Assembly: GCA_024278975.1 (NCBI GenBank)
Contig: JAJRSD010000061.1
Coordinates: forward strand, 62,001 to 126,000
Source of the DNA: Bacteroidota bacterium
GTDB taxonomy: Bacteria; Bacteroidota; Bacteroidia; Bacteroidales; Prolixibacteraceae
DNA: 64,000 nt
Reading direction: 5' to 3'
Shown: in pieces, positions 1-64,000 of the stretch
Layout of the letters: each line of letters opens with the position of its first letter
Position numbering within the stretch: position 1 is the stretch's first letter
Translations under genes and position numbers: made by a program
Notes under the pieces: generated by a model
Databases searched by the model: none
What the model was told of the DNA's origin: nothing
The model's input: the letters and a program-made list of their open reading frames with translations, nothing else

Positions 1-921
1 TCGTATTCCAAATTTAGTTTGGGCTTGGTCAACTGTTTTACTACCATTTTTAAGCTGAATAACGGCTGTGTATAAATTTGGTGTTTCCGTGTCCCACAAT
101 TTTGGACTTAGAACTTCTATATTTTGTTGAACAGAAATACTTTTTGAAGATTCAATTTCTACCATCTTTTCTGAAGTTGCAACTGTTTCTCCATTGGCAG
201 TTTGAATTTTAATGATAACGTTTAACTCCTCGTTTTCTGAAGTTGAGTTTACAATTTTGGTTTCAATATTTACAGTAGCTTTTTCGGTGGAAACTTTGGG
301 CGTGGTAATATAATTTCCCCACAAATCGACATAAATTGGAGTCGTTTTAATGAGTTCTACATTTCGATAAATACCTGAACCACTGTACCAGCGTGAGTTT
401 TCGCCTTCGTTTTTTACCTGAACTGCCAATACATTTTCCTCGCCAACAGGATTTAAGAACTTTGTTAAATTGTAAGAAAAAGCTGAATATCCGTAGGGTT
501 GATTTCCGAGGTGGTGTCCATTTATCCAAACATCGGAATTCATATAAACACCATCGAACAAAATTTTTATAATTTTATCAGCATCGGTTTTATTCAGTGT
601 AAAATGTTTACGATACCAGGCTGTTCCTCCCACAACATGCCCGGTTGATGCGCCTCCTGCACTCTCTTCAGAAAAAGGTCCAATCTGTTTTACTCCCTCC
701 TTTTCGGGTAAATCTTCTATACTATAATCGTGTGGTAAATTTAAAACCCTCCAATCGGAATCGTCAAAATCCAATTTTTCAGCACCGGAAATATCTGCAC
801 GTACAAACTTCCAGTTATCGTTAAACTGAACTTCTCTTTCAAAAGAGCTATTTTGAATTGAACACGAGTTTTGTAGAAAAAGACCTGCAAGAGATAAAAG
901 AAAAAATAAATAAGTTTTCAT
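1..921 (-). CDS. GH2-family beta-galactosidase-like hydrolase, N-terminal part (cut by window edge)
   Basis: The reading frame is open from an ATG at 921 to the left edge, giving 307 codons with no stop. It starts with a hydrophobic signal ending in LQNSC at Cys20, so it may be a lipoprotein, although the lipobox is weak. The visible part is the GH2 sugar-binding jelly roll (GTAWYRKHF near residue 100, then DVWINGHHLGNQPYGYSAF and SGIYRNVEL) followed by the immunoglobulin-like domain. The catalytic barrel lies outside the window, so substrate cannot be judged. Exported GH2 enzymes of this kind remove terminal beta-linked sugars such as galactose or glucuronate. It runs in the same direction as the dehydrogenase gene upstream, 42 bp away. 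Confidence 0.85.
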   Translation of the reverse strand, partial: MKTYLFFLLSLAGLFLQNSCSIQNSSFEREVQFNDNWKFVRADISGAEKLDFDDSDWRVLNLPHDYSIEDLPEKEGVKQIGPFSEESAGGASTGHVVGGTAWYRKHFTLNKTDADKIIKILFDGVYMNSDVWINGHHLGNQPYGYSAFSYNLTKFLNPVGEENVLAVQVKNEGENSRWYSGSGIYRNVELIKTTPIYVDLWGNYITTPKVSTEKATVNIETKIVNSTSENEELNVIIKIQTANGETVATSEKMVEIESSKSISVQQNIEVLSPKLWDTETPNLYTAVIQLKNGSKTVDQAQTKFGIR

Positions 922-923
922 CA

Positions 924-961
924 GTTAGTTTTAATTAAAAAAATCAAATTGTAAAACTAAC
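924..961. repeat. 10-bp inverted repeat between the GH2 and dehydrogenase genes
   Basis: GTTAGTTTTA at 924-933 is matched by TAAAACTAAC at 952-961, with an 18-base AT-rich loop. It fills the 42-bp gap between two reverse-strand genes. There is no T-run after the stem on the reverse strand, so it is not a convincing intrinsic terminator. It may be a weak processing or attenuation hairpin. Confidence 0.4.
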
Positions 962-963
962 AA

Positions 964-2328
964 TTACTTTACAACTATCGTTTTAATATTCATAAATTCT
1001 TTTATGCCCTGCGCCGATAGTTCGCGTCCGTAGCCACTCTCTTTAATTCCGCCAAAAGGCAACCGGGGATCGGACTTTACAAAATCGTTAATAAAACAGC
1101 AACCTGCATCAATACTTATTTCAGCAATATTTTCGCCCATTTTTATATTGCTTGTAAATATTGCAGCACCCAATCCAAACTCTGTATCGTTGGCAACCCG
1201 AATTGCCTCTTTTTCATCCTTAACTTTAATAACAGATGCAACCGGACCAAACAACTCTTCGTCGTAAGCGGGCATTCCGGGTTTAACATTTTCCAAAATT
1301 GTAGGTGGATAAAAAGCACCTTTCCGCAGTGGAATCTCGCCACCAATAATTACTTCGGCACCTTTTTCAACCGAATCTAAAACTTGCTGATGTATTTCAT
1401 CTCGCAAATCGGTTCTCGCCATCGGTCCCATTGTTGACTCCTCGTCGCAAGGATCGCCAAAATATGCAGCATTCATTTCGTGTGTAAAATGTTCGAGGAA
1501 TTCGGGATAAGCATCTTCCACAACAATAAAACGCTTGGCTGCGATACAACTTTGTCCGGCATTTAAAAGTCGTCCGGCAGCACATTTTTTAGCTGCATCT
1601 TTTAAATCGGCATCTTTTAAAATAATATACGGATCGCTGCCGCCAAGCTCCAGAACACATTTTTTAAGTTGACTTCCGGCAATGGAAGCCACACTTTTTC
1701 CGGCAGGTGTACTTCCTGTTAAACTCACCGCTTTTATTGCAGGGTGTTTAATAACGTTTTTAACCAGTCCGCTTCCAATCAACAAAGTACGAAAAACATT
1801 TTCAGGAAAACCTGCTTCGCGAATGAGTTCTTCGATTGCCACAGCACACCCGGGAACATTGCTGGCATGTTTTAAAACCGCCGTATTTCCGGCCATTAAA
1901 GTTGGTGCTAAAAATCTAAAAACCTGCCAGAACGGAAAATTCCATGGCATTACCGCCAGAATTGTTCCAAGTGGCTGATAAGAAACAAAAGAGCGGGTAG
2001 CTTCGGTTGCAATAATTTCATTCTCTAAAATCATCTCCGCATTTTGAGCATAATAATCGCAAACCCAGGCACACTTTTCAATCTCGGCGATCCCCTCATT
2101 TTTAACTTTACCCATTTCGAGAGCCATTAGTTGGGCAAGTTCTGTTTTTTTACTTTTCAACAAAGATGACAAATTTTGCATACAATCACTTCGGTGCTTA
2201 AATGTCGTGTTACGCCAGTGATGCCAGGTTTTATCGACTGCATTTATAATTTGCTCAACACCTTTTGCTGAATGAGATTCGTACGATTTAATGGTTTTAC
2301 CAGTAGTTGGATTTATAGATTTTAGCAT
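964..2328 (-). CDS. Aldehyde dehydrogenase, succinate-semialdehyde dehydrogenase (Sad/GabD) type
   Basis: This 454-residue soluble enzyme oxidises an aldehyde to an acid with NAD(P)+. The ALDH fold is complete: the MPWNFPFWQ nucleotide-binding segment near residue 127, the GSTPAGK turn near 205, general-base Glu227 in LELGG, and catalytic Cys261 in NAGQSC. Length and the NAGQSCIAAKR motif match the short Sad/YneI-like succinate-semialdehyde dehydrogenases. These feed succinate semialdehyde from GABA or related compounds into the TCA cycle. The exact substrate is inferred from family resemblance. The gene appears to stand alone, with its own 218-bp upstream region shared with the divergent Crp/Fnr gene. 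Confidence 0.88.
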   Translation of the reverse strand: MLKSINPTTGKTIKSYESHSAKGVEQIINAVDKTWHHWRNTTFKHRSDCMQNLSSLLKSKKTELAQLMALEMGKVKNEGIAEIEKCAWVCDYYAQNAEMILENEIIATEATRSFVSYQPLGTILAVMPWNFPFWQVFRFLAPTLMAGNTAVLKHASNVPGCAVAIEELIREAGFPENVFRTLLIGSGLVKNVIKHPAIKAVSLTGSTPAGKSVASIAGSQLKKCVLELGGSDPYIILKDADLKDAAKKCAAGRLLNAGQSCIAAKRFIVVEDAYPEFLEHFTHEMNAAYFGDPCDEESTMGPMARTDLRDEIHQQVLDSVEKGAEVIIGGEIPLRKGAFYPPTILENVKPGMPAYDEELFGPVASVIKVKDEKEAIRVANDTEFGLGAAIFTSNIKMGENIAEISIDAGCCFINDFVKSDPRLPFGGIKESGYGRELSAQGIKEFMNIKTIVVK

Positions 2329-2546
2329 AATAATTAGATATTTTTAGTAAATCTAAGTTACGAAAAAAATTATATGAACAAGAAATAATCACACCAAATG
2401 CAAGCTAAATTCCTAAAGGTATTGATTTTTTTATGGTAATAAATGATACAATTTTGCAACACTAAAAATTGCAAATATATGGTATAGAATTGTAAATTTT
2501 ATTAATATTGTGTTCAGTTTTATTTAATCATATTTAAGCGTGTGAA

Positions 2547-3248
2547 ATGAGAAGTGCAATTAAAAGGCCCACCGAAGAAGAGACCAATTTAAGTGGGTTT
2601 CAACTGTTTATGAAATTAAAGGAAGAGGAGTTTAATCGTTTAAATTACGAAAAAACCTGTTCGTTATACAAAAAAGGTACAATAATTTATCGCGAAGGAA
2701 GCAGACTTACTGGTTTTTTCTGTGTTACAAAAGGTATTGTAAAAATATATAAAACTGGTATCGACGGAAAAGAGCAAATTATCAGGTTTGCAAAAAAAGG
2801 CGAAATTATTGCGTACCGGTCGTTGTTAAGTCAAGAGTCGGCTTGTACAACTGCCAAGGTAATTGAAGAAGCTGTTTTGTGCCATATTCCGTATCAGACA
2901 TTACTGTTCCTTATTGAAAACAACTGGAAGTTTTCGCATCACATGTTACAAATTGTTTGTACCGAATTACGCCAGGCAAATGATTACATAACCGATATTG
3001 CACAGAAAACTGTTCGCGAAAGATTGGCAGAAGTTCTGTTGCTTTTAAAAGAAAATTTTGAACTTGACAACCAGAATACTTTACAAATTTCGTTAACGCG
3101 CGAAGAGCTGGCAAATATTGTGGGTACGGCAACCGAGTCGGTTATTCGTTTACTGTCAGAATTTAAACACGACAAATTAATTGAGTTACAAGGGCGAAAA
3201 ATCAAGTTTCTTGATATCACCAAGTTACGAAGAGTTGCAAATATTTAA
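2547..3248 (+). CDS. Crp/Fnr-family transcriptional regulator
   Basis: This 233-residue protein has an N-terminal cyclic-nucleotide-binding-type beta barrel (about residues 30-125, with the conserved YKKGTIIYREG and GIVKIYKTG strands). A dimer helix and a C-terminal winged helix-turn-helix follow (about 160-220, LTREELANIVGTATESVIRLL). There is no N-terminal cysteine cluster like that of E. coli Fnr, so an oxygen-sensing Fe-S site is unlikely and the ligand is unknown. It is divergent from the aldehyde dehydrogenase and is followed by a good intrinsic terminator, so it is probably monocistronic. Its target is not evident; control of the divergent dehydrogenase is possible but unproven. Confidence 0.88.
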   Translation: MRSAIKRPTEEETNLSGFQLFMKLKEEEFNRLNYEKTCSLYKKGTIIYREGSRLTGFFCVTKGIVKIYKTGIDGKEQIIRFAKKGEIIAYRSLLSQESACTTAKVIEEAVLCHIPYQTLLFLIENNWKFSHHMLQIVCTELRQANDYITDIAQKTVRERLAEVLLLLKENFELDNQNTLQISLTREELANIVGTATESVIRLLSEFKHDKLIELQGRKIKFLDITKLRRVANI

Positions 3249-3271
3249 ACCGGTTTTATTCCGGTTTTTTT
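3247..3271 (+). terminator. Intrinsic terminator of the Crp/Fnr gene
   Basis: A perfect 7-bp stem (AAACCGG at 3247-3253 with CCGGTTT at 3261-3267), a 7-base loop and a T-run to 3271 overlap the stop codon of the regulator. Confidence 0.8.
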
Positions 3272-3295
3272 GTAATTCGAAACAACTAAGTTTTT

Positions 3296-4078
3296 ATGCA
3301 AAAACGTCACAAAAACAAGCAACAATATTTTGATGAACAGGCAAAAACTACAAAGAAATTTGTTGTTCCTTATTTGTCAGACTTATTGGATATTAACAAT
3401 AATAGCAGCGTTTTAGAAATTGGCTGTGCCGAAGCCGGAAATTTAAAACCATTTGTTGATTTAGGCTGTAAAGTTACCGGAATAGACATTGCTTGTGGCA
3501 GAATTGAATTGGCAAAAGAGTTCTACAAAAATCATAAAAACAGAGAAAATCTGGAATTTATTTGCGATGACATTTACAATGTAAAACCATCGGATAAAAA
3601 ATACGATGTAATTATAATGCGCGATGTAATCGAGCACATTCCAAATCAGGAAATATTTATGGGATTTGTAAAAGAGTTCCTGAAAAAAGATGGAAAATTC
3701 TTTCTTGGTTTTCCTCCCTGGCAAAATCCTTTTGGCGGCCATCAACAAGTTTGCAGGAATAAATTTCTATCCAAATTACCATATTTTCATATTCTACCCA
3801 GCCCGGTTTATAAGGCAATTTTAAAAGTTTTTGGCGAATCGGAAGGTACAATTAAAGGACTACTTGAAATAAAAGATACCGGAATTTCAATTGAACGTTT
3901 TGAACGTATTTTAAAAAAAGAAGGTTATACAATTAACAAACGGACATTCTATTTTATCAATCCAAATTACGAAACTAAGTTTGGTTTAAAACCCCGCAAA
4001 CTAATAAAACCAATCTCTTCAATTCCGTGGATTAGAAACTTTTTTACCACGGCAATGTATTATGTTGTTTCGAAATAA
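3296..4078 (+). CDS. Class I SAM-dependent methyltransferase
   Basis: This 260-residue Rossmann-fold methyltransferase shows motif I VLEIGCAEAGN at residues 39-49, the acidic ribose-binding segment GIDIACGRIELA near 62-73, and the post-I motif YDVIIMRDVIEHI at 103-115. This pattern is typical of the Methyltransf_11/UbiE-like group, whose substrates range from quinones to sugars and lipids. The C-terminal third (after about 130) is specific and carries hydrophobic patches, which suggests a bulky or membrane-associated acceptor. No neighbour identifies the substrate. It ends in a convergent arrangement with the EnvC-like peptidase, with a double hairpin between them. Confidence 0.8.
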   Translation: MQKRHKNKQQYFDEQAKTTKKFVVPYLSDLLDINNNSSVLEIGCAEAGNLKPFVDLGCKVTGIDIACGRIELAKEFYKNHKNRENLEFICDDIYNVKPSDKKYDVIIMRDVIEHIPNQEIFMGFVKEFLKKDGKFFLGFPPWQNPFGGHQQVCRNKFLSKLPYFHILPSPVYKAILKVFGESEGTIKGLLEIKDTGISIERFERILKKEGYTINKRTFYFINPNYETKFGLKPRKLIKPISSIPWIRNFFTTAMYYVVSK

Positions 4079-4082
4079 GGAA

Positions 4083-4130
4083 ATGGACTTTTCAAGTCCA
4101 TTAAAAAAAATGCCGGACTTGAAAAGTCCG
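4083..4130. terminator. Double-hairpin bidirectional terminator or dispersed repeat
   Basis: Two short palindromes stand side by side in the 60-bp convergent gap. The first, at 4083-4101, centres on GGACTTTTCAAGTCC; the second, at 4114-4130, on GGACTTGAAAAGTCC. Each core is the exact reverse complement of the other, so two small hairpins or one long stem can form. An A8 run between them would be a U-run for transcripts of the reverse strand. Position suggests termination in both directions; the paired-core layout also resembles a dispersed intergenic repeat. Confidence 0.55.
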
Positions 4131-4138
4131 ACTCCCGA

Positions 4139-5329
4139 TTACCTTCCAATCCAATCTTCGGGATTAAGTTTCTGACTTTCGTGCCAAATTTGAAATTTTA
4201 GGATCGATTTACTTCCATCGTCTTTATCGAAATAAACCGTACCAATAATTTGTTTTGTAGATATTTTATCGCCCTTTTTAACAACCACTTCGCGCAAATT
4301 AGAATATACACTCAGATACTTTCCGTGCCGAATAATTACGGCAGAGTTACCTCCCGAAATACCGAAAACCCGGCTTACTTCGCCATTAAAAACAGCCCGT
4401 ACTTTAGAACCAATTTCGGTAGCAATATTTATCCCATTATTTTTTATCTGAACATTTGTTAATACGGGGTGCTGATGAATTCCGAAATGCTCGATAATAA
4501 TGCCGCGTTCAACCGGCCAGGGCAATTTTCTTTTGTTTTGTGCAAAATTATCTCCCACTAATTTTTGTTCAGGAGTAAGTGCAAATCCCGAGCCACCAGA
4601 CTCCCGGCTTTTTCGTGCTTCCTCTTCTATGATACGCTGAATTTCGCGTTCCAACTGCTGTTCAATTCGTTGTTGTTGTTTTAGTTTCTGACGCAATTTT
4701 CGTTGCTCGCCATGTAATTTTTTATACTCCGAATTTTGCTGCAATTTTTCGCTGGTCAATTGTTGAGTTTCTTTCTGAGTTTCGCCAATTAACTGATGCT
4801 TAATTTGTTTTTGTTGCTCCAGATTTTCAATCTTTTCGCTTAAAACCAACTGCATTGTTAATATAACTTCAGCCTGATTTTCGCGATACGCAGTGTACCT
4901 TTTCAAATACAAAAACCGGCGATGTGCCTGATTAACATTTTCTGCCGATAATAGAAACAGTATATTATCGTAGGCATTTCTATTCCGGTAAGCAGAGCGT
5001 ATTAACTCGGCATACTCATTTTTAATTTGCTCAATATCGGTATTAAGCATTTCTATTACCATGGAATTATTGTCTATAAATTCCTGATAAACAGCTATTT
5101 CGCTATTTATAGTTGAAATTATAGTATTACGTTGATTGATTTTGCTATTTATAAGACGCAACCTGTTTAATGAAGACTGTTCGTTTTTTTGAACCTCTTT
5201 TAGCAAGCGGGTAGTGTATTCAATTTCGTTGGCTGCATCCTGTTTTTTCTTTTGCAAATCGCTTATCGATTGCGCTTTAGAAATTAAATTGAGAATCAGA
5301 AAAAAAACGATAATAAACAAAATTCTCAT
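4139..5329 (-). CDS. EnvC-like murein hydrolase activator (degenerate M23/LytM domain)
   Basis: This 396-residue exported protein has a signal peptide (residues 1-19), a long coiled coil (about 20-245, rich in Q, E, K and R) and a C-terminal LytM/M23 fold (about 275-396). The M23 zinc ligands are not conserved. The first H-x(3)-D site reads NNGINIAT and the final H-x-H reads KFQIW. This loss is the hallmark of EnvC/NlpD-type proteins, which activate N-acetylmuramyl amidases at the division site rather than cutting peptidoglycan themselves. It lies 25 bp downstream of the DUF4292 gene in a TPR - DUF4292 - LytM run typical of Bacteroidota. That order suggests a role in envelope biogenesis. Confidence 0.85.
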   Translation of the reverse strand: MRILFIIVFFLILNLISKAQSISDLQKKKQDAANEIEYTTRLLKEVQKNEQSSLNRLRLINSKINQRNTIISTINSEIAVYQEFIDNNSMVIEMLNTDIEQIKNEYAELIRSAYRNRNAYDNILFLLSAENVNQAHRRFLYLKRYTAYRENQAEVILTMQLVLSEKIENLEQQKQIKHQLIGETQKETQQLTSEKLQQNSEYKKLHGEQRKLRQKLKQQQRIEQQLEREIQRIIEEEARKSRESGGSGFALTPEQKLVGDNFAQNKRKLPWPVERGIIIEHFGIHQHPVLTNVQIKNNGINIATEIGSKVRAVFNGEVSRVFGISGGNSAVIIRHGKYLSVYSNLREVVVKKGDKISTKQIIGTVYFDKDDGSKSILKFQIWHESQKLNPEDWIGR

Positions 5330-5354
5330 TCGAAGTAATTTTTACGAATGTAAA

Positions 5355-6248
5355 CTAATCTACCTTAATTTGCTCGTATTTTTCGGGGATTTTAATGTTG
5401 AATGAATTTATTATATCAGTTGAAAAACCGGTCATTTTAAGTTTTAGTTTCATTTCGTTTTGTTCCGAATCAAATCCCAAATCTATTGCACCCGGATAAT
5501 CATTGTTTTGAATTTTAACAAAATTGTTAAAATTCATATTCATTTTTCGATCATTGGTTTTATCTTCTATTATCAACTCGGTTAAAGCAAAATTTGTGGG
5601 GTCAAAATACATCGTCTGAAGTATCAGAGCTTCATCGTCTAACCTCTTCATCCGCCGATCAATTTTACCTGTTTTTCCAATTTTACTTTTCTCCTCCATC
5701 TTAAAAATCTTTTTTGTTTTTTCAGACTGAAGAACATACATTCCATCTTCTACAAAAGATTTAAAAGTTTTAAAATCTTTGTCTTTAGAATCGTTACGAT
5801 ACGAGAATGCATGGTTTGATATTATTGACTGAACGGTAGCAAAATCGAGATCGATATTTAAAAAACTGCTCAGATATGAATAGTCGTCAACAAAATAATT
5901 TTTATCGATATAATTTACATATTTAACACTGTCGGGTGTAAGTAAAACCCTGCCAACCGGTATTTTTAATTTACTTATTGACACCAATATTTTTTCGTCT
6001 TTCAATGTCCTCAAATTAATAACAAAATTTGCTTTTTTATCGTTATTAGAAAACTGACAACTAATACGTTTAATAGTAAAATACTCGTAGTCGAACGCAT
6101 TTTGTTTCACATTCATCAAGAGTTTTCCGGCACTGATTGGTTTAACTGTAGAAGTTGGTAATTCGCGGGTTGAACGACACGATGATAACCAAAAAGTTAT
6201 CAATAAAAGCCCAATTACAGGAGATATATTATTCTGAATTTTTGCCAT
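5355..6248 (-). CDS. DUF4292-family outer-membrane lipoprotein
   Basis: This 297-residue protein has a hydrophobic signal ending in the lipobox LSSC (Cys about 24). The rest is beta-rich with a LolB/LppX-like pattern: GKLLMNVKQNAFDYEYFTIKRISCQF, then GRVLLTPDSVKYVNYIDKNYF in the middle of the protein. DUF4292 proteins are conserved in Bacteroidota without a proven function; the fold suggests binding of a lipid or lipoprotein. The start codon lies 3 bp after the stop of the TPR lipoprotein, so they are probably translationally coupled. Confidence 0.82.
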   Translation of the reverse strand: MAKIQNNISPVIGLLLITFWLSSCRSTRELPTSTVKPISAGKLLMNVKQNAFDYEYFTIKRISCQFSNNDKKANFVINLRTLKDEKILVSISKLKIPVGRVLLTPDSVKYVNYIDKNYFVDDYSYLSSFLNIDLDFATVQSIISNHAFSYRNDSKDKDFKTFKSFVEDGMYVLQSEKTKKIFKMEEKSKIGKTGKIDRRMKRLDDEALILQTMYFDPTNFALTELIIEDKTNDRKMNMNFNNFVKIQNNDYPGAIDLGFDSEQNEMKLKLKMTGFSTDIINSFNIKIPEKYEQIKVD

Positions 6249-6251
6249 TAT

Positions 6252-8012
6252 TTACTCTTCAAAATATTTCTGCTCCCGTATTTTACGCAGTAAAACCTCA
6301 GAATTTCCGCCGTTCTCTTTTGCCTTTTCCCAATACTCTTTTGCCTCGTCCAGTTTTTCCGACATAAATAAAATATCGCCGTAATGTTCGAGTAAAGTTG
6401 CATTTTTATCGCCACCATTTTTAATTGCCGATTCCATATAAAATTTTGCAAGTTTATATTCGCCCTTTTTAAACAGAACCCAGGCGTGTGTATCGAGATA
6501 TGTTGAGTTATTTGGAAATCGCTGCACAACTTTGCCACTCATTCTTTCAGCTTTATTTAAATCGCCACCATCGAGCGACAAATAATATGCATAATTATTC
6601 ATGGCAATATAGTTTTCAGGATCCAACGAAATAGCCTTGTCAAACAGTTTGAAAGCCTCTGGTTTTCTGTCCAATTTATAAACAGCTTCGCCTTTTAACA
6701 TCAAAAACTGACCTTCCAATTGTGGATTATCAATAATAAAATCTATCCCCTCTTCTGTAACTGTTATTGTCTCCTCAAATTTTTCTAACTGAATGGTTGC
6801 CACTGCATTTAACAAATATCCCTGCGGTTGATTTGGGAAAAGTCCGATGGTCTCTTTGCTGTGTTTATGAAGTGCTTCCCAATCTTGCAAATCGTTATCG
6901 ATAAACAAAACCCGTTCCCACATCATATAATCATCGGGCTGAATATCAAGTGCTTTTAAAAGTGCAATTCTCGCTTCGGGCAACTTTTGTTTTTTAAGCA
7001 AACTTTCGGCGTAAACTGTGTAAACCAAAAATTCGTCGGGGTGCTTTTCTAAAAGTATCTGTATAAGTTCTTCCTCTTTTTCGTCGGTAATTTTAGATTT
7101 TTCGCGGTTCGAAATTAACATCATATACAACTGCAACTTATTTTGAATATCAACATTATCACTGGAGAAACCAATTTTTGTCTCTTCGTATGCTTTATCA
7201 ATTTCACCGATAGAAATATAATAATTTGCCAACGAAAAATGAACAAATCCATTTTGTGGATCCATCACCAAAATCTTATTATAATTCTCCAAAGCCTTTA
7301 CACTATCGCCGGTACTCAAATATAAATCGGCTAATAATCCATAATATTTTGCTTCCTCCGGATCAAATTCAATCAACTTTTCTATCTCGTTAAAAGCCCC
7401 GTCGATATTACCCGATGTTACATACAACTGCTGTTTTGCCACAGAAAGTTGTTCGTTAATACCTGCTTTTTTTTCCATTAAATCGTAGGTTGCAATTGCC
7501 TCGTCGAACTTTTGAGCATTTGAAAGCAAAATTGCTTTTGTATATAAAAGCTCCATATTTTCCGGGTCGTCTTGCAAAAGCTGGGTGTAAATGTCGGCTG
7601 CTTCCGAAAACTTTCTCTGTTGCTGATAAATTTGTGCCAGCAACTGTTTGTACCACTTATTATCACCGTTTAAGCTTATTGCTTTTTCGAGCAATAAAGA
7701 TGCACTCGTAAAATCGTTATTTGCCGCATGTATATTTGCCAACTCGAACATTGCCGCCGATGAGTTCGGGTCAATTTCCAAACAACTCGATAAAAGCTGA
7801 ATGGCTTTTTGCATATTCCCAAACATTTTCTGTTTTAATGCCTCTAAAAACAGATACTCAAATTCCATCTGTTTTTGCTCTGCAATTTTCTCAACCGGCT
7901 TATTAACAGCGGCATTTGCAATTTCTTGTTCGGTAATTTTTTTTGTTCCCGAACAGGAAACAAAAACAACTGCCAAAACAAATATACTTATCCTAATTAT
8001 TGCTTTTTTCAT
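6252..8012 (-). CDS. TPR-repeat lipoprotein
   Basis: This 586-residue protein has a lipobox VSCS (Cys20) followed by around a dozen tetratricopeptide repeats. Clear copies include SAAMFELANIHAANNDFTSA near residue 90 and NYIAMNNYAYYLSLDGGDLNKAERM near 470. The repeats form a protein-binding superhelix in the periplasm or on the outer membrane. As first gene of the TPR - DUF4292 - EnvC-like run it probably scaffolds an envelope complex. The partner is not known. No enzymatic motif is present. Confidence 0.85.
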   Translation of the reverse strand: MKKAIIRISIFVLAVVFVSCSGTKKITEQEIANAAVNKPVEKIAEQKQMEFEYLFLEALKQKMFGNMQKAIQLLSSCLEIDPNSSAAMFELANIHAANNDFTSASLLLEKAISLNGDNKWYKQLLAQIYQQQRKFSEAADIYTQLLQDDPENMELLYTKAILLSNAQKFDEAIATYDLMEKKAGINEQLSVAKQQLYVTSGNIDGAFNEIEKLIEFDPEEAKYYGLLADLYLSTGDSVKALENYNKILVMDPQNGFVHFSLANYYISIGEIDKAYEETKIGFSSDNVDIQNKLQLYMMLISNREKSKITDEKEEELIQILLEKHPDEFLVYTVYAESLLKKQKLPEARIALLKALDIQPDDYMMWERVLFIDNDLQDWEALHKHSKETIGLFPNQPQGYLLNAVATIQLEKFEETITVTEEGIDFIIDNPQLEGQFLMLKGEAVYKLDRKPEAFKLFDKAISLDPENYIAMNNYAYYLSLDGGDLNKAERMSGKVVQRFPNNSTYLDTHAWVLFKKGEYKLAKFYMESAIKNGGDKNATLLEHYGDILFMSEKLDEAKEYWEKAKENGGNSEVLLRKIREQKYFEE

Positions 8013-8093
8013 CTCTCTCGTATTAATTACCCCATTATATCTATTTTTTTATTCCTTCCATCAGCTGACGAAAAGGTTAGGTGAGGCTTTTTT

Positions 8094-8528
8094 TTACTTT
8101 TTCCCGGTATGACCAAAACCACCCGCTCCCCTGTCGGTTTTATCTAACTCTTCAACCAAATTCCATTGCACAGTTTCGTGTGCAGCAATTATCATCTGGC
8201 AAATACGCTCGCCGTTTTCAATAACAAAGTTTTCGAGAGAAAGATTAATTAAAATGGTTCTAATCTCTCCGCGATAGTCTGCATCAATGGTTCCGGGAGT
8301 ATTTAAAACAGTAATTCCCTTTTTTAAAGCCAGTCCGCTTCTTGGTCTTATTTGCGCTTCGAAACCTTGTGGCAACTCAATAAACAAACCGGTCGGAATC
8401 AGTTTTCTCTCCATCGGTTTTAAAACAATCGATTCCTGAATATTGGCTCTTAAATCCATTCCTGCCGACATTTCTGTACTGTACGCAGGCAATTCATTTT
8501 TCGATTTATTAACGATTTTAATCTGCAT
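8094..8528 (-). CDS. dut: dUTP diphosphatase
   Basis: This 144-residue enzyme hydrolyses dUTP to dUMP and pyrophosphate, which keeps uracil out of DNA and supplies dTMP synthesis. All five trimeric dUTPase motifs are visible: AGMDLRA near residue 23, [10 protein letters not shown] near 62-71, the [13 protein letters not shown] motif with the catalytic Asp near 76-88, and the C-terminal [10 protein letters not shown] arm that closes over the substrate. Length and motif order are standard. A TATCTTTG -7 box lies 26 bp upstream of the ATG. Confidence 0.96.
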
Positions 8529-8553
8529 TTCTTACTCTGTTTTTTAAAGAACG

Positions 8554-8561
8554 CAAAGATA
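8554..8561 (-). promoter_or_regulatory. -7 box of the dut promoter
   Basis: TATCTTTG on the reverse strand matches the Bacteroidota -7 consensus TAnnTTTG and sits 26-33 bp before the dut start. No clear -33 TTTG element is seen at the expected distance. Confidence 0.5.
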
Positions 8562-8639
8562 TAGAAATTAAAAGAGAGTGAGGTTTGATTAAACAATAAT
8601 TATAAAATTGACTTCCAAAATTAACTTGCTGAATAACAA

Positions 8640-9767
8640 TTATATAAAAATTAGGTCTGCCATAATCTCATCAGAAACAAACAAACCTTTATTTGTGAGT
8701 GTGAAAATATTATTGTTCTGAATAACCAAATCCGAAGATTGATATCGACTTATATTTTTTAAAAAATATGACAACTTTTCTTGCCCAAAATTACTTTCTA
8801 TAAAATTGGTTGAAACTCCCCCAATGGTACGAATCCGGGTTAAAATATATTCATTGTATTTATCGTTTTCGCTAAGTATTTCCATTTCGAAACAAGAGAG
8901 ATTATTATTAATTGACTCGATATAATTTTCTGTATTCGAAATATTCCATCGTCGCGAAGTGCCGTTAAACGAGTGTGCCGACGGACCCAACCCCAAATAT
9001 TTATTACCAAACCAGTAAGATTTATTGTGTTTGGAATACATTCTGTTTTTTGCAAAATTAGAAATCTCGTACTGTTGAAAACCCATTTTTTTTGTCGCCT
9101 CAACAAGCGTATTAAACTGTAAAATACTATCAGGTTCTTTTAACTCTTTTAATGTTCCGTTTTTTAGCAAATTGTAAAAAACAGTTCCTTCGTGATACGT
9201 TAAATGATACGCTGAAAGATGGTGAACCGGCAATTGAAAAACCTGCTTTAAACTGGCTTTCCAGTCATCGATTGTTAGTTCCGGAAGTCCGTAAATCAGA
9301 TCAACACTAATATTTTCAAATCCAATTTTTGCAGCATTTTCAACCGATTCAACAGCCTGTTTTACACTGTGCCGGCGATTCATTTTTTTCAGATATTTAT
9401 TCTGAAATGATTGAATTCCAATACTTAACCTATTAATTCCAACACTATAAATATTTTCCAAATATTGAATTGATAAATCATCGGGGTTTGCTTCGAATGT
9501 AATTTCAGCATCGGGCAAAATCTGAAATTCAGTATTCAAAACCATCAGTATTTCGTATAATTCATTTTTAGTTAAAACCGAAGGTGTGCCACCACCAAAA
9601 TAGATTGTTTCGACAGGTTCTTTTTCGAGGTAATTTGCATTTTGCTGAATCTCATTTTTTAAAGCTGACAGGAATTCTTTTGTAAGCGAAGTATTTAGCG
9701 TTTTATAAAAATCGCAATAGTAGCATTTTTGTCGGCAAAACGGAATATGAATATAAATGCCAGCCAT
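8640..9767 (-). CDS. hemW: Radical SAM heme chaperone HemW
   Basis: This 375-residue radical SAM protein carries the cluster motif CRQKCYYC (Cys11, Cys15, Cys18) in the HIPFC context specific to the HemN/HemW group, followed by the FGGGTPS SAM-binding motif near residue 58. HemW binds heme and a [4Fe-4S] cluster and delivers heme to respiratory enzymes; it lacks the coproporphyrinogen dehydrogenase activity of HemN. Classification as HemW rather than HemN rests on length and the absence of the HemN N-terminal extension and fourth Cys (CxxxCxxCxC); here the fourth position is Phe. It is divergent from the VanZ-family gene. Confidence 0.88.
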   Translation of the reverse strand: MAGIYIHIPFCRQKCYYCDFYKTLNTSLTKEFLSALKNEIQQNANYLEKEPVETIYFGGGTPSVLTKNELYEILMVLNTEFQILPDAEITFEANPDDLSIQYLENIYSVGINRLSIGIQSFQNKYLKKMNRRHSVKQAVESVENAAKIGFENISVDLIYGLPELTIDDWKASLKQVFQLPVHHLSAYHLTYHEGTVFYNLLKNGTLKELKEPDSILQFNTLVEATKKMGFQQYEISNFAKNRMYSKHNKSYWFGNKYLGLGPSAHSFNGTSRRWNISNTENYIESINNNLSCFEMEILSENDKYNEYILTRIRTIGGVSTNFIESNFGQEKLSYFLKNISRYQSSDLVIQNNNIFTLTNKGLFVSDEIMADLIFI

Positions 9768-9802
9768 AGTTTATTTTATTTTTTTCGTAAACCTACAAAG
9801 AA

Positions 9803-9830
9803 GTTGTTTAAAACAAAACGTCTATCTTTG
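9803..9830 (+). promoter_or_regulatory. Promoter of the VanZ-family gene
   Basis: GTTG at 9803-9806, a 16-bp spacer and TATCTTTG at 9823-9830 approximate the Bacteroidota TTTG/TAnnTTTG promoter, ending 30 bp before the start codon. The spacer is slightly short. Confidence 0.55.
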
Positions 9831-9860
9831 GGCTTTAATAATGAAATTATTTGAAATGAA

Positions 9861-10238
9861 ATGAAACTCATATATTTTTGGAAACCCATTTTATGGCTTG
9901 CAATAATTTGTTACGGACTTTTTATTCCGGCGAGTGAGCTGCCAACCAAACCATTTTTAAATATCCCCCACTTCGATAAAATTGTTCATTTCTCTCTGTT
10001 TTTTGGTCTTAATATATTGCTTTTAAAACCCTTTAAAAAACTCAATTTTAAGCAGTATTTATGGGCTCCTGCAATATCTGTTTTTTTGGGTTTAGTACTT
10101 GAATACTCTCAGCATTTAATTTCTATTTCGCGAAATAGCGACTTTTATGATTTTCTTGCTAATGTTTCGGGAATAGCTGCTGCCACACTGTTTTATTACT
10201 TTTTTGTTTCAAACAAAAAGTGGGAAATACTTTTTTAG
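9861..10238 (+). CDS. VanZ-family small membrane protein
   Basis: This 125-residue protein has four predicted membrane segments (about residues 8-24, 42-58, 70-90 and 100-117). The VanZ-like HFDKIVHFSLFFGLNILLL stretch near 37 is followed by LGLVLEYSQHLI and the NSDFYDFLANVSGI motif. VanZ-family proteins are associated with low-level teicoplanin resistance in enterococci; in Bacteroidota the role is unknown and resistance should not be assumed. Its stop codon overlaps that of the convergent Rrf2 gene. Confidence 0.8.
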   Translation: MKLIYFWKPILWLAIICYGLFIPASELPTKPFLNIPHFDKIVHFSLFFGLNILLLKPFKKLNFKQYLWAPAISVFLGLVLEYSQHLISISRNSDFYDFLANVSGIAAATLFYYFFVSNKKWEILF

Positions 10239-10678
10239 AGTTTAATTATATCTTCAAACTTATCAATATCCTCACTAATTATTTCCAACGTAGTTTCTTT
10301 ATAAAAAGCTTCAATTTCGCCACGTAATTTTTCGTATTGCGAGTGAACCGGACAAAGTGGTTTTGTTGGGTCGTGAGTTTTGCAGGGTTCCAAACTAATA
10401 AGGCAATTAATAAAAAAATCTTCGCCGTCAACTTTTACAACAATATCGTAAAGAGTTATTTCGCTGGCATTTTTTGATAATGCAAACCCACCGTTTGGTC
10501 CTTTTGTTGAAACCAACAATTTTTGCTTTACCAGACTCTGAAGTATTTTTCCTAAAAAAGCAGATGATAATTCCAGATCCTCAGAAATTTTCTTTATTCC
10601 AATACGTTTGTCGTTCTCTGAAAATTTTCCCAGATAAATCAATGCTCGAAGCGCGTACTTACAAGTGTTTGATAGCAT
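10235..10678 (-). CDS. Rrf2-family transcriptional regulator
   Basis: This 147-residue protein has an N-terminal winged helix of Rrf2 type (YALRALIYLGKF near residue 8, then the GPNGGFALSK wing near 60-69). A C-terminal segment carries Cys92, Cys99 and Cys109. Three such cysteines bind a [2Fe-2S] or [4Fe-4S] cluster in IscR and NsrR. Here the gaps are 6 and 9 residues rather than the 5 and 5 of IscR, so cluster type and signal are uncertain. It starts 1 bp after the stop of rpiB, so the two are co-transcribed. Likely signals are Fe-S status, nitric oxide or redox. Confidence 0.87.
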   Translation of the reverse strand: MLSNTCKYALRALIYLGKFSENDKRIGIKKISEDLELSSAFLGKILQSLVKQKLLVSTKGPNGGFALSKNASEITLYDIVVKVDGEDFFINCLISLEPCKTHDPTKPLCPVHSQYEKLRGEIEAFYKETTLEIISEDIDKFEDIIKL

Positions 10679-10679
10679 G

Positions 10680-11132
10680 TTATTTTTTTATTGAAATTAA
10701 ATCAACTCGTCGTGCATGCCGTCCACCTTCAAATTCAGCATTAAAAAAAGCATCAATAATTGAAATGGCTTCATCATCGGATACAAACCGAGCGGGAATA
10801 GCACAAACATTAGAATCGTTATGCTGGCGCGCCAAAGCAGCTATTTCGGGAATCCAGCAAATTGCCGAACGTACTGTTTGATGTTTATTTGCTGTCATAG
10901 AAATTCCCTGTCCGCTTCCACAAAAAGTTATACCAACTTCATACTCTCCATTATCAATTGCATTACCTATTAAATGACCAAAATCGGGATAATCACACCT
11001 CTCTTCAGAAAAACATCCTAAATCTTTATATTTAATATCTTTCTCTGTCAGATAATTTAAAATAACCTGTTTTTTTTGATATCCGGCATGGTCGCATGCA
11101 ACGGCAATTACCTTTTCTTTAAGATTTTTCAT
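10680..11132 (-). CDS. rpiB: Ribose-5-phosphate isomerase B
   Basis: This 150-residue RpiB/LacAB-family enzyme interconverts ribose 5-phosphate and ribulose 5-phosphate in the pentose phosphate pathway. Diagnostic segments are ACDHAGY near residue 12, ERCDYPDFG near 44, and FCGSGQGISMTANK near 70, which holds the catalytic Cys. Length is standard. It sits upstream of the Rrf2 regulator with 1 bp between them and 26 bp downstream of the flippase gene. Confidence 0.93.
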   Translation of the reverse strand: MKNLKEKVIAVACDHAGYQKKQVILNYLTEKDIKYKDLGCFSEERCDYPDFGHLIGNAIDNGEYEVGITFCGSGQGISMTANKHQTVRSAICWIPEIAALARQHNDSNVCAIPARFVSDDEAISIIDAFFNAEFEGGRHARRVDLISIKK

Positions 11133-11158
11133 CGTACAAAATTAATACTTTTTAGTAT

Positions 11159-12646
11159 TTATCTCTTTTTATTGAATTTAAATAAGCCTCTTAATTCTCT
11201 TTTTTCTAATAAATAGATTGAAATCATAAAAATAAATATAAAAAATGTGTGGCTAATATACTTGATAAAAGGTGTTAATGTTGATGTATATAACGAGATA
11301 ACATAGAGTATTCCGGCAATCAGGAAATAGGTGAAAATACGTTTTAAATTATATGGAATAGGGTAGTATTTCTGACCAAAAAAATAGGATACAACCATCA
11401 TTCCGAAGAAAGTAACGAGAACAGCAAAAGCCGATCCTTTATAACCAAACACAGGTATTAAAATAAAATTGAGAGTAATTGTTATAACCGCTCCGCCAAC
11501 TGCAATATACGCGCCGTAACGTGTCATATCGGTTAATTTGTACCACATCGAAAGGGCAAAATATATTCCAAAAAACAGGTTTGCAAGCAGTATTACCGGA
11601 ACAATTGAAAAGCCTTCATAATACTCGGGATTCCAGTTTAGCAGCCTCAAAATGTCGATATAAAATATCATTCCCAGAAAAATAAAAAGACCAAATATTA
11701 CGAAATATTTCATAATATTAGCGTGCATATTTTTATCATCTTTTACTTCGGTATGAGAAAAGAAAAACGGCTCGAATGCATACCGAAACGCCTGAATAAA
11801 CATATTCATTAAAACAGCAATTTTTACCGCTGCACCGTAAATACCAAGTTGTTCCATCGGATGTTGAGATTCGGGAATTAAAAACGGTATCAATATTTTA
11901 TCGATGTGCTGATTTATAATACCCGCCAAACCAACAATTAAAATAGGAAAAGAATAACTTAAAATTCTAAGCAACAACTTTTTATCGAAACTAAATGATA
12001 TTTTAAAAATCTCGGGCAACAACAATAAAAGTGTTATTAACGATGCCAGAAGATTAGAAATAAAAACATAACCTACGCCAATTTCGGGCGAGTAAATTAA
12101 ATTAATAATTGAGTCGGGATTATTAGCAGCCAACTTAGGACAAACCAACAAAAAGAGAAGGTTAAACGAAATGTTGGCAGCAATATTTACCAGCTTGATA
12201 AATGCAAATTTCAGAGGTCGGTTTTTTAATCGTAAATGTGCAAACGGTATGGCAGTTAGCGCGTCGATAGCCAAAATAATTGCCAGCCATAAAATATATT
12301 CAGGATGATTTTGATAGTTAATTAACCCGGCAATTTTTTCCTTAAAAACCAGAATAATCAATACAAAAAGCAAGGAAGTTGACAGTAGCGAAATTAACGA
12401 TGTTGAGTAAACTTTATCGGGTTCTTTGCTTTTGGAGGCAAACCTGAAAAAACCGGTTTCCATTCCGTAGGTTAAAAAAACCATGAAAAAAGCAATGTAC
12501 GAATATAAATTTGTGATAATTCCGTAAACATCGGGTGTAAACAAAATTACGTAAAGCGGCATTAACCACCAGTTAAGGAAACGACCAACAATGCTGCTCA
12601 TTCCATAAATTACTGTATCGTTTGCTAATTTTTTAAACGGATTCAA
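11159..12646 (-). CDS. Oligosaccharide flippase (Wzx/MATE-like polysaccharide biosynthesis protein)
   Basis: This 495-residue integral membrane protein has about 14 hydrophobic segments. Its N-terminus is typical of the polysaccharide synthesis flippase family: FKKLANDTVIYGMSSIVGRF, with a charged amphipathic start. Such proteins flip lipid-linked sugars across the inner membrane for capsule, O-antigen or exopolysaccharide. No glycosyltransferase cluster flanks it, so the cargo is unknown. The upstream region has a reverse-strand TATCTTTG box, and rpiB and the Rrf2 gene follow closely. Confidence 0.87.
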   Translation of the reverse strand: MNPFKKLANDTVIYGMSSIVGRFLNWWLMPLYVILFTPDVYGIITNLYSYIAFFMVFLTYGMETGFFRFASKSKEPDKVYSTSLISLLSTSLLFVLIILVFKEKIAGLINYQNHPEYILWLAIILAIDALTAIPFAHLRLKNRPLKFAFIKLVNIAANISFNLLFLLVCPKLAANNPDSIINLIYSPEIGVGYVFISNLLASLITLLLLLPEIFKISFSFDKKLLLRILSYSFPILIVGLAGIINQHIDKILIPFLIPESQHPMEQLGIYGAAVKIAVLMNMFIQAFRYAFEPFFFSHTEVKDDKNMHANIMKYFVIFGLFIFLGMIFYIDILRLLNWNPEYYEGFSIVPVILLANLFFGIYFALSMWYKLTDMTRYGAYIAVGGAVITITLNFILIPVFGYKGSAFAVLVTFFGMMVVSYFFGQKYYPIPYNLKRIFTYFLIAGILYVISLYTSTLTPFIKYISHTFFIFIFMISIYLLEKRELRGLFKFNKKR

Positions 12647-12662
12647 TTGCTAAATTTTAAAA

Positions 12663-12731
12663 CAAAGATATAATTCATTTACAATGATTAATCAAGTTTA
12701 TTAAAATTCACAAAAAGAAACTTTATCTTTG
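12663..12731. promoter_or_regulatory. Divergent promoter pair, flippase and glutamine cyclotransferase
   Basis: Two TATCTTTG -7 boxes point away from each other. One is on the reverse strand at 12663-12670, 17 bp before the flippase start, with a reverse-strand TTG 22 bp further upstream. The other is on the forward strand at 12724-12731, 24 bp before the cyclotransferase start. Both match TAnnTTTG; the -33 element of the forward one is weak. Confidence 0.6.
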
Positions 12732-12755
12732 AAAATCTAAAAAAAACATAGAATA

Positions 12756-13829
12756 ATGAAACGATTTGCTTTTCCTGTACTACTGATAATTTCAATTTTA
12801 ATTACTGCTTTTTCGTGCTCAAATACACCAAAACGCTCGCGAAAACCGGTTAGTTCAATCACTATTCAACCCAATAAAAAGAGTTATGTTTTTGGCGAGA
12901 AAGTTTCTGTAAACGTAAAAACAAAAGTTAAAAACGGCGAAATTGAAAGTATTAAACTTTACTATAAAAATAAACTTCTAAAAGAGAGCAAAGAGTTAAA
13001 TTTTACTTTTGAGGGTGCCGAAATCAACTCGTTGGGAAACAGTAATTTCAGGGTAGAAACTGTTAAAACCGATGGATTAAAAAACACCCGAACAAAAACT
13101 GTAAAAACGCTTTCTGACACCGAAACAAAAATTTATAACTATAAAATTATTAACACCTATCCACATTCCAATGATTACTATACGCAGGGACTTGAATACC
13201 ACAATGGTTTTTTATACGAGGGAACCGGAGAATATGGAAAATCGAGATTGGAAAAAGTAGATCTTAAAACAGGGAATGCACTTCGTACTTATCACATGCC
13301 CGACAAATATTTTGGTGAAGGAATAACAATTTTAAACGATAAAATTTATCAGATTACTTACCATGCACAAAAAGGTTTTATTTATAATTTATCAGATTTC
13401 GCGTTAATTGATAGTTTTCAATTTAAATCTACGGAGGGGTGGGGACTTACAAACGATGGAACAAATCTGATTATGAGCGATGGAACTCATCTTTTAACCT
13501 GGCTTAATCCATCAAATTTTTCGGTTGTTAAAACTGTTCAGGTGGCTAATAAAATAAATACCATTAATTTTTTAAACGAGCTCGAATATATCGACGGAAC
13601 AATTTATGCAAATGTTTATACCACAGATTTAATAGTTCAGATTGACCCGGAAACAGGTAAAATTTTATCGCAAGTAAACTTAAAAGGGATTATTGATATG
13701 TATCATAATCAGAAAGATAAAATAGATTATTTAAACGGAATTGCTTACGACAATAAAAATAAACTACTTTTTATAACCGGTAAATTGTGGCCTAAACTTT
13801 TTGAAATTGAGTTGATAGAATCAAAATAA
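12756..13829 (+). CDS. Glutaminyl-peptide cyclotransferase (glutamine cyclotransferase) lipoprotein
   Basis: This 357-residue lipoprotein has the lipobox TAFSC (Cys21). An Ig-like domain of about 90 residues ([18 protein letters not shown]) precedes a five-bladed propeller of the plant/bacterial glutamine cyclotransferase family. Family motifs include [23 protein letters not shown] near residue 142 and [17 protein letters not shown] near 187. The enzyme cyclises N-terminal Gln of exported proteins to pyroglutamate. Its 3' end overlaps the convergent ruvB gene by 9 bp. Confidence 0.85.
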
Positions 13830-14843
13830 AAGCGGAGTTTCGTCAAATTTAGTTTTACCCAAATGTTTATATGCAAGCTCGGTAACTTCTCTTCCGCGCG
13901 GTGTACGTTTTATAAATCCCTCTTTAATTAAAAATGGTTCATAAACCTCTTCAATTGTTCCGCTGTCTTCGCCAACTGCTGTGGCAATTGTCGAAATTCC
14001 AACCGGCCCACCCTTAAATTTATCTATAATACATAGTAAAATCCTATTGTCCATTTCGTCTAAACCGTAAGTATCAATATTAAGTGCGGCAAGCGAATGT
14101 TTAGTAATATCCATATCAATATTTCCATTGCCTTTTACCTGGGCAAAATCGCGAACCCGCCGTAAAAGCGAGTTTACAATACGCGGCGTTCCTCTGCTAC
14201 GGAAAGCTATTTCGTGAGCTGCATCATCGGTAATATTAATTTTAAGTATGCCTGCCGAGCGTTTTACAATTCCGGTAAGTATTTCGGCATCGTAATATTC
14301 TAAATGCGAATTAATGCCAAATCTGGCTCGCAGGGGCGACGTTAATAAACCAGATCGGGTTGTTGCTCCAATCAAAGTAAACGGATTCAATTCTAACTGA
14401 ACAGAACGTGCACTGGGTCCTTTATCAATCATAATATCAATTCTGAAATCTTCCATTGCCGAGTATAAATACTCCTCAACAATTGGCGATAATCTATGAA
14501 TCTCGTCTATAAAAAGTACATCGCTCTCTTCGAGGTTTGTAAGTAATCCGGCTAAATCTCCGGGTTTATCAAGAACCGGTCCCGAAGTTATTTTAATACC
14601 AACACCAAGTTCGTTTGCAATAATATTCGACAGGGTAGTTTTTCCCAGTCCCGGAGGTCCGTGCAACAGAACATGATCCAGTGCTTCGTCACGCATTTTA
14701 GCAGCTTTTACAAAAATTTCAAGATTTTCAACAATCTGTTTTTGCCCGGCAAAATCGTTAAATTGTAACGGTCTCAATTTTTTATCAAGCTCATTTTCTT
14801 TGTTCGAAAGCGACTCATTTCTTATATCTAAATCAATTTCCAT
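13821..14843 (-). CDS. ruvB: Holliday junction branch migration helicase RuvB
   Basis: This 340-residue AAA+ ATPase has Walker [10 protein letters not shown] at residues 62-70, Walker B and DEIH at 113-116, sensor region [14 protein letters not shown], and the C-terminal winged helix ([10 protein letters not shown], then TPRGREVT). It drives RuvA-guided branch migration in recombination and repair. ruvA and ruvC are not in the window, as is usual for scattered ruv genes in Bacteroidota. It starts 10 bp after the lone receiver gene and is probably in the same transcript. Confidence 0.96.
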
Positions 14844-14852
14844 TTTATAATA

Positions 14853-15221
14853 TTAGATAAATTTTTTAATCATATTAATCAATTCAACTGCTGTAAAAGG
14901 TTTTGGCAAATAATCATTCATTCCAGCATTAATACATTTCTCGCGGTCGTTATTTAATGTATTTGCTGTTAAAGCTATAATAGAAACCGGTTTATTTATA
15001 GCATTTTCTTTTTCAATTTTTCTTATTTCAGCAGTAATTTCAAAACCATTCATTCCGGGTAAAACAATATCCATCAAAACTAAATTAAAACTATTATCTT
15101 TAATTTTTTCAATAGCATCGAAACCATTATTTACTGCGACAATTTCATAATTTAATTTTTTTAAATTATATATTACCACTTTTTGGTTTAATAAATTATC
15201 TTCAATTAAAAGTATTTTCAA
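14853..15221 (-). CDS. Stand-alone response regulator receiver domain
   Basis: This 122-residue protein is a complete CheY-like receiver with no output domain. The acidic pair ED is at 7-8, phospho-acceptor Asp51 in LVLMDIVLPGMNG, switch Thr in ALTANTL, and conserved Lys107 in LPKPF. The sequence resembles receivers that form the C-terminus of hybrid kinases. No histidine kinase is nearby, so its partner is elsewhere. It precedes ruvB by 10 bp, and a reverse-strand TATATTTG box lies at 15252-15259. Confidence 0.88.
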   Translation of the reverse strand: MKILLIEDNLLNQKVVIYNLKKLNYEIVAVNNGFDAIEKIKDNSFNLVLMDIVLPGMNGFEITAEIRKIEKENAINKPVSIIALTANTLNNDREKCINAGMNDYLPKPFTAVELINMIKKFI

Positions 15222-15653
15222 AATAGTATATTATATATATTCTTATTTAAACAAATATAAAAAGTAATATTAATTATAATATCCGGTTAATACTGTTAAT
15301 TTCTATTTGTTACCTTTTTTGATGTTAGAGTGAACAGTTTATTAAATTGATTTTAAACAGATAAAATTTAATTAAATAATTAAACAGTAATATTATAGAT
15401 AAAGTTTTGAACAACTGTTGACAGCTCTGTTTTATAATATTTGAAACTATCAACACGTTAATAAAGTGTGAATATAATTAAATTAAATAATGATATAATT
15501 GTATGGTTTATTTCATATTAAAGATATATGTAAAAAAGTTTAATGAATGCAAATATTCTATTAAAAGTTTACTTTTGTTTTTTGAGCAATTATTACAGTT
15601 TTATTAACAAATGTATTTTTTTTAAATAACTGTTAAATAAGTATTTATATTTT
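15222..15653. other. 432-bp AT-rich intergenic region, divergent promoters
   Basis: No gene is seen here. The left end holds a reverse-strand -7 box (TATATTTG, 15252-15259) for the receiver/ruvB transcript. The right half holds a forward TACTTTTG at 15570-15577 that fits TAnnTTTG and may serve the DUF4175 operon, leaving a leader of about 70 bases. No riboswitch or stable hairpin is evident. Confidence 0.5.
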
Positions 15654-18600
15654 ATGACTAATAATTTCAACATACTAGTTAATAAGCTAAATTCGTTTAA
15701 ACGAAAGTACTATTCTTTTAAATTGTTGAAGGGTTTGGTATTAACACTGTTTTTTATTTTAGCTGTGTTTACCGTGTTTTCGTTGATTGAGTATTTGGTT
15801 TATTTATCTACTGACATTAGAAAATTAATGTTTTTTGGATTCCTTATTTTCTCATTTTTATTGATTTTACAATTCATAGGAATTCCACTTTTAAAGCTGT
15901 TTCATGTTTTAAAACCCATCGACTTAAAATCCACAACTGTTCTTATTCAAAAACATTTTGCCGAAATTGAAGATAAATTATTGAATATTATTGAACTCTC
16001 CGATTTTGAAGATAATCAATATTCAAACGAAATAGTTTTGGCAAGTATCGATCAAAAAATTGATGAACTAAAAATATTCAATTTTAACGATGCAGTGCAG
16101 TATAAAAATATACGTATAGTAGGTATTTATTTGATAGTTAGTATTTTAATATCAGTAGGAATATTGGTTATTAATAGAAATATTTTTACCGATTCAACAA
16201 ACAGGTTAGTACATTTTAATACAACTTTTGTAAAACCTGCACCATTTAATTTTAATTTAAAAAACAAAACACTGGAAGCCAAAAAAGGCGATTCTTTTGT
16301 AATTAAAGTAGAAACCGAGGGCGACGAAATTCCGCAAATTGCATATATAAATATAGAGGGAAATAATTATCTGATGAAAACCACCTCAGCAGGAACTTTT
16401 GAATTTGAGATGGCATCGGTAATTAATCCGGTTCAGTTTTATTTTACCGATTTAAAATATAATTCTGAAATTTATAATTTAAAACTTTTACCAAAACCGG
16501 GTATTACACAATTTTTAACATCTTTAACTCCACCTTCTTACACCGGAATACAAAATCAGGTGTACGAAAATATTGGAGATTTGCAGGTTCCGAACGGTAC
16601 TAAAATAGAATGGAAATTTAACGGAATTGATATTGATTCGTTGTATTTAATTGTTTACGATTCAATAAAAATAAAATCAACAGAAAATAATAATAGTTTT
16701 ATTATTGATTCAAAGTTTTATAAATCAACTAATTATAATGTTTTTATTCAGAATGTTGTAACCGAACCCGAATTAGCTCTATCGTATTCAATTGAAGTAA
16801 TTCCCGATCTGTTTCCCGAAATACGTATTAATCAAATAAATGATTCGTTACAATTAACCCGCTTCTTTTTCAAAGGTATTATTGGCGACGATTATGGTTT
16901 TTCGAATCTTCGTTTTCATTATAATATCAATAATTCAGATTCTACTATTTCCATTCCTTTTGTTAGAAATTTAACCGATCAGGATTTTTATTTCAGTTTT
17001 GATTTTAATGAGTTGGAAAATGCTGAAGGAATTATTTCATACTATTTTTCGGTTACCGATAATGATGTTATAAATCGTTATAAAACAACGACTTCTGACA
17101 ATTTTACATTTGAATTTCCCAATCGCGACGATATGCTTTCAAACGAAAAAGAGCAGTTTAACGAGTTGCAAAAGCAGTTTGACGAAAGCAAACAGTTAGC
17201 AAGTGAAATTCAAAAAGATCTAAAAAACCTTCAACTTAAAAATATGGACACCAGTGTTTCGGAGTGGGAAAAGTCGCAAATGGTAAGCGATATTATTTCG
17301 AAACAAAATAAGCTGGAAAAACTTTACGACCAGATAAAACAAGACAACGAGAAACTGAATAATTACATGAACTCTTTTAATAAGCAAAACGATGAGATGG
17401 CTGAAAAGCAGAAGCAAATTGAAGAGTTGTTGGAGGAGGTTTTTACTGATGAACTTAAAAAATTGATGGAGGAGTTTAATAAATTAGCGGAGGATTTCGA
17501 TAGTAAAAAGTTAAACGAAATGTCGAAGCAAATGGATTTATCGTTTGAGGATTTGCAGAAACAGTTGGACAGAAACCTCGAAATGTTGCGTAAAATGAAG
17601 GTTGAACAGAAACTTCAGGATGTAATTGACGAAGTTAACAAGTTGGCCGAAGAGGAAAATAAACTGGCTGAGGAAATTATTAAAGATAAAAATTACGATG
17701 AAGTAAAAGATAAAACCGAGCAAAATAGGAAGGATTTAAACAAGTTGGAAGAGCAGTTAAAAGATGCTTTGGAAATGAATAAGGAGCTAGAAAAACCTAT
17801 GAATTTCGATGATTTTGATGAAGATTTCAATGAGATAGATAAAAGTATTGAAAACAGTAAAAAAGAGCTTGGTAAAAAGAATAAGAAAAAGAGTAGGTCG
17901 AGCCTAAAAAATAGTGCTGAAAAGATGCAAAATATGGCTTTCGGAATGCAACAAATGTTAGATATGAATAGCCAGGAACAGAACATGGAAAACATTGAAA
18001 ATATAAAACAGATATTAAGTAATTTAATTTTTCTTTCGTTTTCGCAAGAAGATATTTTGTTAGGTTTACGAGGTATAAATTCTAAAGATCCGAGGTTGGT
18101 TCAGTTAAATCAAAATCAGAAAAAAATATTAGATCAAAGTAAAATTGTAAAAGATTCGTTATATGCACTTGCAATGCGTACGCCACAGATAACCAGTATG
18201 ATAAATAACGAATTATTGGCTTTGGAATTAAATTTAAATAACGCAACTCAACAGATGGAGGAGGCACTTTTTTCCCCGGCCCGGTCAAGTCAGCAGTTTG
18301 TTGTTACAGCAGCAAATAATTTGGCTTTATTGTTAAACGAGTCTCTTGAAAATATGGAAAAGGCAATGGCAAACTCGAAGCCAGGCGACCAGGAATGTGA
18401 AAATCCGGGGCAGGGAAAACCGGGAATGAAATCGCTAAAAGAGTCGTCGGAAAGTATAAAACAGCAGTTGCAGAAAATGATTGACCAGATGAAAAACGGG
18501 AAGGGCCAGAATATGAGTCAGCAAATGGGACAAAGTTTAATGCAGCATGAAATGATGCAACAAATGCTTCGCGACCTTATGAATAATGGGAGTGTGGGCA

Positions 18601-18944
18601 GTGGCACTAAACAGCAGTTGCAACAGATTGATAAAATGCTTGAACAAAACCGTAAAGAGCTGATGAACAAAAGTATTAACGCACAAACTGTTGCGAGGCA
18701 AAATTTAATAACAAGCCGGTTGCTTGAAGCGGAAAAGGCGGAAATGGAACGCGACTTTGAAAACAAACGCGAATCGGAGAGTGCCGATGAATTTTATAGT
18801 AACCCGGTTAAATATTTTGAGTATAAAGAAAAGGAGAACTTTACAATTGAATATTTAAATAAAAATTCGCATAAACTGAATAATTTTTACATCAATAAAT
18901 ATAAAGAGTATTTAAATAATATAGAAAAAAATGGTAGCAGGTGA
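15654..18944 (+). CDS. DUF4175-family large membrane-anchored coiled-coil protein
   Basis: This 1096-residue protein has three N-terminal membrane segments (about residues 25-50, 57-80 and 150-172). A beta-rich extracytoplasmic region (about 190-490) follows, then a very long charged coiled coil (about 495-900) and a Met/Gln-rich tract (about 910-1010, with repeated QQM/MQQ). Family DUF4175 is conserved in Bacteroidota with unknown function. The layout suggests an envelope-spanning scaffold. It heads a forward chain and overlaps the next gene by 14 bp, which implies co-expression with the HATPase, YbeY and MnmG. Confidence 0.85.
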   Translation: MTNNFNILVNKLNSFKRKYYSFKLLKGLVLTLFFILAVFTVFSLIEYLVYLSTDIRKLMFFGFLIFSFLLILQFIGIPLLKLFHVLKPIDLKSTTVLIQKHFAEIEDKLLNIIELSDFEDNQYSNEIVLASIDQKIDELKIFNFNDAVQYKNIRIVGIYLIVSILISVGILVINRNIFTDSTNRLVHFNTTFVKPAPFNFNLKNKTLEAKKGDSFVIKVETEGDEIPQIAYINIEGNNYLMKTTSAGTFEFEMASVINPVQFYFTDLKYNSEIYNLKLLPKPGITQFLTSLTPPSYTGIQNQVYENIGDLQVPNGTKIEWKFNGIDIDSLYLIVYDSIKIKSTENNNSFIIDSKFYKSTNYNVFIQNVVTEPELALSYSIEVIPDLFPEIRINQINDSLQLTRFFFKGIIGDDYGFSNLRFHYNINNSDSTISIPFVRNLTDQDFYFSFDFNELENAEGIISYYFSVTDNDVINRYKTTTSDNFTFEFPNRDDMLSNEKEQFNELQKQFDESKQLASEIQKDLKNLQLKNMDTSVSEWEKSQMVSDIISKQNKLEKLYDQIKQDNEKLNNYMNSFNKQNDEMAEKQKQIEELLEEVFTDELKKLMEEFNKLAEDFDSKKLNEMSKQMDLSFEDLQKQLDRNLEMLRKMKVEQKLQDVIDEVNKLAEEENKLAEEIIKDKNYDEVKDKTEQNRKDLNKLEEQLKDALEMNKELEKPMNFDDFDEDFNEIDKSIENSKKELGKKNKKKSRSSLKNSAEKMQNMAFGMQQMLDMNSQEQNMENIENIKQILSNLIFLSFSQEDILLGLRGINSKDPRLVQLNQNQKKILDQSKIVKDSLYALAMRTPQITSMINNELLALELNLNNATQQMEEALFSPARSSQQFVVTAANNLALLLNESLENMEKAMANSKPGDQECENPGQGKPGMKSLKESSESIKQQLQKMIDQMKNGKGQNMSQQMGQSLMQHEMMQQMLRDLMNNGSVGSGTKQQLQQIDKMLEQNRKELMNKSINAQTVARQNLITSRLLEAEKAEMERDFENKRESESADEFYSNPVKYFEYKEKENFTIEYLNKNSHKLNNFYINKYKEYLNNIEKNGSR

Positions 18945-19347
18945 CCCTCCTAAAATGTTGGTTATTAGGTCTGATATTTCTGAACTAAACAAAATACAAA
19001 GTTTGGTGAACGAAATATTTGTGTATTACAATATCGATAAAAAGTATTTTAATAAAGTGTTCCTCTGTTTTTCTGAAGCGGTTGTGAATGCAATTTCACA
19101 CGGTAATAAATTTGATGTTAATAAAGAAGTTTTTATTGAAGTTGATTGTAATTCTAAATCGTTCGATGTTAAAATTATTGATGAAGGGCAGGGATTCAAT
19201 ATTAACGAAATTGCCGATCCTACAATAAAAGTTAATATTAAAAATGAATCGGGTCGGGGAATATTTATAATAAAATCGTTATCAGAATTAATAGAGTTTA
19301 ATGAAAAAGGAAATAGTATTCATTTTAAAATCGCCATAAGTGAATAG
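18931..19347 (+). CDS. HATPase-domain anti-sigma regulatory (RsbW-like) protein
   Basis: This 138-residue GHKL ATPase-fold protein has the N box FSEAVVNAISHGN near residues 47-59, G1 box IDEGQGFN near 85, and G2 box GRGIFIIKSL near 109. This is the SpoIIAB/RsbW layout, in which a small kinase binds a sigma factor or phosphorylates an anti-anti-sigma factor. No such partner is adjacent. The ATG at 18931 overlaps the end of the DUF4175 gene; a second ATG at 18955 is possible. The stop overlaps the GTG of ybeY. Confidence 0.85.
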   Translation: MVAGDPPKMLVIRSDISELNKIQSLVNEIFVYYNIDKKYFNKVFLCFSEAVVNAISHGNKFDVNKEVFIEVDCNSKSFDVKIIDEGQGFNINEIADPTIKVNIKNESGRGIFIIKSLSELIEFNEKGNSIHFKIAISE

Positions 19348-19777
19348 TATAGATTTTTTTTTAGAGGATATTCAACCTTTTTTCTTTCATAAAAGCCAAA
19401 TTAAAAAACACATTAAAAGGTTGATTGTTAATGAGTTAATGCAAGTCGGTGATATTGCTGTTATTTTTTGCTCAGACAATTTTTTATTAGAAATGAATAA
19501 ACAATATCTCGACCACGATTATTATACAGATATAATTACATTTGATTATGTTGCAGAAAATATTATTTCTGGCGACCTTTTTATAAGTTTCGATAGAATA
19601 AAAGACAATGCTAAACATTTTGATATTGAATTAATTAGAGAAATTTATAGGGTTGTCTTTCATGGAGTTTTACATCTTGTTGGTTATAAAGATAAAACCG
19701 ATGAAGAACAGCGGGTAATGACAGAAAAAGAGAATTTTTATTTGGGTGAAGTAGATTTTAGCAGTTTAAAATTATGA
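19340..19777 (+). CDS. ybeY: Endoribonuclease YbeY
   Basis: This 145-residue single-strand RNase acts in 16S rRNA 3'-end maturation and ribosome quality control. The metal-site motif FHGVLHLVGYKDKTDEE has His108 and His112; the usual third His is Asp118, a variation I believe is common in this phylum. It uses a GTG start that overlaps the preceding stop codon, and its own stop overlaps the mnmG start by 4 bp, so translation is coupled in both directions. Confidence 0.92.
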   Translation: MNSIDFFLEDIQPFFFHKSQIKKHIKRLIVNELMQVGDIAVIFCSDNFLLEMNKQYLDHDYYTDIITFDYVAENIISGDLFISFDRIKDNAKHFDIELIREIYRVVFHGVLHLVGYKDKTDEEQRVMTEKENFYLGEVDFSSLKL

Positions 19778-21654
19778 TGCCATTTTACGATGTAATAGTT
19801 GTTGGAGGCGGACATGCTGGTTGTGAGGCAGCAGCAGCGGCAGCTAATTTAGGTTCGAAAACATTGTTGATAACAATGGATATGAGCAAATACGGACAAA
19901 TGTCGTGTAACCCGGCAATGGGGGGAATTGCAAAAGGACAAATTGTTCGCGAGATCGACGCACTTGGTGGTTATTCCGGAATAATAGCCGATAAAACTAC
20001 CATTCAATTTCGGATGCTAAATAAATCGAAGGGACCTGCAATGTGGAGTCCACGTTCGCAAAACGACCGTTTTAAATTTGTAGAACTCTGGCGAGATACT
20101 CTTGAAAGTATCGAAAACCTAGATTTATGGCAAGACTCTGTAATAGGACTTATTATAGAGAATAAAGTTGTGAAGGGAGTTAATACTAAAATGGGTGTTG
20201 ATTTTAACGCAAAAACTGTAATTCTTACAAATGGCACATTTTTAAATGGTTTAATGCATGTTGGTGTTTCTAAAATGAAAGGCGGACGAATTGGGGAAGC
20301 TGCATCATATCATATTTCTGAACAGTTGGAGGAGTTGGGTTTTAAAACTGGTCGCTTAAAAACCGGAACTCCGGTTCGAATTGATGGAAGAACAATTAAT
20401 TTTTCTGCCTGTACCGAACAAAAAGGAGATAAAACACATTATAAATTTTCCTATTTACCAAATACCGAAAGCACGTTAAAGCAGCGTTCTTGTTGGATAA
20501 CACATACTAATTTGGAAGTTCACAGCGAGTTGGAAATAGGTTTTGAAGATTCGCCAATGTTCGATGGAACTATTCAAAGCACCGGACCGAGATATTGTCC
20601 GAGTATCGAATCGAAACTTGTAACATTTGCTGAAAAAGAGAAACATCAGCTTTTTCTTGAGCCGGAAGGCGAGAAGACGATTGAATTTTATCTGAACGGA
20701 TTTTCATCGTCATTGTCGTGGGAAGTTCAATATAAAGGACTGCACAAAATTGCAGGTCTCGAAAATGCCAGAATTTTTAGGCCAGGTTATGCAATTGAAT
20801 ACGACTATTTTGAGCCAACACAATTAACTCATTCTTTGGAAACTAAAATAGTTAAGAATCTTTTTTTTGCAGGTCAAATTAATGGTACAACCGGATATGA
20901 AGAAGCTGGTGCTCAGGGGTTAATGGCCGGAATTAATGCACATTTAAAAGTTCATCAGAGTGATGATGAATTTATACTTAAAAGGAATGAAGCTTATATT
21001 GGAGTTTTAATAGATGACTTGGTTACTAAAGGTGTTGATGAACCTTATCGGATGTTTACAAGTCGTGCTGAATTTAGAATTTTGCTACGACAGGATAATG
21101 CAGATATCCGGTTAACTGAAAAATCGTTCAATTTAGGTCTTGCTTCTCTTGAACGGCTTGAATTATTAAACGAAAAAACCAGGCTAATTTCCGAAATTAT
21201 TGAATTTACAAAAAAGTTTAGTGTTAAACCACGCTTTGTAAATCAGTTACTTATAAAAAAAGGAACAACAGAATTAAAGCAAGGTGTTAAGTTATACGAT
21301 ATTGTTTTACGCCCTCAGATTTCGATATTTGATTTAATCGAATATATTACCCCGTTTAAAACATTTCTTACAAAGGTTCCCGAGGGTAGAAAGTTAGAAA
21401 TTATTGAGGGAGCAGAAATTTTAATCAAGTACGATGGGTATATAAATCGTGAAAAACTACTTGCTGAAAAGTTAGATAAATTCGAAAATATCATAATTGA
21501 AGATAAGTTTAATTATGATGAATTGAAGTCAATTTCAACAGAAGCTCGTCAGAAATTGAAAAGTATAAATCCTAAAACAATTGGGCATGCAAAACGAATA
21601 TCAGGAGTTTCACCATCCGATATAAATGTACTTTTAGTTTTGTTGGGAAGATAA
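19774..21654 (+). CDS. mnmG: tRNA uridine-5-carboxymethylaminomethyl modification enzyme MnmG (GidA)
   Basis: This 626-residue FAD protein works with MnmE to build the (carboxymethyl)aminomethyl group on U34 of several tRNAs. The N-terminal dinucleotide-binding motif VVGGGHAGCEAA lies at residues 9-20, the SCNPAMGGIAKGQ family signature near 46-58, and GTTGYEEAGAQGL near 370. The MnmE-interacting C-terminal domain is complete (HAKRISGVSPSDINVLLVLL). The start ATGATG overlaps ybeY; the second ATG is equally plausible. A parS-type 16-mer begins at the base after its stop codon. Confidence 0.96.
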   Translation: MMPFYDVIVVGGGHAGCEAAAAAANLGSKTLLITMDMSKYGQMSCNPAMGGIAKGQIVREIDALGGYSGIIADKTTIQFRMLNKSKGPAMWSPRSQNDRFKFVELWRDTLESIENLDLWQDSVIGLIIENKVVKGVNTKMGVDFNAKTVILTNGTFLNGLMHVGVSKMKGGRIGEAASYHISEQLEELGFKTGRLKTGTPVRIDGRTINFSACTEQKGDKTHYKFSYLPNTESTLKQRSCWITHTNLEVHSELEIGFEDSPMFDGTIQSTGPRYCPSIESKLVTFAEKEKHQLFLEPEGEKTIEFYLNGFSSSLSWEVQYKGLHKIAGLENARIFRPGYAIEYDYFEPTQLTHSLETKIVKNLFFAGQINGTTGYEEAGAQGLMAGINAHLKVHQSDDEFILKRNEAYIGVLIDDLVTKGVDEPYRMFTSRAEFRILLRQDNADIRLTEKSFNLGLASLERLELLNEKTRLISEIIEFTKKFSVKPRFVNQLLIKKGTTELKQGVKLYDIVLRPQISIFDLIEYITPFKTFLTKVPEGRKLEIIEGAEILIKYDGYINREKLLAEKLDKFENIIIEDKFNYDELKSISTEARQKLKSINPKTIGHAKRISGVSPSDINVLLVLLGR

Positions 21655-21670
21655 TGTTTCACGTGGAACA
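21655..21670. promoter_or_regulatory. parS-like ParB-binding site
   Basis: The sequence TGTTTCACGTGGAACA fits the bacterial parS consensus TGTTnCACGTGnAACA at every defined position. It is a near-perfect palindrome around CACGTG and starts immediately after the mnmG stop. ParB nucleates here to organise and segregate the replication-origin region. parA/parB are not in the window. A 15/16 copy lies at 25763-25778. Confidence 0.85.
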
Positions 21671-21681
21671 AATAGGAAACT

Positions 21682-21792
21682 ATGAATTTTAAAAAGGAAA
21701 TTAGAGATATAAAAGACTTTCGGAAAGAGGGAATTAATTTCAACAATATTACCACTCTTATAAATAATCATGTTTTGGTTAAATATTTATAG
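21682..21792 (+). pseudogene. apt: Remnant of adenine phosphoribosyltransferase (apt), first 36 codons
   Basis: A 36-codon frame begins at ATG 21682 and stops at TAG 21790-21792. Its residues EIRDIKDFRKEGINFNNIT match the start of Apt enzymes (pattern IRxIxDFPKEGINFxDIT). Everything after about residue 30 is missing, including the PRPP-binding loop and active site. apt commonly sits between mnmG and uvrC in Bacteroidota, as far as I recall, so this is best read as an in-place deletion of about 400 bp. The cell would then need another adenine salvage route or lack it. The TAG is adjacent to the TTG start of uvrC. Confidence 0.75.
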
Positions 21793-23607
21793 TTGAAACA
21801 GCATATAATAAATAGTAATATTGATTATTTAAAATCATTAATAAAGGTTTTACCAAACAAGCCGGGTATCTATCAATACTTCGATAGTAATGGTACAATT
21901 ATCTATATTGGAAAAGCAAAAAATTTAAAAAAACGGGTATCTTCTTATTTTAGTAAACATCACGAGCACCGTAAAACAGCACTGTTAGTACGTAATATTG
22001 TCGATATAAAACACATGGTTGTGCAAAGCGAACAAGATGCTTTGTTGTTGGAGAATAACTTAATTAAAAAATATCAGCCACGTTATAATATTCAACTTAA
22101 AGACGATAAGAGTTTTCCATGGATTTGTATAAAAAATGAGCCATTTCCGCGTGTGATTAAAACACGCAATTTAATTCGCGACGGATCAAAGTATTATGGT
22201 CCTTATACTTCTGGCTACACTGTTCGCACGCTTTTAGACCTTTTTAAATCAGAATATAAACTTAGAACATGTAATTATAATCTGACCGAAGAAAATATAA
22301 TAAACAGAAAATATAAAGTATGTTTAGAATATCATATAGGAAATTGTAGCGGACCTTGCGAAGGACATATTTCGGAGATAAAATATAACGAGGGAATTAC
22401 CGATATTACCAATATTGTTAAGGGGAATATCTCTGGAGTTATCAAGCATTTAAAAATGTTAATGAATGAATTGTCAGAGAGTATGAATTTTGAGGAAGCT
22501 GTTAAAATAAAAGAGAAATATGATTCCTTAAAAAGATATCAAAGTCGCTCTACTATTGTTTCTCCCAATATTACTGATGTCGATATTTTTTCAATTGAAG
22601 AGGATGAAAAGTTCGCATTTATTAATTATTTAAAGGTAATTCAGGGAGCTATAATTCAAACGTTTACTCTCGAAATTAAAAAGGTTCTAAACGAATCTGC
22701 AGAAGAACTTTTATTGTCGGGAATAGTAGATATAAGGCAGAAGATATTTAGTAACGCCAAAGAAATATTAGTTCCGTTTAAAATAGATAACGTTATGGAC
22801 GGTGTAACTTTTAAAGTTCCTCAACGAGGAGAGAAAAAGGAGTTACTGCAACTCTCGCAACGGAATGCCAAGTATTTTCGGCTAGAAAAAGATAAGCAGG
22901 CTGTTATGAAAAATCCTAAAATTCGTGTTGAAAGGATTTTAAAAACAATTCAAAAAGATTTACAGTTAACTGAATTACCCGTAAAAATTGAATGTTTCGA
23001 CAATAGTAATTTGCAGGGTTCGGAGCCGGTTGCAGCATGTGTTGTATTTAAAAACGGGAAGCCACAGAAAAAGGAATATCGGCACTATAATATTAAAACT
23101 GTTGTTGGTGCTAATGATTTTGCTTCGATGGAAGAGGTGGTTTTTAGGCGGTATAAAAGACTTTTAGACGAAAAGAAAACATTACCTCAATTGATTGTAG
23201 TTGATGGGGGCAAAGGCCAGTTGACTTCTGCTGTGGCAGCACTGGATAAATTGATGTTACGGGGGAAAATCGCAATTGTTGGAATTGCAAAGCGATTGGA
23301 AGAGATTTATTTCCCAGGTGATTCAATACCAATTTACATAAATAAAAATTCGGAAACACTAAAAGTAATTCAACATTTAAGGGACGAGGCGCATCGGTTT
23401 GGAATAGCTTTTCATAGAAATAAAAGGTCTAAAACGTTTATTAGTTCTGAGTTGAACTCTATAAATGGAGTGGGGGAGAAAACGATTCAAAAATTGCTGA
23501 ACGATTTTAAATCTGTAAAAAAAATTAAGTCTCAAAATATATCTGCACTTACTGCATCAATTGGTAAAGCAAAGGCTGTAATTATTTATAATCATTTTCA
23601 TAATTAG
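21793..23607 (+). CDS. uvrC: UvrABC excinuclease subunit C
   Basis: This 604-residue nuclease makes both incisions in nucleotide excision repair. It shows the GIY-YIG domain (NKPGIYQYF near residue 22, IIYIGKAKNLKKRVSSYF near 36), the Cys-rich segment, the UvrB-binding UVR motif (NFEEAVKIKEKYDSL near 233), the RNase H-like domain with catalytic DNSN and VVDGGKGQL motifs, and C-terminal helix-hairpin-helix repeats (INGVGEKTIQKLL). A TTG start at 21793 is chosen because no ATG or GTG lies before the conserved domain; it abuts the apt remnant's stop. mnmA follows 5 bp later. Confidence 0.94.
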   Translation: MKQHIINSNIDYLKSLIKVLPNKPGIYQYFDSNGTIIYIGKAKNLKKRVSSYFSKHHEHRKTALLVRNIVDIKHMVVQSEQDALLLENNLIKKYQPRYNIQLKDDKSFPWICIKNEPFPRVIKTRNLIRDGSKYYGPYTSGYTVRTLLDLFKSEYKLRTCNYNLTEENIINRKYKVCLEYHIGNCSGPCEGHISEIKYNEGITDITNIVKGNISGVIKHLKMLMNELSESMNFEEAVKIKEKYDSLKRYQSRSTIVSPNITDVDIFSIEEDEKFAFINYLKVIQGAIIQTFTLEIKKVLNESAEELLLSGIVDIRQKIFSNAKEILVPFKIDNVMDGVTFKVPQRGEKKELLQLSQRNAKYFRLEKDKQAVMKNPKIRVERILKTIQKDLQLTELPVKIECFDNSNLQGSEPVAACVVFKNGKPQKKEYRHYNIKTVVGANDFASMEEVVFRRYKRLLDEKKTLPQLIVVDGGKGQLTSAVAALDKLMLRGKIAIVGIAKRLEEIYFPGDSIPIYINKNSETLKVIQHLRDEAHRFGIAFHRNKRSKTFISSELNSINGVGEKTIQKLLNDFKSVKKIKSQNISALTASIGKAKAVIIYNHFHN

Positions 23608-23612
23608 TTCTC

Positions 23613-24662
23613 ATGCGTAGAAGGGTTTTGCTTGGAATGAGTGGAGGAATTGATAGTTCCGTTGCAGCTATGTTATTGCAAGATCAAGGATATGAAGTTG
23701 TTGGAATAACTTTTCTGTTTGGAGGTTCTGAAGAGCAGAACAGAGGTATTGTTTATGACGCGAAACAGTTGGCATTTAAATTAGGTATTAAGCATATTAC
23801 AGTTGATTTACAAAAGGTTTTTCGAAGTACTATTATCAGTTATTTCAAAGATGAATATATTGCCGGAAGAACGCCATTTCCATGTGCTTATTGCAATCCA
23901 AAAGTGAAATTTCATTATCTGGAAATTTATGCTGAAAAAGAAAAATGTGAGTTTATTGCCACCGGACATTATGTTAGAAATAAAATATTTAATGGATTAA
24001 AATATATTTTTCAGGGTGTTGATAAAGATAAAGATCAATCATTTTTTCTTTGGGGTTTGTCACAAAATCTAGTCCAGAAGTTAATTTTTCCACTTGGAGA
24101 TTATGATAAATTGAGTGTCAAAAAAATTGCAAAGGAAAGGGGTTTTAAATTTCTTTCTGAGAAAAAAGAGAGTCTCGGAATTTGTTTTATAGAAGGAAAT
24201 AACTACCGGAATTTTTTAGAAAAAGAGGGTGTAAAATCTAATCCTGGACACTTTGTAAATTCGAAAGGTGAGATTTTAGGTAAACATAACGGAATTGTAA
24301 ATTATACTATCGGTCAGCGACGAGGTTTGGGCATTAACCTCAATTATCCGGTTTTTGTGGCAAAATTTGTTCTAGATGAGAACGAAATAGTACTTGCAAA
24401 ATATATAGATTTGTACAAGAAAAAAATCGTTATAAAAAACTTCTATATACCTGACAGACAGGATGTTGAAAAAGACAAAGAGCTTATAGTAAAAGTACGT
24501 TACAGGCTTCAGGAAACTCCTTGTGAGATTAATATTTTAGACGATGTAAGGGCTGAGGTTGTTTTATTAAAACCTGAGGCGATGATTGCACCCGGACAGA
24601 CAGCAGTTTTTTATGATGGAGAGAGATTAGTGGGCGGAGGATTTATCGAATCATCGGAATAG
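23613..24662 (+). CDS. mnmA: tRNA 2-thiouridylase MnmA
   Basis: This 349-residue ATP-pyrophosphatase thiolates U34 of Lys, Glu and Gln tRNAs, complementing MnmG. The PP-loop GMSGGIDSS is at residues 8-16, ATGHYVR near 126, DQSFFLWGLS near 141-150, and C-terminal GQTAVFYDGERLVGGG. The active-site segment reads PCAYCN (Cys91, Cys94) with Cys191 in LGICFIE. E. coli MnmA has Asp at the first position; the CxxC plus Cys arrangement here suggests a three-cysteine Fe-S type of thiolase. It ends convergent to rsgA. Confidence 0.92.
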   Translation: MRRRVLLGMSGGIDSSVAAMLLQDQGYEVVGITFLFGGSEEQNRGIVYDAKQLAFKLGIKHITVDLQKVFRSTIISYFKDEYIAGRTPFPCAYCNPKVKFHYLEIYAEKEKCEFIATGHYVRNKIFNGLKYIFQGVDKDKDQSFFLWGLSQNLVQKLIFPLGDYDKLSVKKIAKERGFKFLSEKKESLGICFIEGNNYRNFLEKEGVKSNPGHFVNSKGEILGKHNGIVNYTIGQRRGLGINLNYPVFVAKFVLDENEIVLAKYIDLYKKKIVIKNFYIPDRQDVEKDKELIVKVRYRLQETPCEINILDDVRAEVVLLKPEAMIAPGQTAVFYDGERLVGGGFIESSE

Positions 24663-24686
24663 ATAAAATCTATTATAATTAAAAAA

Positions 24687-25637
24687 CTAATAAGCAGGAC
24701 GGTGTTTTTCATCTATTTCTAATAATCCCAGATAACTGATAAATCGTGATTTTGCAATTTTACCATTTTTAACTGCAATTTTTACAGCGCAACCCGGTTC
24801 GTGAGTATGCGAACAATTGTTGTATTGACAATTTTTAGAAATTTTAAAAATTTCAATAAAATAGTGCGAAATTTCCCATGTTTCCATTTCTAACATTCCA
24901 AATGCTTTTATTCCGGGAGTGTCAATTATATATCCACCAAAATTTAATTTGTAGAGTTCCGAAAAAGTAGTGGTGTGTTTTCCGGTTTTATGCGAATCTG
25001 AAATCTCTATGGTTCTTAAATTTAAACCCGGTTGCAAAATATTTATCAGTGTAGATTTGCCTACCCCGCTGTGACCGTTAATTACATTAGTTTTATCTTT
25101 TAATGCAGCTTTTAAATTATCTAAACCTTCAGAAGTTTTAGCCGACGTTGTTAGACATTTATAACCGATATTTTGGTAAGTATTTATTATTAAATTAAGT
25201 TCGTTATTTTGTTTCGGATTGTACCGGTCTGTTTTATTAAAAACAATTAAAACCGGAATTCTATACGCTTCGGCTGATGCAAGGTATCTATCAATAAATG
25301 TGGTAGTTGTAACCGGATAATCTAATGTAGCAACCAGCACTGCCTGATCGATATTTGCAGCAATAATATGCGACTGTTTAGAGAGATTTATTGAACGCCG
25401 AATGATATAATTTTTGCGTTCTGAAATTGATGTAATCAGACCAATTTTCTTTTCCGTTTCATCAGCTGAAACCGATTGTAAATTAAATCCAACACGGTCG
25501 CCAACTGCTACCGGATTCGTACTTTTTATTCCTTTTATACGAAATTTACCTTTGATTTTGCACTCGAAAGTTTCACCGTTTTCGCTTTCAACGGTGTACC
25601 AACTGCCGGTCGATCTTATTACTAATCCTTTATTCAA
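24687..25637 (-). CDS. rsgA: Ribosome biogenesis GTPase RsgA
   Basis: This 316-residue circularly permuted GTPase checks 30S subunit maturation. It has an N-terminal OB domain, then G4 FNKTD near residue 137, G5 TSAK near 163, G1 GHSGVGKST near 189-197, and G3 DTPG near 239. The C-terminal zinc site is Cys-x4-Cys-x-His-x5-Cys ([14 protein letters not shown]). The order G4-G5-G1-G3 confirms the permuted family. A reverse-strand TACTTTTG promoter box lies 17 bp upstream. Confidence 0.95.
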
Positions 25638-25653
25638 ATTATTCTATTTTCAG

Positions 25654-25661
25654 CAAAAGTA
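25654..25661 (-). promoter_or_regulatory. -7 box of the rsgA promoter
   Basis: TACTTTTG on the reverse strand fits TAnnTTTG and lies 17-24 bp before the rsgA start. No -33 element is clear. Confidence 0.4.
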
Positions 25662-25762
25662 GCTATTTAGTTAGATATTAGAAATTTTAAAATACTTTAG
25701 GATTTTATCTCGAAGAAATAGATGGAATTCAATAAAAATTGTAATTAGAAAATTACTACCTA

Positions 25763-25778
25763 TTTTTCACGTGGAACA
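25763..25778. promoter_or_regulatory. Second parS-like site (15/16 match)
   Basis: TTTTTCACGTGGAACA differs from the perfect site at 21655 by one base (second position T instead of G). Both copies are followed by AATA, so 18 bases are shared in a row. It lies 5 bp beyond the tdh stop codon. Pairs of parS sites a few kilobases apart are typical of origin-proximal regions. Confidence 0.7.
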
Positions 25779-25783
25779 AATAA

Positions 25784-26812
25784 TTATTCCCAGTCCAAAA
25801 TAATTTTACCACAATCACCACTTTCCATAATATCAAAGGCTTGTTGATAATCGTCGGCATTAAAACGATGTGTAATAATTGAAGAAATATCGAGTCCGCT
25901 TGTGAGCATCATTTCCATGTGATACCAGGTTTCGTACATTTCGCGACCATAAATTCCTTTCATGGTTAAACCCTTGAATATTAGTTTACTCCAGTTTATC
26001 TGGGTTTTTTGTGGAAGCAGACCGAGCAAACTAATTTTACCACCGTTATACATATGGTTTACCATATCGTTGAAAGCAACCGGCGAACCCGAACACTCCA
26101 ATCCGATGTCAAATCCGGATGTCATATTATGCTTTTTCATTGCCTCTTTTATACTCTCTTTTGTTGGGTCGATAACTCGTGTTGCACCTAACTGTTGGGC
26201 TAAATCGCGGCGGTATTTACTTAAATCCGTACCAATAATATTTCGGGCACCCGAAAATTTACATATTGCTGCTGCCATTGCTCCAATTGGTCCTCCAATA
26301 CCGGTAATTAAAACATCTTCGCCTAATAATGGAAAAGATAGTGCAGTGTGAGTAGCATTCCCGAATGGATCCATAATTGCCATCATTTCGTCCGAAATCC
26401 GAGCATCTATATGGAGTACATTTTTTGCCGGAACAGAAATATATTCAGCAAAACCACCATTGCGATTAACTCCAATTCCGATTGTATTTTCGCAAATATG
26501 CTGCCTGCCCCTCCGACAATTTCTACAGAATCCACACGAAATATGTCCCTCCACGGTAACACGTTCATCTACTTTTACACGTTCAACTTCTGAGCCAACT
26601 TCAACCACAGTTCCCATATACTCGTGCCCTATTGTTACTGGTGTTTTAATGGTTTGCTGCGCCCACTCGTCCCATTTATAAATATGTAAATCGGTGCCAC
26701 AAATTGCAGCTTTTTTAACTTTAATTAAAACATCGTTGGGACCAATTATTGGCATTGGAACATCTTCCATCCAGACCCCTCTTTCGGGTCGCTTTTTTAC
26801 TATCGCTTTCAT
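25784..26812 (-). CDS. tdh: L-threonine 3-dehydrogenase
   Basis: This 342-residue zinc-dependent medium-chain dehydrogenase oxidises threonine to 2-amino-3-ketobutyrate with NAD+. The start at 26812 is preferred over an ATG ten codons upstream because it places the zinc ligands at Cys38, His63 and Glu64 (catalytic) and Cys93, Cys96, Cys99, Cys107 (structural), the E. coli Tdh numbering as I recall it. The NAD-binding glycine motif GIGGPIGAMAAAICK follows near residue 172. Kbl, the next enzyme of the pathway, is not adjacent. Confidence 0.9.
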   Translation of the reverse strand: MKAIVKKRPERGVWMEDVPMPIIGPNDVLIKVKKAAICGTDLHIYKWDEWAQQTIKTPVTIGHEYMGTVVEVGSEVERVKVDERVTVEGHISCGFCRNCRRGRQHICENTIGIGVNRNGGFAEYISVPAKNVLHIDARISDEMMAIMDPFGNATHTALSFPLLGEDVLITGIGGPIGAMAAAICKFSGARNIIGTDLSKYRRDLAQQLGATRVIDPTKESIKEAMKKHNMTSGFDIGLECSGSPVAFNDMVNHMYNGGKISLLGLLPQKTQINWSKLIFKGLTMKGIYGREMYETWYHMEMMLTSGLDISSIITHRFNADDYQQAFDIMESGDCGKIILDWE

Positions 26813-26897
26813 TTTAAAAGTCTTCGAATTATATAGGTGCAAGTTAAAATTTTATACAAATAGAAATAATAACTTAAATCAGTATTATGATTTTTTG

Positions 26898-28124
26898 TTA
26901 TAAATTCTGCTGTAAAAGATATTTTTGAGAGATGAATTTTACGGGATACCACGAAACAATAAAACCAATAAGTAAAACCACCGATAAAACCAGAATAATA
27001 TCGCTAAAAATTATTTCGACAGGATAGGCAGAAATAACAAACGACCCGTTTCCGGGAAGCGTAATAATACCAAATTCTATTTGTATCCAGCAAACTAAAA
27101 TACCTATAACAGAGCCAATTACAGCCCCAAGGATTGAAATTAGCCATCCTTCAAAAAGAAAAATCCGGCGAATTAATTTTGTGGTTGCTCCCATACTTTT
27201 AAAGATTAAAATATCCTCTTTTTTATCGATAATTAGCATCGACAAACTGCCCAAAATATTGAATGATGCAATGATTAAAATAAAGACCAAAATTAAATAT
27301 GCAGCCCATTTTTCCGACTGCATTGTTTTGTAAATAAGGTCGTGTTGCTGAAACTTATTTTTTACAATAAATTTTTCACCTAAAATATTTTGAATCTCTT
27401 TTTGAACTGTTTTTGCATTTGCCAATGGAGACAAACCGAGTTCGACAATAGATACAAGTTGTTTACTTTCAAATAGTTCGGCTGCATAATCATACGAGAC
27501 TAAAATGTATTTTGAATCTATCTCCTCTAAAACGGAGAATATACCTGCCGGAAAAATATAATTATGATTAATTGCACGCGTCGGATTAATTGAGGTTTGC
27601 TTCCCTTTTTTAGGAACATAAATCATAATATGGTCGGCAAGCGAAAGCCTGATACCGAGATTATATGCAACACCCTGCCCGACAACTGCATAGTTAATTC
27701 CATCACGTTTTAACGAATAACTTCCTGTTACAATCAGACTGTCGATGTTTGTATATTGGATATAATTTTCGGGAACTCCTTTAATTGTTGCCGGATAAAT
27801 TTGGCTGCCATATTTTAGAAGTGCCACCTCCTCAATTACTTTTGAATAGTGAATTACACCGGGAAGTTCTTTTATTTTATTGAAATTAAAATCGGCCGGA
27901 TTAAACATTTTTCCTTCGGCTGGAGAAATTCTTAAGTCGGGATCGAAATCGCTGTAAAAGGTGGTTATCAGACTATTAAAGCCATTAAAAACTGATAGAA
28001 TTATAATCAGTGCTGTTGTTCCAACAATAATTCCTGCCACCGAAATTGCGGATATTATGTTAATAATATTCTGTTTCTTTTTAGAGATAAGATACCGTTT
28101 TGCTATGAAAAGTGGCAGATTCAA
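26898..28124 (-). CDS. ABC transporter permease, LolC/LolE (lipoprotein-releasing) type
   Basis: This 408-residue FtsX-family permease has an N-terminal membrane segment (about residues 22-45), a large periplasmic MacB-like domain (about 46-265) and three C-terminal segments (about 275-300, 320-350 and 370-395). The N-terminus FIAKRYLISKKKQNIINIIS is characteristic of LolC/E, which extracts lipoproteins from the inner membrane for transfer to LolA. The ATPase LolD is not adjacent. It lies downstream of rbfA, an order frequent in this phylum. Confidence 0.88.
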   Translation of the reverse strand: MNLPLFIAKRYLISKKKQNIINIISAISVAGIIVGTTALIIILSVFNGFNSLITTFYSDFDPDLRISPAEGKMFNPADFNFNKIKELPGVIHYSKVIEEVALLKYGSQIYPATIKGVPENYIQYTNIDSLIVTGSYSLKRDGINYAVVGQGVAYNLGIRLSLADHIMIYVPKKGKQTSINPTRAINHNYIFPAGIFSVLEEIDSKYILVSYDYAAELFESKQLVSIVELGLSPLANAKTVQKEIQNILGEKFIVKNKFQQHDLIYKTMQSEKWAAYLILVFILIIASFNILGSLSMLIIDKKEDILIFKSMGATTKLIRRIFLFEGWLISILGAVIGSVIGILVCWIQIEFGIITLPGNGSFVISAYPVEIIFSDIILVLSVVLLIGFIVSWYPVKFISQKYLLQQNL

Positions 28125-28190
28125 TTTTGCAGTTTATTATTGTTGAGTATCAGCCAAACGATTTTAATTGCCGGGCAAATTACCATCAAA

Positions 28191-28535
28191 TTATGAATTA
28201 AGAAGTTTGTCGATATTATCAATATAATCTAAACTATCGTCGATATAGAATTCTAAATTTGGAATAACACGGAGACTTTTTCCCACTCTTCGACCCAAAT
28301 CGCCTCTAATATGTTTCGTTAATTTACGAATTTCCGCTAAAATTGCTTCACTAAATTCCGACGGAAAGATGCTTAAATATACTCTGGCAATACCCAAATC
28401 TTTGGTAACGCGTACCACCGAAACACTAATCAACTTTCCCTGAAAATTAGATTTATTTAGCTTTAGCAGAATATCAGCCATTTCGCGCTGAACCAATTTC
28501 GAAATCTTATTTTGTCGTGTACTATATTGTTCCAT
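28191..28535 (-). CDS. rbfA: 30S ribosome-binding factor RbfA
   Basis: This 114-residue KH-fold protein assists late 16S rRNA processing and cold adaptation. Family features are the N-terminal STRQNKISKLVQREMADIL helix, the central SVVRVTKDLGIARVYLSIF strand and the RVGKSLRVIPNLEFYIDDSLD motif at the C-terminus. It lies 66 bp upstream of the Lol-type permease on the same strand. Confidence 0.94.
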   Translation of the reverse strand: MEQYSTRQNKISKLVQREMADILLKLNKSNFQGKLISVSVVRVTKDLGIARVYLSIFPSEFSEAILAEIRKLTKHIRGDLGRRVGKSLRVIPNLEFYIDDSLDYIDNIDKLLNS

Positions 28536-28633
28536 AATAATTATTAATGGCTCAAAATTAAGTAAAAACTTTGATAGTAGTGTTAAATTCGTGTGGTGGT
28601 TTGAAGTAAACTATTTGCTTTGCACATTTGAAT

Positions 28634-30163
28634 CTATTTCATTTCAAAATCTGTCTCATTTTTAAACGCTTTTCGCAAATCTTCGTTGGGTTTAATAATG
28701 TTGTAGTTTCCCCAATATTGTTCGTCGTAACTATTTATCATCTCCACAAATACATCGTGGCGTGAAAGAGATTCGGTTCGGGTAAAGCGTTTTAGTTCAG
28801 TGGGTTGAATGTTGGTTATTAGTAAATCGGAAATACTGTGGAATTCAGAATTTATTTTGTCGCGCCGGCTTTTTATTTTAACCTTTATGGAAGCTTGCGC
28901 AGTTGCCAGATGCCATTTCCCTTGAAACTGCTGGTAGTTTACAGTGTATTGAACAAACGAAGGTTTTGCCTTAACACCGCGTGGCTTTTTTTTGATCATT
29001 CTACTTTCTGCTTCGTGCAAACTGTTTTTGCTGAGTTTGAATTTGGCATGAATAATAGCAAAAGTTTCGCGATGAATATACATTTCACCTTCGTAAGCCG
29101 GGAAAAATAGTTCGGAAACAGATTCGAATTTAAGCACATAAACAGGTTCAGTTTTGTACCAAATAACTTTACTGATACGATATTTGTACAGCTCTTCATA
29201 ATCTTTGTCAATAAAACGTTTCATGGTTTTAACAACATCCAGTTGCGTTATCGAAAACGGACCACCTTGTAATTTAATGTTCACCCATTTAAACGACTGA
29301 ACATCGGGGCTTTTGCGACCTTTTATTAACCTGATAACATCTTTGCGTATAGTATTTGAGTATGGTGCTTTCAGAACTTCCATAACAGCTTCTGATACAT
29401 TTATATAGTTATTGTCTTGTTCAACTGTTTCGCGATAAAAGGCTGTCATTAATTTATAATTAGCAGAGTAATTTTTTGTTAAATTATTACGGACATTTTT
29501 TAGTAATTCGTGAGGTGTTGTTGCAGTAACTTTAACTTCTTTAATCCTGATTGAGACTGGGCTCATAATAATAATATCTTCATCTAAAATTTTATATGCT
29601 GGCATTATCAGTTGTTTATAACCCATGCACGAAATAATAATTGTATCTAAAATATTTTCAGGATGGATTTTTAGCAGGAACTCGCCATCGAAGTTTGAGA
29701 TTGTACCAATTGGTTTATTACTAACGGAAACAGTGGCATATTTTACCGGATTTTCCTTTTTAATATCCAGAAGTTTACCTGCGAGAAAAAAATATTTTGT
29801 GGGGATTGTATCATTTTTCAGCTTATTTATAAGTTCAGTATTAACTTTTTTCGAAATAATAATCTGATTTTCCAGCTCATAAAAACTGAAATTATCTGAA
29901 TTAAACAGTGTGTTTAAAACTGTAAACAGCGATTTGTTTTCAACTTCAAGAGATATTGTTTTTTCAGCGTCAAAAATAGATGCATCGTACGAAAAGAAAA
30001 CACCCGCCTGCCAACTTATTTGGTCTAAAATATAACTTATTGGTTGGTTCGTTTGATTTATAGAAACCCGCCTCTCAAAAACAGAACCATCCTGTTGCTG
30101 TGCCTTGCAAGGCAGCCAAAACAACAGGATGGTAAGTAATATAAAACAATGTGTTTTTATCAT
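28634..30163 (-). CDS. STN- and carboxypeptidase-regulatory-domain exported protein
   Basis: This 509-residue exported protein has a signal peptide (about 1-21) and a secretin/TonB short N-terminal (STN) domain (about 32-100, ISYILDQISWQAGVFFSYDASIF). A carboxypeptidase regulatory-like beta sandwich (about 125-190, KYATVSVSNKPIGTISNFDGEF) and a long beta-rich C-terminal domain of unknown function (about 200-509) follow. In TonB receptors the STN domain touches FecR to send a signal to the sigma factor; here no receptor barrel follows. Its ATG overlaps the stop of the upstream STN/protease gene (TAATG), so the two are translationally coupled in the ECF/FecR operon. Confidence 0.78.
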   Translation of the reverse strand: MIKTHCFILLTILLFWLPCKAQQQDGSVFERRVSINQTNQPISYILDQISWQAGVFFSYDASIFDAEKTISLEVENKSLFTVLNTLFNSDNFSFYELENQIIISKKVNTELINKLKNDTIPTKYFFLAGKLLDIKKENPVKYATVSVSNKPIGTISNFDGEFLLKIHPENILDTIIISCMGYKQLIMPAYKILDEDIIIMSPVSIRIKEVKVTATTPHELLKNVRNNLTKNYSANYKLMTAFYRETVEQDNNYINVSEAVMEVLKAPYSNTIRKDVIRLIKGRKSPDVQSFKWVNIKLQGGPFSITQLDVVKTMKRFIDKDYEELYKYRISKVIWYKTEPVYVLKFESVSELFFPAYEGEMYIHRETFAIIHAKFKLSKNSLHEAESRMIKKKPRGVKAKPSFVQYTVNYQQFQGKWHLATAQASIKVKIKSRRDKINSEFHSISDLLITNIQPTELKRFTRTESLSRHDVFVEMINSYDEQYWGNYNIIKPNEDLRKAFKNETDFEMK

Positions 30164-31728
30164 TAAAACACTTTTTTCAGTTGAAACGAAGTTTTAAATT
30201 CTTCGCCGTTGCGTAAAACTTTAATTTTTATTTTTCGATTTTCCTTACTTTGTAAAAGCAGGTTAATATCATTTAGTTTTAACGAACGGTGGTTATTACT
30301 GTTTAGCGACAAAATCTGGTCGTTTTCTTGTAGTCCGGCCAGAAAAGCCGGTGAGTCTTCGCGTATATTCGAAATTGTAAAAATTGGCATCCCCGGCATC
30401 GGATTTGTAACTTCCATACCACTCATATTATAATTAAAATCTTGTTTTACTCTGTTGGTTGGACGCAAGGTCAGGCGGCTGTTTCGGTAGTCAAATATTA
30501 CAAAAAATCGTCGAAGAATTTCAGCTCCAATTGTTCCGTTTCTGTCGTTTCTGGAAATTAATTTATCTATTATTTCCGAACCTGGAAATGCAACAATTGG
30601 TTGTGGCAAAAACAGAGGTCCCACCCAAATAGCATCAATTCTGCCTTTAACTCCATATAAATCGCCACTGAGTCCTTTTCCAAGAAAAGTTTCGATATGC
30701 TTTTTGGGTAAGTTTATTTTTTTATCCGAGCTTTCTGAAAGCCAAAGTGCATCGCTGGCACCTGTGTTAACAAGTAGTTTCACCCTAACATCGGTTAATT
30801 CATCGGTTACAATACCAGTTTTAATGAATGGTTTATTTCCATCGAAATAAAGTGGCATAATAATGTCTTTTTTGCGGTCGCGATATTTGTAATATTCGGG
30901 TTTAAAAAGTGTGAGTTTTTTACTCGAATAGTCAATTTCAACCACATAATCTTTAAATAAATTGAATCCTATTAAACCATGAACCGGAATTCCAAGTATG
31001 TGTGAAATCTGAAAGTTCTCATCAATAATCATTTGTACTTCCTGGTTGCGTGCTGATAAACCATTTATCTTCAATGTGTTGTTCCCCGAACGATACGCAG
31101 TTAACTCGACACCTTCTGCTAATCCCTTTATTTTCATAGGTTTCATATAATTCAAACTCAAATTATTAACAAAGGGTAATTCTGTAATAATTGGGGTTTG
31201 AACACTGTTATCCAGAATAAAATTTAAGGTGTCGGAATCGTTGATGTTAACCGGAATAATAATTAGGTTGCTAGCTGTTTTAAACTTAATTGTAATAGAT
31301 TTTTTTCTCTGATTATCAAATAAAAAGCCGCGATTATTTGAAAAAAACTGACTGCTATTTTGTTCATAATCAATACTTTTATCCAAGGGAATATAATCGC
31401 GAACAACTAAAATATTATCTTCAATTTCAAAAAGAAGGTAAAAGTCATTCATCAGTTTATCGAGAACATATTTTACCGGTTTATTCGAAACATTCAAACT
31501 TACTTTTTTATCGTCAATAATATTTGAATTGTACGAATAATCGATATCCAAATATTTGCAGATTTTCTCAATTACGTCGGAAAGTGGCTCGTCTTCTGCA
31601 TAAATACTTATGTTTTGGTCGAGTGCCTGCGTTTTGGTTTCCTGAGCAAAATTCACTTTCGGAATCAGAATCAGAGTAACTGCGGTAAAAACAAATGCTA
31701 TACAAATTTTATTAATTGTGTTTTTCAT
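30163..31728 (-). CDS. STN domain + retropepsin-like aspartyl protease fold + PDZ domain protein
   Basis: This 521-residue exported protein has a signal peptide (about 1-28), an STN domain (about 36-105) and two lobes that resemble retropepsin-type aspartyl proteases. The first reads NFILDNSVQTPIITELPF near residue 168; the second VKLLVNTGASDALWL near 318. A C-terminal PDZ domain follows (about 440-515, DSPAFLAGLQENDQIL). The canonical DTG is DNS in the first lobe and NTG in the second, so catalytic competence is doubtful. It may bind or regulate a partner instead. It lies 5 bp after fecR, in a sigma - FecR - STN/protease - STN order. Confidence 0.8.
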   Translation of the reverse strand: MKNTINKICIAFVFTAVTLILIPKVNFAQETKTQALDQNISIYAEDEPLSDVIEKICKYLDIDYSYNSNIIDDKKVSLNVSNKPVKYVLDKLMNDFYLLFEIEDNILVVRDYIPLDKSIDYEQNSSQFFSNNRGFLFDNQRKKSITIKFKTASNLIIIPVNINDSDTLNFILDNSVQTPIITELPFVNNLSLNYMKPMKIKGLAEGVELTAYRSGNNTLKINGLSARNQEVQMIIDENFQISHILGIPVHGLIGFNLFKDYVVEIDYSSKKLTLFKPEYYKYRDRKKDIIMPLYFDGNKPFIKTGIVTDELTDVRVKLLVNTGASDALWLSESSDKKINLPKKHIETFLGKGLSGDLYGVKGRIDAIWVGPLFLPQPIVAFPGSEIIDKLISRNDRNGTIGAEILRRFFVIFDYRNSRLTLRPTNRVKQDFNYNMSGMEVTNPMPGMPIFTISNIREDSPAFLAGLQENDQILSLNSNNHRSLKLNDINLLLQSKENRKIKIKVLRNGEEFKTSFQLKKVF

Positions 31729-31732
31729 GACT

Positions 31733-32791
31733 TTAAGGCTTTACTTGTTTATTAATACGACTTGAAAGTGTAAAGTGTTCGTTTTCTCCCATCAATTCAA
31801 GATTAAATGTTAGTCGTACTACATTTAAAACAAAATCGATTGGTTTTTTATCGAAATGAGCGGTTAATTTGAGAGTTTCCAAACCGGGTTCTACTAACTG
31901 AATTTCGATGTGGTAAACTTTCTCCAAACATTTAACTACTTCGTTTAATGGCGTTTCGTTAAAAATGAGGTCGTTAGTTTTCCAGGCAAGGTAATTCAAG
32001 TTGCTGTTTACCGATTTTTCGAGGCGATTACTTTTGACGAAAAGCGTTCCTTTTTCTCCGGGAATTAAAAATATTCTATTGTTTTCTGAAAGTAAATTTT
32101 CACTTTCCCGTGTAACCAGAACTTTTCCGGTTGCTACAACCACTTCAACGGTTTCGGTTTCCGGATATGCTGACACATTAAAAGAGGTACCTAAAACTTT
32201 TATCTGTGTTTTTCCGGCGTTTATAACAAATGGTTTTTCCGGGTTTGGTTTAACTTCAAAAAACGCTTCTCCAATAATTGTAACTTCTCGAACATCGTCG
32301 GCAAAATGTTTCGGAAATTTCAGTTTCGAGTTGCTGTTTAATGTAACCACCGAACCGTCGGGCAAAACAAATTCGTTTAAAACTTGCTTTTCGGCCGAAA
32401 CTGTTTGACTAAAAATTAGCGGCATTTCGTTTCTGAAATCAATGTAATATCCAACTCCCCCCAAAAGAATTGCAACCACAAGTATTGCAGCATATTTATA
32501 AAATTGTGCAATCTTCTCCTTTCTTTTTTTGCGCTGAACAACTTTAAATTGCATTGGGTAAATTTTAGAACTTACATTTTTCCATGCCGTGTTCGAATTA
32601 AAGCTTTTTGCTTTGTAATAGCTGTCAACTTTAGTTAACATTTTCCGGCATTTTTCCATCTCTGCCCGATTTCTGTCCGATTTATTTAACCAGTTTTCCA
32701 CTTCTGTTTTTTCATCAGAAGTTATTTCGTTATTTAAGTATTTGGTCAATAACGTCCAGTTAATAATCTCTATGTTTTTCTTTTCACTCAT
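31733..32791 (-). CDS. FecR-family anti-sigma factor
   Basis: This 352-residue protein has a cytoplasmic sigma-binding part with LLTKYLNNEITSDEKTEVENWL near the start, one membrane helix (about residues 87-107) and a periplasmic FecR domain (VLPDGSVVTLNSNSKLKFPKHF, then GEAFFEV and VLGTSFNVSAY). A C-terminal DUF4974/STN-like domain follows (LNEVVKCLEKVYHIEIQL). It holds the adjacent ECF sigma factor inactive until a surface signal arrives. The ATG at 32791 is preferred over one seven codons upstream because the MSEKKN start fits the family. The gene lies 40 bp after the sigma gene. Confidence 0.92.
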   Translation of the reverse strand: MSEKKNIEIINWTLLTKYLNNEITSDEKTEVENWLNKSDRNRAEMEKCRKMLTKVDSYYKAKSFNSNTAWKNVSSKIYPMQFKVVQRKKRKEKIAQFYKYAAILVVAILLGGVGYYIDFRNEMPLIFSQTVSAEKQVLNEFVLPDGSVVTLNSNSKLKFPKHFADDVREVTIIGEAFFEVKPNPEKPFVINAGKTQIKVLGTSFNVSAYPETETVEVVVATGKVLVTRESENLLSENNRIFLIPGEKGTLFVKSNRLEKSVNSNLNYLAWKTNDLIFNETPLNEVVKCLEKVYHIEIQLVEPGLETLKLTAHFDKKPIDFVLNVVRLTFNLELMGENEHFTLSSRINKQVKP

Positions 32792-32830
32792 GTTTCTAAT
32801 ATGACAGTTCAAATTAAATATACCCCTAAT

Positions 32831-33409
32831 TTATTTTTTATTGAAAAATATAAAAAGCATAAAAAAAGTGTTGTAGTCTTTTAGTTTATCTCGTAAAGTT
32901 TTGATTGCCAGCCCCATTTGTGTTTCAACTGTTTTAATCGAAATATTTAATTTCTTAGCAATTTCCCGGTATTTCAGCCCGTCTTCGCGGCTCAATCTAA
33001 AAATTTCGCGGCGTTTTGCAGGCAATAATTGAATACTCTCTTCTATCTTTTCAGCCAAATCAATTTCGGAAAAACTGTTGTCGTCCGATTGATTATTCGA
33101 TGTTTCGGAAATAATAGTTTGTGCGTATCGAAGTTTAACTTTATTGTGTTGAATATAATTCAGACATAAATTTTTAACCGAACTAAAAAGGTAACTTTTA
33201 AGCGAAGTTTCAATTGTAAGTCGCTCTCTTTTTTCCCATAGTTTAACAAAAAAATCCTGTACAATCTCTTCGGCGGAATTGTCGTCCTGAAGAATTCGGG
33301 AAGCAAAGAGACATAAATGACCATAATAGTTGTGAAAAAGTTTTTCGAATGCTTTTTCGTTGCTATTATTTATTTGTTCGAACAAATATTTGTCTTTATC
33401 TGAATTCAT
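32831..33409 (-). CDS. ECF RNA polymerase sigma factor
   Basis: This 192-residue sigma factor has region 2 (FHNYYGHLCLFASRILQD near residue 26, then EEIVQDFFVKLWEKR) and region 4 (LPAKRREIFRLSREDGLKYREIAKKLNISIKTVE near 132-165). It belongs to the Bacteroidota FecI-like group paired with FecR. It is the first gene of the reverse-strand operon that includes fecR and two STN-domain genes. The operon does not contain a TonB receptor, so it may control those STN proteins or a distant regulon. Confidence 0.94.
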   Translation of the reverse strand: MNSDKDKYLFEQINNSNEKAFEKLFHNYYGHLCLFASRILQDDNSAEEIVQDFFVKLWEKRERLTIETSLKSYLFSSVKNLCLNYIQHNKVKLRYAQTIISETSNNQSDDNSFSEIDLAEKIEESIQLLPAKRREIFRLSREDGLKYREIAKKLNISIKTVETQMGLAIKTLRDKLKDYNTFFMLFIFFNKK

Positions 33410-33541
33410 ATTTTCAATAAAAATCGATTAGGAGCGAAGGTAGAAAAAAGTAGCTCATCTTGAAAGTGTATAGATATGTTATATTTACTTCCCTCTTTTA
33501 CCGGTGCTTACACCGATAAAGTTGGTTTTCGAAAATAGTTG

Positions 33542-33842
33542 ATGTTGGCGTTTAGATTGCTAACATTGGGATATTTGGGAATGGGATTTTATCTCGTCTT
33601 TAGTTATTTATATTCGTTTGTATCGTCGATATTTGGTTTTATAATGTTTGGGTGTTTTGCTAGATAAATATTGCCCAGATCCACGATTATTTGCAACACA
33701 TGGAGAGTGGGAAGTGGCAGTTTCAAATGCACACTATATCTGGTATTTCTTTGTTGAAATGGCTTTAATATCGGCAGTTGTGCTAATTGTTTACGGTAGT
33801 GTATTAAAAAGAATTGACGATAAAAAACAAATTTCGAATTAA
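33542..33842 (+). pseudogene. Possible frameshifted small membrane protein
   Basis: Two adjacent frames look like halves of one gene. The first starts at ATG 33542 and encodes 41 residues with a hydrophobic stretch (LLTLGYLGMGFYLVFSYLYS). The second runs to 33842 and encodes DKYCPDPRLFATHGEWEVA, then a second membrane segment and a charged tail. Removing one T from the run at 33655-33658 would join them into about 99 residues with two membrane spans. I do not recognise the family. It could also be two chance frames, or only the second (from TTG 33648) could be expressed. Confidence 0.4.
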
Positions 33843-33845
33843 TAT

Positions 33846-33876
33846 TTTGTGGGTTCGGGCGAAATAATTAGTTTTG
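33846..33876 (+). promoter_or_regulatory. Promoter of the tRNA-Leu transcript
   Basis: TTTG at 33846-33849, a 19-bp spacer and TAGTTTTG at 33869-33876 match the Bacteroidota promoter consensus exactly. Transcription should start near 33883, giving an 80-base leader before the tRNA. Confidence 0.75.
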
Positions 33877-33898
33877 CACACCAATTTCCACAAAAGGA

Positions 33899-33971
33899 AA
33901 GCCCGGATGTTGAACGAAGAGAAATCCCTTTGGGAGCGGAATAAGACAGACGGGGTGTAAAAGCCCGGATG
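33899..33971 (+). repeat. Direct repeat AAGCCCGGATG in the tRNA leader and tRNA start
   Basis: AAGCCCGGATG occurs at 33899-33909 in the leader and again at 33961-33971, where it covers the first nine bases of the tRNA. The copies are 62 bp apart. The leader copy is not followed by a tRNA-like sequence, so it is either a relic of a partial tRNA duplication or a leader segment that can mimic the acceptor strand. Confidence 0.45.
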
Positions 33972-34046
33972 GCGGAATTGGTAGACGCGCTGGATTCAAA
34001 ATCCAGTTTCCGCAAGGAAGTGCGGGTTCGATTCCCGCTCCGGGTA
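33963..34046 (+). tRNA. tRNA-Leu (anticodon CAA)
   Basis: A class II tRNA: acceptor GCCCGGA pairs with TCCGGGT (33963-33969 with 34039-34045, including one G-U), discriminator A at 34046. The D arm contains GGTAGACGC; the anticodon arm is CTGGA-TTCAAAA-TCCAG, giving anticodon CAA. A long variable arm (CCGCAAGG) and a T arm with GGTTCGATTCC follow. CCA is not encoded. Confidence 0.95.
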
Positions 34047-34050
34047 CAAA

Positions 34051-34092
34051 AAAACCACTTAACTTATTGATAGTTAAGTGGTTTTGTTTTTT
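34051..34092 (+). terminator. Strong intrinsic terminator after tRNA-Leu
   Basis: A perfect 14-bp stem (34051-34064 with 34072-34085, core CCACTTAACT/AGTTAAGTGG), a 7-base loop and a GTTTTTT tail follow the tRNA by 4 bp. Confidence 0.9.
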
Positions 34093-34140
34093 GGTAGAGA
34101 GGATTAAAGAGAGAATTTGTATTGATTCTTGTTTATCGTT

Positions 34141-34259
34141 TTATTCACAAAAATGCAAGTGCTTTTTTTATCCTTTGTTTATTAATTCGTTCATTATTTC
34201 CCTTTATCATATTTTATATCAGATAAACTTTTCAAATTAAATTGACCGTGTTATTCACA
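34141..34259 (+). repeat. Two 12-bp direct repeats (TTATTCACAAAA), DnaA-box-like, upstream of the AraC gene
   Basis: TTATTCACAAAA occurs at 34141-34152 and 34251-34262. Its first nine bases match the DnaA-box consensus TTATnCACA. The copies are 110 bp apart in an AT-rich gap of 253 bp with no gene. They may be binding sites for the AraC protein encoded 38 bp downstream, or DnaA boxes, or chance: single matches of this degree are expected a few times in a window this AT-rich. Confidence 0.4.
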
Positions 34260-34299
34260 AAATATTTATAAGTTTATACTTAAAATGAAAAAATAAGAG

Positions 34300-35151
34300 A
34301 TGAAGTTTATTTACGAAAAGATATTGGTTCCAAATAAGCACACTTTTATCACCTATCGGGCAAAATTAAAACCGGGGTCAGATAAAATACATTCTCATAA
34401 AAACTTTGAATTAAATCTTATACTCTCTGGTTCGGGCAGACGTATTGTGGGGAATAATATCTCAAGTTATTCGGAAAGTGATTTAGTTTTACTTGCTCCA
34501 AATATCTCACATTGCTGGGAAGTGCTTGAGTATGACAATAATTTAGATCCTGAATGTATTGTAACTCATTTTAATGAAAACTTCATTACATCCGATTTTT
34601 TAAATATCCCTGAATTAGAAGTACTTATTCCTTTACTAAAAGATGCCGAAAATGGTATTGTATTCAAAGGAGAAAAATCTAAAAAAGTTGCAACTATTCT
34701 TAAAAAAATGACCACTTTAACTGGGTTAGATTTGCTTATTCATTTACTAGAGGTTTTTAATCTGTTACTACAAAACGAGGAGAGGGAATACCTCACTCTT
34801 CCCTCATCGTTGCCAAATTCGTACAAAAAAGATGAGGACAAAATAAATAAAGTGTACGAATATGTTTTTCAGAATATACAAGATGGAATTAAACTAAAAG
34901 AAGCAGCTTCAATAATTTATCTTCAGCCCAGTTCGTTTTGTCGTTATTTTAAGAAAAAGACAAACCAATCGTTTATGGAGTATGTGAAGGGTGTTCGAAT
35001 TGGGATAGCTGCCAAATTACTTACCGAAACGAATAAACAAATTACCGAAATATGTTACGAATGTGGGTATAATAGTTTAGCAAATTTCAATCACTATTTT
35101 AAGGTAGTAATGAATAAAACTCCCTCTGAATACAGAAAGGGTTTCAGATAA
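34300..35151 (+). CDS. AraC-family transcriptional regulator
   Basis: This 283-residue regulator has an N-terminal cupin-like sensor (HSHKNFELNLILSGSGRRIVG near residues 30-52 and LVLLAPNISHCWEV near 64-77). A C-terminal double helix-turn-helix follows (about 185-283: IKLKEAASIIYLQPSSFCRYFKKKT and ITEICYECGYNSLANFNHYFKVVMNKTPSEYRK). Sugar-responsive regulators share this layout. It converges on the GH92 gene and is the only transcription factor gene next to the glycan locus, so it is the likely regulator of part of it. Confidence 0.9.
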   Translation: MKFIYEKILVPNKHTFITYRAKLKPGSDKIHSHKNFELNLILSGSGRRIVGNNISSYSESDLVLLAPNISHCWEVLEYDNNLDPECIVTHFNENFITSDFLNIPELEVLIPLLKDAENGIVFKGEKSKKVATILKKMTTLTGLDLLIHLLEVFNLLLQNEEREYLTLPSSLPNSYKKDEDKINKVYEYVFQNIQDGIKLKEAASIIYLQPSSFCRYFKKKTNQSFMEYVKGVRIGIAAKLLTETNKQITEICYECGYNSLANFNHYFKVVMNKTPSEYRKGFR

Positions 35152-35194
35152 TTTTATCGTTAATATGGGATTTTCTCAACATCATTTCCTACTC

Positions 35195-37570
35195 TTATCT
35201 TCTTTCCGACATGGATGGCGGAACACTGTTTTTGCCCGTTCCCCATTTTTTATTGGGAGTAGATCCCATTGTGAAAGTAAGATTTCCGCCCGCCATAATT
35301 TCGCTGTGCGAAATCCATGTTCTGTCAAAAACTTTTCCGTTTAATGTTGCCGATTGAATATATTTATTCTCGCGTGAGTTATTTCGTGCCTCTATTTTAA
35401 AAGTTTTATTACCATTTATATGAAGAGTTGTTTTACCAAATAACGGACTGCCAATTGCATACGCATTGTTCCCCGGGGTTACCGGGTAAAACCCCATCGC
35501 ACTAAGTACATACCACGACGAGAGCGATCCCATATCTTCGTTTCCACAAATGCCACCTTCTCCAACCCTGTATAACTGTTCGGTAACCTGCCGCGCTCGT
35601 TGTTGGGTTTTCCACGGTTCTCCCGCATAATTATACAAATACGCAACATGGTGCGAAGGTTGATTGCCTTGCACATATTGTCCAATTGTTCCAACTACCC
35701 CAACATATTTTGGAGGCGTTATTATCGGGCTCATTTCGAAAAAAGTGTCAAGTTTTTTAATAAATGCTTCGTTGCTTCCAAACAAATTTATCAGTCCCTG
35801 AACATCGTGCTGAACCGACCAGATATATTGCCACGCGTTCGATTCGGTGTAATAACGATTCGGACGCCAACCTACCAAAAGAGGGTCGAAATATTTAAAA
35901 TACGAATTGACTTCGGTTTTAACAATCTCCTGCTCCCTGCCATTTATAGCTTCCAGCCAGGTGCCATCTGCCATTTTCGGACGCATAAACCGGGTTTCCG
36001 AATCCCACAAATTTTTATAATTTCCGGCACGTTTCATAAACAGTTTGTAGTCGTCATCTTTCCCAAGTTCGCGGGCCAGTTGTGCAATACACCAATCGTC
36101 GTAAGCCAGTTCCAATGTATTTGGCACCGACTCGGTTACCTTGTCAACAGGTGTGTAGCCCAGCTTTTTATAAAAGTCTAAACCCGACCTGCCCATGTGT
36201 TCCGGAACTGGTGGCAAAGGGTTTTCAAGTGCCTTTTTACGCATCGCATCATAGAGTTTCTCGTAATCGTAGTTACGATATCCTTTCATATATGCATCAA
36301 CAATTACCGGAATCAAATGGTCTCCCACCATTGCCTCACGATAAATATTCAGAAAATGTTGTGCAGGCAACCAGCCAAGATTCTCGGTTTTTGCAACAAT
36401 CGATTTTATAAAATCATTAACGTGGTCGGGGGCAATTATTGTTAACAGTGGATGCTGCGAGCGATATGTGTCCCAACACGAAAAAGAGCCATAAAAATCG
36501 TAATCTTTAGCAGTATGAATTTTTTGGTCGGATCCAAAGTATTTTCCATCAACATCTTGCGAAATATATTGCGCGAGAAGCGAATGGTAAACAGCCGTAT
36601 AGAAAATCTCCTTTTTATCGTCGGTTGTCTCTTCAATCTCTATTCTCGACAGTTCGTTGCTCCATATTTTACGTGCATTTTTATGAATCTCATCAAAATT
36701 CCAACCGGGAATTTCGGCGTTTAAATTTTTTCTGGCACCCTCTAAACTGGTGTACGATATTCCTACCTTAACCAATATCTGCTCGTTCTCGTCAGTCCGG
36801 AAACGCATAAACGCACCTATTTTTTCCCCTGCCTCTCCATTTTTGTATGGGAAAACACTTCCGCCCGATTCAGGCGTATAATACGATGCATCGAAAGTTC
36901 CGTAATACAAAAACGGTTTACTGAATTCGGCAACAAAAAATACTTGTCCGAGTCCTGCACTTTTTACACCTTCAATATGTGTATCGTCAACTATTGTTAA
37001 CTCCGAATTGGAACTGCTCTCCATATCTCCAATCTGGTGTCCAAGGTCGAGAATAATTTGCGAATTGTTAGCTTTCGGAAAAGTATATCTGTGGAAACCT
37101 GCCCGTTTTGTCGATGTGAGTTCAACCTTAATATTATAATCTTTTAATAAGACCGAATAATATCCCGGCGATGCCGACTCGTTTGCATGGTCGAATCTTG
37201 AGCGGTATCCCTCATCCGGATTTTCGGCACTTCCCGGAACTATTTGCAGTTTATCGCCAACTGTTGGCATCAGCATAATTTCCCCGCCATTTACCATTCC
37301 CACACCGCTCCAGTGAGTATGACTAAATCCCATTATCGAATTATCGGAATAAATATACCCTGCACAATAAGTCCAGCCTTCAGTTCCTGTATCGGGGCTT
37401 AAATGCACCATACCAAACGGCAACGATGCTCCGGGAAAAGTATGCCCAAAAAAATCAGTCCCAATAAAAGGGTTTACAAAATCTATCGCCTCTTGTTTTT
37501 CGCTATTCTGACTACTTATAATGTTAGAAAAACTGAGTAAAAAAATAATTAATAGAATATAGTATTTCAT
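35195..37570 (-). CDS. GH92 exo-alpha-mannosidase
   Basis: This 791-residue exported enzyme belongs to GH92, Ca2+-dependent inverting exo-alpha-mannosidases that trim N-glycans and yeast-type mannan. The signal peptide is about 1-20. The N-terminal beta sandwich carries HLSPDTGTEGWTYCAGY, then the SIMGFSHTHWSG signature near residue 75. The (alpha/alpha)6 domain has SFSCWDTYRSQHPL near 360 and the catalytic region GNEDMGSLSSWYVLSAMGFYPV near 680, where the family's general acid/base region lies. Linkage specificity cannot be read from sequence. It is divergent from the ROK gene across a 252-bp promoter region. Confidence 0.94.
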   Translation of the reverse strand: MKYYILLIIFLLSFSNIISSQNSEKQEAIDFVNPFIGTDFFGHTFPGASLPFGMVHLSPDTGTEGWTYCAGYIYSDNSIMGFSHTHWSGVGMVNGGEIMLMPTVGDKLQIVPGSAENPDEGYRSRFDHANESASPGYYSVLLKDYNIKVELTSTKRAGFHRYTFPKANNSQIILDLGHQIGDMESSSNSELTIVDDTHIEGVKSAGLGQVFFVAEFSKPFLYYGTFDASYYTPESGGSVFPYKNGEAGEKIGAFMRFRTDENEQILVKVGISYTSLEGARKNLNAEIPGWNFDEIHKNARKIWSNELSRIEIEETTDDKKEIFYTAVYHSLLAQYISQDVDGKYFGSDQKIHTAKDYDFYGSFSCWDTYRSQHPLLTIIAPDHVNDFIKSIVAKTENLGWLPAQHFLNIYREAMVGDHLIPVIVDAYMKGYRNYDYEKLYDAMRKKALENPLPPVPEHMGRSGLDFYKKLGYTPVDKVTESVPNTLELAYDDWCIAQLARELGKDDDYKLFMKRAGNYKNLWDSETRFMRPKMADGTWLEAINGREQEIVKTEVNSYFKYFDPLLVGWRPNRYYTESNAWQYIWSVQHDVQGLINLFGSNEAFIKKLDTFFEMSPIITPPKYVGVVGTIGQYVQGNQPSHHVAYLYNYAGEPWKTQQRARQVTEQLYRVGEGGICGNEDMGSLSSWYVLSAMGFYPVTPGNNAYAIGSPLFGKTTLHINGNKTFKIEARNNSRENKYIQSATLNGKVFDRTWISHSEIMAGGNLTFTMGSTPNKKWGTGKNSVPPSMSERR

Positions 37571-37822
37571 CTTTATTGTATTTTATATTGAAATAGTTCT
37601 CAATTTGTTCTATCCAGAAAATTATCTCAATTTTAACTGTTTACGGTATAATATTGGTTGTAAAATTAGATATTAAAAATTTAATAGCTGGTTAAAATAT
37701 AATGTATATTGAATAAATTATAAGAAGTTTTATTGATTATCTTTTCATCTATTTGTCACTGTTTTTCTAAATTTTAATACGATATTGTGGGAGTCCTTTT
37801 CGAAGAGTAAAAAATATAAATT

Positions 37823-38794
37823 ATGCAAAAAGAATTTTCTGAATATTTTATAGGGATCGACATTGGCGGAACAAAATGCGCTGTGGTTATTGGCAACGGC
37901 GACTTTAAAATTTACAAAAGAGTTCAGTTCGAAACCAAAACCGAACGCGGGTACAAAGAGATAATAAATGAGTTTTTTAGTAATCTCGACCAGTTTTTTC
38001 AAGAATTTCCAAAAGAGCAAGTCAGGCAAATCGGTATCAGCTGCGGAGGACCGCTCGATTCGGAAAAAGGATTTATCTATTCTCCACCAAATCTGCCGGG
38101 TTGGGACAATGTACCCATTGTAAAAATGTTTGAAGATAAGTATGGAATTCCCACTGCCATACAAAACGATGCCAACGCTTCGGCACTGGCAGAGTGGTTA
38201 ATGGGAGCCGGCAAAGGCACACGAAATATGATTTTCCTGACCTTTGGAACCGGAATGGGTTCGGGACTGATTTTAAATGGTCAGCTCTACGCAGGCACCA
38301 ACGATTTGGGAGGTGAAGTCGGGCATATCAGACTTGCTGACGATGGTCCTGTCGGGTTTGGGAAAGCCGGTTCTTTCGAAGGCTTTTGCAGTGGTGGCGG
38401 AATTGCACAACTGGCAAAAACCGTAATTTCAGCAAAAGTTGCCGGCGGAATTGAAAGTGACTTCTGCAACACCGGAAATCTGGAAAACATGTCAGCAAAA
38501 ACAGTTGCAATTGCTGCCAACAACGGCGACCCGGTTGCCAACGAAATAATTAAAATATCGGGCGAATATCTCGGCAAAGCACTGGCAATTCTTATCGATA
38601 CTTTAAACCCGCAGTGTATCGTTATCGGAAGTATTTATGCACGCAATGTTAAGCTTTTCGACCCGCATATTAACAGGATGATCGAAAAGGAAGCAATTCC
38701 AGCAGCCGTTGAAGTTTGCAAAATAAAACCTGCTCTCCTCGGCGATTCCATTGGCGACTATGCTGCACTCTGCGTAGCAATTAACGAAGTTTAA
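37823..38794 (+). CDS. ROK-family sugar kinase
   Basis: This 323-residue kinase phosphorylates a hexose or N-acetylhexosamine with ATP. The phosphate-1 motif GIDIGGTKCAVVIG is at residues 9-22, the catalytic Asp lies in QNDANASALAEW near 114, and TFGTGMGSGLILNGQLYAG with GGEVGHIRL complete the sugar site. The usual ROK zinc ligands (CxCGxxGCxE) are reduced to a single Cys (GFGKAGSFEGFCSG), so zinc is probably not bound. It starts the forward half of the glycan locus; the SIS gene follows 9 bp later, which suggests a kinase-isomerase pair for a mannose- or aminosugar-derived product. Confidence 0.88.
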   Translation: MQKEFSEYFIGIDIGGTKCAVVIGNGDFKIYKRVQFETKTERGYKEIINEFFSNLDQFFQEFPKEQVRQIGISCGGPLDSEKGFIYSPPNLPGWDNVPIVKMFEDKYGIPTAIQNDANASALAEWLMGAGKGTRNMIFLTFGTGMGSGLILNGQLYAGTNDLGGEVGHIRLADDGPVGFGKAGSFEGFCSGGGIAQLAKTVISAKVAGGIESDFCNTGNLENMSAKTVAIAANNGDPVANEIIKISGEYLGKALAILIDTLNPQCIVIGSIYARNVKLFDPHINRMIEKEAIPAAVEVCKIKPALLGDSIGDYAALCVAINEV

Positions 38795-38803
38795 ATTAAA
38801 AAA

Positions 38804-39441
38804 ATGGATAAAATCAATCAGTTAGCAGAACGCTACAATCAGTTGGATTTTCTAAAACCGGAGATTGAAAAAGCTTCAGAAGCAATTATTAATTCATACT
38901 CGAAAGGGGGTAAATTACTTGTTTGCGGAAATGGGGGAAGTGCCGCCGATGCCGACCACATTGTGGGCGAATTGATGAAAAGTTTTGAGCGGAAACGCCC
39001 GGTTAATCAAAATTAAAATCCGCTTTGGAAGATGTTGATGCATCGAGAGGAGAATATCTTGCCGGGAATTTACAACAGGGTTTGCCTGCCATTTCTCTAA
39101 ATGCACATTCGGGATTAATCTCGGCAGTTGCCAACGATATTGATGCTGATGTTGTTTATGCACAGCAAGTTACAGGCTACGGAAACAGTGGTGATATTTT
39201 AATTGGAATTAGTACTTCGGGCAACTCGCAAAATGTTATTGATGCGCTAATTGTAGCCAAAGCAAAAGGGCTGATTACCATCGGACTTTCCGGTAAGACA
39301 GGAGGAAAAATGAAAGCATACTGCGATTTTCTGATAAATGTTCTGGAAACAAGAACTGCTTATGTACAAGAATTGCATCTGCCTGTTTATCACACCATTT
39401 GCATGGTGGTTGAGGATTATTTCTTTCACCCAAAAAAGTGA
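38804..39441 (+). pseudogene. SIS-domain phosphosugar isomerase (GmhA-like), single-base frameshift
   Basis: The first 70 codons (38804-39016) encode the start of a SIS domain with LLVCGNGGSAADADHIVGEL. The rest (to 39441) continues in another frame with DASRGEYLAGNLQQGLPAIS, GYGNSGDILIGISTSGNSQNVIDA and HLPVYHTICMVVEDYFF. Restoring one T in AATTAAAA near 39013 would give a continuous protein of about 212 residues, the normal length of sedoheptulose-7-phosphate-isomerase-like SIS proteins. Either the gene is inactive or the base is missing from the assembly. Next to a ROK kinase it probably isomerises the phosphorylated sugar. Confidence 0.82.
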
Positions 39442-39476
39442 TTTTTCAAATAGTAAAACAAATAAAAACCTATAAA

Positions 39477-42019
39477 ATGAGTAACATTTCGCGAAGAACT
39501 TTTATAAACCGTACTGCTTCGGGAACAGCTTTAATTGCAATAAATCCCGTTTCAAATCTTTTAGCATCCGATTTCCGGGATGCCCGGTTATGGCCCGATT
39601 ATGCAAAAGATTATAAGTTTTATATGATTGGACAGGCGCATCTCGACCCCGTTTGGTTGTGGCCCTGGTCCGAAGGTGTTTCGGTTATCCACAGTACTTT
39701 TCGGGCTGCACTCGACCGCATGAATGAAACTCCTGATTTTTGTTTTACTGCAAGTTCTGCGCAGTTTTACCAGTGGGTAGCAGAGAACGACCCCGAAATG
39801 TTAGATAAAATAAAACTGCGTATTGAGGAAGGCCGCTGGAATATTGTTGGTGGCTGGTGGATTGAGCCCGATGTAAATATGCCATCCGGAGAAGCCTTTG
39901 TAAGGCAGGGATTGTATGGGCAGCTCACTTTTCAGAGACTTCTCGGACACCGGGCAAAAGTTGCATCGAACCCCGATTCATTTGGGCACACCAGTTCGCT
40001 TCCTCAAATTATAAAGTCGCAGGGCATGGAAAACTACATTTTTATGCGCCCAGGTGTTGGCGAAAAAGAGATTCCTGCCGACCTCTTTTGGTGGGAAGGT
40101 ATCGACGGAACTAAAGTTTTGACCTACCGCATTCAAATCAGCTATAACGACAGGGGAAGTGTTGATGAGCGTATCGAAAAAATTCTCGAGGGTTCGAAAA
40201 AGCAACCGATGAAAAGTTTTATGGCTTATTATGGTGCGGGCGACCACGGCGGCGGAGCAACAAAAGAGAACATTAAGTCGATAAATAAACTGAAGAGTGA
40301 AAAAGACGCACCCCAAGTTTTTTACAGTACCAACGATAAATATTTCGAGGATATAAGAGCAGATAAAAACCTGAAAATTCCAGTTGTGAATGACGACCTT
40401 CAACATCATTCTGTTGGTTGTTACACCATAGAATCGGAGATAAAAAAGGTAACCGGCAATCGGAAACCGCATTGGTTACGGCCGAAAAGATTACGGCAAT
40501 CGGCTCGGTTGCATGGAATGCAAAATATCCGAAAGACGAACTTACAACTGCCTGGCAGCGCGTACTTTGCCTTCAGTTTCACGACAGTCTGGCCGGAACT
40601 TCACTTTTCGAGCACTCGCAAACTGCCCGCGAGGGATACGGATTTGCACTCGACACTGCACATCAGGCAACGATTATGGCCATGCAAAAACTCGAATGGC
40701 AGGTAGCTGCAGTTGACCCCGAGTCGCAATATGTTTTGGTTTTTAATCCGCACACCTGGGATGTTACCGGAAATTTCGAATACGATTTTATTTGGAGTTC
40801 AAAACACAAATCGTCGAGGGTTGAAGATGAACAGGGAAATTCGCTGCCTCATCAGTGGACTTTAGGCTCAAGTCAGGCAGGCAGCAGAAAGAAATTAATT
40901 GTTAAAACAACAATTCCTGCTTTCGGTTATCGCCAGATTCGGTTATTAGATGGCGATGCATTCAAAATCAACAAAGATGTTACGGCAAAAAATAATCAGC
41001 TTGAAAACGAATATCTCCGGGTAAGCTTTTCTGATGATGGAAATATTGGTATTTTCGATAAAACAACCGGACAAGAGTTATTTGACGGAGGTAAAACCGG
41101 ATGCCGTGCAATTATTATCGACGACCCAAGCGATACCTGGAGTCACGATGTAGTTTCGTTTTCCGATGAAATTGGTTCGTTTAAAAGTGCCGAAATAAAA
41201 GTCCTCGAAAATGGTCCGCTCAGGGCTATCGTCCGCGTAAAAACAGCTTATGGAAATTCATTCCTAACCATCGACTGGATACTCTATTCAGGCTCGAAAA
41301 ATTTAAAGGCAAAAGTTTCTCTCGACTGGCACGAGCAACTGAAAATGTTAAAGTTCTCTTTCCCTGTGAATGTTGAATCGCCAACTTCAACCTACGAAAC
41401 TGCTTATGGAAACATTGAGCGTGCCGTTAATGGCGATGAAAACCCGGGACAAAGATGGATTGATGTTACCGGAAAGCAGAATGGAAAAACTTATGGGTTA
41501 ACCGTTATGAACGATGCCAAATATGGTTACAATGTTATTGACAACGACATGCGGATTTCAATTGCAAGAGCTGCCGTTTTTGCCCATCACCGGCCCAAAA
41601 AACTCGACCCGTCGAAAGAATATCTTTGGATGGACCAGGGGATACAAACATTCGAGATGTTGATTGTGCCGCATGAAAATAGCTGGCGTGAAAGTAATAT
41701 TGTGAAAACTGCAGATGAATTCAGTGCTTCGTTTATCCCTATTTATCAGGGAATTCACGGAGGTGCTATGCCAAAATCAGGTTCGTTCCTTTCATGCGAT
41801 TCAGAAAATGTTTTAGTATCGGCACTAAAAAAAGCCGAAGACGGCGACGATTTAATAATCAGATGTGTTGAAACGCTGGGATTAACAACAGATGCAACCG
41901 TTGATTTACGGTTTGCCGGTTCGAAATGGACAGGTAGTTTCTCACCCTACGAAATAAAAACTTTACGGATGGATAAAAGTACAGGAAGTATTAAAGAGGT
42001 GAGTTTACTGGAAGAGTAG
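39477..42019 (+). pseudogene. GH38 alpha-mannosidase with Tat-like signal, single-base frameshift
   Basis: From ATG 39477 the protein begins SNISRRTFINRTASG, a twin-arginine-type signal. The GH38 barrel follows with zinc motif GQAHLDPVWLWPW and nucleophile motif NPDSFGHTSSLPQ. Near 40451 the frame breaks; the second frame resumes with NRQSETALVTAEK, QFHDSLAGTS and the full C-terminal beta domains to 42019. Adding one A to GTAACC restores EIKKVNRQ and a protein of about 848 residues, normal for the family. GH38 enzymes remove alpha-linked mannose and would complement GH92. True inactivation and assembly error cannot be told apart here. Confidence 0.85.
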
Positions 42020-42049
42020 GTTGCATTAATAATCATTAAAAATATAATT

Positions 42050-43201
42050 GTGAGTAGTTCAAAAGTTAGTATCAAAAAAACATTGCCCGTTTTTATGTCG
42101 TTTGCCGTAATGGGCTTTGTCGATATTGTTGGAGTTGCAACGGGTTACATTAAAAACGATTTCGGCCTGGCCGACAATCTTGCACAACTTATCCCGTCGA
42201 TGGCACTGTTCTGGTTTTTTGTTTTATCGGTCCCATCAGGATTATTACAGGATAGAATAGGAAAACGTAACATGCTCAATATTGGGATGTTACTGACAAG
42301 TGTGGGGATGGTTATCCCGTTTTTTCACTACTCGTTTCCGGTAATGCTGGCGGCTTTTATTGTTTTGGGAATTGGAAACACCATCGTTCAGGTTTCGGCA
42401 AATCCACTGCTACACGATGTTTCGCCAAAATCGAAATACTCGAGTTACATGAGCCTGTCACAGTTTATTAAAGCAATAATTTCGTTGCTGGGCCCCATTA
42501 TCACAACAGTGATGGCAACCGTATTTGGCGACTGGAAACTGGTTTTTGCAATCTATGCAATCACTTCAATACTATCAGTTATCTGGCTCTATTTCACCCA
42601 AATAGAGGAGGAACAATCTACCGGGGGCGCTGCAACTTTCAAAAGCTGTTTTAGCCTGCTGAATAACAAATTTATCCTTTTTATGGTGCTGGGTATTTTT
42701 ATGCTTGTGGGCTCCGATGTGGGAATGAACTCGAATATTGCCAATCTCCTTCAAAATAAATTCGGGCTTACTTTGAATAATGCATCGCTCGGAATAAGCC
42801 TCTATTTTACCGCATTAATGATAGGTCGTTTTTCAGGAGCAGTTATTTTGAACTGGATTTCGGCACGTCGGTTTTTACTTTTAACGGCGATAATTGCATT
42901 AATCAGTATGGTTGGACTGTTGGCTGCACCAACGGTTTTGTTTGCACAAATTGCCATTTTTATGATAGGCCTCGGCTCTGCAAACCTTTTCCCGCTTATC
43001 TTTTCCATTGCCCTCGAAAAAATGCCGGGGCGGCCAAACGAGGTTTCAGGATTGATGATTATGGCCGTTTCGGGAGGGGCTTTTATTCCCCCGGTTATGG
43101 GATTGGTCAGTTCCGGTTTTGGGGTAGTCACCAGTTTTATCGTGCTGGTTGTTTGTATGATTTATCTCGTTAGCTTAGCAATTTATGCACTAAAAAAATA
43201 A
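42050..43201 (+). CDS. MFS sugar permease of the FucP type
   Basis: This 383-residue transporter has about 12 membrane segments and a GTG start at 42050 that gives the natural short cytoplasmic N-terminus. Family marks are FVDIVGVATGYIKNDFGL near residue 22, GLLQDRIGKRNML near 65 and GNTIVQVSANPLLHDVSP near 108. FucP/GluP-type carriers import fucose, glucose, galactose or N-acetylhexosamines with protons. Here it probably imports the mono- or disaccharide released by GH38/GH92/GH2. The next gene starts 4 bp after its stop. Confidence 0.87.
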   Translation: MSSSKVSIKKTLPVFMSFAVMGFVDIVGVATGYIKNDFGLADNLAQLIPSMALFWFFVLSVPSGLLQDRIGKRNMLNIGMLLTSVGMVIPFFHYSFPVMLAAFIVLGIGNTIVQVSANPLLHDVSPKSKYSSYMSLSQFIKAIISLLGPIITTVMATVFGDWKLVFAIYAITSILSVIWLYFTQIEEEQSTGGAATFKSCFSLLNNKFILFMVLGIFMLVGSDVGMNSNIANLLQNKFGLTLNNASLGISLYFTALMIGRFSGAVILNWISARRFLLLTAIIALISMVGLLAAPTVLFAQIAIFMIGLGSANLFPLIFSIALEKMPGRPNEVSGLMIMAVSGGAFIPPVMGLVSSGFGVVTSFIVLVVCMIYLVSLAIYALKK

Positions 43202-43205
43202 TATT

Positions 43206-44321
43206 ATGGAAACTAAAGTGCAAGTTGAACCCAAAGAGAGGTTACAGTCGCTCGACACATTGCGAGGTTTTGATATGTTTTGGATAATTGGCGGAGGCGC
43301 TTTTATTACTGCCCTGTCGAAAGCTACCGACTGGGGCTGGCTGGCTCCAATTGCCCACCAGATGCACCACACCAGTTGGTCGGGATTTCAGTTTGAAGAC
43401 CTGATTTTTCCACTATTTATGTTTATTTCAGGAGTAGCTATTCCGTTTGCCATAACCAGCAAACTCGAAAAAGGTATCGAAAAAAAGGTGCTCTATAAAA
43501 AGGTATTTATCAGAATGATTTTGCTGATTCTTTTGGGATTTGTGTACAATGGTGCATTGCGCGATGGTTTTTCGAACATGCGTTATCCGAGTGTACTTTC
43601 ACAAATCGGGATTGCCTACTTTTTTGCAGCACTGATTATTATAAACACCACCGAAATAAAAACGCGTATTTTTTGGTTAGTTGGTATTCTCGCAGGTATT
43701 GCGGCAATTCAATTTCTTGTTCCGGTTCCCGGTTTTGGGGCGGGTGCTTTTACCCCCGATGGAAGTATAAACGCCTGGTTAGACCAGCACATTCTGCCCG
43801 GAAAATTAATCTACAAAACCTACGACCCCGAAGGTGTTTTGTGTATTGTTTCGGCAACATCGGTTACTTTAATGGGAACATTTGCAGGGTTTATTTTTCG
43901 CAACAAAAAAATTAATCCCAACAAAAAAACAGTATATCTGCTAATTATCGGGGCAGCCATTGTTGCTGCTGCACTTCTGCTTTCGCCGGTTTATCCCATC
44001 ATCAAAAAAATATGGACCGTTCCGTTTAATATGCTCACCGCCGGAATCGGATTCCTTTTAATTGCCACATTCTACTACATTATCGATGTAAGAAAATGGG
44101 ACGGATGGATTTTCTTTTTCAAGGTAATCGGGATGAATTCAATTACCATTTATATTGGTGGTCGTATTATCGATTTCTGGCACGCATCAGGATTTCTTCT
44201 TGGGTGGCTCGCTAACCCGGCCGGTAATTTTGGCGATGTAATAATCACAGTTGGGGTAATCACACTCGAATGGTTTTTCCTCTACTATTTGTACAAAAAC
44301 AAAATATTTTTGAGGGTATAG
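43206..44321 (+). CDS. HGSNAT-like transmembrane acyltransferase (DUF5009), copy 1
   Basis: This 371-residue membrane protein has about ten hydrophobic segments. It carries the family start RLQSLDTLRGFDMFWIIGGG and the motif HHTSWSGFQFEDLIFPLFMFISGVA near residues 57-81. That region corresponds to the active-site His loop of human heparan-alpha-glucosaminide N-acetyltransferase. Such proteins pass an acetyl group from cytoplasmic acetyl-CoA to a sugar on the other side of the membrane. In glycan loci they may re-acetylate glucosamine in the periplasm, but this is untested. A paralogue is at 48462. Confidence 0.82.
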   Translation: METKVQVEPKERLQSLDTLRGFDMFWIIGGGAFITALSKATDWGWLAPIAHQMHHTSWSGFQFEDLIFPLFMFISGVAIPFAITSKLEKGIEKKVLYKKVFIRMILLILLGFVYNGALRDGFSNMRYPSVLSQIGIAYFFAALIIINTTEIKTRIFWLVGILAGIAAIQFLVPVPGFGAGAFTPDGSINAWLDQHILPGKLIYKTYDPEGVLCIVSATSVTLMGTFAGFIFRNKKINPNKKTVYLLIIGAAIVAAALLLSPVYPIIKKIWTVPFNMLTAGIGFLLIATFYYIIDVRKWDGWIFFFKVIGMNSITIYIGGRIIDFWHASGFLLGWLANPAGNFGDVIITVGVITLEWFFLYYLYKNKIFLRV

Positions 44322-44427
44322 TTATAAAATTATACTGTTTTAAATTAAACGAGCGGGTACTATTTCCCTTTTATAATTTGTTTTAATACAGACATTTAAT
44401 GTTTTGCAGAAATTATATTCAGAACTG

Positions 44428-44447
44428 TTTCCCCTCGCGAGGGGAAA
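44428..44447. repeat. 20-bp perfect palindrome, likely dispersed intergenic repeat
   Basis: The sequence at 44428-44447 is its own reverse complement (TTTCCCCTCG joined to CGAGGGGAAA) and lies between the acyltransferase and the Asp-box gene. It is followed by GTCGAAGACAAAAGGG, a tail that I associate with interspersed repeats in Bacteroidota. There is no T-run, so it is not a classical terminator. Confidence 0.5.
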
Positions 44448-44480
44448 TGTCGAAGACAAAAGGGTAAAAAATATTCATTT

Positions 44481-45806
44481 ATGAAAATCATATTTCTTTT
44501 TATATCGCTATTAATTTTTGTTTCGTGCAGCGCACAGCAGAAATTTTTACAGACAGAGCTATTCCCTTCGCAAGAGGAGCATGCACACGGTGCAACCATT
44601 GTTGAACTTGCCAACGGCGATATGCTGGCAGCATGGTTTCAGGGACACGGCGAAAGATGGGCCGACGATGTCAGGATTATGGGAGCTCGATTACATAAAG
44701 GAGAAACAGAATGGAGCAAACCGTTTCTAATGGCCGATGTCCCGGATTTTCCCGATATTAATCCGGTGCTTTTTATCGACAACCGCGAAACTCTCTGGTT
44801 GGTTTGGTACACTGTAATTGCCAACCAATGGGAAACTTCGTTGCCGAGATATCGCATCAGCAATAACTATATGCAATCCGATGGTCCGCCCGAATGGGAG
44901 TGGCAGGATGTGATTATTTTTAAACCCGGCAACAAAACCGAGCGGGGAATTCAACCCGGCGATAAATTTGTAAAATCGGTTGTTGAACAGATGAAATCGA
45001 CAAGAAAACGGCTGCAAGACAGCGGAGCTTCCACAAAGCAGCTTATTAGGTTCGATGAGTTTGCTGCCGATATTATATTGAAAGCAAAAGGGGGAAATAT
45101 GGTAAAAAGGGGAAAGATTTATTCAGCCAACGCTGCCCCAAAAGATACGGTTCTGGGCTACCCTTATTTTAGACGACTGGGATGGCAAAGCAAAAACAAA
45201 CCACTGCAACTCGGCAACAGAATTATATTCCCATTTTATTCCGACGGGCTAGAAATGTCGATAATGGCAATTACCGAAGATTATGGTAAAACCTGGAGTT
45301 TTAGCAACCCGCTGGTTGGGGTGGCAAATATTCAGGCAACTTTGGCAATAAAAAACGATGGGACAATTGCGGCATATATGCGCGACAACGGACCGCCACC
45401 ACAGTTGCACTATTACAGCGAATCGAAAGACAGAGGGAAAACCTGGAGTGATGTTACAGACTCTAAAGTAGTAAATCCCGGCTCCGGCTCCGATATAGTA
45501 ACCCTTGCAAATGGAAATTGGGTGCTTGCATATAACGATGCTGAAGATGGGCGATATTCACTTGCCGTTTCGCTGTCAGATGATGAAGGAAAAACATGGA
45601 AATACACCCGCCACATCGAACTCGACTTAAATAAAGATTTGGATAAAAGAGACAAATTTTCGTACCCTTCCATCATTCAGGGAAACGACGGAATGATACA
45701 TGTAGTTTATAGTTTGCATAAATACAACACTTTGCCACACGACGACGATACAATAAAATACATCCGCTTTTCGGAAGAGTGGGTTAAAGAGGGAGATAAA
45801 CAATAG
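44481..45806 (+). CDS. Asp-box (BNR) beta-propeller lipoprotein, sialidase-like, copy 1
   Basis: This 441-residue lipoprotein has lipobox VSCS (Cys14). It is a six-bladed propeller of the sialidase superfamily. Three Asp boxes are clear: TEDYGKTW, SKDRGKTW and SDDEGKTW. The N-terminal segment EEHAHGATIVELANGDMLAAW replaces the RIP motif of GH33 sialidases, so sialidase activity should not be assumed. Other members of this fold cleave rhamnose, glucuronate or other acidic linkages. It is paired with the FG-GAP gene 8 bp downstream; the same two families recur as a pair at 59216-62170. Confidence 0.82.
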   Translation: MKIIFLFISLLIFVSCSAQQKFLQTELFPSQEEHAHGATIVELANGDMLAAWFQGHGERWADDVRIMGARLHKGETEWSKPFLMADVPDFPDINPVLFIDNRETLWLVWYTVIANQWETSLPRYRISNNYMQSDGPPEWEWQDVIIFKPGNKTERGIQPGDKFVKSVVEQMKSTRKRLQDSGASTKQLIRFDEFAADIILKAKGGNMVKRGKIYSANAAPKDTVLGYPYFRRLGWQSKNKPLQLGNRIIFPFYSDGLEMSIMAITEDYGKTWSFSNPLVGVANIQATLAIKNDGTIAAYMRDNGPPPQLHYYSESKDRGKTWSDVTDSKVVNPGSGSDIVTLANGNWVLAYNDAEDGRYSLAVSLSDDEGKTWKYTRHIELDLNKDLDKRDKFSYPSIIQGNDGMIHVVYSLHKYNTLPHDDDTIKYIRFSEEWVKEGDKQ

Positions 45807-45814
45807 AGTATTTT

Positions 45815-47920
45815 ATGAGAACAACCGTAAAAATAGTCCTGTTACTTTTAATCGCCGTTATCCTATTCGGCTGTACGGAAAATAAAAAAAGCAGTACCGG
45901 AATTAATATCTATACCAGTGGCATTCATAAACTTGAGTATAATAATCAGGAGCTGTTAGTTGATTTAGATGCAGGGTTTAAAATTCTGCCAATGCCCATG
46001 GACTTTGACGGCGACGGCGATTACGACCTTGTTCTTTCCGAATCGGGAGCTTATGCCGAAGCAGGAATTTTCTATTTTGAAAATATCAGTGGAAATGTTG
46101 AGATGCCGGTTTTTCGCCGGGGAGCAAAAATATCGTACGAACGTCGCCGGCTCGGTTCCGACGGTGCCAATTTTGAAGTCTCTGTGGTCGGCAACCACAC
46201 TCATGTTCTCACCCCCGACAATGTAAGCGAAAGGTTGCTGATTTATAAGGATGTTCCGCAAAATGTTTTTTGGGATGACAACGAGTTAAAACTCACTGAA
46301 AAAGGGTACGACATTTTACACTTTCATAAAAATACGCAGTGGAAACTTGTTGATTTTGATGGCGACGGAATAAAAGACCTCGTATGCTCGGCAGTCAGTT
46401 CGCGCTCATCGCGACTTCGCGGAGCAGGTTCTAATGAACGCACAAAAAGATACGCCGGAGTTGACAAACATAGCAAGCTTGTTTTTCTGAAAAACACCGG
46501 CAGCAACGATAATCCGGTTTTCGGCGACCCGGTTGAGATAGTAAAAGAGAACGGCGAATCGCTGGCAAAAGGTCTGGCAATTAAACCAATGTTTGCCGAT
46601 TACGATAACGATGGAGACCTCGATTTTATTGGTATTGGCAAAGCGCAAAACGGTGAAACATTCGATGTTCCGTGGAAAAAGAGTTTCTTTATCTATTTCG
46701 AAAACATTGGAACCAAATCCGCTTATAAATTTTCTACCGGCAAAGTTATTACCGACGGTAAAATGCCTGTTATGATGGAGTCGCGGGCTACCATTCATAC
46801 CACAGCAATAGACTGGGATAAAGACGGATTTACAGATATTATTGCCGGCGACGAAGGTGGCAGAGTTGCCCTGCTAAAAAATACCGGGAAAATTGTTGAC
46901 GGTGTTCCGCAGTTTCTTCAGCCGCGTAATTTTCAGCAAAAGGCAAAATATGTCGATTTCGGCGCGTTGACCACACCCCGCGTTTTCGACTGGGACGGTG
47001 ACGGACTGGATGATATAATAAGCGGAAACGGAATAGGAAATATTGGCTTTTTTAAGAACCTCGGCGGCGATATTCCCAAATGGGCTGCCCCAGAATATAT
47101 AGAATTCGGTGGAGAAATCAGAATTATCCCCGATGAAGCACTCCCAAATACCGAAGAGCCAAAATGGGGATACACAACAATTGATGTGGGTTTCTGGAAC
47201 GAAGATAATTTACCCGATATTTTGGTAAACGACCACAACGGAAATGTGATTTGGCTCGAAAATACCGGAACGCGAACCAGCCCAAAACTTGCAGCGCCAA
47301 AACCAATTTTGGTTGAATGGAACGGAGAGTCACAAAAACCTGAGTGGATACCCGGAGTTTCCACTGGTAATGAACTGCTTGCACCCTGGCGGACTTCGCC
47401 ATTTATTATGGACTTTAACAACGATGGGTTGAACGACCTTGTAATACTAGATTACGAAGGATATCTCTCGGTTTACACACGATTCAAAAAAGAGGAAAAA
47501 CTGTTTCTGAATCCTCCCGAAAGAAATTTTGTATATCTTTCGGGCGAACCAATTTTACTTAATCAACGTACCGGGTCGAGTAGTGGTCGGCTAAAAATCA
47601 CCTTTGCCGACTGGGACGGAGACGGATTAAAAGACCTTGTTTTTTCATCGAAACCGGCTGTTGACTGGATGAAAAACATGGGAATAAAAAACGGGAAAAT
47701 GGTTTTGCAATATATGGGACGCGTGGTTTCGAGAACTCTGATGGGGCACACCGACGGGCCTGTGGTTTCAGATTTCAATAACGACGGAATTTCCGATTTG
47801 TTGATAGGTACCGAAATTGGAGTATTTTTTTACTGGCAGCGCACAAGTTTCGATGTTACCACAACAATGACCACGAGCGGCAAACAAACTCCTGCAAACT
47901 ACAAATATTTTAAACGATAA
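45815..47920 (+). CDS. FG-GAP/VCBS-repeat propeller lipoprotein, copy 1
   Basis: This 701-residue lipoprotein has lipobox FGCT (Cys20). It is built from at least eight calcium-binding FG-GAP/VCBS motifs (DFDGDGDYD, DYDNDGDLD, DWDKDGFTD, DWDGDGLDD, DFNNDGLND and others). It has no recognisable CAZyme signature. The paralogue at 59216 aligns along the whole length, sharing KWGYTTI, the WRT-P segment and the EGYL strand. A conserved propeller always beside an Asp-box protein suggests a glycan-binding or uncharacterised lyase/hydrolase role on the cell surface. Confidence 0.8.
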   Translation: MRTTVKIVLLLLIAVILFGCTENKKSSTGINIYTSGIHKLEYNNQELLVDLDAGFKILPMPMDFDGDGDYDLVLSESGAYAEAGIFYFENISGNVEMPVFRRGAKISYERRRLGSDGANFEVSVVGNHTHVLTPDNVSERLLIYKDVPQNVFWDDNELKLTEKGYDILHFHKNTQWKLVDFDGDGIKDLVCSAVSSRSSRLRGAGSNERTKRYAGVDKHSKLVFLKNTGSNDNPVFGDPVEIVKENGESLAKGLAIKPMFADYDNDGDLDFIGIGKAQNGETFDVPWKKSFFIYFENIGTKSAYKFSTGKVITDGKMPVMMESRATIHTTAIDWDKDGFTDIIAGDEGGRVALLKNTGKIVDGVPQFLQPRNFQQKAKYVDFGALTTPRVFDWDGDGLDDIISGNGIGNIGFFKNLGGDIPKWAAPEYIEFGGEIRIIPDEALPNTEEPKWGYTTIDVGFWNEDNLPDILVNDHNGNVIWLENTGTRTSPKLAAPKPILVEWNGESQKPEWIPGVSTGNELLAPWRTSPFIMDFNNDGLNDLVILDYEGYLSVYTRFKKEEKLFLNPPERNFVYLSGEPILLNQRTGSSSGRLKITFADWDGDGLKDLVFSSKPAVDWMKNMGIKNGKMVLQYMGRVVSRTLMGHTDGPVVSDFNNDGISDLLIGTEIGVFFYWQRTSFDVTTTMTTSGKQTPANYKYFKR

Positions 47921-47938
47921 ACCATTACACTGACAATC

Positions 47939-48429
47939 ATGAAAATTACTATTCGAAATACATTTCTTATTCTGTCTGCCCTGTCTTTTCTGATAAACGG
48001 CAGTACCGCACAAAATAGTTTAACACAAGGAGGAATAATTTCGGTAGAACGTATCTGGGACCGCGCCGGTCACAACGCTTTTACATCACTGGTATATTTT
48101 AAAGGACGATTTTATTGCTCATTTCGTGAAGGAGGGAGTCATACCCCGCTTAATAAAAATGGGATTTTTATTAATGGCAGTATTCGGATATTAATGTCTG
48201 AAGATGGCGAAAACTGGAACCCGGTAGCTCACATTTTCAAAAAAGATATCGATTTGCGCGACCCGAAACTGTCGGTAACACCCGACAATAAAATAATGTT
48301 GCTGATGGGCGGTTCGGTATATGATAAAGATATTTTAAAATCGTCGATTTGACTAAAATAAATGATAATCCGGTTAAACTTCGATTTGTGATGAAAGATG
48401 CCGATTTATACAGCATCCGGTTTCAATAA
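47939..48429 (+). pseudogene. Gutted Asp-box (sialidase-like) gene: N-terminal third plus C-terminal tail
   Basis: The frame from ATG 47939 encodes a signal peptide and about 115 residues of an Asp-box propeller (RAGHNAFTSLVYFKGRFYCSFREGG, SEDGENW and RDPKLSVTPDNKIMLL), then stops at 48350. Directly after, another frame reads VDLTKINDNPVKLRF and VMKDADLYSIRFQ to TAA at 48427-48429, which looks like the C-terminal end of an exported glycoside hydrolase. The middle of a gene, or the junction of two genes, has been deleted. The product would be a non-functional fragment. Confidence 0.7.
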
Positions 48430-48461
48430 ATTGATTAGTTTTAATGTTTCAATAAAATAAT

Positions 48462-49571
48462 ATGGTTATGACTAAACTAAACGAACAAACCAACGAACGC
48501 CTGCTCTCGCTCGATTTTTTCAGGGGTCTCACTATGTTTCTGCTTATTGCAGAGTTCTCGCACCTTTTTAGCAACCTAACTGTTCCGCAACTCGAAGGCA
48601 CCTTTTTATATGCCATCGGTCAGCAATTCCACCACATGAAATGGGAAGGAATTCACTTTTGGGATTTAATCCAGCCTTTCTTTATGTTTATTGTTGGGGT
48701 TGCAATGCCCTTTTCGTTTGCCAACCGCATGAAAAAAGGGGCAACTTATAAACAGCTTTTTTCACACGCACTCGTTCGCTCGTTTTTGATGTTGTTTCTG
48801 GGTTGGGCACTCTATTGCATCGACCCCGGGAAAATTGTTTTCCGATTTCAAAATGTACTGGCACAACTTGGTGTAACCTATATTATAGCTTTTCTGATTA
48901 TGCGAAAATCACCAGTTATTCAGATTGCTTTTTCAGTATTGCTACTTCTTGTTAGCGAAGCCCTTTACCGCTTTTTCCCTGTCGAGGGTTTTACAAATGC
49001 TTTTGTTCCGGGAGAAAATTTTGGTGCCTGGTTCAACATCCTAATTGCAGGTAATGAGGACACCGGACACTGGGCAATGTTTAATGCAATTCCCACAGCA
49101 GCACATACAATCTGGGGTGTACTCGCCGGGCAACTGCTACTGAGTAAAAAATCGAATAAACAGAAGATGCAATATCTGCTAATTGCAGGAGTAACCGGGC
49201 TGGTTATCGGGTTTGGATTAAGTGGAGTTACCCCAATTATTAAACGTATTGCTACCGGTACATTTGTGTTTGCCAGCGGTGGATGGGCTCTTTTGGCACT
49301 CGCATTTTGTTACTGGCTAATCGACATAAAAAAATACCAGAAAGGAGTTTGGGTTTTTGCCCTCGTGGGAATGAATCCGCTCTTTATTTATCTGTTTGCA
49401 CACGTTGGCGGAGCCGGTTTAATTCGCAAAATTGTACTCCCCTTTTCAAATGCACTTTTTGGCTGGACCGGCGAAATTTCTGCAAATATAATCCTGAGCA
49501 GTTTCGTTCTATTTTTCCTTTGGTACATTGTTTACTTCCTCTATAAAAAGAAAATATTTATTCGAATATAA
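48462..49571 (+). CDS. HGSNAT-like transmembrane acyltransferase (DUF5009), copy 2
   Basis: This 369-residue membrane protein is a paralogue of the one at 43206. It shares the RLLSLDFFRGLTMFLL start and the HHMKWEGIHFWDLIQPFFMFIVGVAMPF motif near residues 55-82, plus the PLFIYLFAHVGG segment near 305. About ten membrane segments are visible. An alternative ATG lies two codons downstream. Its stop overlaps the ATG of the DUF1349 gene (TAATG), so the two are coupled. Confidence 0.82.
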   Translation: MVMTKLNEQTNERLLSLDFFRGLTMFLLIAEFSHLFSNLTVPQLEGTFLYAIGQQFHHMKWEGIHFWDLIQPFFMFIVGVAMPFSFANRMKKGATYKQLFSHALVRSFLMLFLGWALYCIDPGKIVFRFQNVLAQLGVTYIIAFLIMRKSPVIQIAFSVLLLLVSEALYRFFPVEGFTNAFVPGENFGAWFNILIAGNEDTGHWAMFNAIPTAAHTIWGVLAGQLLLSKKSNKQKMQYLLIAGVTGLVIGFGLSGVTPIIKRIATGTFVFASGGWALLALAFCYWLIDIKKYQKGVWVFALVGMNPLFIYLFAHVGGAGLIRKIVLPFSNALFGWTGEISANIILSSFVLFFLWYIVYFLYKKKIFIRI

Positions 49572-50155
49572 TGGCAAAATATTTTGAACTAACAGATTTT
49601 AAGTGGATTAATAAACCCGATAATTTTAATATTAGTGGTAACAATCTCACAATAGACCCCAAGTCGGAAACCGATTTGTGGCAACGTACCTATTACGGTT
49701 TTCGTAACGATAATGCACCCATGTTTGTAACCGAAATTGAAGGCGATTTTACATTCACGGTAAAAGCTGCTTTCGACTATAAAAACCAATACGACCAGTG
49801 CGGAATTGTATTGTACGACAACAACGAAAACTGGGTAAAAGTATCGGTTGAACAGGAAAACGAAACCTTTGCCCGGCTGGGGTCGGTGGTAACAAAATCA
49901 GGATATTCCGATTGGGCAACAACCGATATCGGTGCCGAAGTTTATGAAATGTGGTATTGTTTAAGTAGAAGAGGACAAGATTATTACATTGAATATTCAA
50001 CCGATGGGAAACTGTTTAAACAGATGCGAATGTTGCACTTTCCGGGAACAGAAGCACGGGTGGGCGTTTACGCCTGTTCTCCCGTAAAAGCTGGTTTTAA
50101 GGCTACCTTTTCAGAGTTTAAATTTGAAGATTGTCGCTGGCAATCTCATAAGTAA
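49571..50155 (+). CDS. DUF1349 concanavalin A-like domain protein
   Basis: This 194-residue protein has no signal peptide and consists of one jelly-roll domain of the DUF1349 family. Marks are DLWQRTYYGFRNDNAP near residue 36, the DFTFTVKAAFDYKNQYDQCGIVLYD strand pair near 58, and the VGVYACSP segment near 165. The family is related to concanavalin A-like lectins and is often found in sugar catabolism loci. No activity is established. It starts inside the stop codon of the preceding acyltransferase gene. Confidence 0.85.
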   Translation: MAKYFELTDFKWINKPDNFNISGNNLTIDPKSETDLWQRTYYGFRNDNAPMFVTEIEGDFTFTVKAAFDYKNQYDQCGIVLYDNNENWVKVSVEQENETFARLGSVVTKSGYSDWATTDIGAEVYEMWYCLSRRGQDYYIEYSTDGKLFKQMRMLHFPGTEARVGVYACSPVKAGFKATFSEFKFEDCRWQSHK

Positions 50156-50211
50156 TAAAAAATGATTTTAACCATAATATTGGGTATACGACAAATTCTC
50201 ATTTAAAGAGA

Positions 50212-50308
50212 TATTGCACACAGATGACGCTGATTAAGCTGATTTGCACAGATTATTCAACTCTTAAATCAGCGACTATCCGTTACATCAGCCTTATCAG
50301 CGTGCAAT
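50212..50308. repeat. Imperfect inverted repeat upstream of GH2
   Basis: The left arm at 50212-50242 includes ATTGCAC and GCTGATTAAGCTGAT. The right arm at 50287-50308 is close to its reverse complement (ATCAGCCTTATCAGCGTGCAAT). The repeated GCTGAT/CACAGAT words resemble interspersed intergenic repeats of Bacteroidota. No coding sequence lies between the arms. It may be a REP/MITE-type element or a transcript-folding site. Confidence 0.5.
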
Positions 50309-50359
50309 TTTTAATGATTAGGAATTTTGCTGTACACTCGTCATAACTTTATAAAAGAT

Positions 50360-53161
50360 ATGAAAGATATAAAGATTATTTTACTGATTTTTCTAACCGG
50401 ATTTTTAAAATCAGGTTTTGCGCAAAATACTGACATTGTTTATCTGTCGGGAACAGATGCTGCTAACACCGTGAAGTGGGATTTCTTTTGTACCAACGGG
50501 CAAAATAGTGGCGAGTGGACGAAAATTGATGTCCCCTCGAACTGGGAGTTGCAGGGTTTTGGAACATATAATTACGGGCATGACTGGAAAAACAAAGAGA
50601 TTAAACTCGGTAAAGAACACGGTTTATATCAACATAAATTCGAAGTTCCGAAGAGCTGGAAAGGCAAAACAGTAAACATTGTTTTCGATGGGTCGATGAC
50701 CGACACTGAAGTAATAATAAACGGGAAATCAGCCGGCAAAATTCATCAGGGTGCTTTTTACCGTTTTAAGTACGATATCAGTAAACTACTGAAATACGGA
50801 AAAACAAACTTACTGGAGGTTGATGTTGCCAAACACTCTTCAAACGAATCGGTTAACCGTGCCGAAAGGCAAGCCGATTTCTGGATTTTCGGCGGAATAT
50901 TTCGTCCTGTATTTTTGGAGGTTTTACCGGCAGTTCATATAAGAAGAGCGGCAATCGATGCAAAAGCCGACGGTACATTTAACTCATTAATAGTTTTAAA
51001 TAAATCGGAATCAGATTATTCTGTTGAGGTAGAATTATTTGATTTACAGGAAAATAAAATTGGCAAGACTGTTTTTTCGGAGATAAAAAAAGGGACAACC
51101 GAACAATTCGTTTCAGGTAAATTCGAGGGGGTAATAGCGTGGAATCCCGAGTGGCCAACACTTTACGATATTAAAACCACCCTAAAAAAAGGGAATGATA
51201 TTTTACATGAAATTAGTGAACGGGTTGGATTTAGAACCGTGGAACTTCGTAAGCACGATGGATTTTACATCAACAATAAAAAAGTGGTTTTCAGGGGAGT
51301 TTGCCGCCACTCTTTTTGGCCCGAAACCGGACGTTGTTTAAGCGACAAAAATCATTTGGATGATATTCGGTTAATGAAAGAGATGAACATAAATGCTGTT
51401 CGAATGTCGCATTATCCACCCGACGCAAGGTTTCTTGATTTATGCGATTCGCTGGGACTTTTTGTTCTCGACGAAATTGCCGGTTGGCAAGATGGCTACG
51501 ATACAATTGTGGGACCAAAACTGATTAAAGAGGCTGTTCTAAAAGACGAGAATCACCCAAGTGTTGTAATTTGGGACCATGGAAACGAAGGTGGCTGGGA
51601 CTTCGCCAACGAAAAATGGCTGCATTATTACGACATTCAAAAGCGCCCGGTAATCTGTCCCTGGTTGTTGCACAACGGAGTTGACACATATCATTATCCA
51701 CAATTTAGTTTTTCGGCCAACCGGTTTGTAAATGGCAACGACCCGTTTATGGCAACCGAATTACTACACGGTCTATACGATGGCGGGCTCGGTGCCGGGC
51801 TGGAAGATTTCTGGCGAAATTACGAATCATCGCCGCTGCTGGCAGGTGGTTTTTTGTGGCTTTTTGCCGATGAAGCTGTTTTGCGCACCGATAAAGCAGG
51901 AACCGTTTACGATTCGGACGGCAATCATGCACCCGATGGAATTCTCGGTCCTCATCACGAAAAAGAGGGCAGCTTTTACACTGTCAAAGAGATTTGGTCG
52001 CCGGTACAAATCGAGCCGGTTATTATTAACAAAAAATGGGATGGAAAACTATTCCTGAAAAATAAATTTACCTATACTAATTTAACCGATTGTGGTTTTA
52101 GCTGGGAAGCTGTTAAAACTGAAATTGGAAGTACAAAAGAGATTACAACGGGTTCGGGAATTGTTGCAAACCCGGAAGCTGAACCGGGCGAAACGGCAAT
52201 GATTAAGATTAATTGTAGCGACGCACTGCGAGATGCCGACTTCTTCCGTTTTAAGGCAATCGACCCAAACGGCTACGAACTTTATACATGGAGCTGGCCT
52301 GTTATTCAACCCAAAGAAAAAGCGAAAGAGCTGTTTTCTGCAAAATTCAATAAATCGGAAATTGAAATTGTTGAAACAGACAACCTGATTGTTGCAACTG
52401 TTGGCAAGTTGAAAATCTCATTTTCTAAAACAGACGGAACTATCCGGGATATTGAAAGTGGTAAAGAGAAAATTTCGTTTTCAGGAGGTCCCGTTCCGGC
52501 CGGTGTCGATTCACAGGTTGAGAAGGTTAATTTTGGGAAGGATATAAATGGAAATTTCGATATTGAAATTTTATACTCAAAGTATCCCAAAAAAATAGCA
52601 TGGAAACTCTATAAAACCGGGTTACTTTTTCTCGAAGCAAGTCCGGTTCAATCGAAGTTAAAAGAGATTTACTACCTTGGGATTTCATTTAATTATCCCG
52701 AAGAAAATTGCAAATCGATTAGCTGGATGGGGCGCGGTCCGTACCGGGTTTGGAAAAACAGGCAGAAAGGAAGTAATGTTGGCGTTTGGGAAAAAGAGTA
52801 CAACAATACAATTACCGGCGAAAGTTTTAACCACTTAATTTATCCTGAATTTAAAGGATATCACGGAAATTTATTTTGGCTTAAAATGGAGACAACCGAA
52901 CTGCCTTTTACAATTGTTTCTGAAACTCCAAATCTCTATTTCCAACTGTTTACGCCTGCAAAGCCACAAGAATCGAGAGGTGGGGTTTATCCTCCATTTC
53001 CTGATGGCGACATTTCGTTTTTATACGAGATACCCGGAATTGGAACAAAATTTAAAATGGCCGACCAGTTGGGTCCAAAAAGTCAAAAGGGTTTTTACAG
53101 CGGTCACAACGGTGATAGTAATTACCCAATAAAATTGTGGTTTGATTTTAGGGTGAAATAG
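50360..53161 (+). CDS. GH2 beta-galactosidase-like exo-hydrolase
   Basis: This 933-residue exported enzyme has a signal peptide (about 1-21). The ATG at 50360 is preferred over a TTG eleven codons upstream because it gives a clean signal. The sugar-binding domain starts with DVPSNWELQGFGTYNYGH; the Ig-like domain and barrel follow. The acid/base Glu lies in WDHGNEGGWD and the probable nucleophile in MATELLHG. The C-terminal part has MGRGPYRVWKNRQKG, the mark of the beta-galactosidase small-chain domain. It should remove terminal beta-galactose or a related sugar in the periplasm. It precedes susC by 636 bp. Confidence 0.88.
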   Translation: MKDIKIILLIFLTGFLKSGFAQNTDIVYLSGTDAANTVKWDFFCTNGQNSGEWTKIDVPSNWELQGFGTYNYGHDWKNKEIKLGKEHGLYQHKFEVPKSWKGKTVNIVFDGSMTDTEVIINGKSAGKIHQGAFYRFKYDISKLLKYGKTNLLEVDVAKHSSNESVNRAERQADFWIFGGIFRPVFLEVLPAVHIRRAAIDAKADGTFNSLIVLNKSESDYSVEVELFDLQENKIGKTVFSEIKKGTTEQFVSGKFEGVIAWNPEWPTLYDIKTTLKKGNDILHEISERVGFRTVELRKHDGFYINNKKVVFRGVCRHSFWPETGRCLSDKNHLDDIRLMKEMNINAVRMSHYPPDARFLDLCDSLGLFVLDEIAGWQDGYDTIVGPKLIKEAVLKDENHPSVVIWDHGNEGGWDFANEKWLHYYDIQKRPVICPWLLHNGVDTYHYPQFSFSANRFVNGNDPFMATELLHGLYDGGLGAGLEDFWRNYESSPLLAGGFLWLFADEAVLRTDKAGTVYDSDGNHAPDGILGPHHEKEGSFYTVKEIWSPVQIEPVIINKKWDGKLFLKNKFTYTNLTDCGFSWEAVKTEIGSTKEITTGSGIVANPEAEPGETAMIKINCSDALRDADFFRFKAIDPNGYELYTWSWPVIQPKEKAKELFSAKFNKSEIEIVETDNLIVATVGKLKISFSKTDGTIRDIESGKEKISFSGGPVPAGVDSQVEKVNFGKDINGNFDIEILYSKYPKKIAWKLYKTGLLFLEASPVQSKLKEIYYLGISFNYPEENCKSISWMGRGPYRVWKNRQKGSNVGVWEKEYNNTITGESFNHLIYPEFKGYHGNLFWLKMETTELPFTIVSETPNLYFQLFTPAKPQESRGGVYPPFPDGDISFLYEIPGIGTKFKMADQLGPKSQKGFYSGHNGDSNYPIKLWFDFRVK

Positions 53162-53797
53162 TAAAATATTTGAATTAAAGTTACTACTCAGCAGGTTTTA
53201 GAGTATTTATTATCAATAGTCCCAACTTTTCCCAAAGGGATTTTTATGGAAAGTCTTGTGTTGAGAAATTGTATAATAGCCTTCTATGTTACAATTTCCC
53301 GCCTTGATAAAACAAAAAATGATGGCGTATCCAATGGCTCATTTTATAATTTAATTGTATTACAAAATACCTGATTCAAAAAAAATGCAATAATCTAAAA
53401 CTTGTGGCAATTTAACAGTCATACAGTTGTTGGAGAAATAAAGTCAATAGGATTGTATAGATGATTACACTTTTTAAAGCCTGAGTTTTGATAACTATCG
53501 GAGTAAAATAACGTATTACATGGGTAACGATAAATGAAGCGTTAAATATTGCCCAATTTTATGATTTTTTAACTCATAGTTAATATTCAATGTAAAATCA
53601 ACAAAATATAAGAAGTAAAAATAATTTATTAAATATAATTTTATAGCGTGTAAAATAGTTACTAAATTAAAACTTACCTGCCTATGTTGAAAAAATCGTT
53701 TTTAAAATTTATTAAATCAGGAACGTCTCAGTTCCATAAAATTTTGAATAATTTTTAATTAAATCACTACAGTTTTGTTCGATTAACAAATTTACTT
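53162..53797. other. 636-bp intergenic region upstream of susC
   Basis: No gene is seen. The region is AT-rich and probably carries the susC promoter and a long leader. TATGTTG at 53683-53689 is an imperfect -7 box. A small hairpin (GGAAC-GTCTCA-GTTCC) lies at 53720-53735, inside the likely leader. No exact TAnnTTTG box and no sigma or antisense RNA signal could be assigned with confidence. Confidence 0.45.
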
Positions 53798-56700
53798 ATG
53801 AAAAAAAAGACAACGCTAAAGTTTTTGTTTCAGGAGCGCACCATGCTCTTGGCAAAGTTATTATTGGTTGGGATCTTTGTTATTTCTCAACTGGGGGCGA
53901 TGGCCCAGCAAAAAACCATTACAGGTACAGTAGTTGGCGATGACGGTGCACCTATTCCGGGTGTAGCAATTATCGTTAAAGGAACAACTACCGGTTCTGT
54001 TACCGACATTGATGGAAATTATACCATTCCGAATGTTCCCGACGGTGCAACCCTTGTTGCCTCCTTTGTTGGGATGAAATCGCAGGAAATTGTTGTGGGC
54101 AACCAAACAACAATTGGTTTTACTATGGCTGTTGATGCTATTGGTTTGGAGGAGGTAGTTGCCATTGGTTATGGTACTTCGCGAAAAGAAGACCTTACCG
54201 GGGCAATTGTAAATGTGAAAGCTGAGGAGCTTATTAAGTATCAGCCTGCAAATGTTCAGGAACTACTTCGTTCTGCGGTACCGGGGCTGAAAGTTGGTTA
54301 CAGTACAAGTGCTAAAAACACCCCGGAATTTCAAATCCGTGGCGACAACACAATTAAATCAAGCGGTTCGGCAGAAGTTGCCGCAAATCGGCCACTTATT
54401 GTACTCGATGGAGTTATTTTTAACGGTGATTTAGCAGAAATAAATGTGAACGACATTGAAAGTATCGATGTACTAAAAGATGCAAGTGCTGCGTCAATTT
54501 ATGGTTCGCGTGCATCAAATGGTGTAATTGTTTTTACTACTAAAAAAGGAGTATTGGGAAAACCTGTTGTTAGGGCAAGTGCAAAGTTAGGTGTTGTAAC
54601 CGGAGCAAAACGAATCAGTAGCTTTAAAGCCGGCGACGAAGTAATGGGATGGTTGACTGACATGAATGAGTCTATTAACAGCCTGACATTGGATCCTTGG
54701 TCAAAATATGAAAAATATGAAAACGTTCCTTCGGAATATCAGTCTGATTGGTTATCAGCAAATGGAATACCCGGAGAAACCGATCCTAATGTAATTACCG
54801 GTGCCTGGCTCGATGCTTTTGGCTTTGAGCAGAACGAGAAAGAAAATTATTTGGCAGGTAACGAATATGACTGGCAAGACTGGTTGTTTCAAACCGGGTT
54901 ACGACAAGATTATGATGTAAGTGTTTCTGGTCGTACAGATAAAGTATCGTATTACTGGTCGGTAGGGTACATCAATAACGAATCGGTTCAGGTTGACGAT
55001 AAGTTTTCAACGTTAACTTCACGTTTAAATCTCGATGTTGCAGTAACCGATTTTTTCAACTTGGGAATAAACGCCAACTTCGCATATCAGGACGAGGGAG
55101 ACCAACCAATTAGCAATGGTGGTTATTATACAGCTTCGCCTTACGATATGCCTTGGGAGAATGGTATGCCACAAATAAGAGAAAATTTAAAAACAGCGGG
55201 AGCTGGTTCGAACAGAAGTAACCCGTTTCTTAATCCAGCATACACAACCAGGAAATACGACAGGTATAAATTACTTCCTACCATGTATGCCATATTAAAA
55301 CTTCCTTATGGCTTTACTTTTACCTCGAGAATGACAACACGTCTCGACTTTAGAAAAAGATTTTATTACGAAGATAGTGCTAACCCATGGTGGGGTCATG
55401 GTGGATATGTAACAAGAAGGCATAACCAGACATTCGAATGGCAATCGGATAATATTTTAGCATGGAGTAAGGAATTTGGCGAACACCGATTCGAATTCAC
55501 CGGACTGGTAAATGCGGAGAAAAATAAAAACTGGTACACTCGTGCAGGAGGTTCAAACTTCTCGCCAACCGAGGCACTCGGATATCATGCTTTGGCTTTT
55601 GCCCTTGTACCATCAGTCGATTCATACGATGAAGTAGTAACAAGAAATGCCCTGATGGCACGTATTAATTACGCTTTTTCAAATCGTTATAATCTTTCAG
55701 CATCAATAAGGCGCGACGGTTACTCTCGCTTTGGAACAGATAATCTTTATGCAACTTTTCCTTCTCTTTCGGCAGCATGGACAATTACCAACGAAGCTTT
55801 TATGGCAGGAAGAAAAGATTGGCTTACTTTCCTGAAACTTCGTGTAAGTTGGGGAGTTAACGGAAACAGTAGTGGTATTGGCTCGTATGCAGCTTATGCA
55901 ACTTTAAGCGATAACAAATACCTCAACTACGACAATGGTTACTTCGTAGCTCCTTACTTATACATTAACAGAATGGCCAACCCGGGACTTTCATGGGAGA
56001 AAAATGATGCTTTTAACTTTGCCTTAGATTATGGTTTCTGGGATGGGCGATTAAGAGGTTCGTTAGATATTTATTCTTCGCAAACAACCGATTTGCTCTT
56101 GAATAAAAAACTTCCTATTGTTACCGGATTCAACGACATTACAACTAATGTTGGTAATTTGAAGAATACGGGATTCGATTTGGGAATCAACACCATCAAT
56201 TTACAGGGTTCAGATCTTATCTGGACAAGTAGCCTGAATTTTTCGTACAACAAGAATAAAATTGTTTCGCTTACCGGAGAGTTGGTCGAACTGACCGATG
56301 AAAATGGCAATATATACATGGGCGAGCAAGATGACATTGACAACGGATGGTTTATTGGCGAAAACAAAAATATAATCTGGGATTACGAATCGGATGGTGT
56401 TTATCAGGTAGAAGAGGCTGCTGAAGCAGCAAAATATAACCTTTATCCTGGCGATTTCAGGGTAGTCGATCAAAATAACGATGGCGTGCTGAACTCAAAG
56501 GATAAAGTATTTCAGGGATTAACTCAACCTCCATGGTACATAACTTTCAGGAACGACCTTGAATACAAAGGATTCGATATGGGAGTTGTATTTTTGGCTA
56601 AACTGGGTTACTACGGAGGAACAACATACCCTTTCAATAACCGTCAGGAATACATTAAAAACCATAACTGGTATAATATGGAATACTGGACTCCAAATAA

Positions 56701-56965
56701 TCCGACTAACGATGCTGCAAGAATTAACTCAATTAATGTAGCAAATATGACAATTTGGAAATCAAGATCATACCTGCGTTTCCAAAACTTTTCTCTGGGA
56801 TACACTATTCCAACCGATGTATTGGAATCGATTAAAGTAAGTCGTGCCCGTATTTCATTTAATATCGACAATGTTGGTGTATTGACAAAATGGGATGAGG
56901 GTGATCCAGAATCGATGAGAGAGATGCCACGAACTTATTCCTTTAGTGTGGACTTTTCATTCTAA
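53798..56965 (+). CDS. SusC-family TonB-dependent outer-membrane glycan importer
   Basis: This 1055-residue receptor has a signal peptide (about 1-36) and a carboxypeptidase-regulatory-like domain (about 39-115, GTVVGDDGAPIPGVAIIVKGT and TDIDGNYTIPNVP). The TonB box region EEVVAIGYGTSRKEDLTGAI, the plug (VLDGVIFNGDLAEINVNDIESIDVLKDASAASIYGSRASNGVI) and a 22-strand barrel ending in FSVDFSF follow. There is no N-terminal STN domain, so it is not expected to signal through the FecR/ECF pair at 31.7-33.4 kb. With SusD it imports oligosaccharides of the locus. Confidence 0.96.
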   Translation: MKKKTTLKFLFQERTMLLAKLLLVGIFVISQLGAMAQQKTITGTVVGDDGAPIPGVAIIVKGTTTGSVTDIDGNYTIPNVPDGATLVASFVGMKSQEIVVGNQTTIGFTMAVDAIGLEEVVAIGYGTSRKEDLTGAIVNVKAEELIKYQPANVQELLRSAVPGLKVGYSTSAKNTPEFQIRGDNTIKSSGSAEVAANRPLIVLDGVIFNGDLAEINVNDIESIDVLKDASAASIYGSRASNGVIVFTTKKGVLGKPVVRASAKLGVVTGAKRISSFKAGDEVMGWLTDMNESINSLTLDPWSKYEKYENVPSEYQSDWLSANGIPGETDPNVITGAWLDAFGFEQNEKENYLAGNEYDWQDWLFQTGLRQDYDVSVSGRTDKVSYYWSVGYINNESVQVDDKFSTLTSRLNLDVAVTDFFNLGINANFAYQDEGDQPISNGGYYTASPYDMPWENGMPQIRENLKTAGAGSNRSNPFLNPAYTTRKYDRYKLLPTMYAILKLPYGFTFTSRMTTRLDFRKRFYYEDSANPWWGHGGYVTRRHNQTFEWQSDNILAWSKEFGEHRFEFTGLVNAEKNKNWYTRAGGSNFSPTEALGYHALAFALVPSVDSYDEVVTRNALMARINYAFSNRYNLSASIRRDGYSRFGTDNLYATFPSLSAAWTITNEAFMAGRKDWLTFLKLRVSWGVNGNSSGIGSYAAYATLSDNKYLNYDNGYFVAPYLYINRMANPGLSWEKNDAFNFALDYGFWDGRLRGSLDIYSSQTTDLLLNKKLPIVTGFNDITTNVGNLKNTGFDLGINTINLQGSDLIWTSSLNFSYNKNKIVSLTGELVELTDENGNIYMGEQDDIDNGWFIGENKNIIWDYESDGVYQVEEAAEAAKYNLYPGDFRVVDQNNDGVLNSKDKVFQGLTQPPWYITFRNDLEYKGFDMGVVFLAKLGYYGGTTYPFNNRQEYIKNHNWYNMEYWTPNNPTNDAARINSINVANMTIWKSRSYLRFQNFSLGYTIPTDVLESIKVSRARISFNIDNVGVLTKWDEGDPESMREMPRTYSFSVDFSF

Positions 56966-57017
56966 TAAGAAGCTAAGTTTATAAATTAATAGATTCTTAA
57001 CTGAAAAATTAATAATA

Positions 57018-59027
57018 ATGAAAAAAATAAAAAATATAACAGGGTTGGTATTAATCATCTTACTGACCTTTACAATTTCTTGTAATGATGACTTTTTGAT
57101 AGAAAAGCCATTATCAACTTTAAGTCCTGAAAATACGTTTATCGATGCAGCCGGATTACAAACAGCATTAGACGCTGCATTGAAAGGAGTATTTAACCAA
57201 TGGAATGGAGACAATGAAGAGTTGTTATTTAATCATAACATGAGTGATGCATCTGTTGTAAGTGCGACTGACAAACCAGATGCTTTTGTTGACTTGAGGA
57301 GATATGCAACACCTCAAAACTCAAGAGATAATGATGCCGGCCGTACCCGATCGTTTTACGAAGAAAACTACAAACAGATTAAAAGTTGCAACACAGTAAT
57401 AGATTATATTGACATTCCTGAATGGGAAGGCGGAGATAACGATGCTGACCGGAATCACCTTTTGGGAAGTGCTTATTTCTTACGTGCATTTTTCTATATG
57501 CAATTAACTATGGACTTTGGAAATGTTGCATTCCCGTTAAATGTTGTTTCTGAGGCAAGGCAAGATTTTAAAGTGTTTTATCAGCAAGGCATTTGGAAAC
57601 AGATGATTACTGATTTAGAGTATGCTGTTAAATGGATGAAGCCAAAAAGTCAATTGCCGAGAGGACAGGCAACAAAAGATGCCGCGAGAATGTTGCTCGC
57701 TAAGTTTTATATGCTGGATGAAAAATTTCCGGATGCCGAGAATTTAATGTCAGAAATGATTCTCGACCCTGAGTCTAGGCTGTTTACTGATGCCGATGTG
57801 GACAGAGATTTTGTCAGGGTTGGAAATAACCTGAATCCGTATGATGGAACATTGCTCGACGGTTTAGACTGCAATCAACCTGCCGATGCCATTAACCTGC
57901 TTCACATGGACGAAGGTGCCCAAAAAACCAGAAACCCAGAAGGTGTTTGGATGGTTGTGAACGAACCGTTTCTTGATGGAAGCCAAGGAAGGTCAGCATC
58001 AATACGTGCCTGGGGACCAAACTTTGTAAGTACCAATAAAGGGGTAAAAGCACCTCCTACAGGAACAAAAACTGGAATGGACATCGCCCAAAACTCCAGA
58101 TCGAAGCAGATGCATAAATGGGGTCGCGGACAAGGATTTGCTCGCGCAACAAACTATTCTCAATACGAAATTTGGAATTTTAAAGGAGAAATCGACAGAC
58201 AAGATTATCGCCATAAAAAAGGAAATTGGTTCGATATGGATATGTTAATTTACGATAATCCTGACCTTAAAGGAACCGAGTGGTACGGACAACCTGCCAG
58301 ACTATGGTACGGCGATGTACTTCTTTGCGAAGATTCAATACGTTGCTGGTTCGGATACCCGATGTATAAATTTTATGCTGCAAACCTCGAGTCTCAAATT
58401 AAGAGGCAAGACGGAGGAAAACGTGATATATATATCATGAGAGAAGCAGAAGCCTACCTGATTAGGGCAGAAGCAAGATTTTGGCAAGACAACTTCACCG
58501 GTGCTGCCGACGATATTAATATAATTCGCCAGCGTGCCAATGCCATTCATATGTACACCGCAGCCGATGTACAGGCAGAAGGCATTGGTGCAATTCTAGA
58601 CGAACGTTGTCGCGAACTTTATGGCGAAGAATATCGCCATGACGAAATGGTACGAATGTCAGTTATTTATGCTAAAACAGGAAAATCGTACAAAGGTCAC
58701 TCATATTCATTATCTGGTGACGATATAGAAAAATCACTCTCTGCTGGTAGTTTTTATTACGATAGAATGATGGAAAAAAATAATTTCTTCAGGGAAGAAG
58801 TTCCATGGTCAACCTATCCAACTACAAAATATACAATGGATCCGATGCATATTTTCTGGCCGGTTTACGAGCCTTATTTAATCGGGAATGTTAATAATGT
58901 TTTAAACCAGACTACCGGTTACGATGGTGCTGAAAAAAATGTAGAACCATTGACCCACGTTGTACAACCAGCCGGAAAACCAAACGTTGACCCAATGGAA
59001 GCCATTGGTGAACGGGGCGGAGAATAA
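57018..59027 (+). CDS. SusD-family glycan-binding lipoprotein
   Basis: This 669-residue surface lipoprotein has lipobox ISCN (Cys19) and starts FLIEKPLSTLSPENTF, the usual SusD N-terminal motif. TPR-like helices follow (LLGSAYFLRAFFYMQLTMDFGNV near residue 150, ATKDAARMLLAKFYML near 214), with the C-terminal RAEARFWQDNFTGAADDINIIRQRA and ILDERCRELYGEEYRHDEMVRM segments. It caps the SusC barrel. It is about 100 residues longer than typical SusD proteins, with insertions in the binding region. It starts 52 bp after susC and ends at a strong terminator. Confidence 0.95.
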   Translation: MKKIKNITGLVLIILLTFTISCNDDFLIEKPLSTLSPENTFIDAAGLQTALDAALKGVFNQWNGDNEELLFNHNMSDASVVSATDKPDAFVDLRRYATPQNSRDNDAGRTRSFYEENYKQIKSCNTVIDYIDIPEWEGGDNDADRNHLLGSAYFLRAFFYMQLTMDFGNVAFPLNVVSEARQDFKVFYQQGIWKQMITDLEYAVKWMKPKSQLPRGQATKDAARMLLAKFYMLDEKFPDAENLMSEMILDPESRLFTDADVDRDFVRVGNNLNPYDGTLLDGLDCNQPADAINLLHMDEGAQKTRNPEGVWMVVNEPFLDGSQGRSASIRAWGPNFVSTNKGVKAPPTGTKTGMDIAQNSRSKQMHKWGRGQGFARATNYSQYEIWNFKGEIDRQDYRHKKGNWFDMDMLIYDNPDLKGTEWYGQPARLWYGDVLLCEDSIRCWFGYPMYKFYAANLESQIKRQDGGKRDIYIMREAEAYLIRAEARFWQDNFTGAADDINIIRQRANAIHMYTAADVQAEGIGAILDERCRELYGEEYRHDEMVRMSVIYAKTGKSYKGHSYSLSGDDIEKSLSAGSFYYDRMMEKNNFFREEVPWSTYPTTKYTMDPMHIFWPVYEPYLIGNVNNVLNQTTGYDGAEKNVEPLTHVVQPAGKPNVDPMEAIGERGGE

Positions 59028-59033
59028 AAACTT

Positions 59034-59071
59034 TTCTCATCTGATGCTTAAACATCAGATGAGAATTTTTT
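59034..59071 (+). terminator. Intrinsic terminator after susD
   Basis: A perfect 13-bp stem (TTCTCATCTGATG at 59034-59046 with its complement at 59053-59065), a 6-base loop and a T-run to 59071 follow the susD stop by 6 bp. Confidence 0.88.
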
Positions 59072-59140
59072 AATTCGGTATTAGTTAGTATTATAATATT
59101 CCTGTTGGAGTATTATTTTAGTTTGGTTAGTAAACAGTAA

Positions 59141-59172
59141 AGATGCCTGTTAACCGATAGGCATCTTTTTTT
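59141..59172 (+). terminator. Second intrinsic terminator, 44 bp before the FG-GAP gene
   Basis: An 8-bp stem (AGATGCCT at 59141-59148 with AGGCATCT at 59159-59166), a 10-base loop and a seven-T run. It could terminate read-through from susCD or act as an attenuator in the leader of the FG-GAP gene. Confidence 0.75.
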
Positions 59173-59215
59173 ATAAAATTTAATATTCATCTAACCCAAT
59201 CAAAATCAATAAAAA

Positions 59216-61138
59216 ATGAAAATCACTTTTATCTCTCTTATTATTGCTCTATTTTTTTCAGCTTGTAAAAGCGATAAAAATGAAACCGATACTTTAATCC
59301 GTATTGAATACAATAACCCGGAACTTACCGTAGATTTAGCCGTTGGACTTTGGGCATGGCCTTTACCGTACGATTACGACAAAGATGGTGACCTCGATTT
59401 GCTGGTAAGTTGCCCCGACAAACCCTACAATGGAATCTGGTTTTTCGAAAATCCCGGAGGCAGCAAAAATCCGGTATTCAAACCGGCAGTAAAAATTTCC
59501 GATGCAATAAAAAATATTCAGATTTCGTATGTAAACAACAAACCCAAAATACTTACGCCCTACGTTGAGTATTCAGATTTCTTTGCTTCGGGAAACTGGA
59601 AGCAGGATTCGATATATGATGATAAAAACTTCGACAAAGAGATAGTAAAAATACGTGCCGACCAATGGAAATACGTTGATTACGAAAACGATGGAGATAT
59701 TGATATAATTGTTGGACGTGGCGAGTGGGGCGATTATGGCTGGGACAATGCTTTCGATAGTCTCGGAAACTGGCAAAACGGACCACTACACGGTTATGTC
59801 TATTTAATCGAAAATGTAAACGACAAATACAATAAACCGGCTAGAATAAAAGCCGGTGGAGAAGATATTGACGTTTTCGGAATGCCAACACCAAACTTTG
59901 CCGATTTTGATAACGATGGTGACCTCGATTTGATATGCGGTGAATTTCTCGATGGGTTTAACTATTTCGAGAATATTGGAACCCGTGAAAAACCAGTTTA
60001 TGCAAATTCTCAGCGACTCTCAAATAATGGTGTCGAAATTTCGATGGATTTACAAATGATTACCCCAACTTCGGTTGACTGGGATGGTGACGGCGACATT
60101 GACCTGATTGTTGGCGACGAAGACGGAAGGGTTGCCTTTATCGAAAACATCGGAAATATTATTGAAGGAGTACCACAATTTAAGCAGCCGGAATACCTAA
60201 AACAGCAAGCTGAATTTGTAAAATTTGGGGCACTCGTTACCCCGGTTAGCGTTGATTGGGATAACGACGGCGATGAGGATATAGTTTGCGGAAGCTCTGC
60301 AGGATATGTCGGATTTATTGAAAATTTAAATGGAGAAAATCCCCCCAAATGGGCTGCCCCGGTAAAACTGAAAGCAGACGGTAAAACAATACGTTTTCAG
60401 GCCGGAATAAATGGTTCGATTCAAGGTACTGCCGAAGCAAAATGGGGATATACAACTATTAGTGTTGCCGATTGGGATGGCGATGGGCTGAATGATATAC
60501 TTGCCAACTCAATTTGGGGTAAAGTTGAATGGTTCAGAAATACCGGTTCAAAAAAATCTCCCGTATTAACTTTTATGGGTGGCGTAAATATCGACTGGGG
60601 AGCCGAGCCTGCTAAAAAACCGGAATGGAATTGGTGGAATCCGGAAAAGGGAAAATTTGTTACACAGTGGAGAACAACTCCGTATGCCATCGACTGGAAC
60701 AAAGATGGAATGACAGATTTAGTAATGCTCGACAACGAAGGATATCTGGCACTATTCCAACGATTTAATAAAAATGGAGAGCTATTTATTCATCCCGGAA
60801 GCCGATGTTTTATCGATGCTTCAACAGGAGAACCCCTTCGGTTAAACGATAGAGAAGCTGGACACAGTGGACGACGTAAGTTCTGTTTTACCGACTGGGA
60901 TAACGATGGTGACATAGATTTACTGGCAAACAGTAAAAATGTTGAACTATTTGAAAACATTGGAGAGAAGGATGGAACTATAATCCTTAAAAACAGGGGT
61001 AACATTCTTTCTACCAAGTTAGCAGGACACACAACAAGTCCGACAGTTGTTGATTGGAACAACAATGGTAAACCCGATCTGTTAATTGGAGCTGAAGACG
61101 GACATTTCTATTATTTACCAAACAATTTTAATAAATAA
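59216..61138 (+). CDS. FG-GAP/VCBS-repeat propeller lipoprotein, copy 2
   Basis: This 640-residue lipoprotein has lipobox SACK (Cys17). Nine calcium-type motifs are visible, among them DYDKDGDLD, DFDNDGDLD, DWDGDGDID, DWNKDGMTD and DWDNDGDID. It is a full-length paralogue of the protein at 45815: both start with a YNN-x-EL-x-VDL segment before the first motif and share KWGYTTI, an R-T-x-P-x-x-x-D segment, and GH-T-x-x-P-x-V-x-D near the end. It is followed 6 bp later by an Asp-box lipoprotein gene, repeating the pairing seen at 44.5-47.9 kb. Function is unknown. Confidence 0.82.
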   Translation: MKITFISLIIALFFSACKSDKNETDTLIRIEYNNPELTVDLAVGLWAWPLPYDYDKDGDLDLLVSCPDKPYNGIWFFENPGGSKNPVFKPAVKISDAIKNIQISYVNNKPKILTPYVEYSDFFASGNWKQDSIYDDKNFDKEIVKIRADQWKYVDYENDGDIDIIVGRGEWGDYGWDNAFDSLGNWQNGPLHGYVYLIENVNDKYNKPARIKAGGEDIDVFGMPTPNFADFDNDGDLDLICGEFLDGFNYFENIGTREKPVYANSQRLSNNGVEISMDLQMITPTSVDWDGDGDIDLIVGDEDGRVAFIENIGNIIEGVPQFKQPEYLKQQAEFVKFGALVTPVSVDWDNDGDEDIVCGSSAGYVGFIENLNGENPPKWAAPVKLKADGKTIRFQAGINGSIQGTAEAKWGYTTISVADWDGDGLNDILANSIWGKVEWFRNTGSKKSPVLTFMGGVNIDWGAEPAKKPEWNWWNPEKGKFVTQWRTTPYAIDWNKDGMTDLVMLDNEGYLALFQRFNKNGELFIHPGSRCFIDASTGEPLRLNDREAGHSGRRKFCFTDWDNDGDIDLLANSKNVELFENIGEKDGTIILKNRGNILSTKLAGHTTSPTVVDWNNNGKPDLLIGAEDGHFYYLPNNFNK

Positions 61139-61144
61139 ATATTT

Positions 61145-62170
61145 ATGAAAGCCTTATTATTTACAGGAATTTTAGCTCTTATTATTGGAGCATGTTCACA
61201 AAAACAGACGTTAGAAAATGTAAAGGTGGTCGAACTCTCTTCGGAGTTTATTTATACCGATGCTCCTTTCCCAAAATGTCATGCATCAACAATTATCGAA
61301 ACTGATAAAGGGCTGATGGCATCGTGGTTTGGCGGAACCAACGAAAAAAATAAAGATGTTTGCATCTATATTTCAACAAAAAAAAATAACAGTTGGAGTG
61401 CTCCGCAATTAGTTGCCGACGGAGTTATTAACGACTCTCTCCGTTATCCGTGCTGGAATCCTGTTCTTTTCAATAAGAATAATGGTGATATTGTTCTCTA
61501 TTATAAAGTTGGGCCAAGTCCGCGCGAATGGTGGGGTTTATATAAAACATCAACCGATAACGGACAGTCGTGGTCGGACGCAGTAAAAATTCCCAATAAC
61601 CTTTTGGGACCAATTAAAAATAAACCGGAGCAGTTGCAAAACGGAACAATTTTGTATCCCACAAGGTTCGAAACACGCAAAGCATGGACAGTTTATGTTG
61701 AAAAATCGGATGATGATTTAAAGAATTGGCAAAAAACAGATATTGATAATAATGGTTTTAATGCAATTCAGCCAACTATTCTTTTTTACGATGGCGGTAA
61801 AATTCAGATGCTTTGCCGCAGCAAAGAGCATAAAATTGTTGAAACATGGTCTGACGATAATGGAGATACATGGACTCCGCTGCAAGCCACTTCGCTGGTA
61901 AATAATAATTCAGGAATCGATGGTGTTACAACAGACACTAAACTGCAACTTTTAGTTTGTAATCCTATCGAAAAAGGGCGACACAAACTTTCGTTATTTG
62001 CATCGTACGATGGCAAAAACTGGAAGGAGCTGATTGTTTTGGAAAATCAGGGAAAGGGTACTGAATTTAGCTACCCGGCAATTATTGAAGGCAGCGATGG
62101 AACTATTTATATTACCTACACTTATAACCGGGAGAGAATAAAATTTGTTCACATAGAAGTTACCGAATAG
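61145..62170 (+). CDS. Asp-box (BNR) beta-propeller lipoprotein, sialidase-like, copy 2
   Basis: This 341-residue lipoprotein has lipobox IGACS (Cys17). It begins FPKCHASTIIETDKGLMASWFGG and carries Asp boxes STDNGQSW and SDDNGDTW. It is about 100 residues shorter than copy 1 but of the same family. There is no RIP motif, so the substrate may not be sialic acid. It could be a hydrolase for another acidic sugar. It lies between the FG-GAP protein and an aldolase of the DHDPS/N-acetylneuraminate lyase superfamily, which would suit a keto-acid sugar substrate. Confidence 0.82.
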   Translation: MKALLFTGILALIIGACSQKQTLENVKVVELSSEFIYTDAPFPKCHASTIIETDKGLMASWFGGTNEKNKDVCIYISTKKNNSWSAPQLVADGVINDSLRYPCWNPVLFNKNNGDIVLYYKVGPSPREWWGLYKTSTDNGQSWSDAVKIPNNLLGPIKNKPEQLQNGTILYPTRFETRKAWTVYVEKSDDDLKNWQKTDIDNNGFNAIQPTILFYDGGKIQMLCRSKEHKIVETWSDDNGDTWTPLQATSLVNNNSGIDGVTTDTKLQLLVCNPIEKGRHKLSLFASYDGKNWKELIVLENQGKGTEFSYPAIIEGSDGTIYITYTYNRERIKFVHIEVTE

Positions 62171-62220
62171 AAAAACCCATCAACAAAAATTATAAAATGA
62201 AACGAGCATGATAATATTTA

Positions 62221-62260
62221 TAACACAGGGGAATGATTATGTAGCGAGTTCCATGTGTTA
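62221..62260. repeat. Imperfect hairpin upstream of the aldolase gene
   Basis: TAACACA at 62221-62227 pairs with TGTGTTA at 62254-62260, and GGAA with TTCC inside it, leaving an 18-base loop region. It lies 28 bp before the aldolase start. There is no T-run. It may be part of a dispersed repeat or a leader structure. Confidence 0.35.
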
Positions 62261-62287
62261 CCTTAAAAAATAAACAATTATAAACAC

Positions 62288-63214
62288 ATGAAAAAAAAAT
62301 TGGCAGCTCCGTTAAAAGGAATTATAGTACCGCTGGTTACACCCTTGATTGATAATAATACAATAGACATCGAGGGTTTTAAAAAATTGATTGAACATAC
62401 AATTTCCGGCGGAGTACACGGAATATTTGTGTTAGGAACTACCGGCGAATTTGCCAGCATCAGTTATAAATTGCGTGAAGAATTAATTGAACAAACCTGT
62501 AAAATTGTAAACGGAAGAGTACCTGTTCTTGTGGGAATTGCCGATTCATCTTTTCCAGAAAGTGTAAATTTAGCAAATAAAGCAGCAGAAAATGGTGCCG
62601 ATGCAGTTGTTTTAACACCTCCCTACTATTTTAGGTTGGGGCAAACAGAACTCTTAGAATATTTAAAACATATTATGAGTCAGATACCACTTCCGCTTTT
62701 CTTGTACAATATGCCGGCACAAACTAAAATTTCATTTGCCCCCGAAACGGTAAAGAAAATTAGCGAAATACCCGGAGTGGTTGGAATAAAAGATAGTTCG
62801 GCAGATTTACCATATTTTAAGCAGGTTCAATATGCATTAAAAGATAAAAAAGATTTTACATTTATGGTTGGTCCCGAGGAAATAATGTCCGATTTTGTTC
62901 TTGCCGGAGGACACGGTGGCGTAAACGGAGGAGCAAATATGTTTCCCAAATTATATGTTAATTTGTACAATGCATCTGTTAATCGCGATTTTGAAAAAAT
63001 TAAAGAGTTACAACAAAAAGTAATTCAAATAAGTAGTACAATTTATAAGGTTGGCAACTATAATTCAAGCTTTCTAAAAGGGGTAAAATGTGCTCTGTCG
63101 GTTATGGGAATTTGCAGCGATTTTATGGCAGAACCATTTCATCGGTTCAGAGAACCTGAGCGTATGAAGATTAAACAAATTCTGAAAGATTTAAATTATC
63201 AGGAATTATTATAA
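62288..63214 (+). CDS. DHDPS/N-acetylneuraminate lyase superfamily aldolase
   Basis: This 308-residue class I aldolase has GTTGE at residues 50-54, catalytic Tyr140 in LYNMP and Schiff-base Lys168 in GIKDSS. Members of this family split or join pyruvate with aldehydes: dihydrodipicolinate synthase, N-acetylneuraminate lyase and keto-deoxy-sugar aldolases. The locus setting (Asp-box propeller proteins upstream and an SSS symporter downstream) points to catabolism of a sialic-acid-like or keto-deoxy sugar rather than lysine synthesis. That is inference; the specificity residues are not diagnostic here. Confidence 0.85.
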   Translation: MKKKLAAPLKGIIVPLVTPLIDNNTIDIEGFKKLIEHTISGGVHGIFVLGTTGEFASISYKLREELIEQTCKIVNGRVPVLVGIADSSFPESVNLANKAAENGADAVVLTPPYYFRLGQTELLEYLKHIMSQIPLPLFLYNMPAQTKISFAPETVKKISEIPGVVGIKDSSADLPYFKQVQYALKDKKDFTFMVGPEEIMSDFVLAGGHGGVNGGANMFPKLYVNLYNASVNRDFEKIKELQQKVIQISSTIYKVGNYNSSFLKGVKCALSVMGICSDFMAEPFHRFREPERMKIKQILKDLNYQELL

Positions 63215-63240
63215 TTTTTTAATCCATTCAAAAAATAAAT

Positions 63241-64000
63241 ATGAGAACAGTCGATGTCGTAGTTTTTATTGTCTATCTGGTAGGAGTAGTATTGTTTGGT
63301 AGTTCGTTTTATAAAAAAAATAAATCGGCAACATCGTTTACTGTCGGCAATAACAATATTCCCACATGGGTAATTTCAATGTCGATTTTTGCCACATTTG
63401 TAAGTAGTATCAGTTATCTTGCTCTACCCGGAAAAGCCTACCTTACCGATTGGAATGTTTTTGTTTTCAGCCTCTCAATACCCATTGCAACCTACATGGC
63501 AGTTCGGTTTTTTGTACCACTTTACCGCTCTATAAACAGTCCGTCGGCTTATACTTATCTTGAAAACAGATTTGGTTCGTGGGCAAAAATATACGTGTCA
63601 ATTATGTACCTTTTAACGCAACTGATGCGTACCGGGACAATCCTATTTTTACTTGCGCTCACCATAAATGTTATTACCGGCTGGAGTATTATAACAATTA
63701 TAATTATTACCGGAATCAGTGTGATGGTTTACTCGCTGCTTGGTGGAATTCAGGCCGTTGTATGGACAGATGCAATTCAGGGAATTGTACTGATAGCAGG
63801 AGCTTTGCTAAGTGCAGGCATCCTGCTTTTTTCGATGCCGGAAGGACCATCGCAACTGTTCGAAATTGCTACTGCAGGCAATAAATTTAGTCTCGGAAGT
63901 TTTAAAATGGAACTTACCAGTTCAACATTTTGGGTTGTACTTATTTATGGTCTGTTTATAAATATGCAGAATTATGGTATCGACCAAAACTACATTCAGC
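63241..64000 (+). CDS. Sodium:solute symporter (SSS family), N-terminal part cut by window edge
   Basis: The frame from ATG 63241 is open to the right edge (253 codons). It begins TVDVVVFIVYLVGVVLFGSSF and shows the SSS signatures: FTVGNNNIPTWVISMSIFATFVSSISYL, then GGIQAVVWTDAIQG near residue 171. About six membrane segments are visible. SSS carriers of this type import sialic acid, galactose, myo-inositol or similar solutes with Na+. It starts 26 bp after the aldolase gene and is probably the uptake system for that aldolase's substrate. Confidence 0.92.
   Translation, partial: MRTVDVVVFIVYLVGVVLFGSSFYKKNKSATSFTVGNNNIPTWVISMSIFATFVSSISYLALPGKAYLTDWNVFVFSLSIPIATYMAVRFFVPLYRSINSPSAYTYLENRFGSWAKIYVSIMYLLTQLMRTGTILFLLALTINVITGWSIITIIIITGISVMVYSLLGGIQAVVWTDAIQGIVLIAGALLSAGILLFSMPEGPSQLFEIATAGNKFSLGSFKMELTSSTFWVVLIYGLFINMQNYGIDQNYIQ

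Follow-up and report, generated by a model that had tools for sequence, protein, structure and literature searches.

What do an FG-GAP propeller protein and an Asp-box propeller protein do side by side, twice over, in one glycan locus? The question is raised by a 64,000-nucleotide stretch of a Prolixibacteraceae genome, here called the window, for which an earlier note had described two mirrored cassettes of putative lipoproteins (ASP1-FG1 and FG2-ASP2) and suggested a two-component surface system. The four open reading frames were confirmed, with the internal order reversed between the pairs (Table 1).

Two propeller pairs in a polysaccharide utilisation locus

The genes within each pair are separated by 8 bp (ASP1-FG1) and 6 bp (FG2-ASP2), and all four products begin with lipobox-like sequences (FFSAC, IIGAC, ILFGC and FVSC), lipoprotein status being read by eye. 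The surroundings constitute a polysaccharide utilisation locus, in which a SusC/SusD pair (53798-59027) accompanies degradative genes; the pair adjoins a GH2 gene, and GH38 and GH92 genes lie upstream. Judging from the two hairpins in the SusD-FG2 gap, FG2-ASP2-DHDPS-SSS may form a transcript of its own, the consensus scan having returned 32 such sites in the region against 18.3 expected.

Table 1. Features of the host locus, in window positions
Feature	Positions	Strand	Remarks
AraC-type regulator	34300..35151	+	homologous (454 bits) to the regulator beside DHDPS-SSS-ASP2-FG in locus L016
ASP1, Asp-box (BNR_2) propeller protein	44481..45806	+	N-terminus lipoprotein-like
FG1, FG-GAP/VCBS-type propeller protein	45815..47920	+	deep paralogue clade common to two other Prolixibacteraceae genomes
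SusC-like TonB-dependent receptor, upstream of FG2	53798..56965	+	Plug and CarbopepD_reg_2 domains
SusD-family lipoprotein, upstream of FG2	57018..59027	+	SusD domain
Two terminator-like hairpins, SusD-FG2 gap	59034..59168 (59034-59065, 59139-59168)	+	consensus scan only
FG2, FG-GAP/VCBS-type propeller protein	59216..61138	+	ten blade-like units; invariant polar residues on one predicted face
ASP2, Asp-box propeller protein	61145..62170	+	predicted sialidase-type six-bladed fold (modelled on fused homologue); altered catalytic set
DHDPS/NAL-family class I aldolase	62288..63214	+	Schiff-base Lys and Tyr kept; DapA Arg absent
SSS-family Na+ symporter, SiaT-like	63241..63999	+	runs past window end; whole gene is L086:242-1723

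As the earlier note had reported, FG1 and FG2 align end to end (38% identity, 675 aa, E 8e-132). ASP1 and ASP2, both assigned to Pfam BNR_2, share 33% identity over 183 aa (E 2e-16) plus an N-terminal piece. A search of the host genome (4.65 Mb, 115 contigs) returned two FG-family places, FG1 and FG2, and three BNR_2 rows in two proteins, ASP1 and ASP2; by our own arithmetic, about 0.02 such pairs within 10 kb would be expected in the host by chance.

The notion of a duplicated, mirrored cassette held for the paralogy and the reversed order and failed for a single duplication event. FG1 shares 72% and 64% identity with an FG gene in each of two other Prolixibacteraceae genomes, compared with 42% to FG2, and forms a clade with those two genes (support 100/100), while FG2 falls in the larger FG clade. 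A long-branch warning attaches to the placement of the FG1 clade among the rest and leaves the clade itself unaffected. A recent inverted duplication of one cassette is ruled out by the position of FG1 and FG2 in separate deep clades.

Pairing, fusion and recurring neighbours across genomes

An Asp-box partner, fused or within 10 kb, was present in the fetched flanks of 21 of 79 FG loci. In 11 of those 21, the two families form a single protein of about 1000 aa with FG at the N-terminus and ASP2 at the C-terminus, and Pfam confirms both parts in the fusion protein of Rhodopirellula maiorica, encoded at L062:4465-7464. The fusions were revealed when the first iteration of the ASP HMM drifted through them into the FG family; that iteration was excluded from the ASP tally. 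A second sample, 36 regions selected through the aldolase alone and without regard to FG or ASP, held four further fusions. These come from a smaller number of lineages, since L110 matches L062 at 94% identity and L121 matches L122 at 96%. At the family level, 6 of 11 FG loci had a BNR_2 match no more than 10 kb away, where chance would supply about 0.04 per locus.

Thus the functional link proposed between the two families is borne out by adjacency in several genomes and by fusions in 11/79 loci and 4/36 regions, and the genome-neighbourhood analysis suggested as a check showed recurring co-occurrence. The stronger claim of an obligatory two-component system did not survive: no partner was found in the fetched flanks of 58/79 FG loci, many on short contigs, and FG and ASP2 were each also found beside the aldolase without the other. 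ASP, aldolase and symporter were all missing from the fetched flanks of 36/79 FG loci, and the aldolase stood alone in 20 of the 36 aldolase-picked regions. The pairing is real, and it is not obligatory.

The aldolase was present in 21/79 FG loci and the symporter in 27/79. The order DHDPS-SSS-ASP2-FG was found in three Prolixibacteraceae loci (L016, L090, L091), ASP2-FG-DHDPS-SSS in a Planctomycetota MAG (L008) and SSS-DHDPS-ASP2-FG in an Opitutaceae MAG (L025), so that the association of FG/ASP with an SSS symporter and an aldolase of the DHDPS/NAL family spans three phyla. The membership of these two genes in the same recurring module, which was not recognised in the earlier note, is the best clue to FG/ASP activity. 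Sulfatase-cluster genes occurred in 22 loci (the L072 member was confirmed by Pfam and has a homologue in L062), a neighbourhood compatible with other glycans as well. Two further neighbours had no Pfam match: a 756-765-aa protein beside FG (two members scanned, L016 and L090) and a 392-393-aa protein in Algoriphagus (L048, L072).

Folds and conserved residues

The FG proteins passed Pfam cut-offs solely for FG-GAP-type repeat models. The earlier note had recognised no CAZy family for them, and across Pfam and NCBIfam nothing but these repeats scored over cut-off, so that neither resource assigns FG to a known family. The structure model is confident and contains ten blade-like units. Among the 50 Foldseek matches listed none was a good PDB match, the best being CRTAC1 (TM-score 0.27) and the highest TM-score 0.44; no profile match in PDB sequences was significant (best E 0.1). 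Like VCBS/FG-GAP propellers such as integrins, CRTAC1 and the PL11 rhamnogalacturonan lyases, FG carries DxDxDG calcium-type motifs in most blades; points of difference are its ten units and the low TM-scores to the matches listed. Neither a Pfam rhamnogalacturonan-lyase match nor a PL11 entry among the 50 Foldseek matches listed was found. Across 68 rows, with identities as low as 23%, residues E302, Q330, E407, Y412, R486, R553 and H605, all outside the calcium motifs, do not vary; Lys409 is nearly invariant. In the model, the invariant polar residues gather on one predicted face. Because this face is combined with a confident model and no good PDB match, FG is probably an enzyme, and the role of a second enzyme is likelier for it than that of a binding module. 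Relative to the window proteins, FG was more conserved (54-58%) than ASP2 (46-53%) and the aldolase (46-52%) in all nine loci compared. Other FG fusions, to a GH3 enzyme (L071) and, in a distant member, to a BD-FAE-type esterase (L097), also fit a general accessory domain.

For ASP, the modelled Asp-box half of the fused L062 protein adopts the six-bladed sialidase fold of GH33 when compared with 1eur (TMt 0.73, rmsd 4.2). The similarity in sequence is remote (best profile E 7e-14). ASP was said to lack the arginine of the GH33 RIP motif, and indeed an invariant histidine, His46, occupies that position in a match made by motif, from a hand alignment of CHAST with RIP. R225 and R279 are invariant in 24 rows, leaving the GH33 arginine triad incomplete. 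In a HMMER alignment to NanB, using what we take to be the positions of its catalytic residues, Tyr310 aligns with the nucleophile Tyr and an invariant Gln, Gln209, with the catalytic Glu, so that the GH33 Tyr/Glu pair is broken. ASP therefore resembles the GH33 sialidases 1eur and NanB in fold, in one aligned Arg and in the position of the nucleophile Tyr, but differs from them in the first Arg and the catalytic Glu. Since these last two residues are replaced, ordinary sialidase chemistry by ASP is doubtful on sequence grounds. Six-bladed propellers among sialidases also include GH181, as described in PMC12018670.

The aldolase retains the Schiff-base Lys and the Tyr common to the NanA, DapA and YagE class I aldolases in 30/30 rows (28 distinct). 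Unlike DapA, it has Arg138, which we take to be an active-site residue, in 0/30 rows; unlike NAL, it has Gly at the Ser208 position in 30/30. The window protein scored 108.7 against a cut-off of 382 for the nanA equivalog TIGR00683, and reached the curated cut-off of none of the 7 NCBIfam models listed. These scores and the two replaced residues do not support identification as a true DapA or NanA. The nearest structure is 4xky (‘Dihydrodipicolinate synthase’), presumably from B. thetaiotaomicron, and the KDG-aldolase-type YagE is also among the PDB relatives. Both NanA and human NPL are described as cleaving KDO (PMC13220900).

The best PDB sequence match of the symporter is SiaT, the Na+/sialate symporter of Proteus mirabilis (5nv9, E 8e-73), in which Thr58, Ser60, Thr63, Gln82 and Arg135 are given as ligand residues, with Ser60 and Arg135 binding the carboxylate (PMC5931594). 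Ser60 and Arg135 are kept in 33/33 rows (32 distinct), although they may be less telling than they appear, having been compared within this symporter set rather than with SSS carriers of other substrates; position 63 is Ser or Thr in all. The full Neu5Ac ligand set is not retained: Thr occurs at position 58 in 0/33 rows, and the window protein lacks Gln82. The substrate may thus differ from Neu5Ac at its far end.

A candidate route for a Kdo-type sugar and its competitors

A pentulose kinase gene was found in 7/21 aldolase-bearing FG loci, five of them from the single genus Algoriphagus, versus 1/58 other FG loci. It also occurred in 4 of the 36 aldolase-picked regions, where about 0.3 in 36 would be expected by chance (a figure based on the 55 FGGY rows of 14 genomes). 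All 12 kinases pass an NCBIfam ribulokinase or pentulose-kinase cut-off and fall into two subfamilies. In several relatives a FucI-like isomerase stands in the same gene run as the kinase. AraD was found in none of the kinase-bearing FG loci and in none of the aldolase-picked regions; contig G010:C33 carries a ribulokinase and AraD, the ordinary arabinose pair, about 21 kb from FG. Aldolase, pentose isomerase and pentulose kinase, a gene set that would suit a Kdo pathway, are present together in relatives and absent as a set from the host locus. Neither kinase nor isomerase lay beside FG in any host-family locus seen, and the isomerase had no match in 7/7 Prolixibacteraceae genomes in a search run without a positive control. 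A canonical FucI-type gene and five FGGY rows are, however, present at other places in the host genome.

Because several relatives have genes for a FucI-like isomerase and for a pentulose kinase and no AraD, the aldose released by the aldolase is most simply a pentose, and the acid, in turn, a C8 ulosonate such as Kdo. The substrate would then be a Kdo-like C8 2-keto-3-deoxy acid split to pyruvate and a pentose. We tentatively favour, at somewhat less than even confidence, a reading in which FG and ASP are extracytoplasmic beta-propeller proteins that both belong to a single module for the catabolism of an acidic 2-keto-3-deoxy sugar of Kdo type. Gene linkage, fusions and predicted folds are the demonstrated part of it, and the enzymatic steps would run as follows. 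A glycan would be captured at the cell surface by SusC/SusD; two separate propellers, the sialidase-type ASP with its altered catalytic residues and FG with a conserved pocket of its own, would release a ulosonic-acid residue; the symporter would import it; and the aldolase would cleave it to pyruvate and an aldose. Kdo would yield pyruvate and D-arabinose, the latter passing through D-ribulose to D-ribulose-5-phosphate. FG and ASP probably free an acidic sugar, possibly Kdo, from glycans.

That the pairing is a coincidence of gene-dense glycan loci is very improbable: the 58/79 FG loci lacking a partner in the fetched flanks would suit it, but it is contradicted by 15 loci with fusions, found by two different anchors, and by the pairwise adjacency of the FG and BNR_2 proteins of the host, of which the search returned only two each. 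It is possible, though not probable, that FG has no catalytic role and, as a glycan-binding or scaffold propeller, presents substrate to various enzymes, ASP included. Its differing fusion partners (ASP2 in 11 loci, GH3, the esterase) agree with this, as does the inclusion of tachylectin and integrins among VCBS-like propellers described in PMC8023676. A scaffold accords poorly, however, with the higher conservation of FG than of ASP2 or the aldolase in 9/9 loci, with the invariance of charged and polar positions away from the calcium motifs, and with the several loci in which FG adjoins the aldolase and no Asp-box partner is present.

Two other acids come into question. In a module for sialic acid (a Neu5Ac/KDN-type nonulosonate), ASP would be a divergent sialidase, FG a helper or lectin, the DHDPS protein a NanA-like lyase and the symporter a SiaT-like importer. 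The YhcH/DUF386 family includes the sialate anomerase NanQ, and such a gene follows FG2-ASP2-DHDPS-SSS in the close relative L003, with homologues after FG-DHDPS in L046 and L079; AGE-type epimerase genes in the host, the kinship of the symporter with SiaT and the sialidase fold of ASP point the same way. This module is nevertheless unlikely, given the altered SiaT, NAL and GH33 positions described above, the pentulose kinases that join the operon in relatives, the lack of a DUF386 match in the host and the lack of a NanE over cut-off in 7 genomes. A uronate module, in which ASP and/or FG would be polysaccharide lyases on uronic-acid glycans, the aldolase a KDG-type (C5/C6) enzyme and any isomerase or kinase a means of using pentoses from the same glycan, is likewise unlikely. 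The invariant His, Tyr, Arg and Gln of ASP and the Tyr, Arg, His and nearly invariant Lys409 of FG would suit a lyase, and YagE, the common sulfatase neighbours and the one FG contig with an arabinose-type kinase and AraD are compatible with it; against it, the fold and closest sequences of ASP are those of sialidases, kinase-bearing FG loci contain no AraD, and no recurring DEH/KDG reductase or KDG kinase neighbour was noticed among clusters named by eye.

The Kdo-type reading can be carried further, to a proposal that we regard as speculative and on the unlikely side. FG-ASP would be a two-propeller system releasing Kdo or a related C8 ulosonate, in which FG represents a new family of ten-bladed enzymes, and the linked symporter and aldolase, together with the isomerase and the pentulose kinase, would form an unrecognised bacterial Kdo scavenging pathway of Bacteroidota, Planctomycetota and perhaps Verrucomicrobiota. 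Among the open-access literature matches listed, no title or abstract opening named this FG family, its fusion to an Asp-box protein or a set of bacterial genes for Kdo catabolism, a weak form of absence.

Kdo-bearing glycans occur in bacterial LPS, plant RG-II and algal walls. If the Kdo-type reading is right, an activity would be assigned to a widespread uncharacterised propeller family, a sialidase-fold group with a changed catalytic set would be added, and bacterial use of Kdo-bearing glycans would become a testable question with named proteins, for which the natural FG-ASP fusion offers a single-construct entry point. Even with another acid as the substrate, two orphan families are placed in one pathway by their fusions and by the importer and aldolase that recur beside them.

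The two propeller gene pairs of the window

The Asp-box (BNR_2) genes ASP1 and ASP2 and the FG-GAP/VCBS-type genes FG1 and FG2 were confirmed at the positions, and in the reversed order, assigned to them by the earlier note. FG1 and FG2 indeed aligned along their full length (675 aa at 38%), and the proposed kinship of ASP1 and ASP2 was borne out by a BNR_2 propeller common to both. No further FG-family gene or BNR_2 protein was found in a search of the host genome. The description of the pairs as a duplicated cassette requires correction: in a tree of 44 FG rows (42 different), FG1 was placed away from FG2, in a clade whose other members are FG genes from two further genomes of the Prolixibacteraceae (support 100/100), with a long-branch warning on where the FG1 clade joins the rest.

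Positions of the features discussed (unlabelled coordinates, window; L-numbers, neighbourhoods fetched from other genomes)
Feature	Position	Remark
GH38 alpha-mannosidase	39438-42019	domains divided between two frames that overlap; a pseudogene, a frameshift or an error of assembly
GH38 N-domain	39438-40706	
GH38 middle and C-domains	40418-42019	
NagX/DUF5009-like membrane protein	43206-44321	on one side of ASP1-FG1; DUF5009, 28.2 bits (cut-off 25)
ASP1	44481-45806	
FG1	45815-47920	
NagX/DUF5009-like membrane protein	48462-49571	on the other side of ASP1-FG1; no Pfam match
Two tandem terminator-like hairpins	59034-59168	between SusD and FG2
FG2	59216-61138	
ASP2	61145-62170	
Aldolase (DHDPS/NAL family)	62288-63214	
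Symporter (SSS-family Na+ carrier)	63241-63999	runs past window
YdjC-type deacetylase domain fused to ASP1-type Asp-box domain	L020:12036-14177, L101:13699-15828, L102:6860-9007	
~730-780-aa protein family, near FG or ASP genes	L016:11982-14252	homologues in L090, L101, L020, L103, L006, L012, L080; no Pfam match in two members scanned
DUF3748/PD40 protein	L055:11923-13419	between FG and aldolase in Algoriphagus loci; domains scanned in L055 only
FG copy (G008:C56)	L087:8742-10532	one of 11 in host's family; two stop codons inside match
Fused FG-ASP	L021:3778-6840	adjoined by an ASP1-type gene
FG region fused to complete GH3	L071:9992-14146	
Distant FG member fused to BD-FAE-type alpha/beta-hydrolase	L097:1795-4836	

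Predicted folds and conserved residues

Reading of DSSP on an AlphaFold2 model of FG (68 rows; pLDDT 92.6, pTM 0.90) gave about ten four-stranded units. Pattern matching placed a DxDxDG-type motif in eight of them and a variant, near residue 155, in one more. A profile search of PDB sequences with FG returned nothing significant, and Foldseek gave only partial propeller matches among the 50 listed, of which CRTAC1 was the best by E (TMq 0.27) and the highest TMq was 0.44. Seven polar residues outside the calcium motifs were invariant (E302, Q330, E407, Y412, R486, R553 and H605). Within blades 5 to 10 the model places them in loops that either precede the first strand or link the second to the third, and alignment and model together suggest that they lie on the side of the fold that commonly holds propeller active sites. 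FG exceeded both ASP2 and the aldolase in conservation at nine of nine loci compared; the symporter in turn exceeded FG at five of eight. FG is predicted to be an enzyme, probably, rather than a binding module.

Seven ASP residues (H46, D71, Q209, R225, R279, Y310 and K333) were invariant in 24 rows of both ASP1 and ASP2 types. HMMER profile alignment to NanB matched Q209 to the catalytic Glu, R225 to an active-site Arg and Y310 to the nucleophile Tyr. The Asp-box half of the modelled fused FG-ASP protein of Rhodopirellula maiorica (L062; pLDDT 90.1, pTM 0.76) superposed on sialidase 1eur (TMt 0.73). The ASP fold is GH33-like but its catalytic set is not that of GH33; ASP is better left outside that family.

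Linkage of FG and ASP across genomes

The best 80 of 101 loci confirmed in a genome-collection scan with FG2 were taken; their genomes were Bacteroidota, Planctomycetota or Verrucomicrobiota, apart from a few MAGs with other labels. An FG reading frame was called in 79 (exception, L056). An ASP2-type Asp-box domain followed the FG part in one reading frame in 11 of these (called length 867 to 1136 aa; L064 is cut by a contig end), and a separate Asp-box gene lay within 10 kb of FG in another 10, giving a partner in 21/79. In the L021 fusion the Asp-box half has diverged, with conserved residues lost and no CHAST-type His. The aldolase was present in 21/79 loci and the symporter in 27/79; ASP, aldolase and symporter were all unseen in 36/79, absences that are soft because the fetched stretch reached at least 21 kb for just 44 of the 80. 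Within the host's family, 11 near-full-length FG loci were found in 7 of 60 sampled genomes, with BNR_2 within 20 kb of eight and within 10 kb of six; at the density observed, 70 BNR_2 rows to about 36.5 Mb, chance would give about 0.04 per locus within 10 kb.

A second sample, which avoids choosing on FG, was drawn with the DHDPS-type aldolase of R. maiorica from 80 genomes of its family. The query matched 32 genomes at E 1e-80 (34 rows); the 36 neighbourhoods comprised 32 of these rows (L062 and L008 being already in the set) and four further copies, with the aldolase called as an ORF in 34. Four contained an FG-ASP fusion, two FG alone, three ASP alone and 20 the aldolase by itself. The four fusions represent fewer than four lineages (identities: L110-L062, 94%; L121-L122, 96%; L111-L062, 80%). 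FG and ASP, both orphan propeller families, form a genuine functional pair that recurs across genomes.

The proposed sugar acid

The aldolase retained its Lys and Tyr in 30/30 rows (28 distinct), whereas the DapA Arg was missing from all 30 and the NAL Ser208 position was Gly in 30/30 (28 distinct). By sequence, the closest solved relative of the symporter is SiaT, whose Ser60 and Arg135 contact the sialate carboxylate, according to PMC5931594. In a comparison confined to module symporters and SiaT, both residues were retained in 33/33 rows (32 distinct) and position 63 was Ser or Thr throughout, whereas Thr58 was retained in none of the 33 and Gln82 was not kept in the window symporter. Sialic acid as the sugar of the module is an open rival to a Kdo-like one. 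KDO cleavage is a known ability of NAL-family lyases, as stated in PMC13220900.

A pentulose kinase occurred in a gene run with aldolase and symporter in five Algoriphagus loci, R. maiorica and Blastopirellula marina (L014), overlapping or almost touching neighbouring genes in all seven; in L014 this run and FG are oriented divergently, with 1.6 kb between them. Twelve kinases, namely these seven, that of L017 and four from the aldolase-picked set (n=36), scored above an NCBIfam cut-off, either that of PRK04123 (ribulokinase) or that of TIGR01315 (FGGY pentulose kinase). Three of the four in the aldolase-picked set had a FucI-like isomerase adjoining aldolase and kinase (L117, L119 and L137). 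Such an isomerase was also found in FG loci L014, L034, L048, L055 and L017, the last having isomerase and kinase without the aldolase; against PF02952 it scored above cut-off in L055, slightly below in L017 and gave no match in L014. AraD was seen only in L105, with its own ribulokinase, ~21 kb from the FG gene of L040/L092 on the same contig. A pentose plus pyruvate makes a C8 acid, of which Kdo is the common one; a uronate route instead is likewise an open rival. The FucI-like isomerase matched none of seven family genomes, the host included, in a search run without a positive control, but FucI-type and FGGY genes lie elsewhere in the host genome; the pentose step is therefore inferred for the window from its relatives. 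The FG-ASP setting looks like an acidic-sugar scavenging module, whose sugar is best guessed to be Kdo-like.
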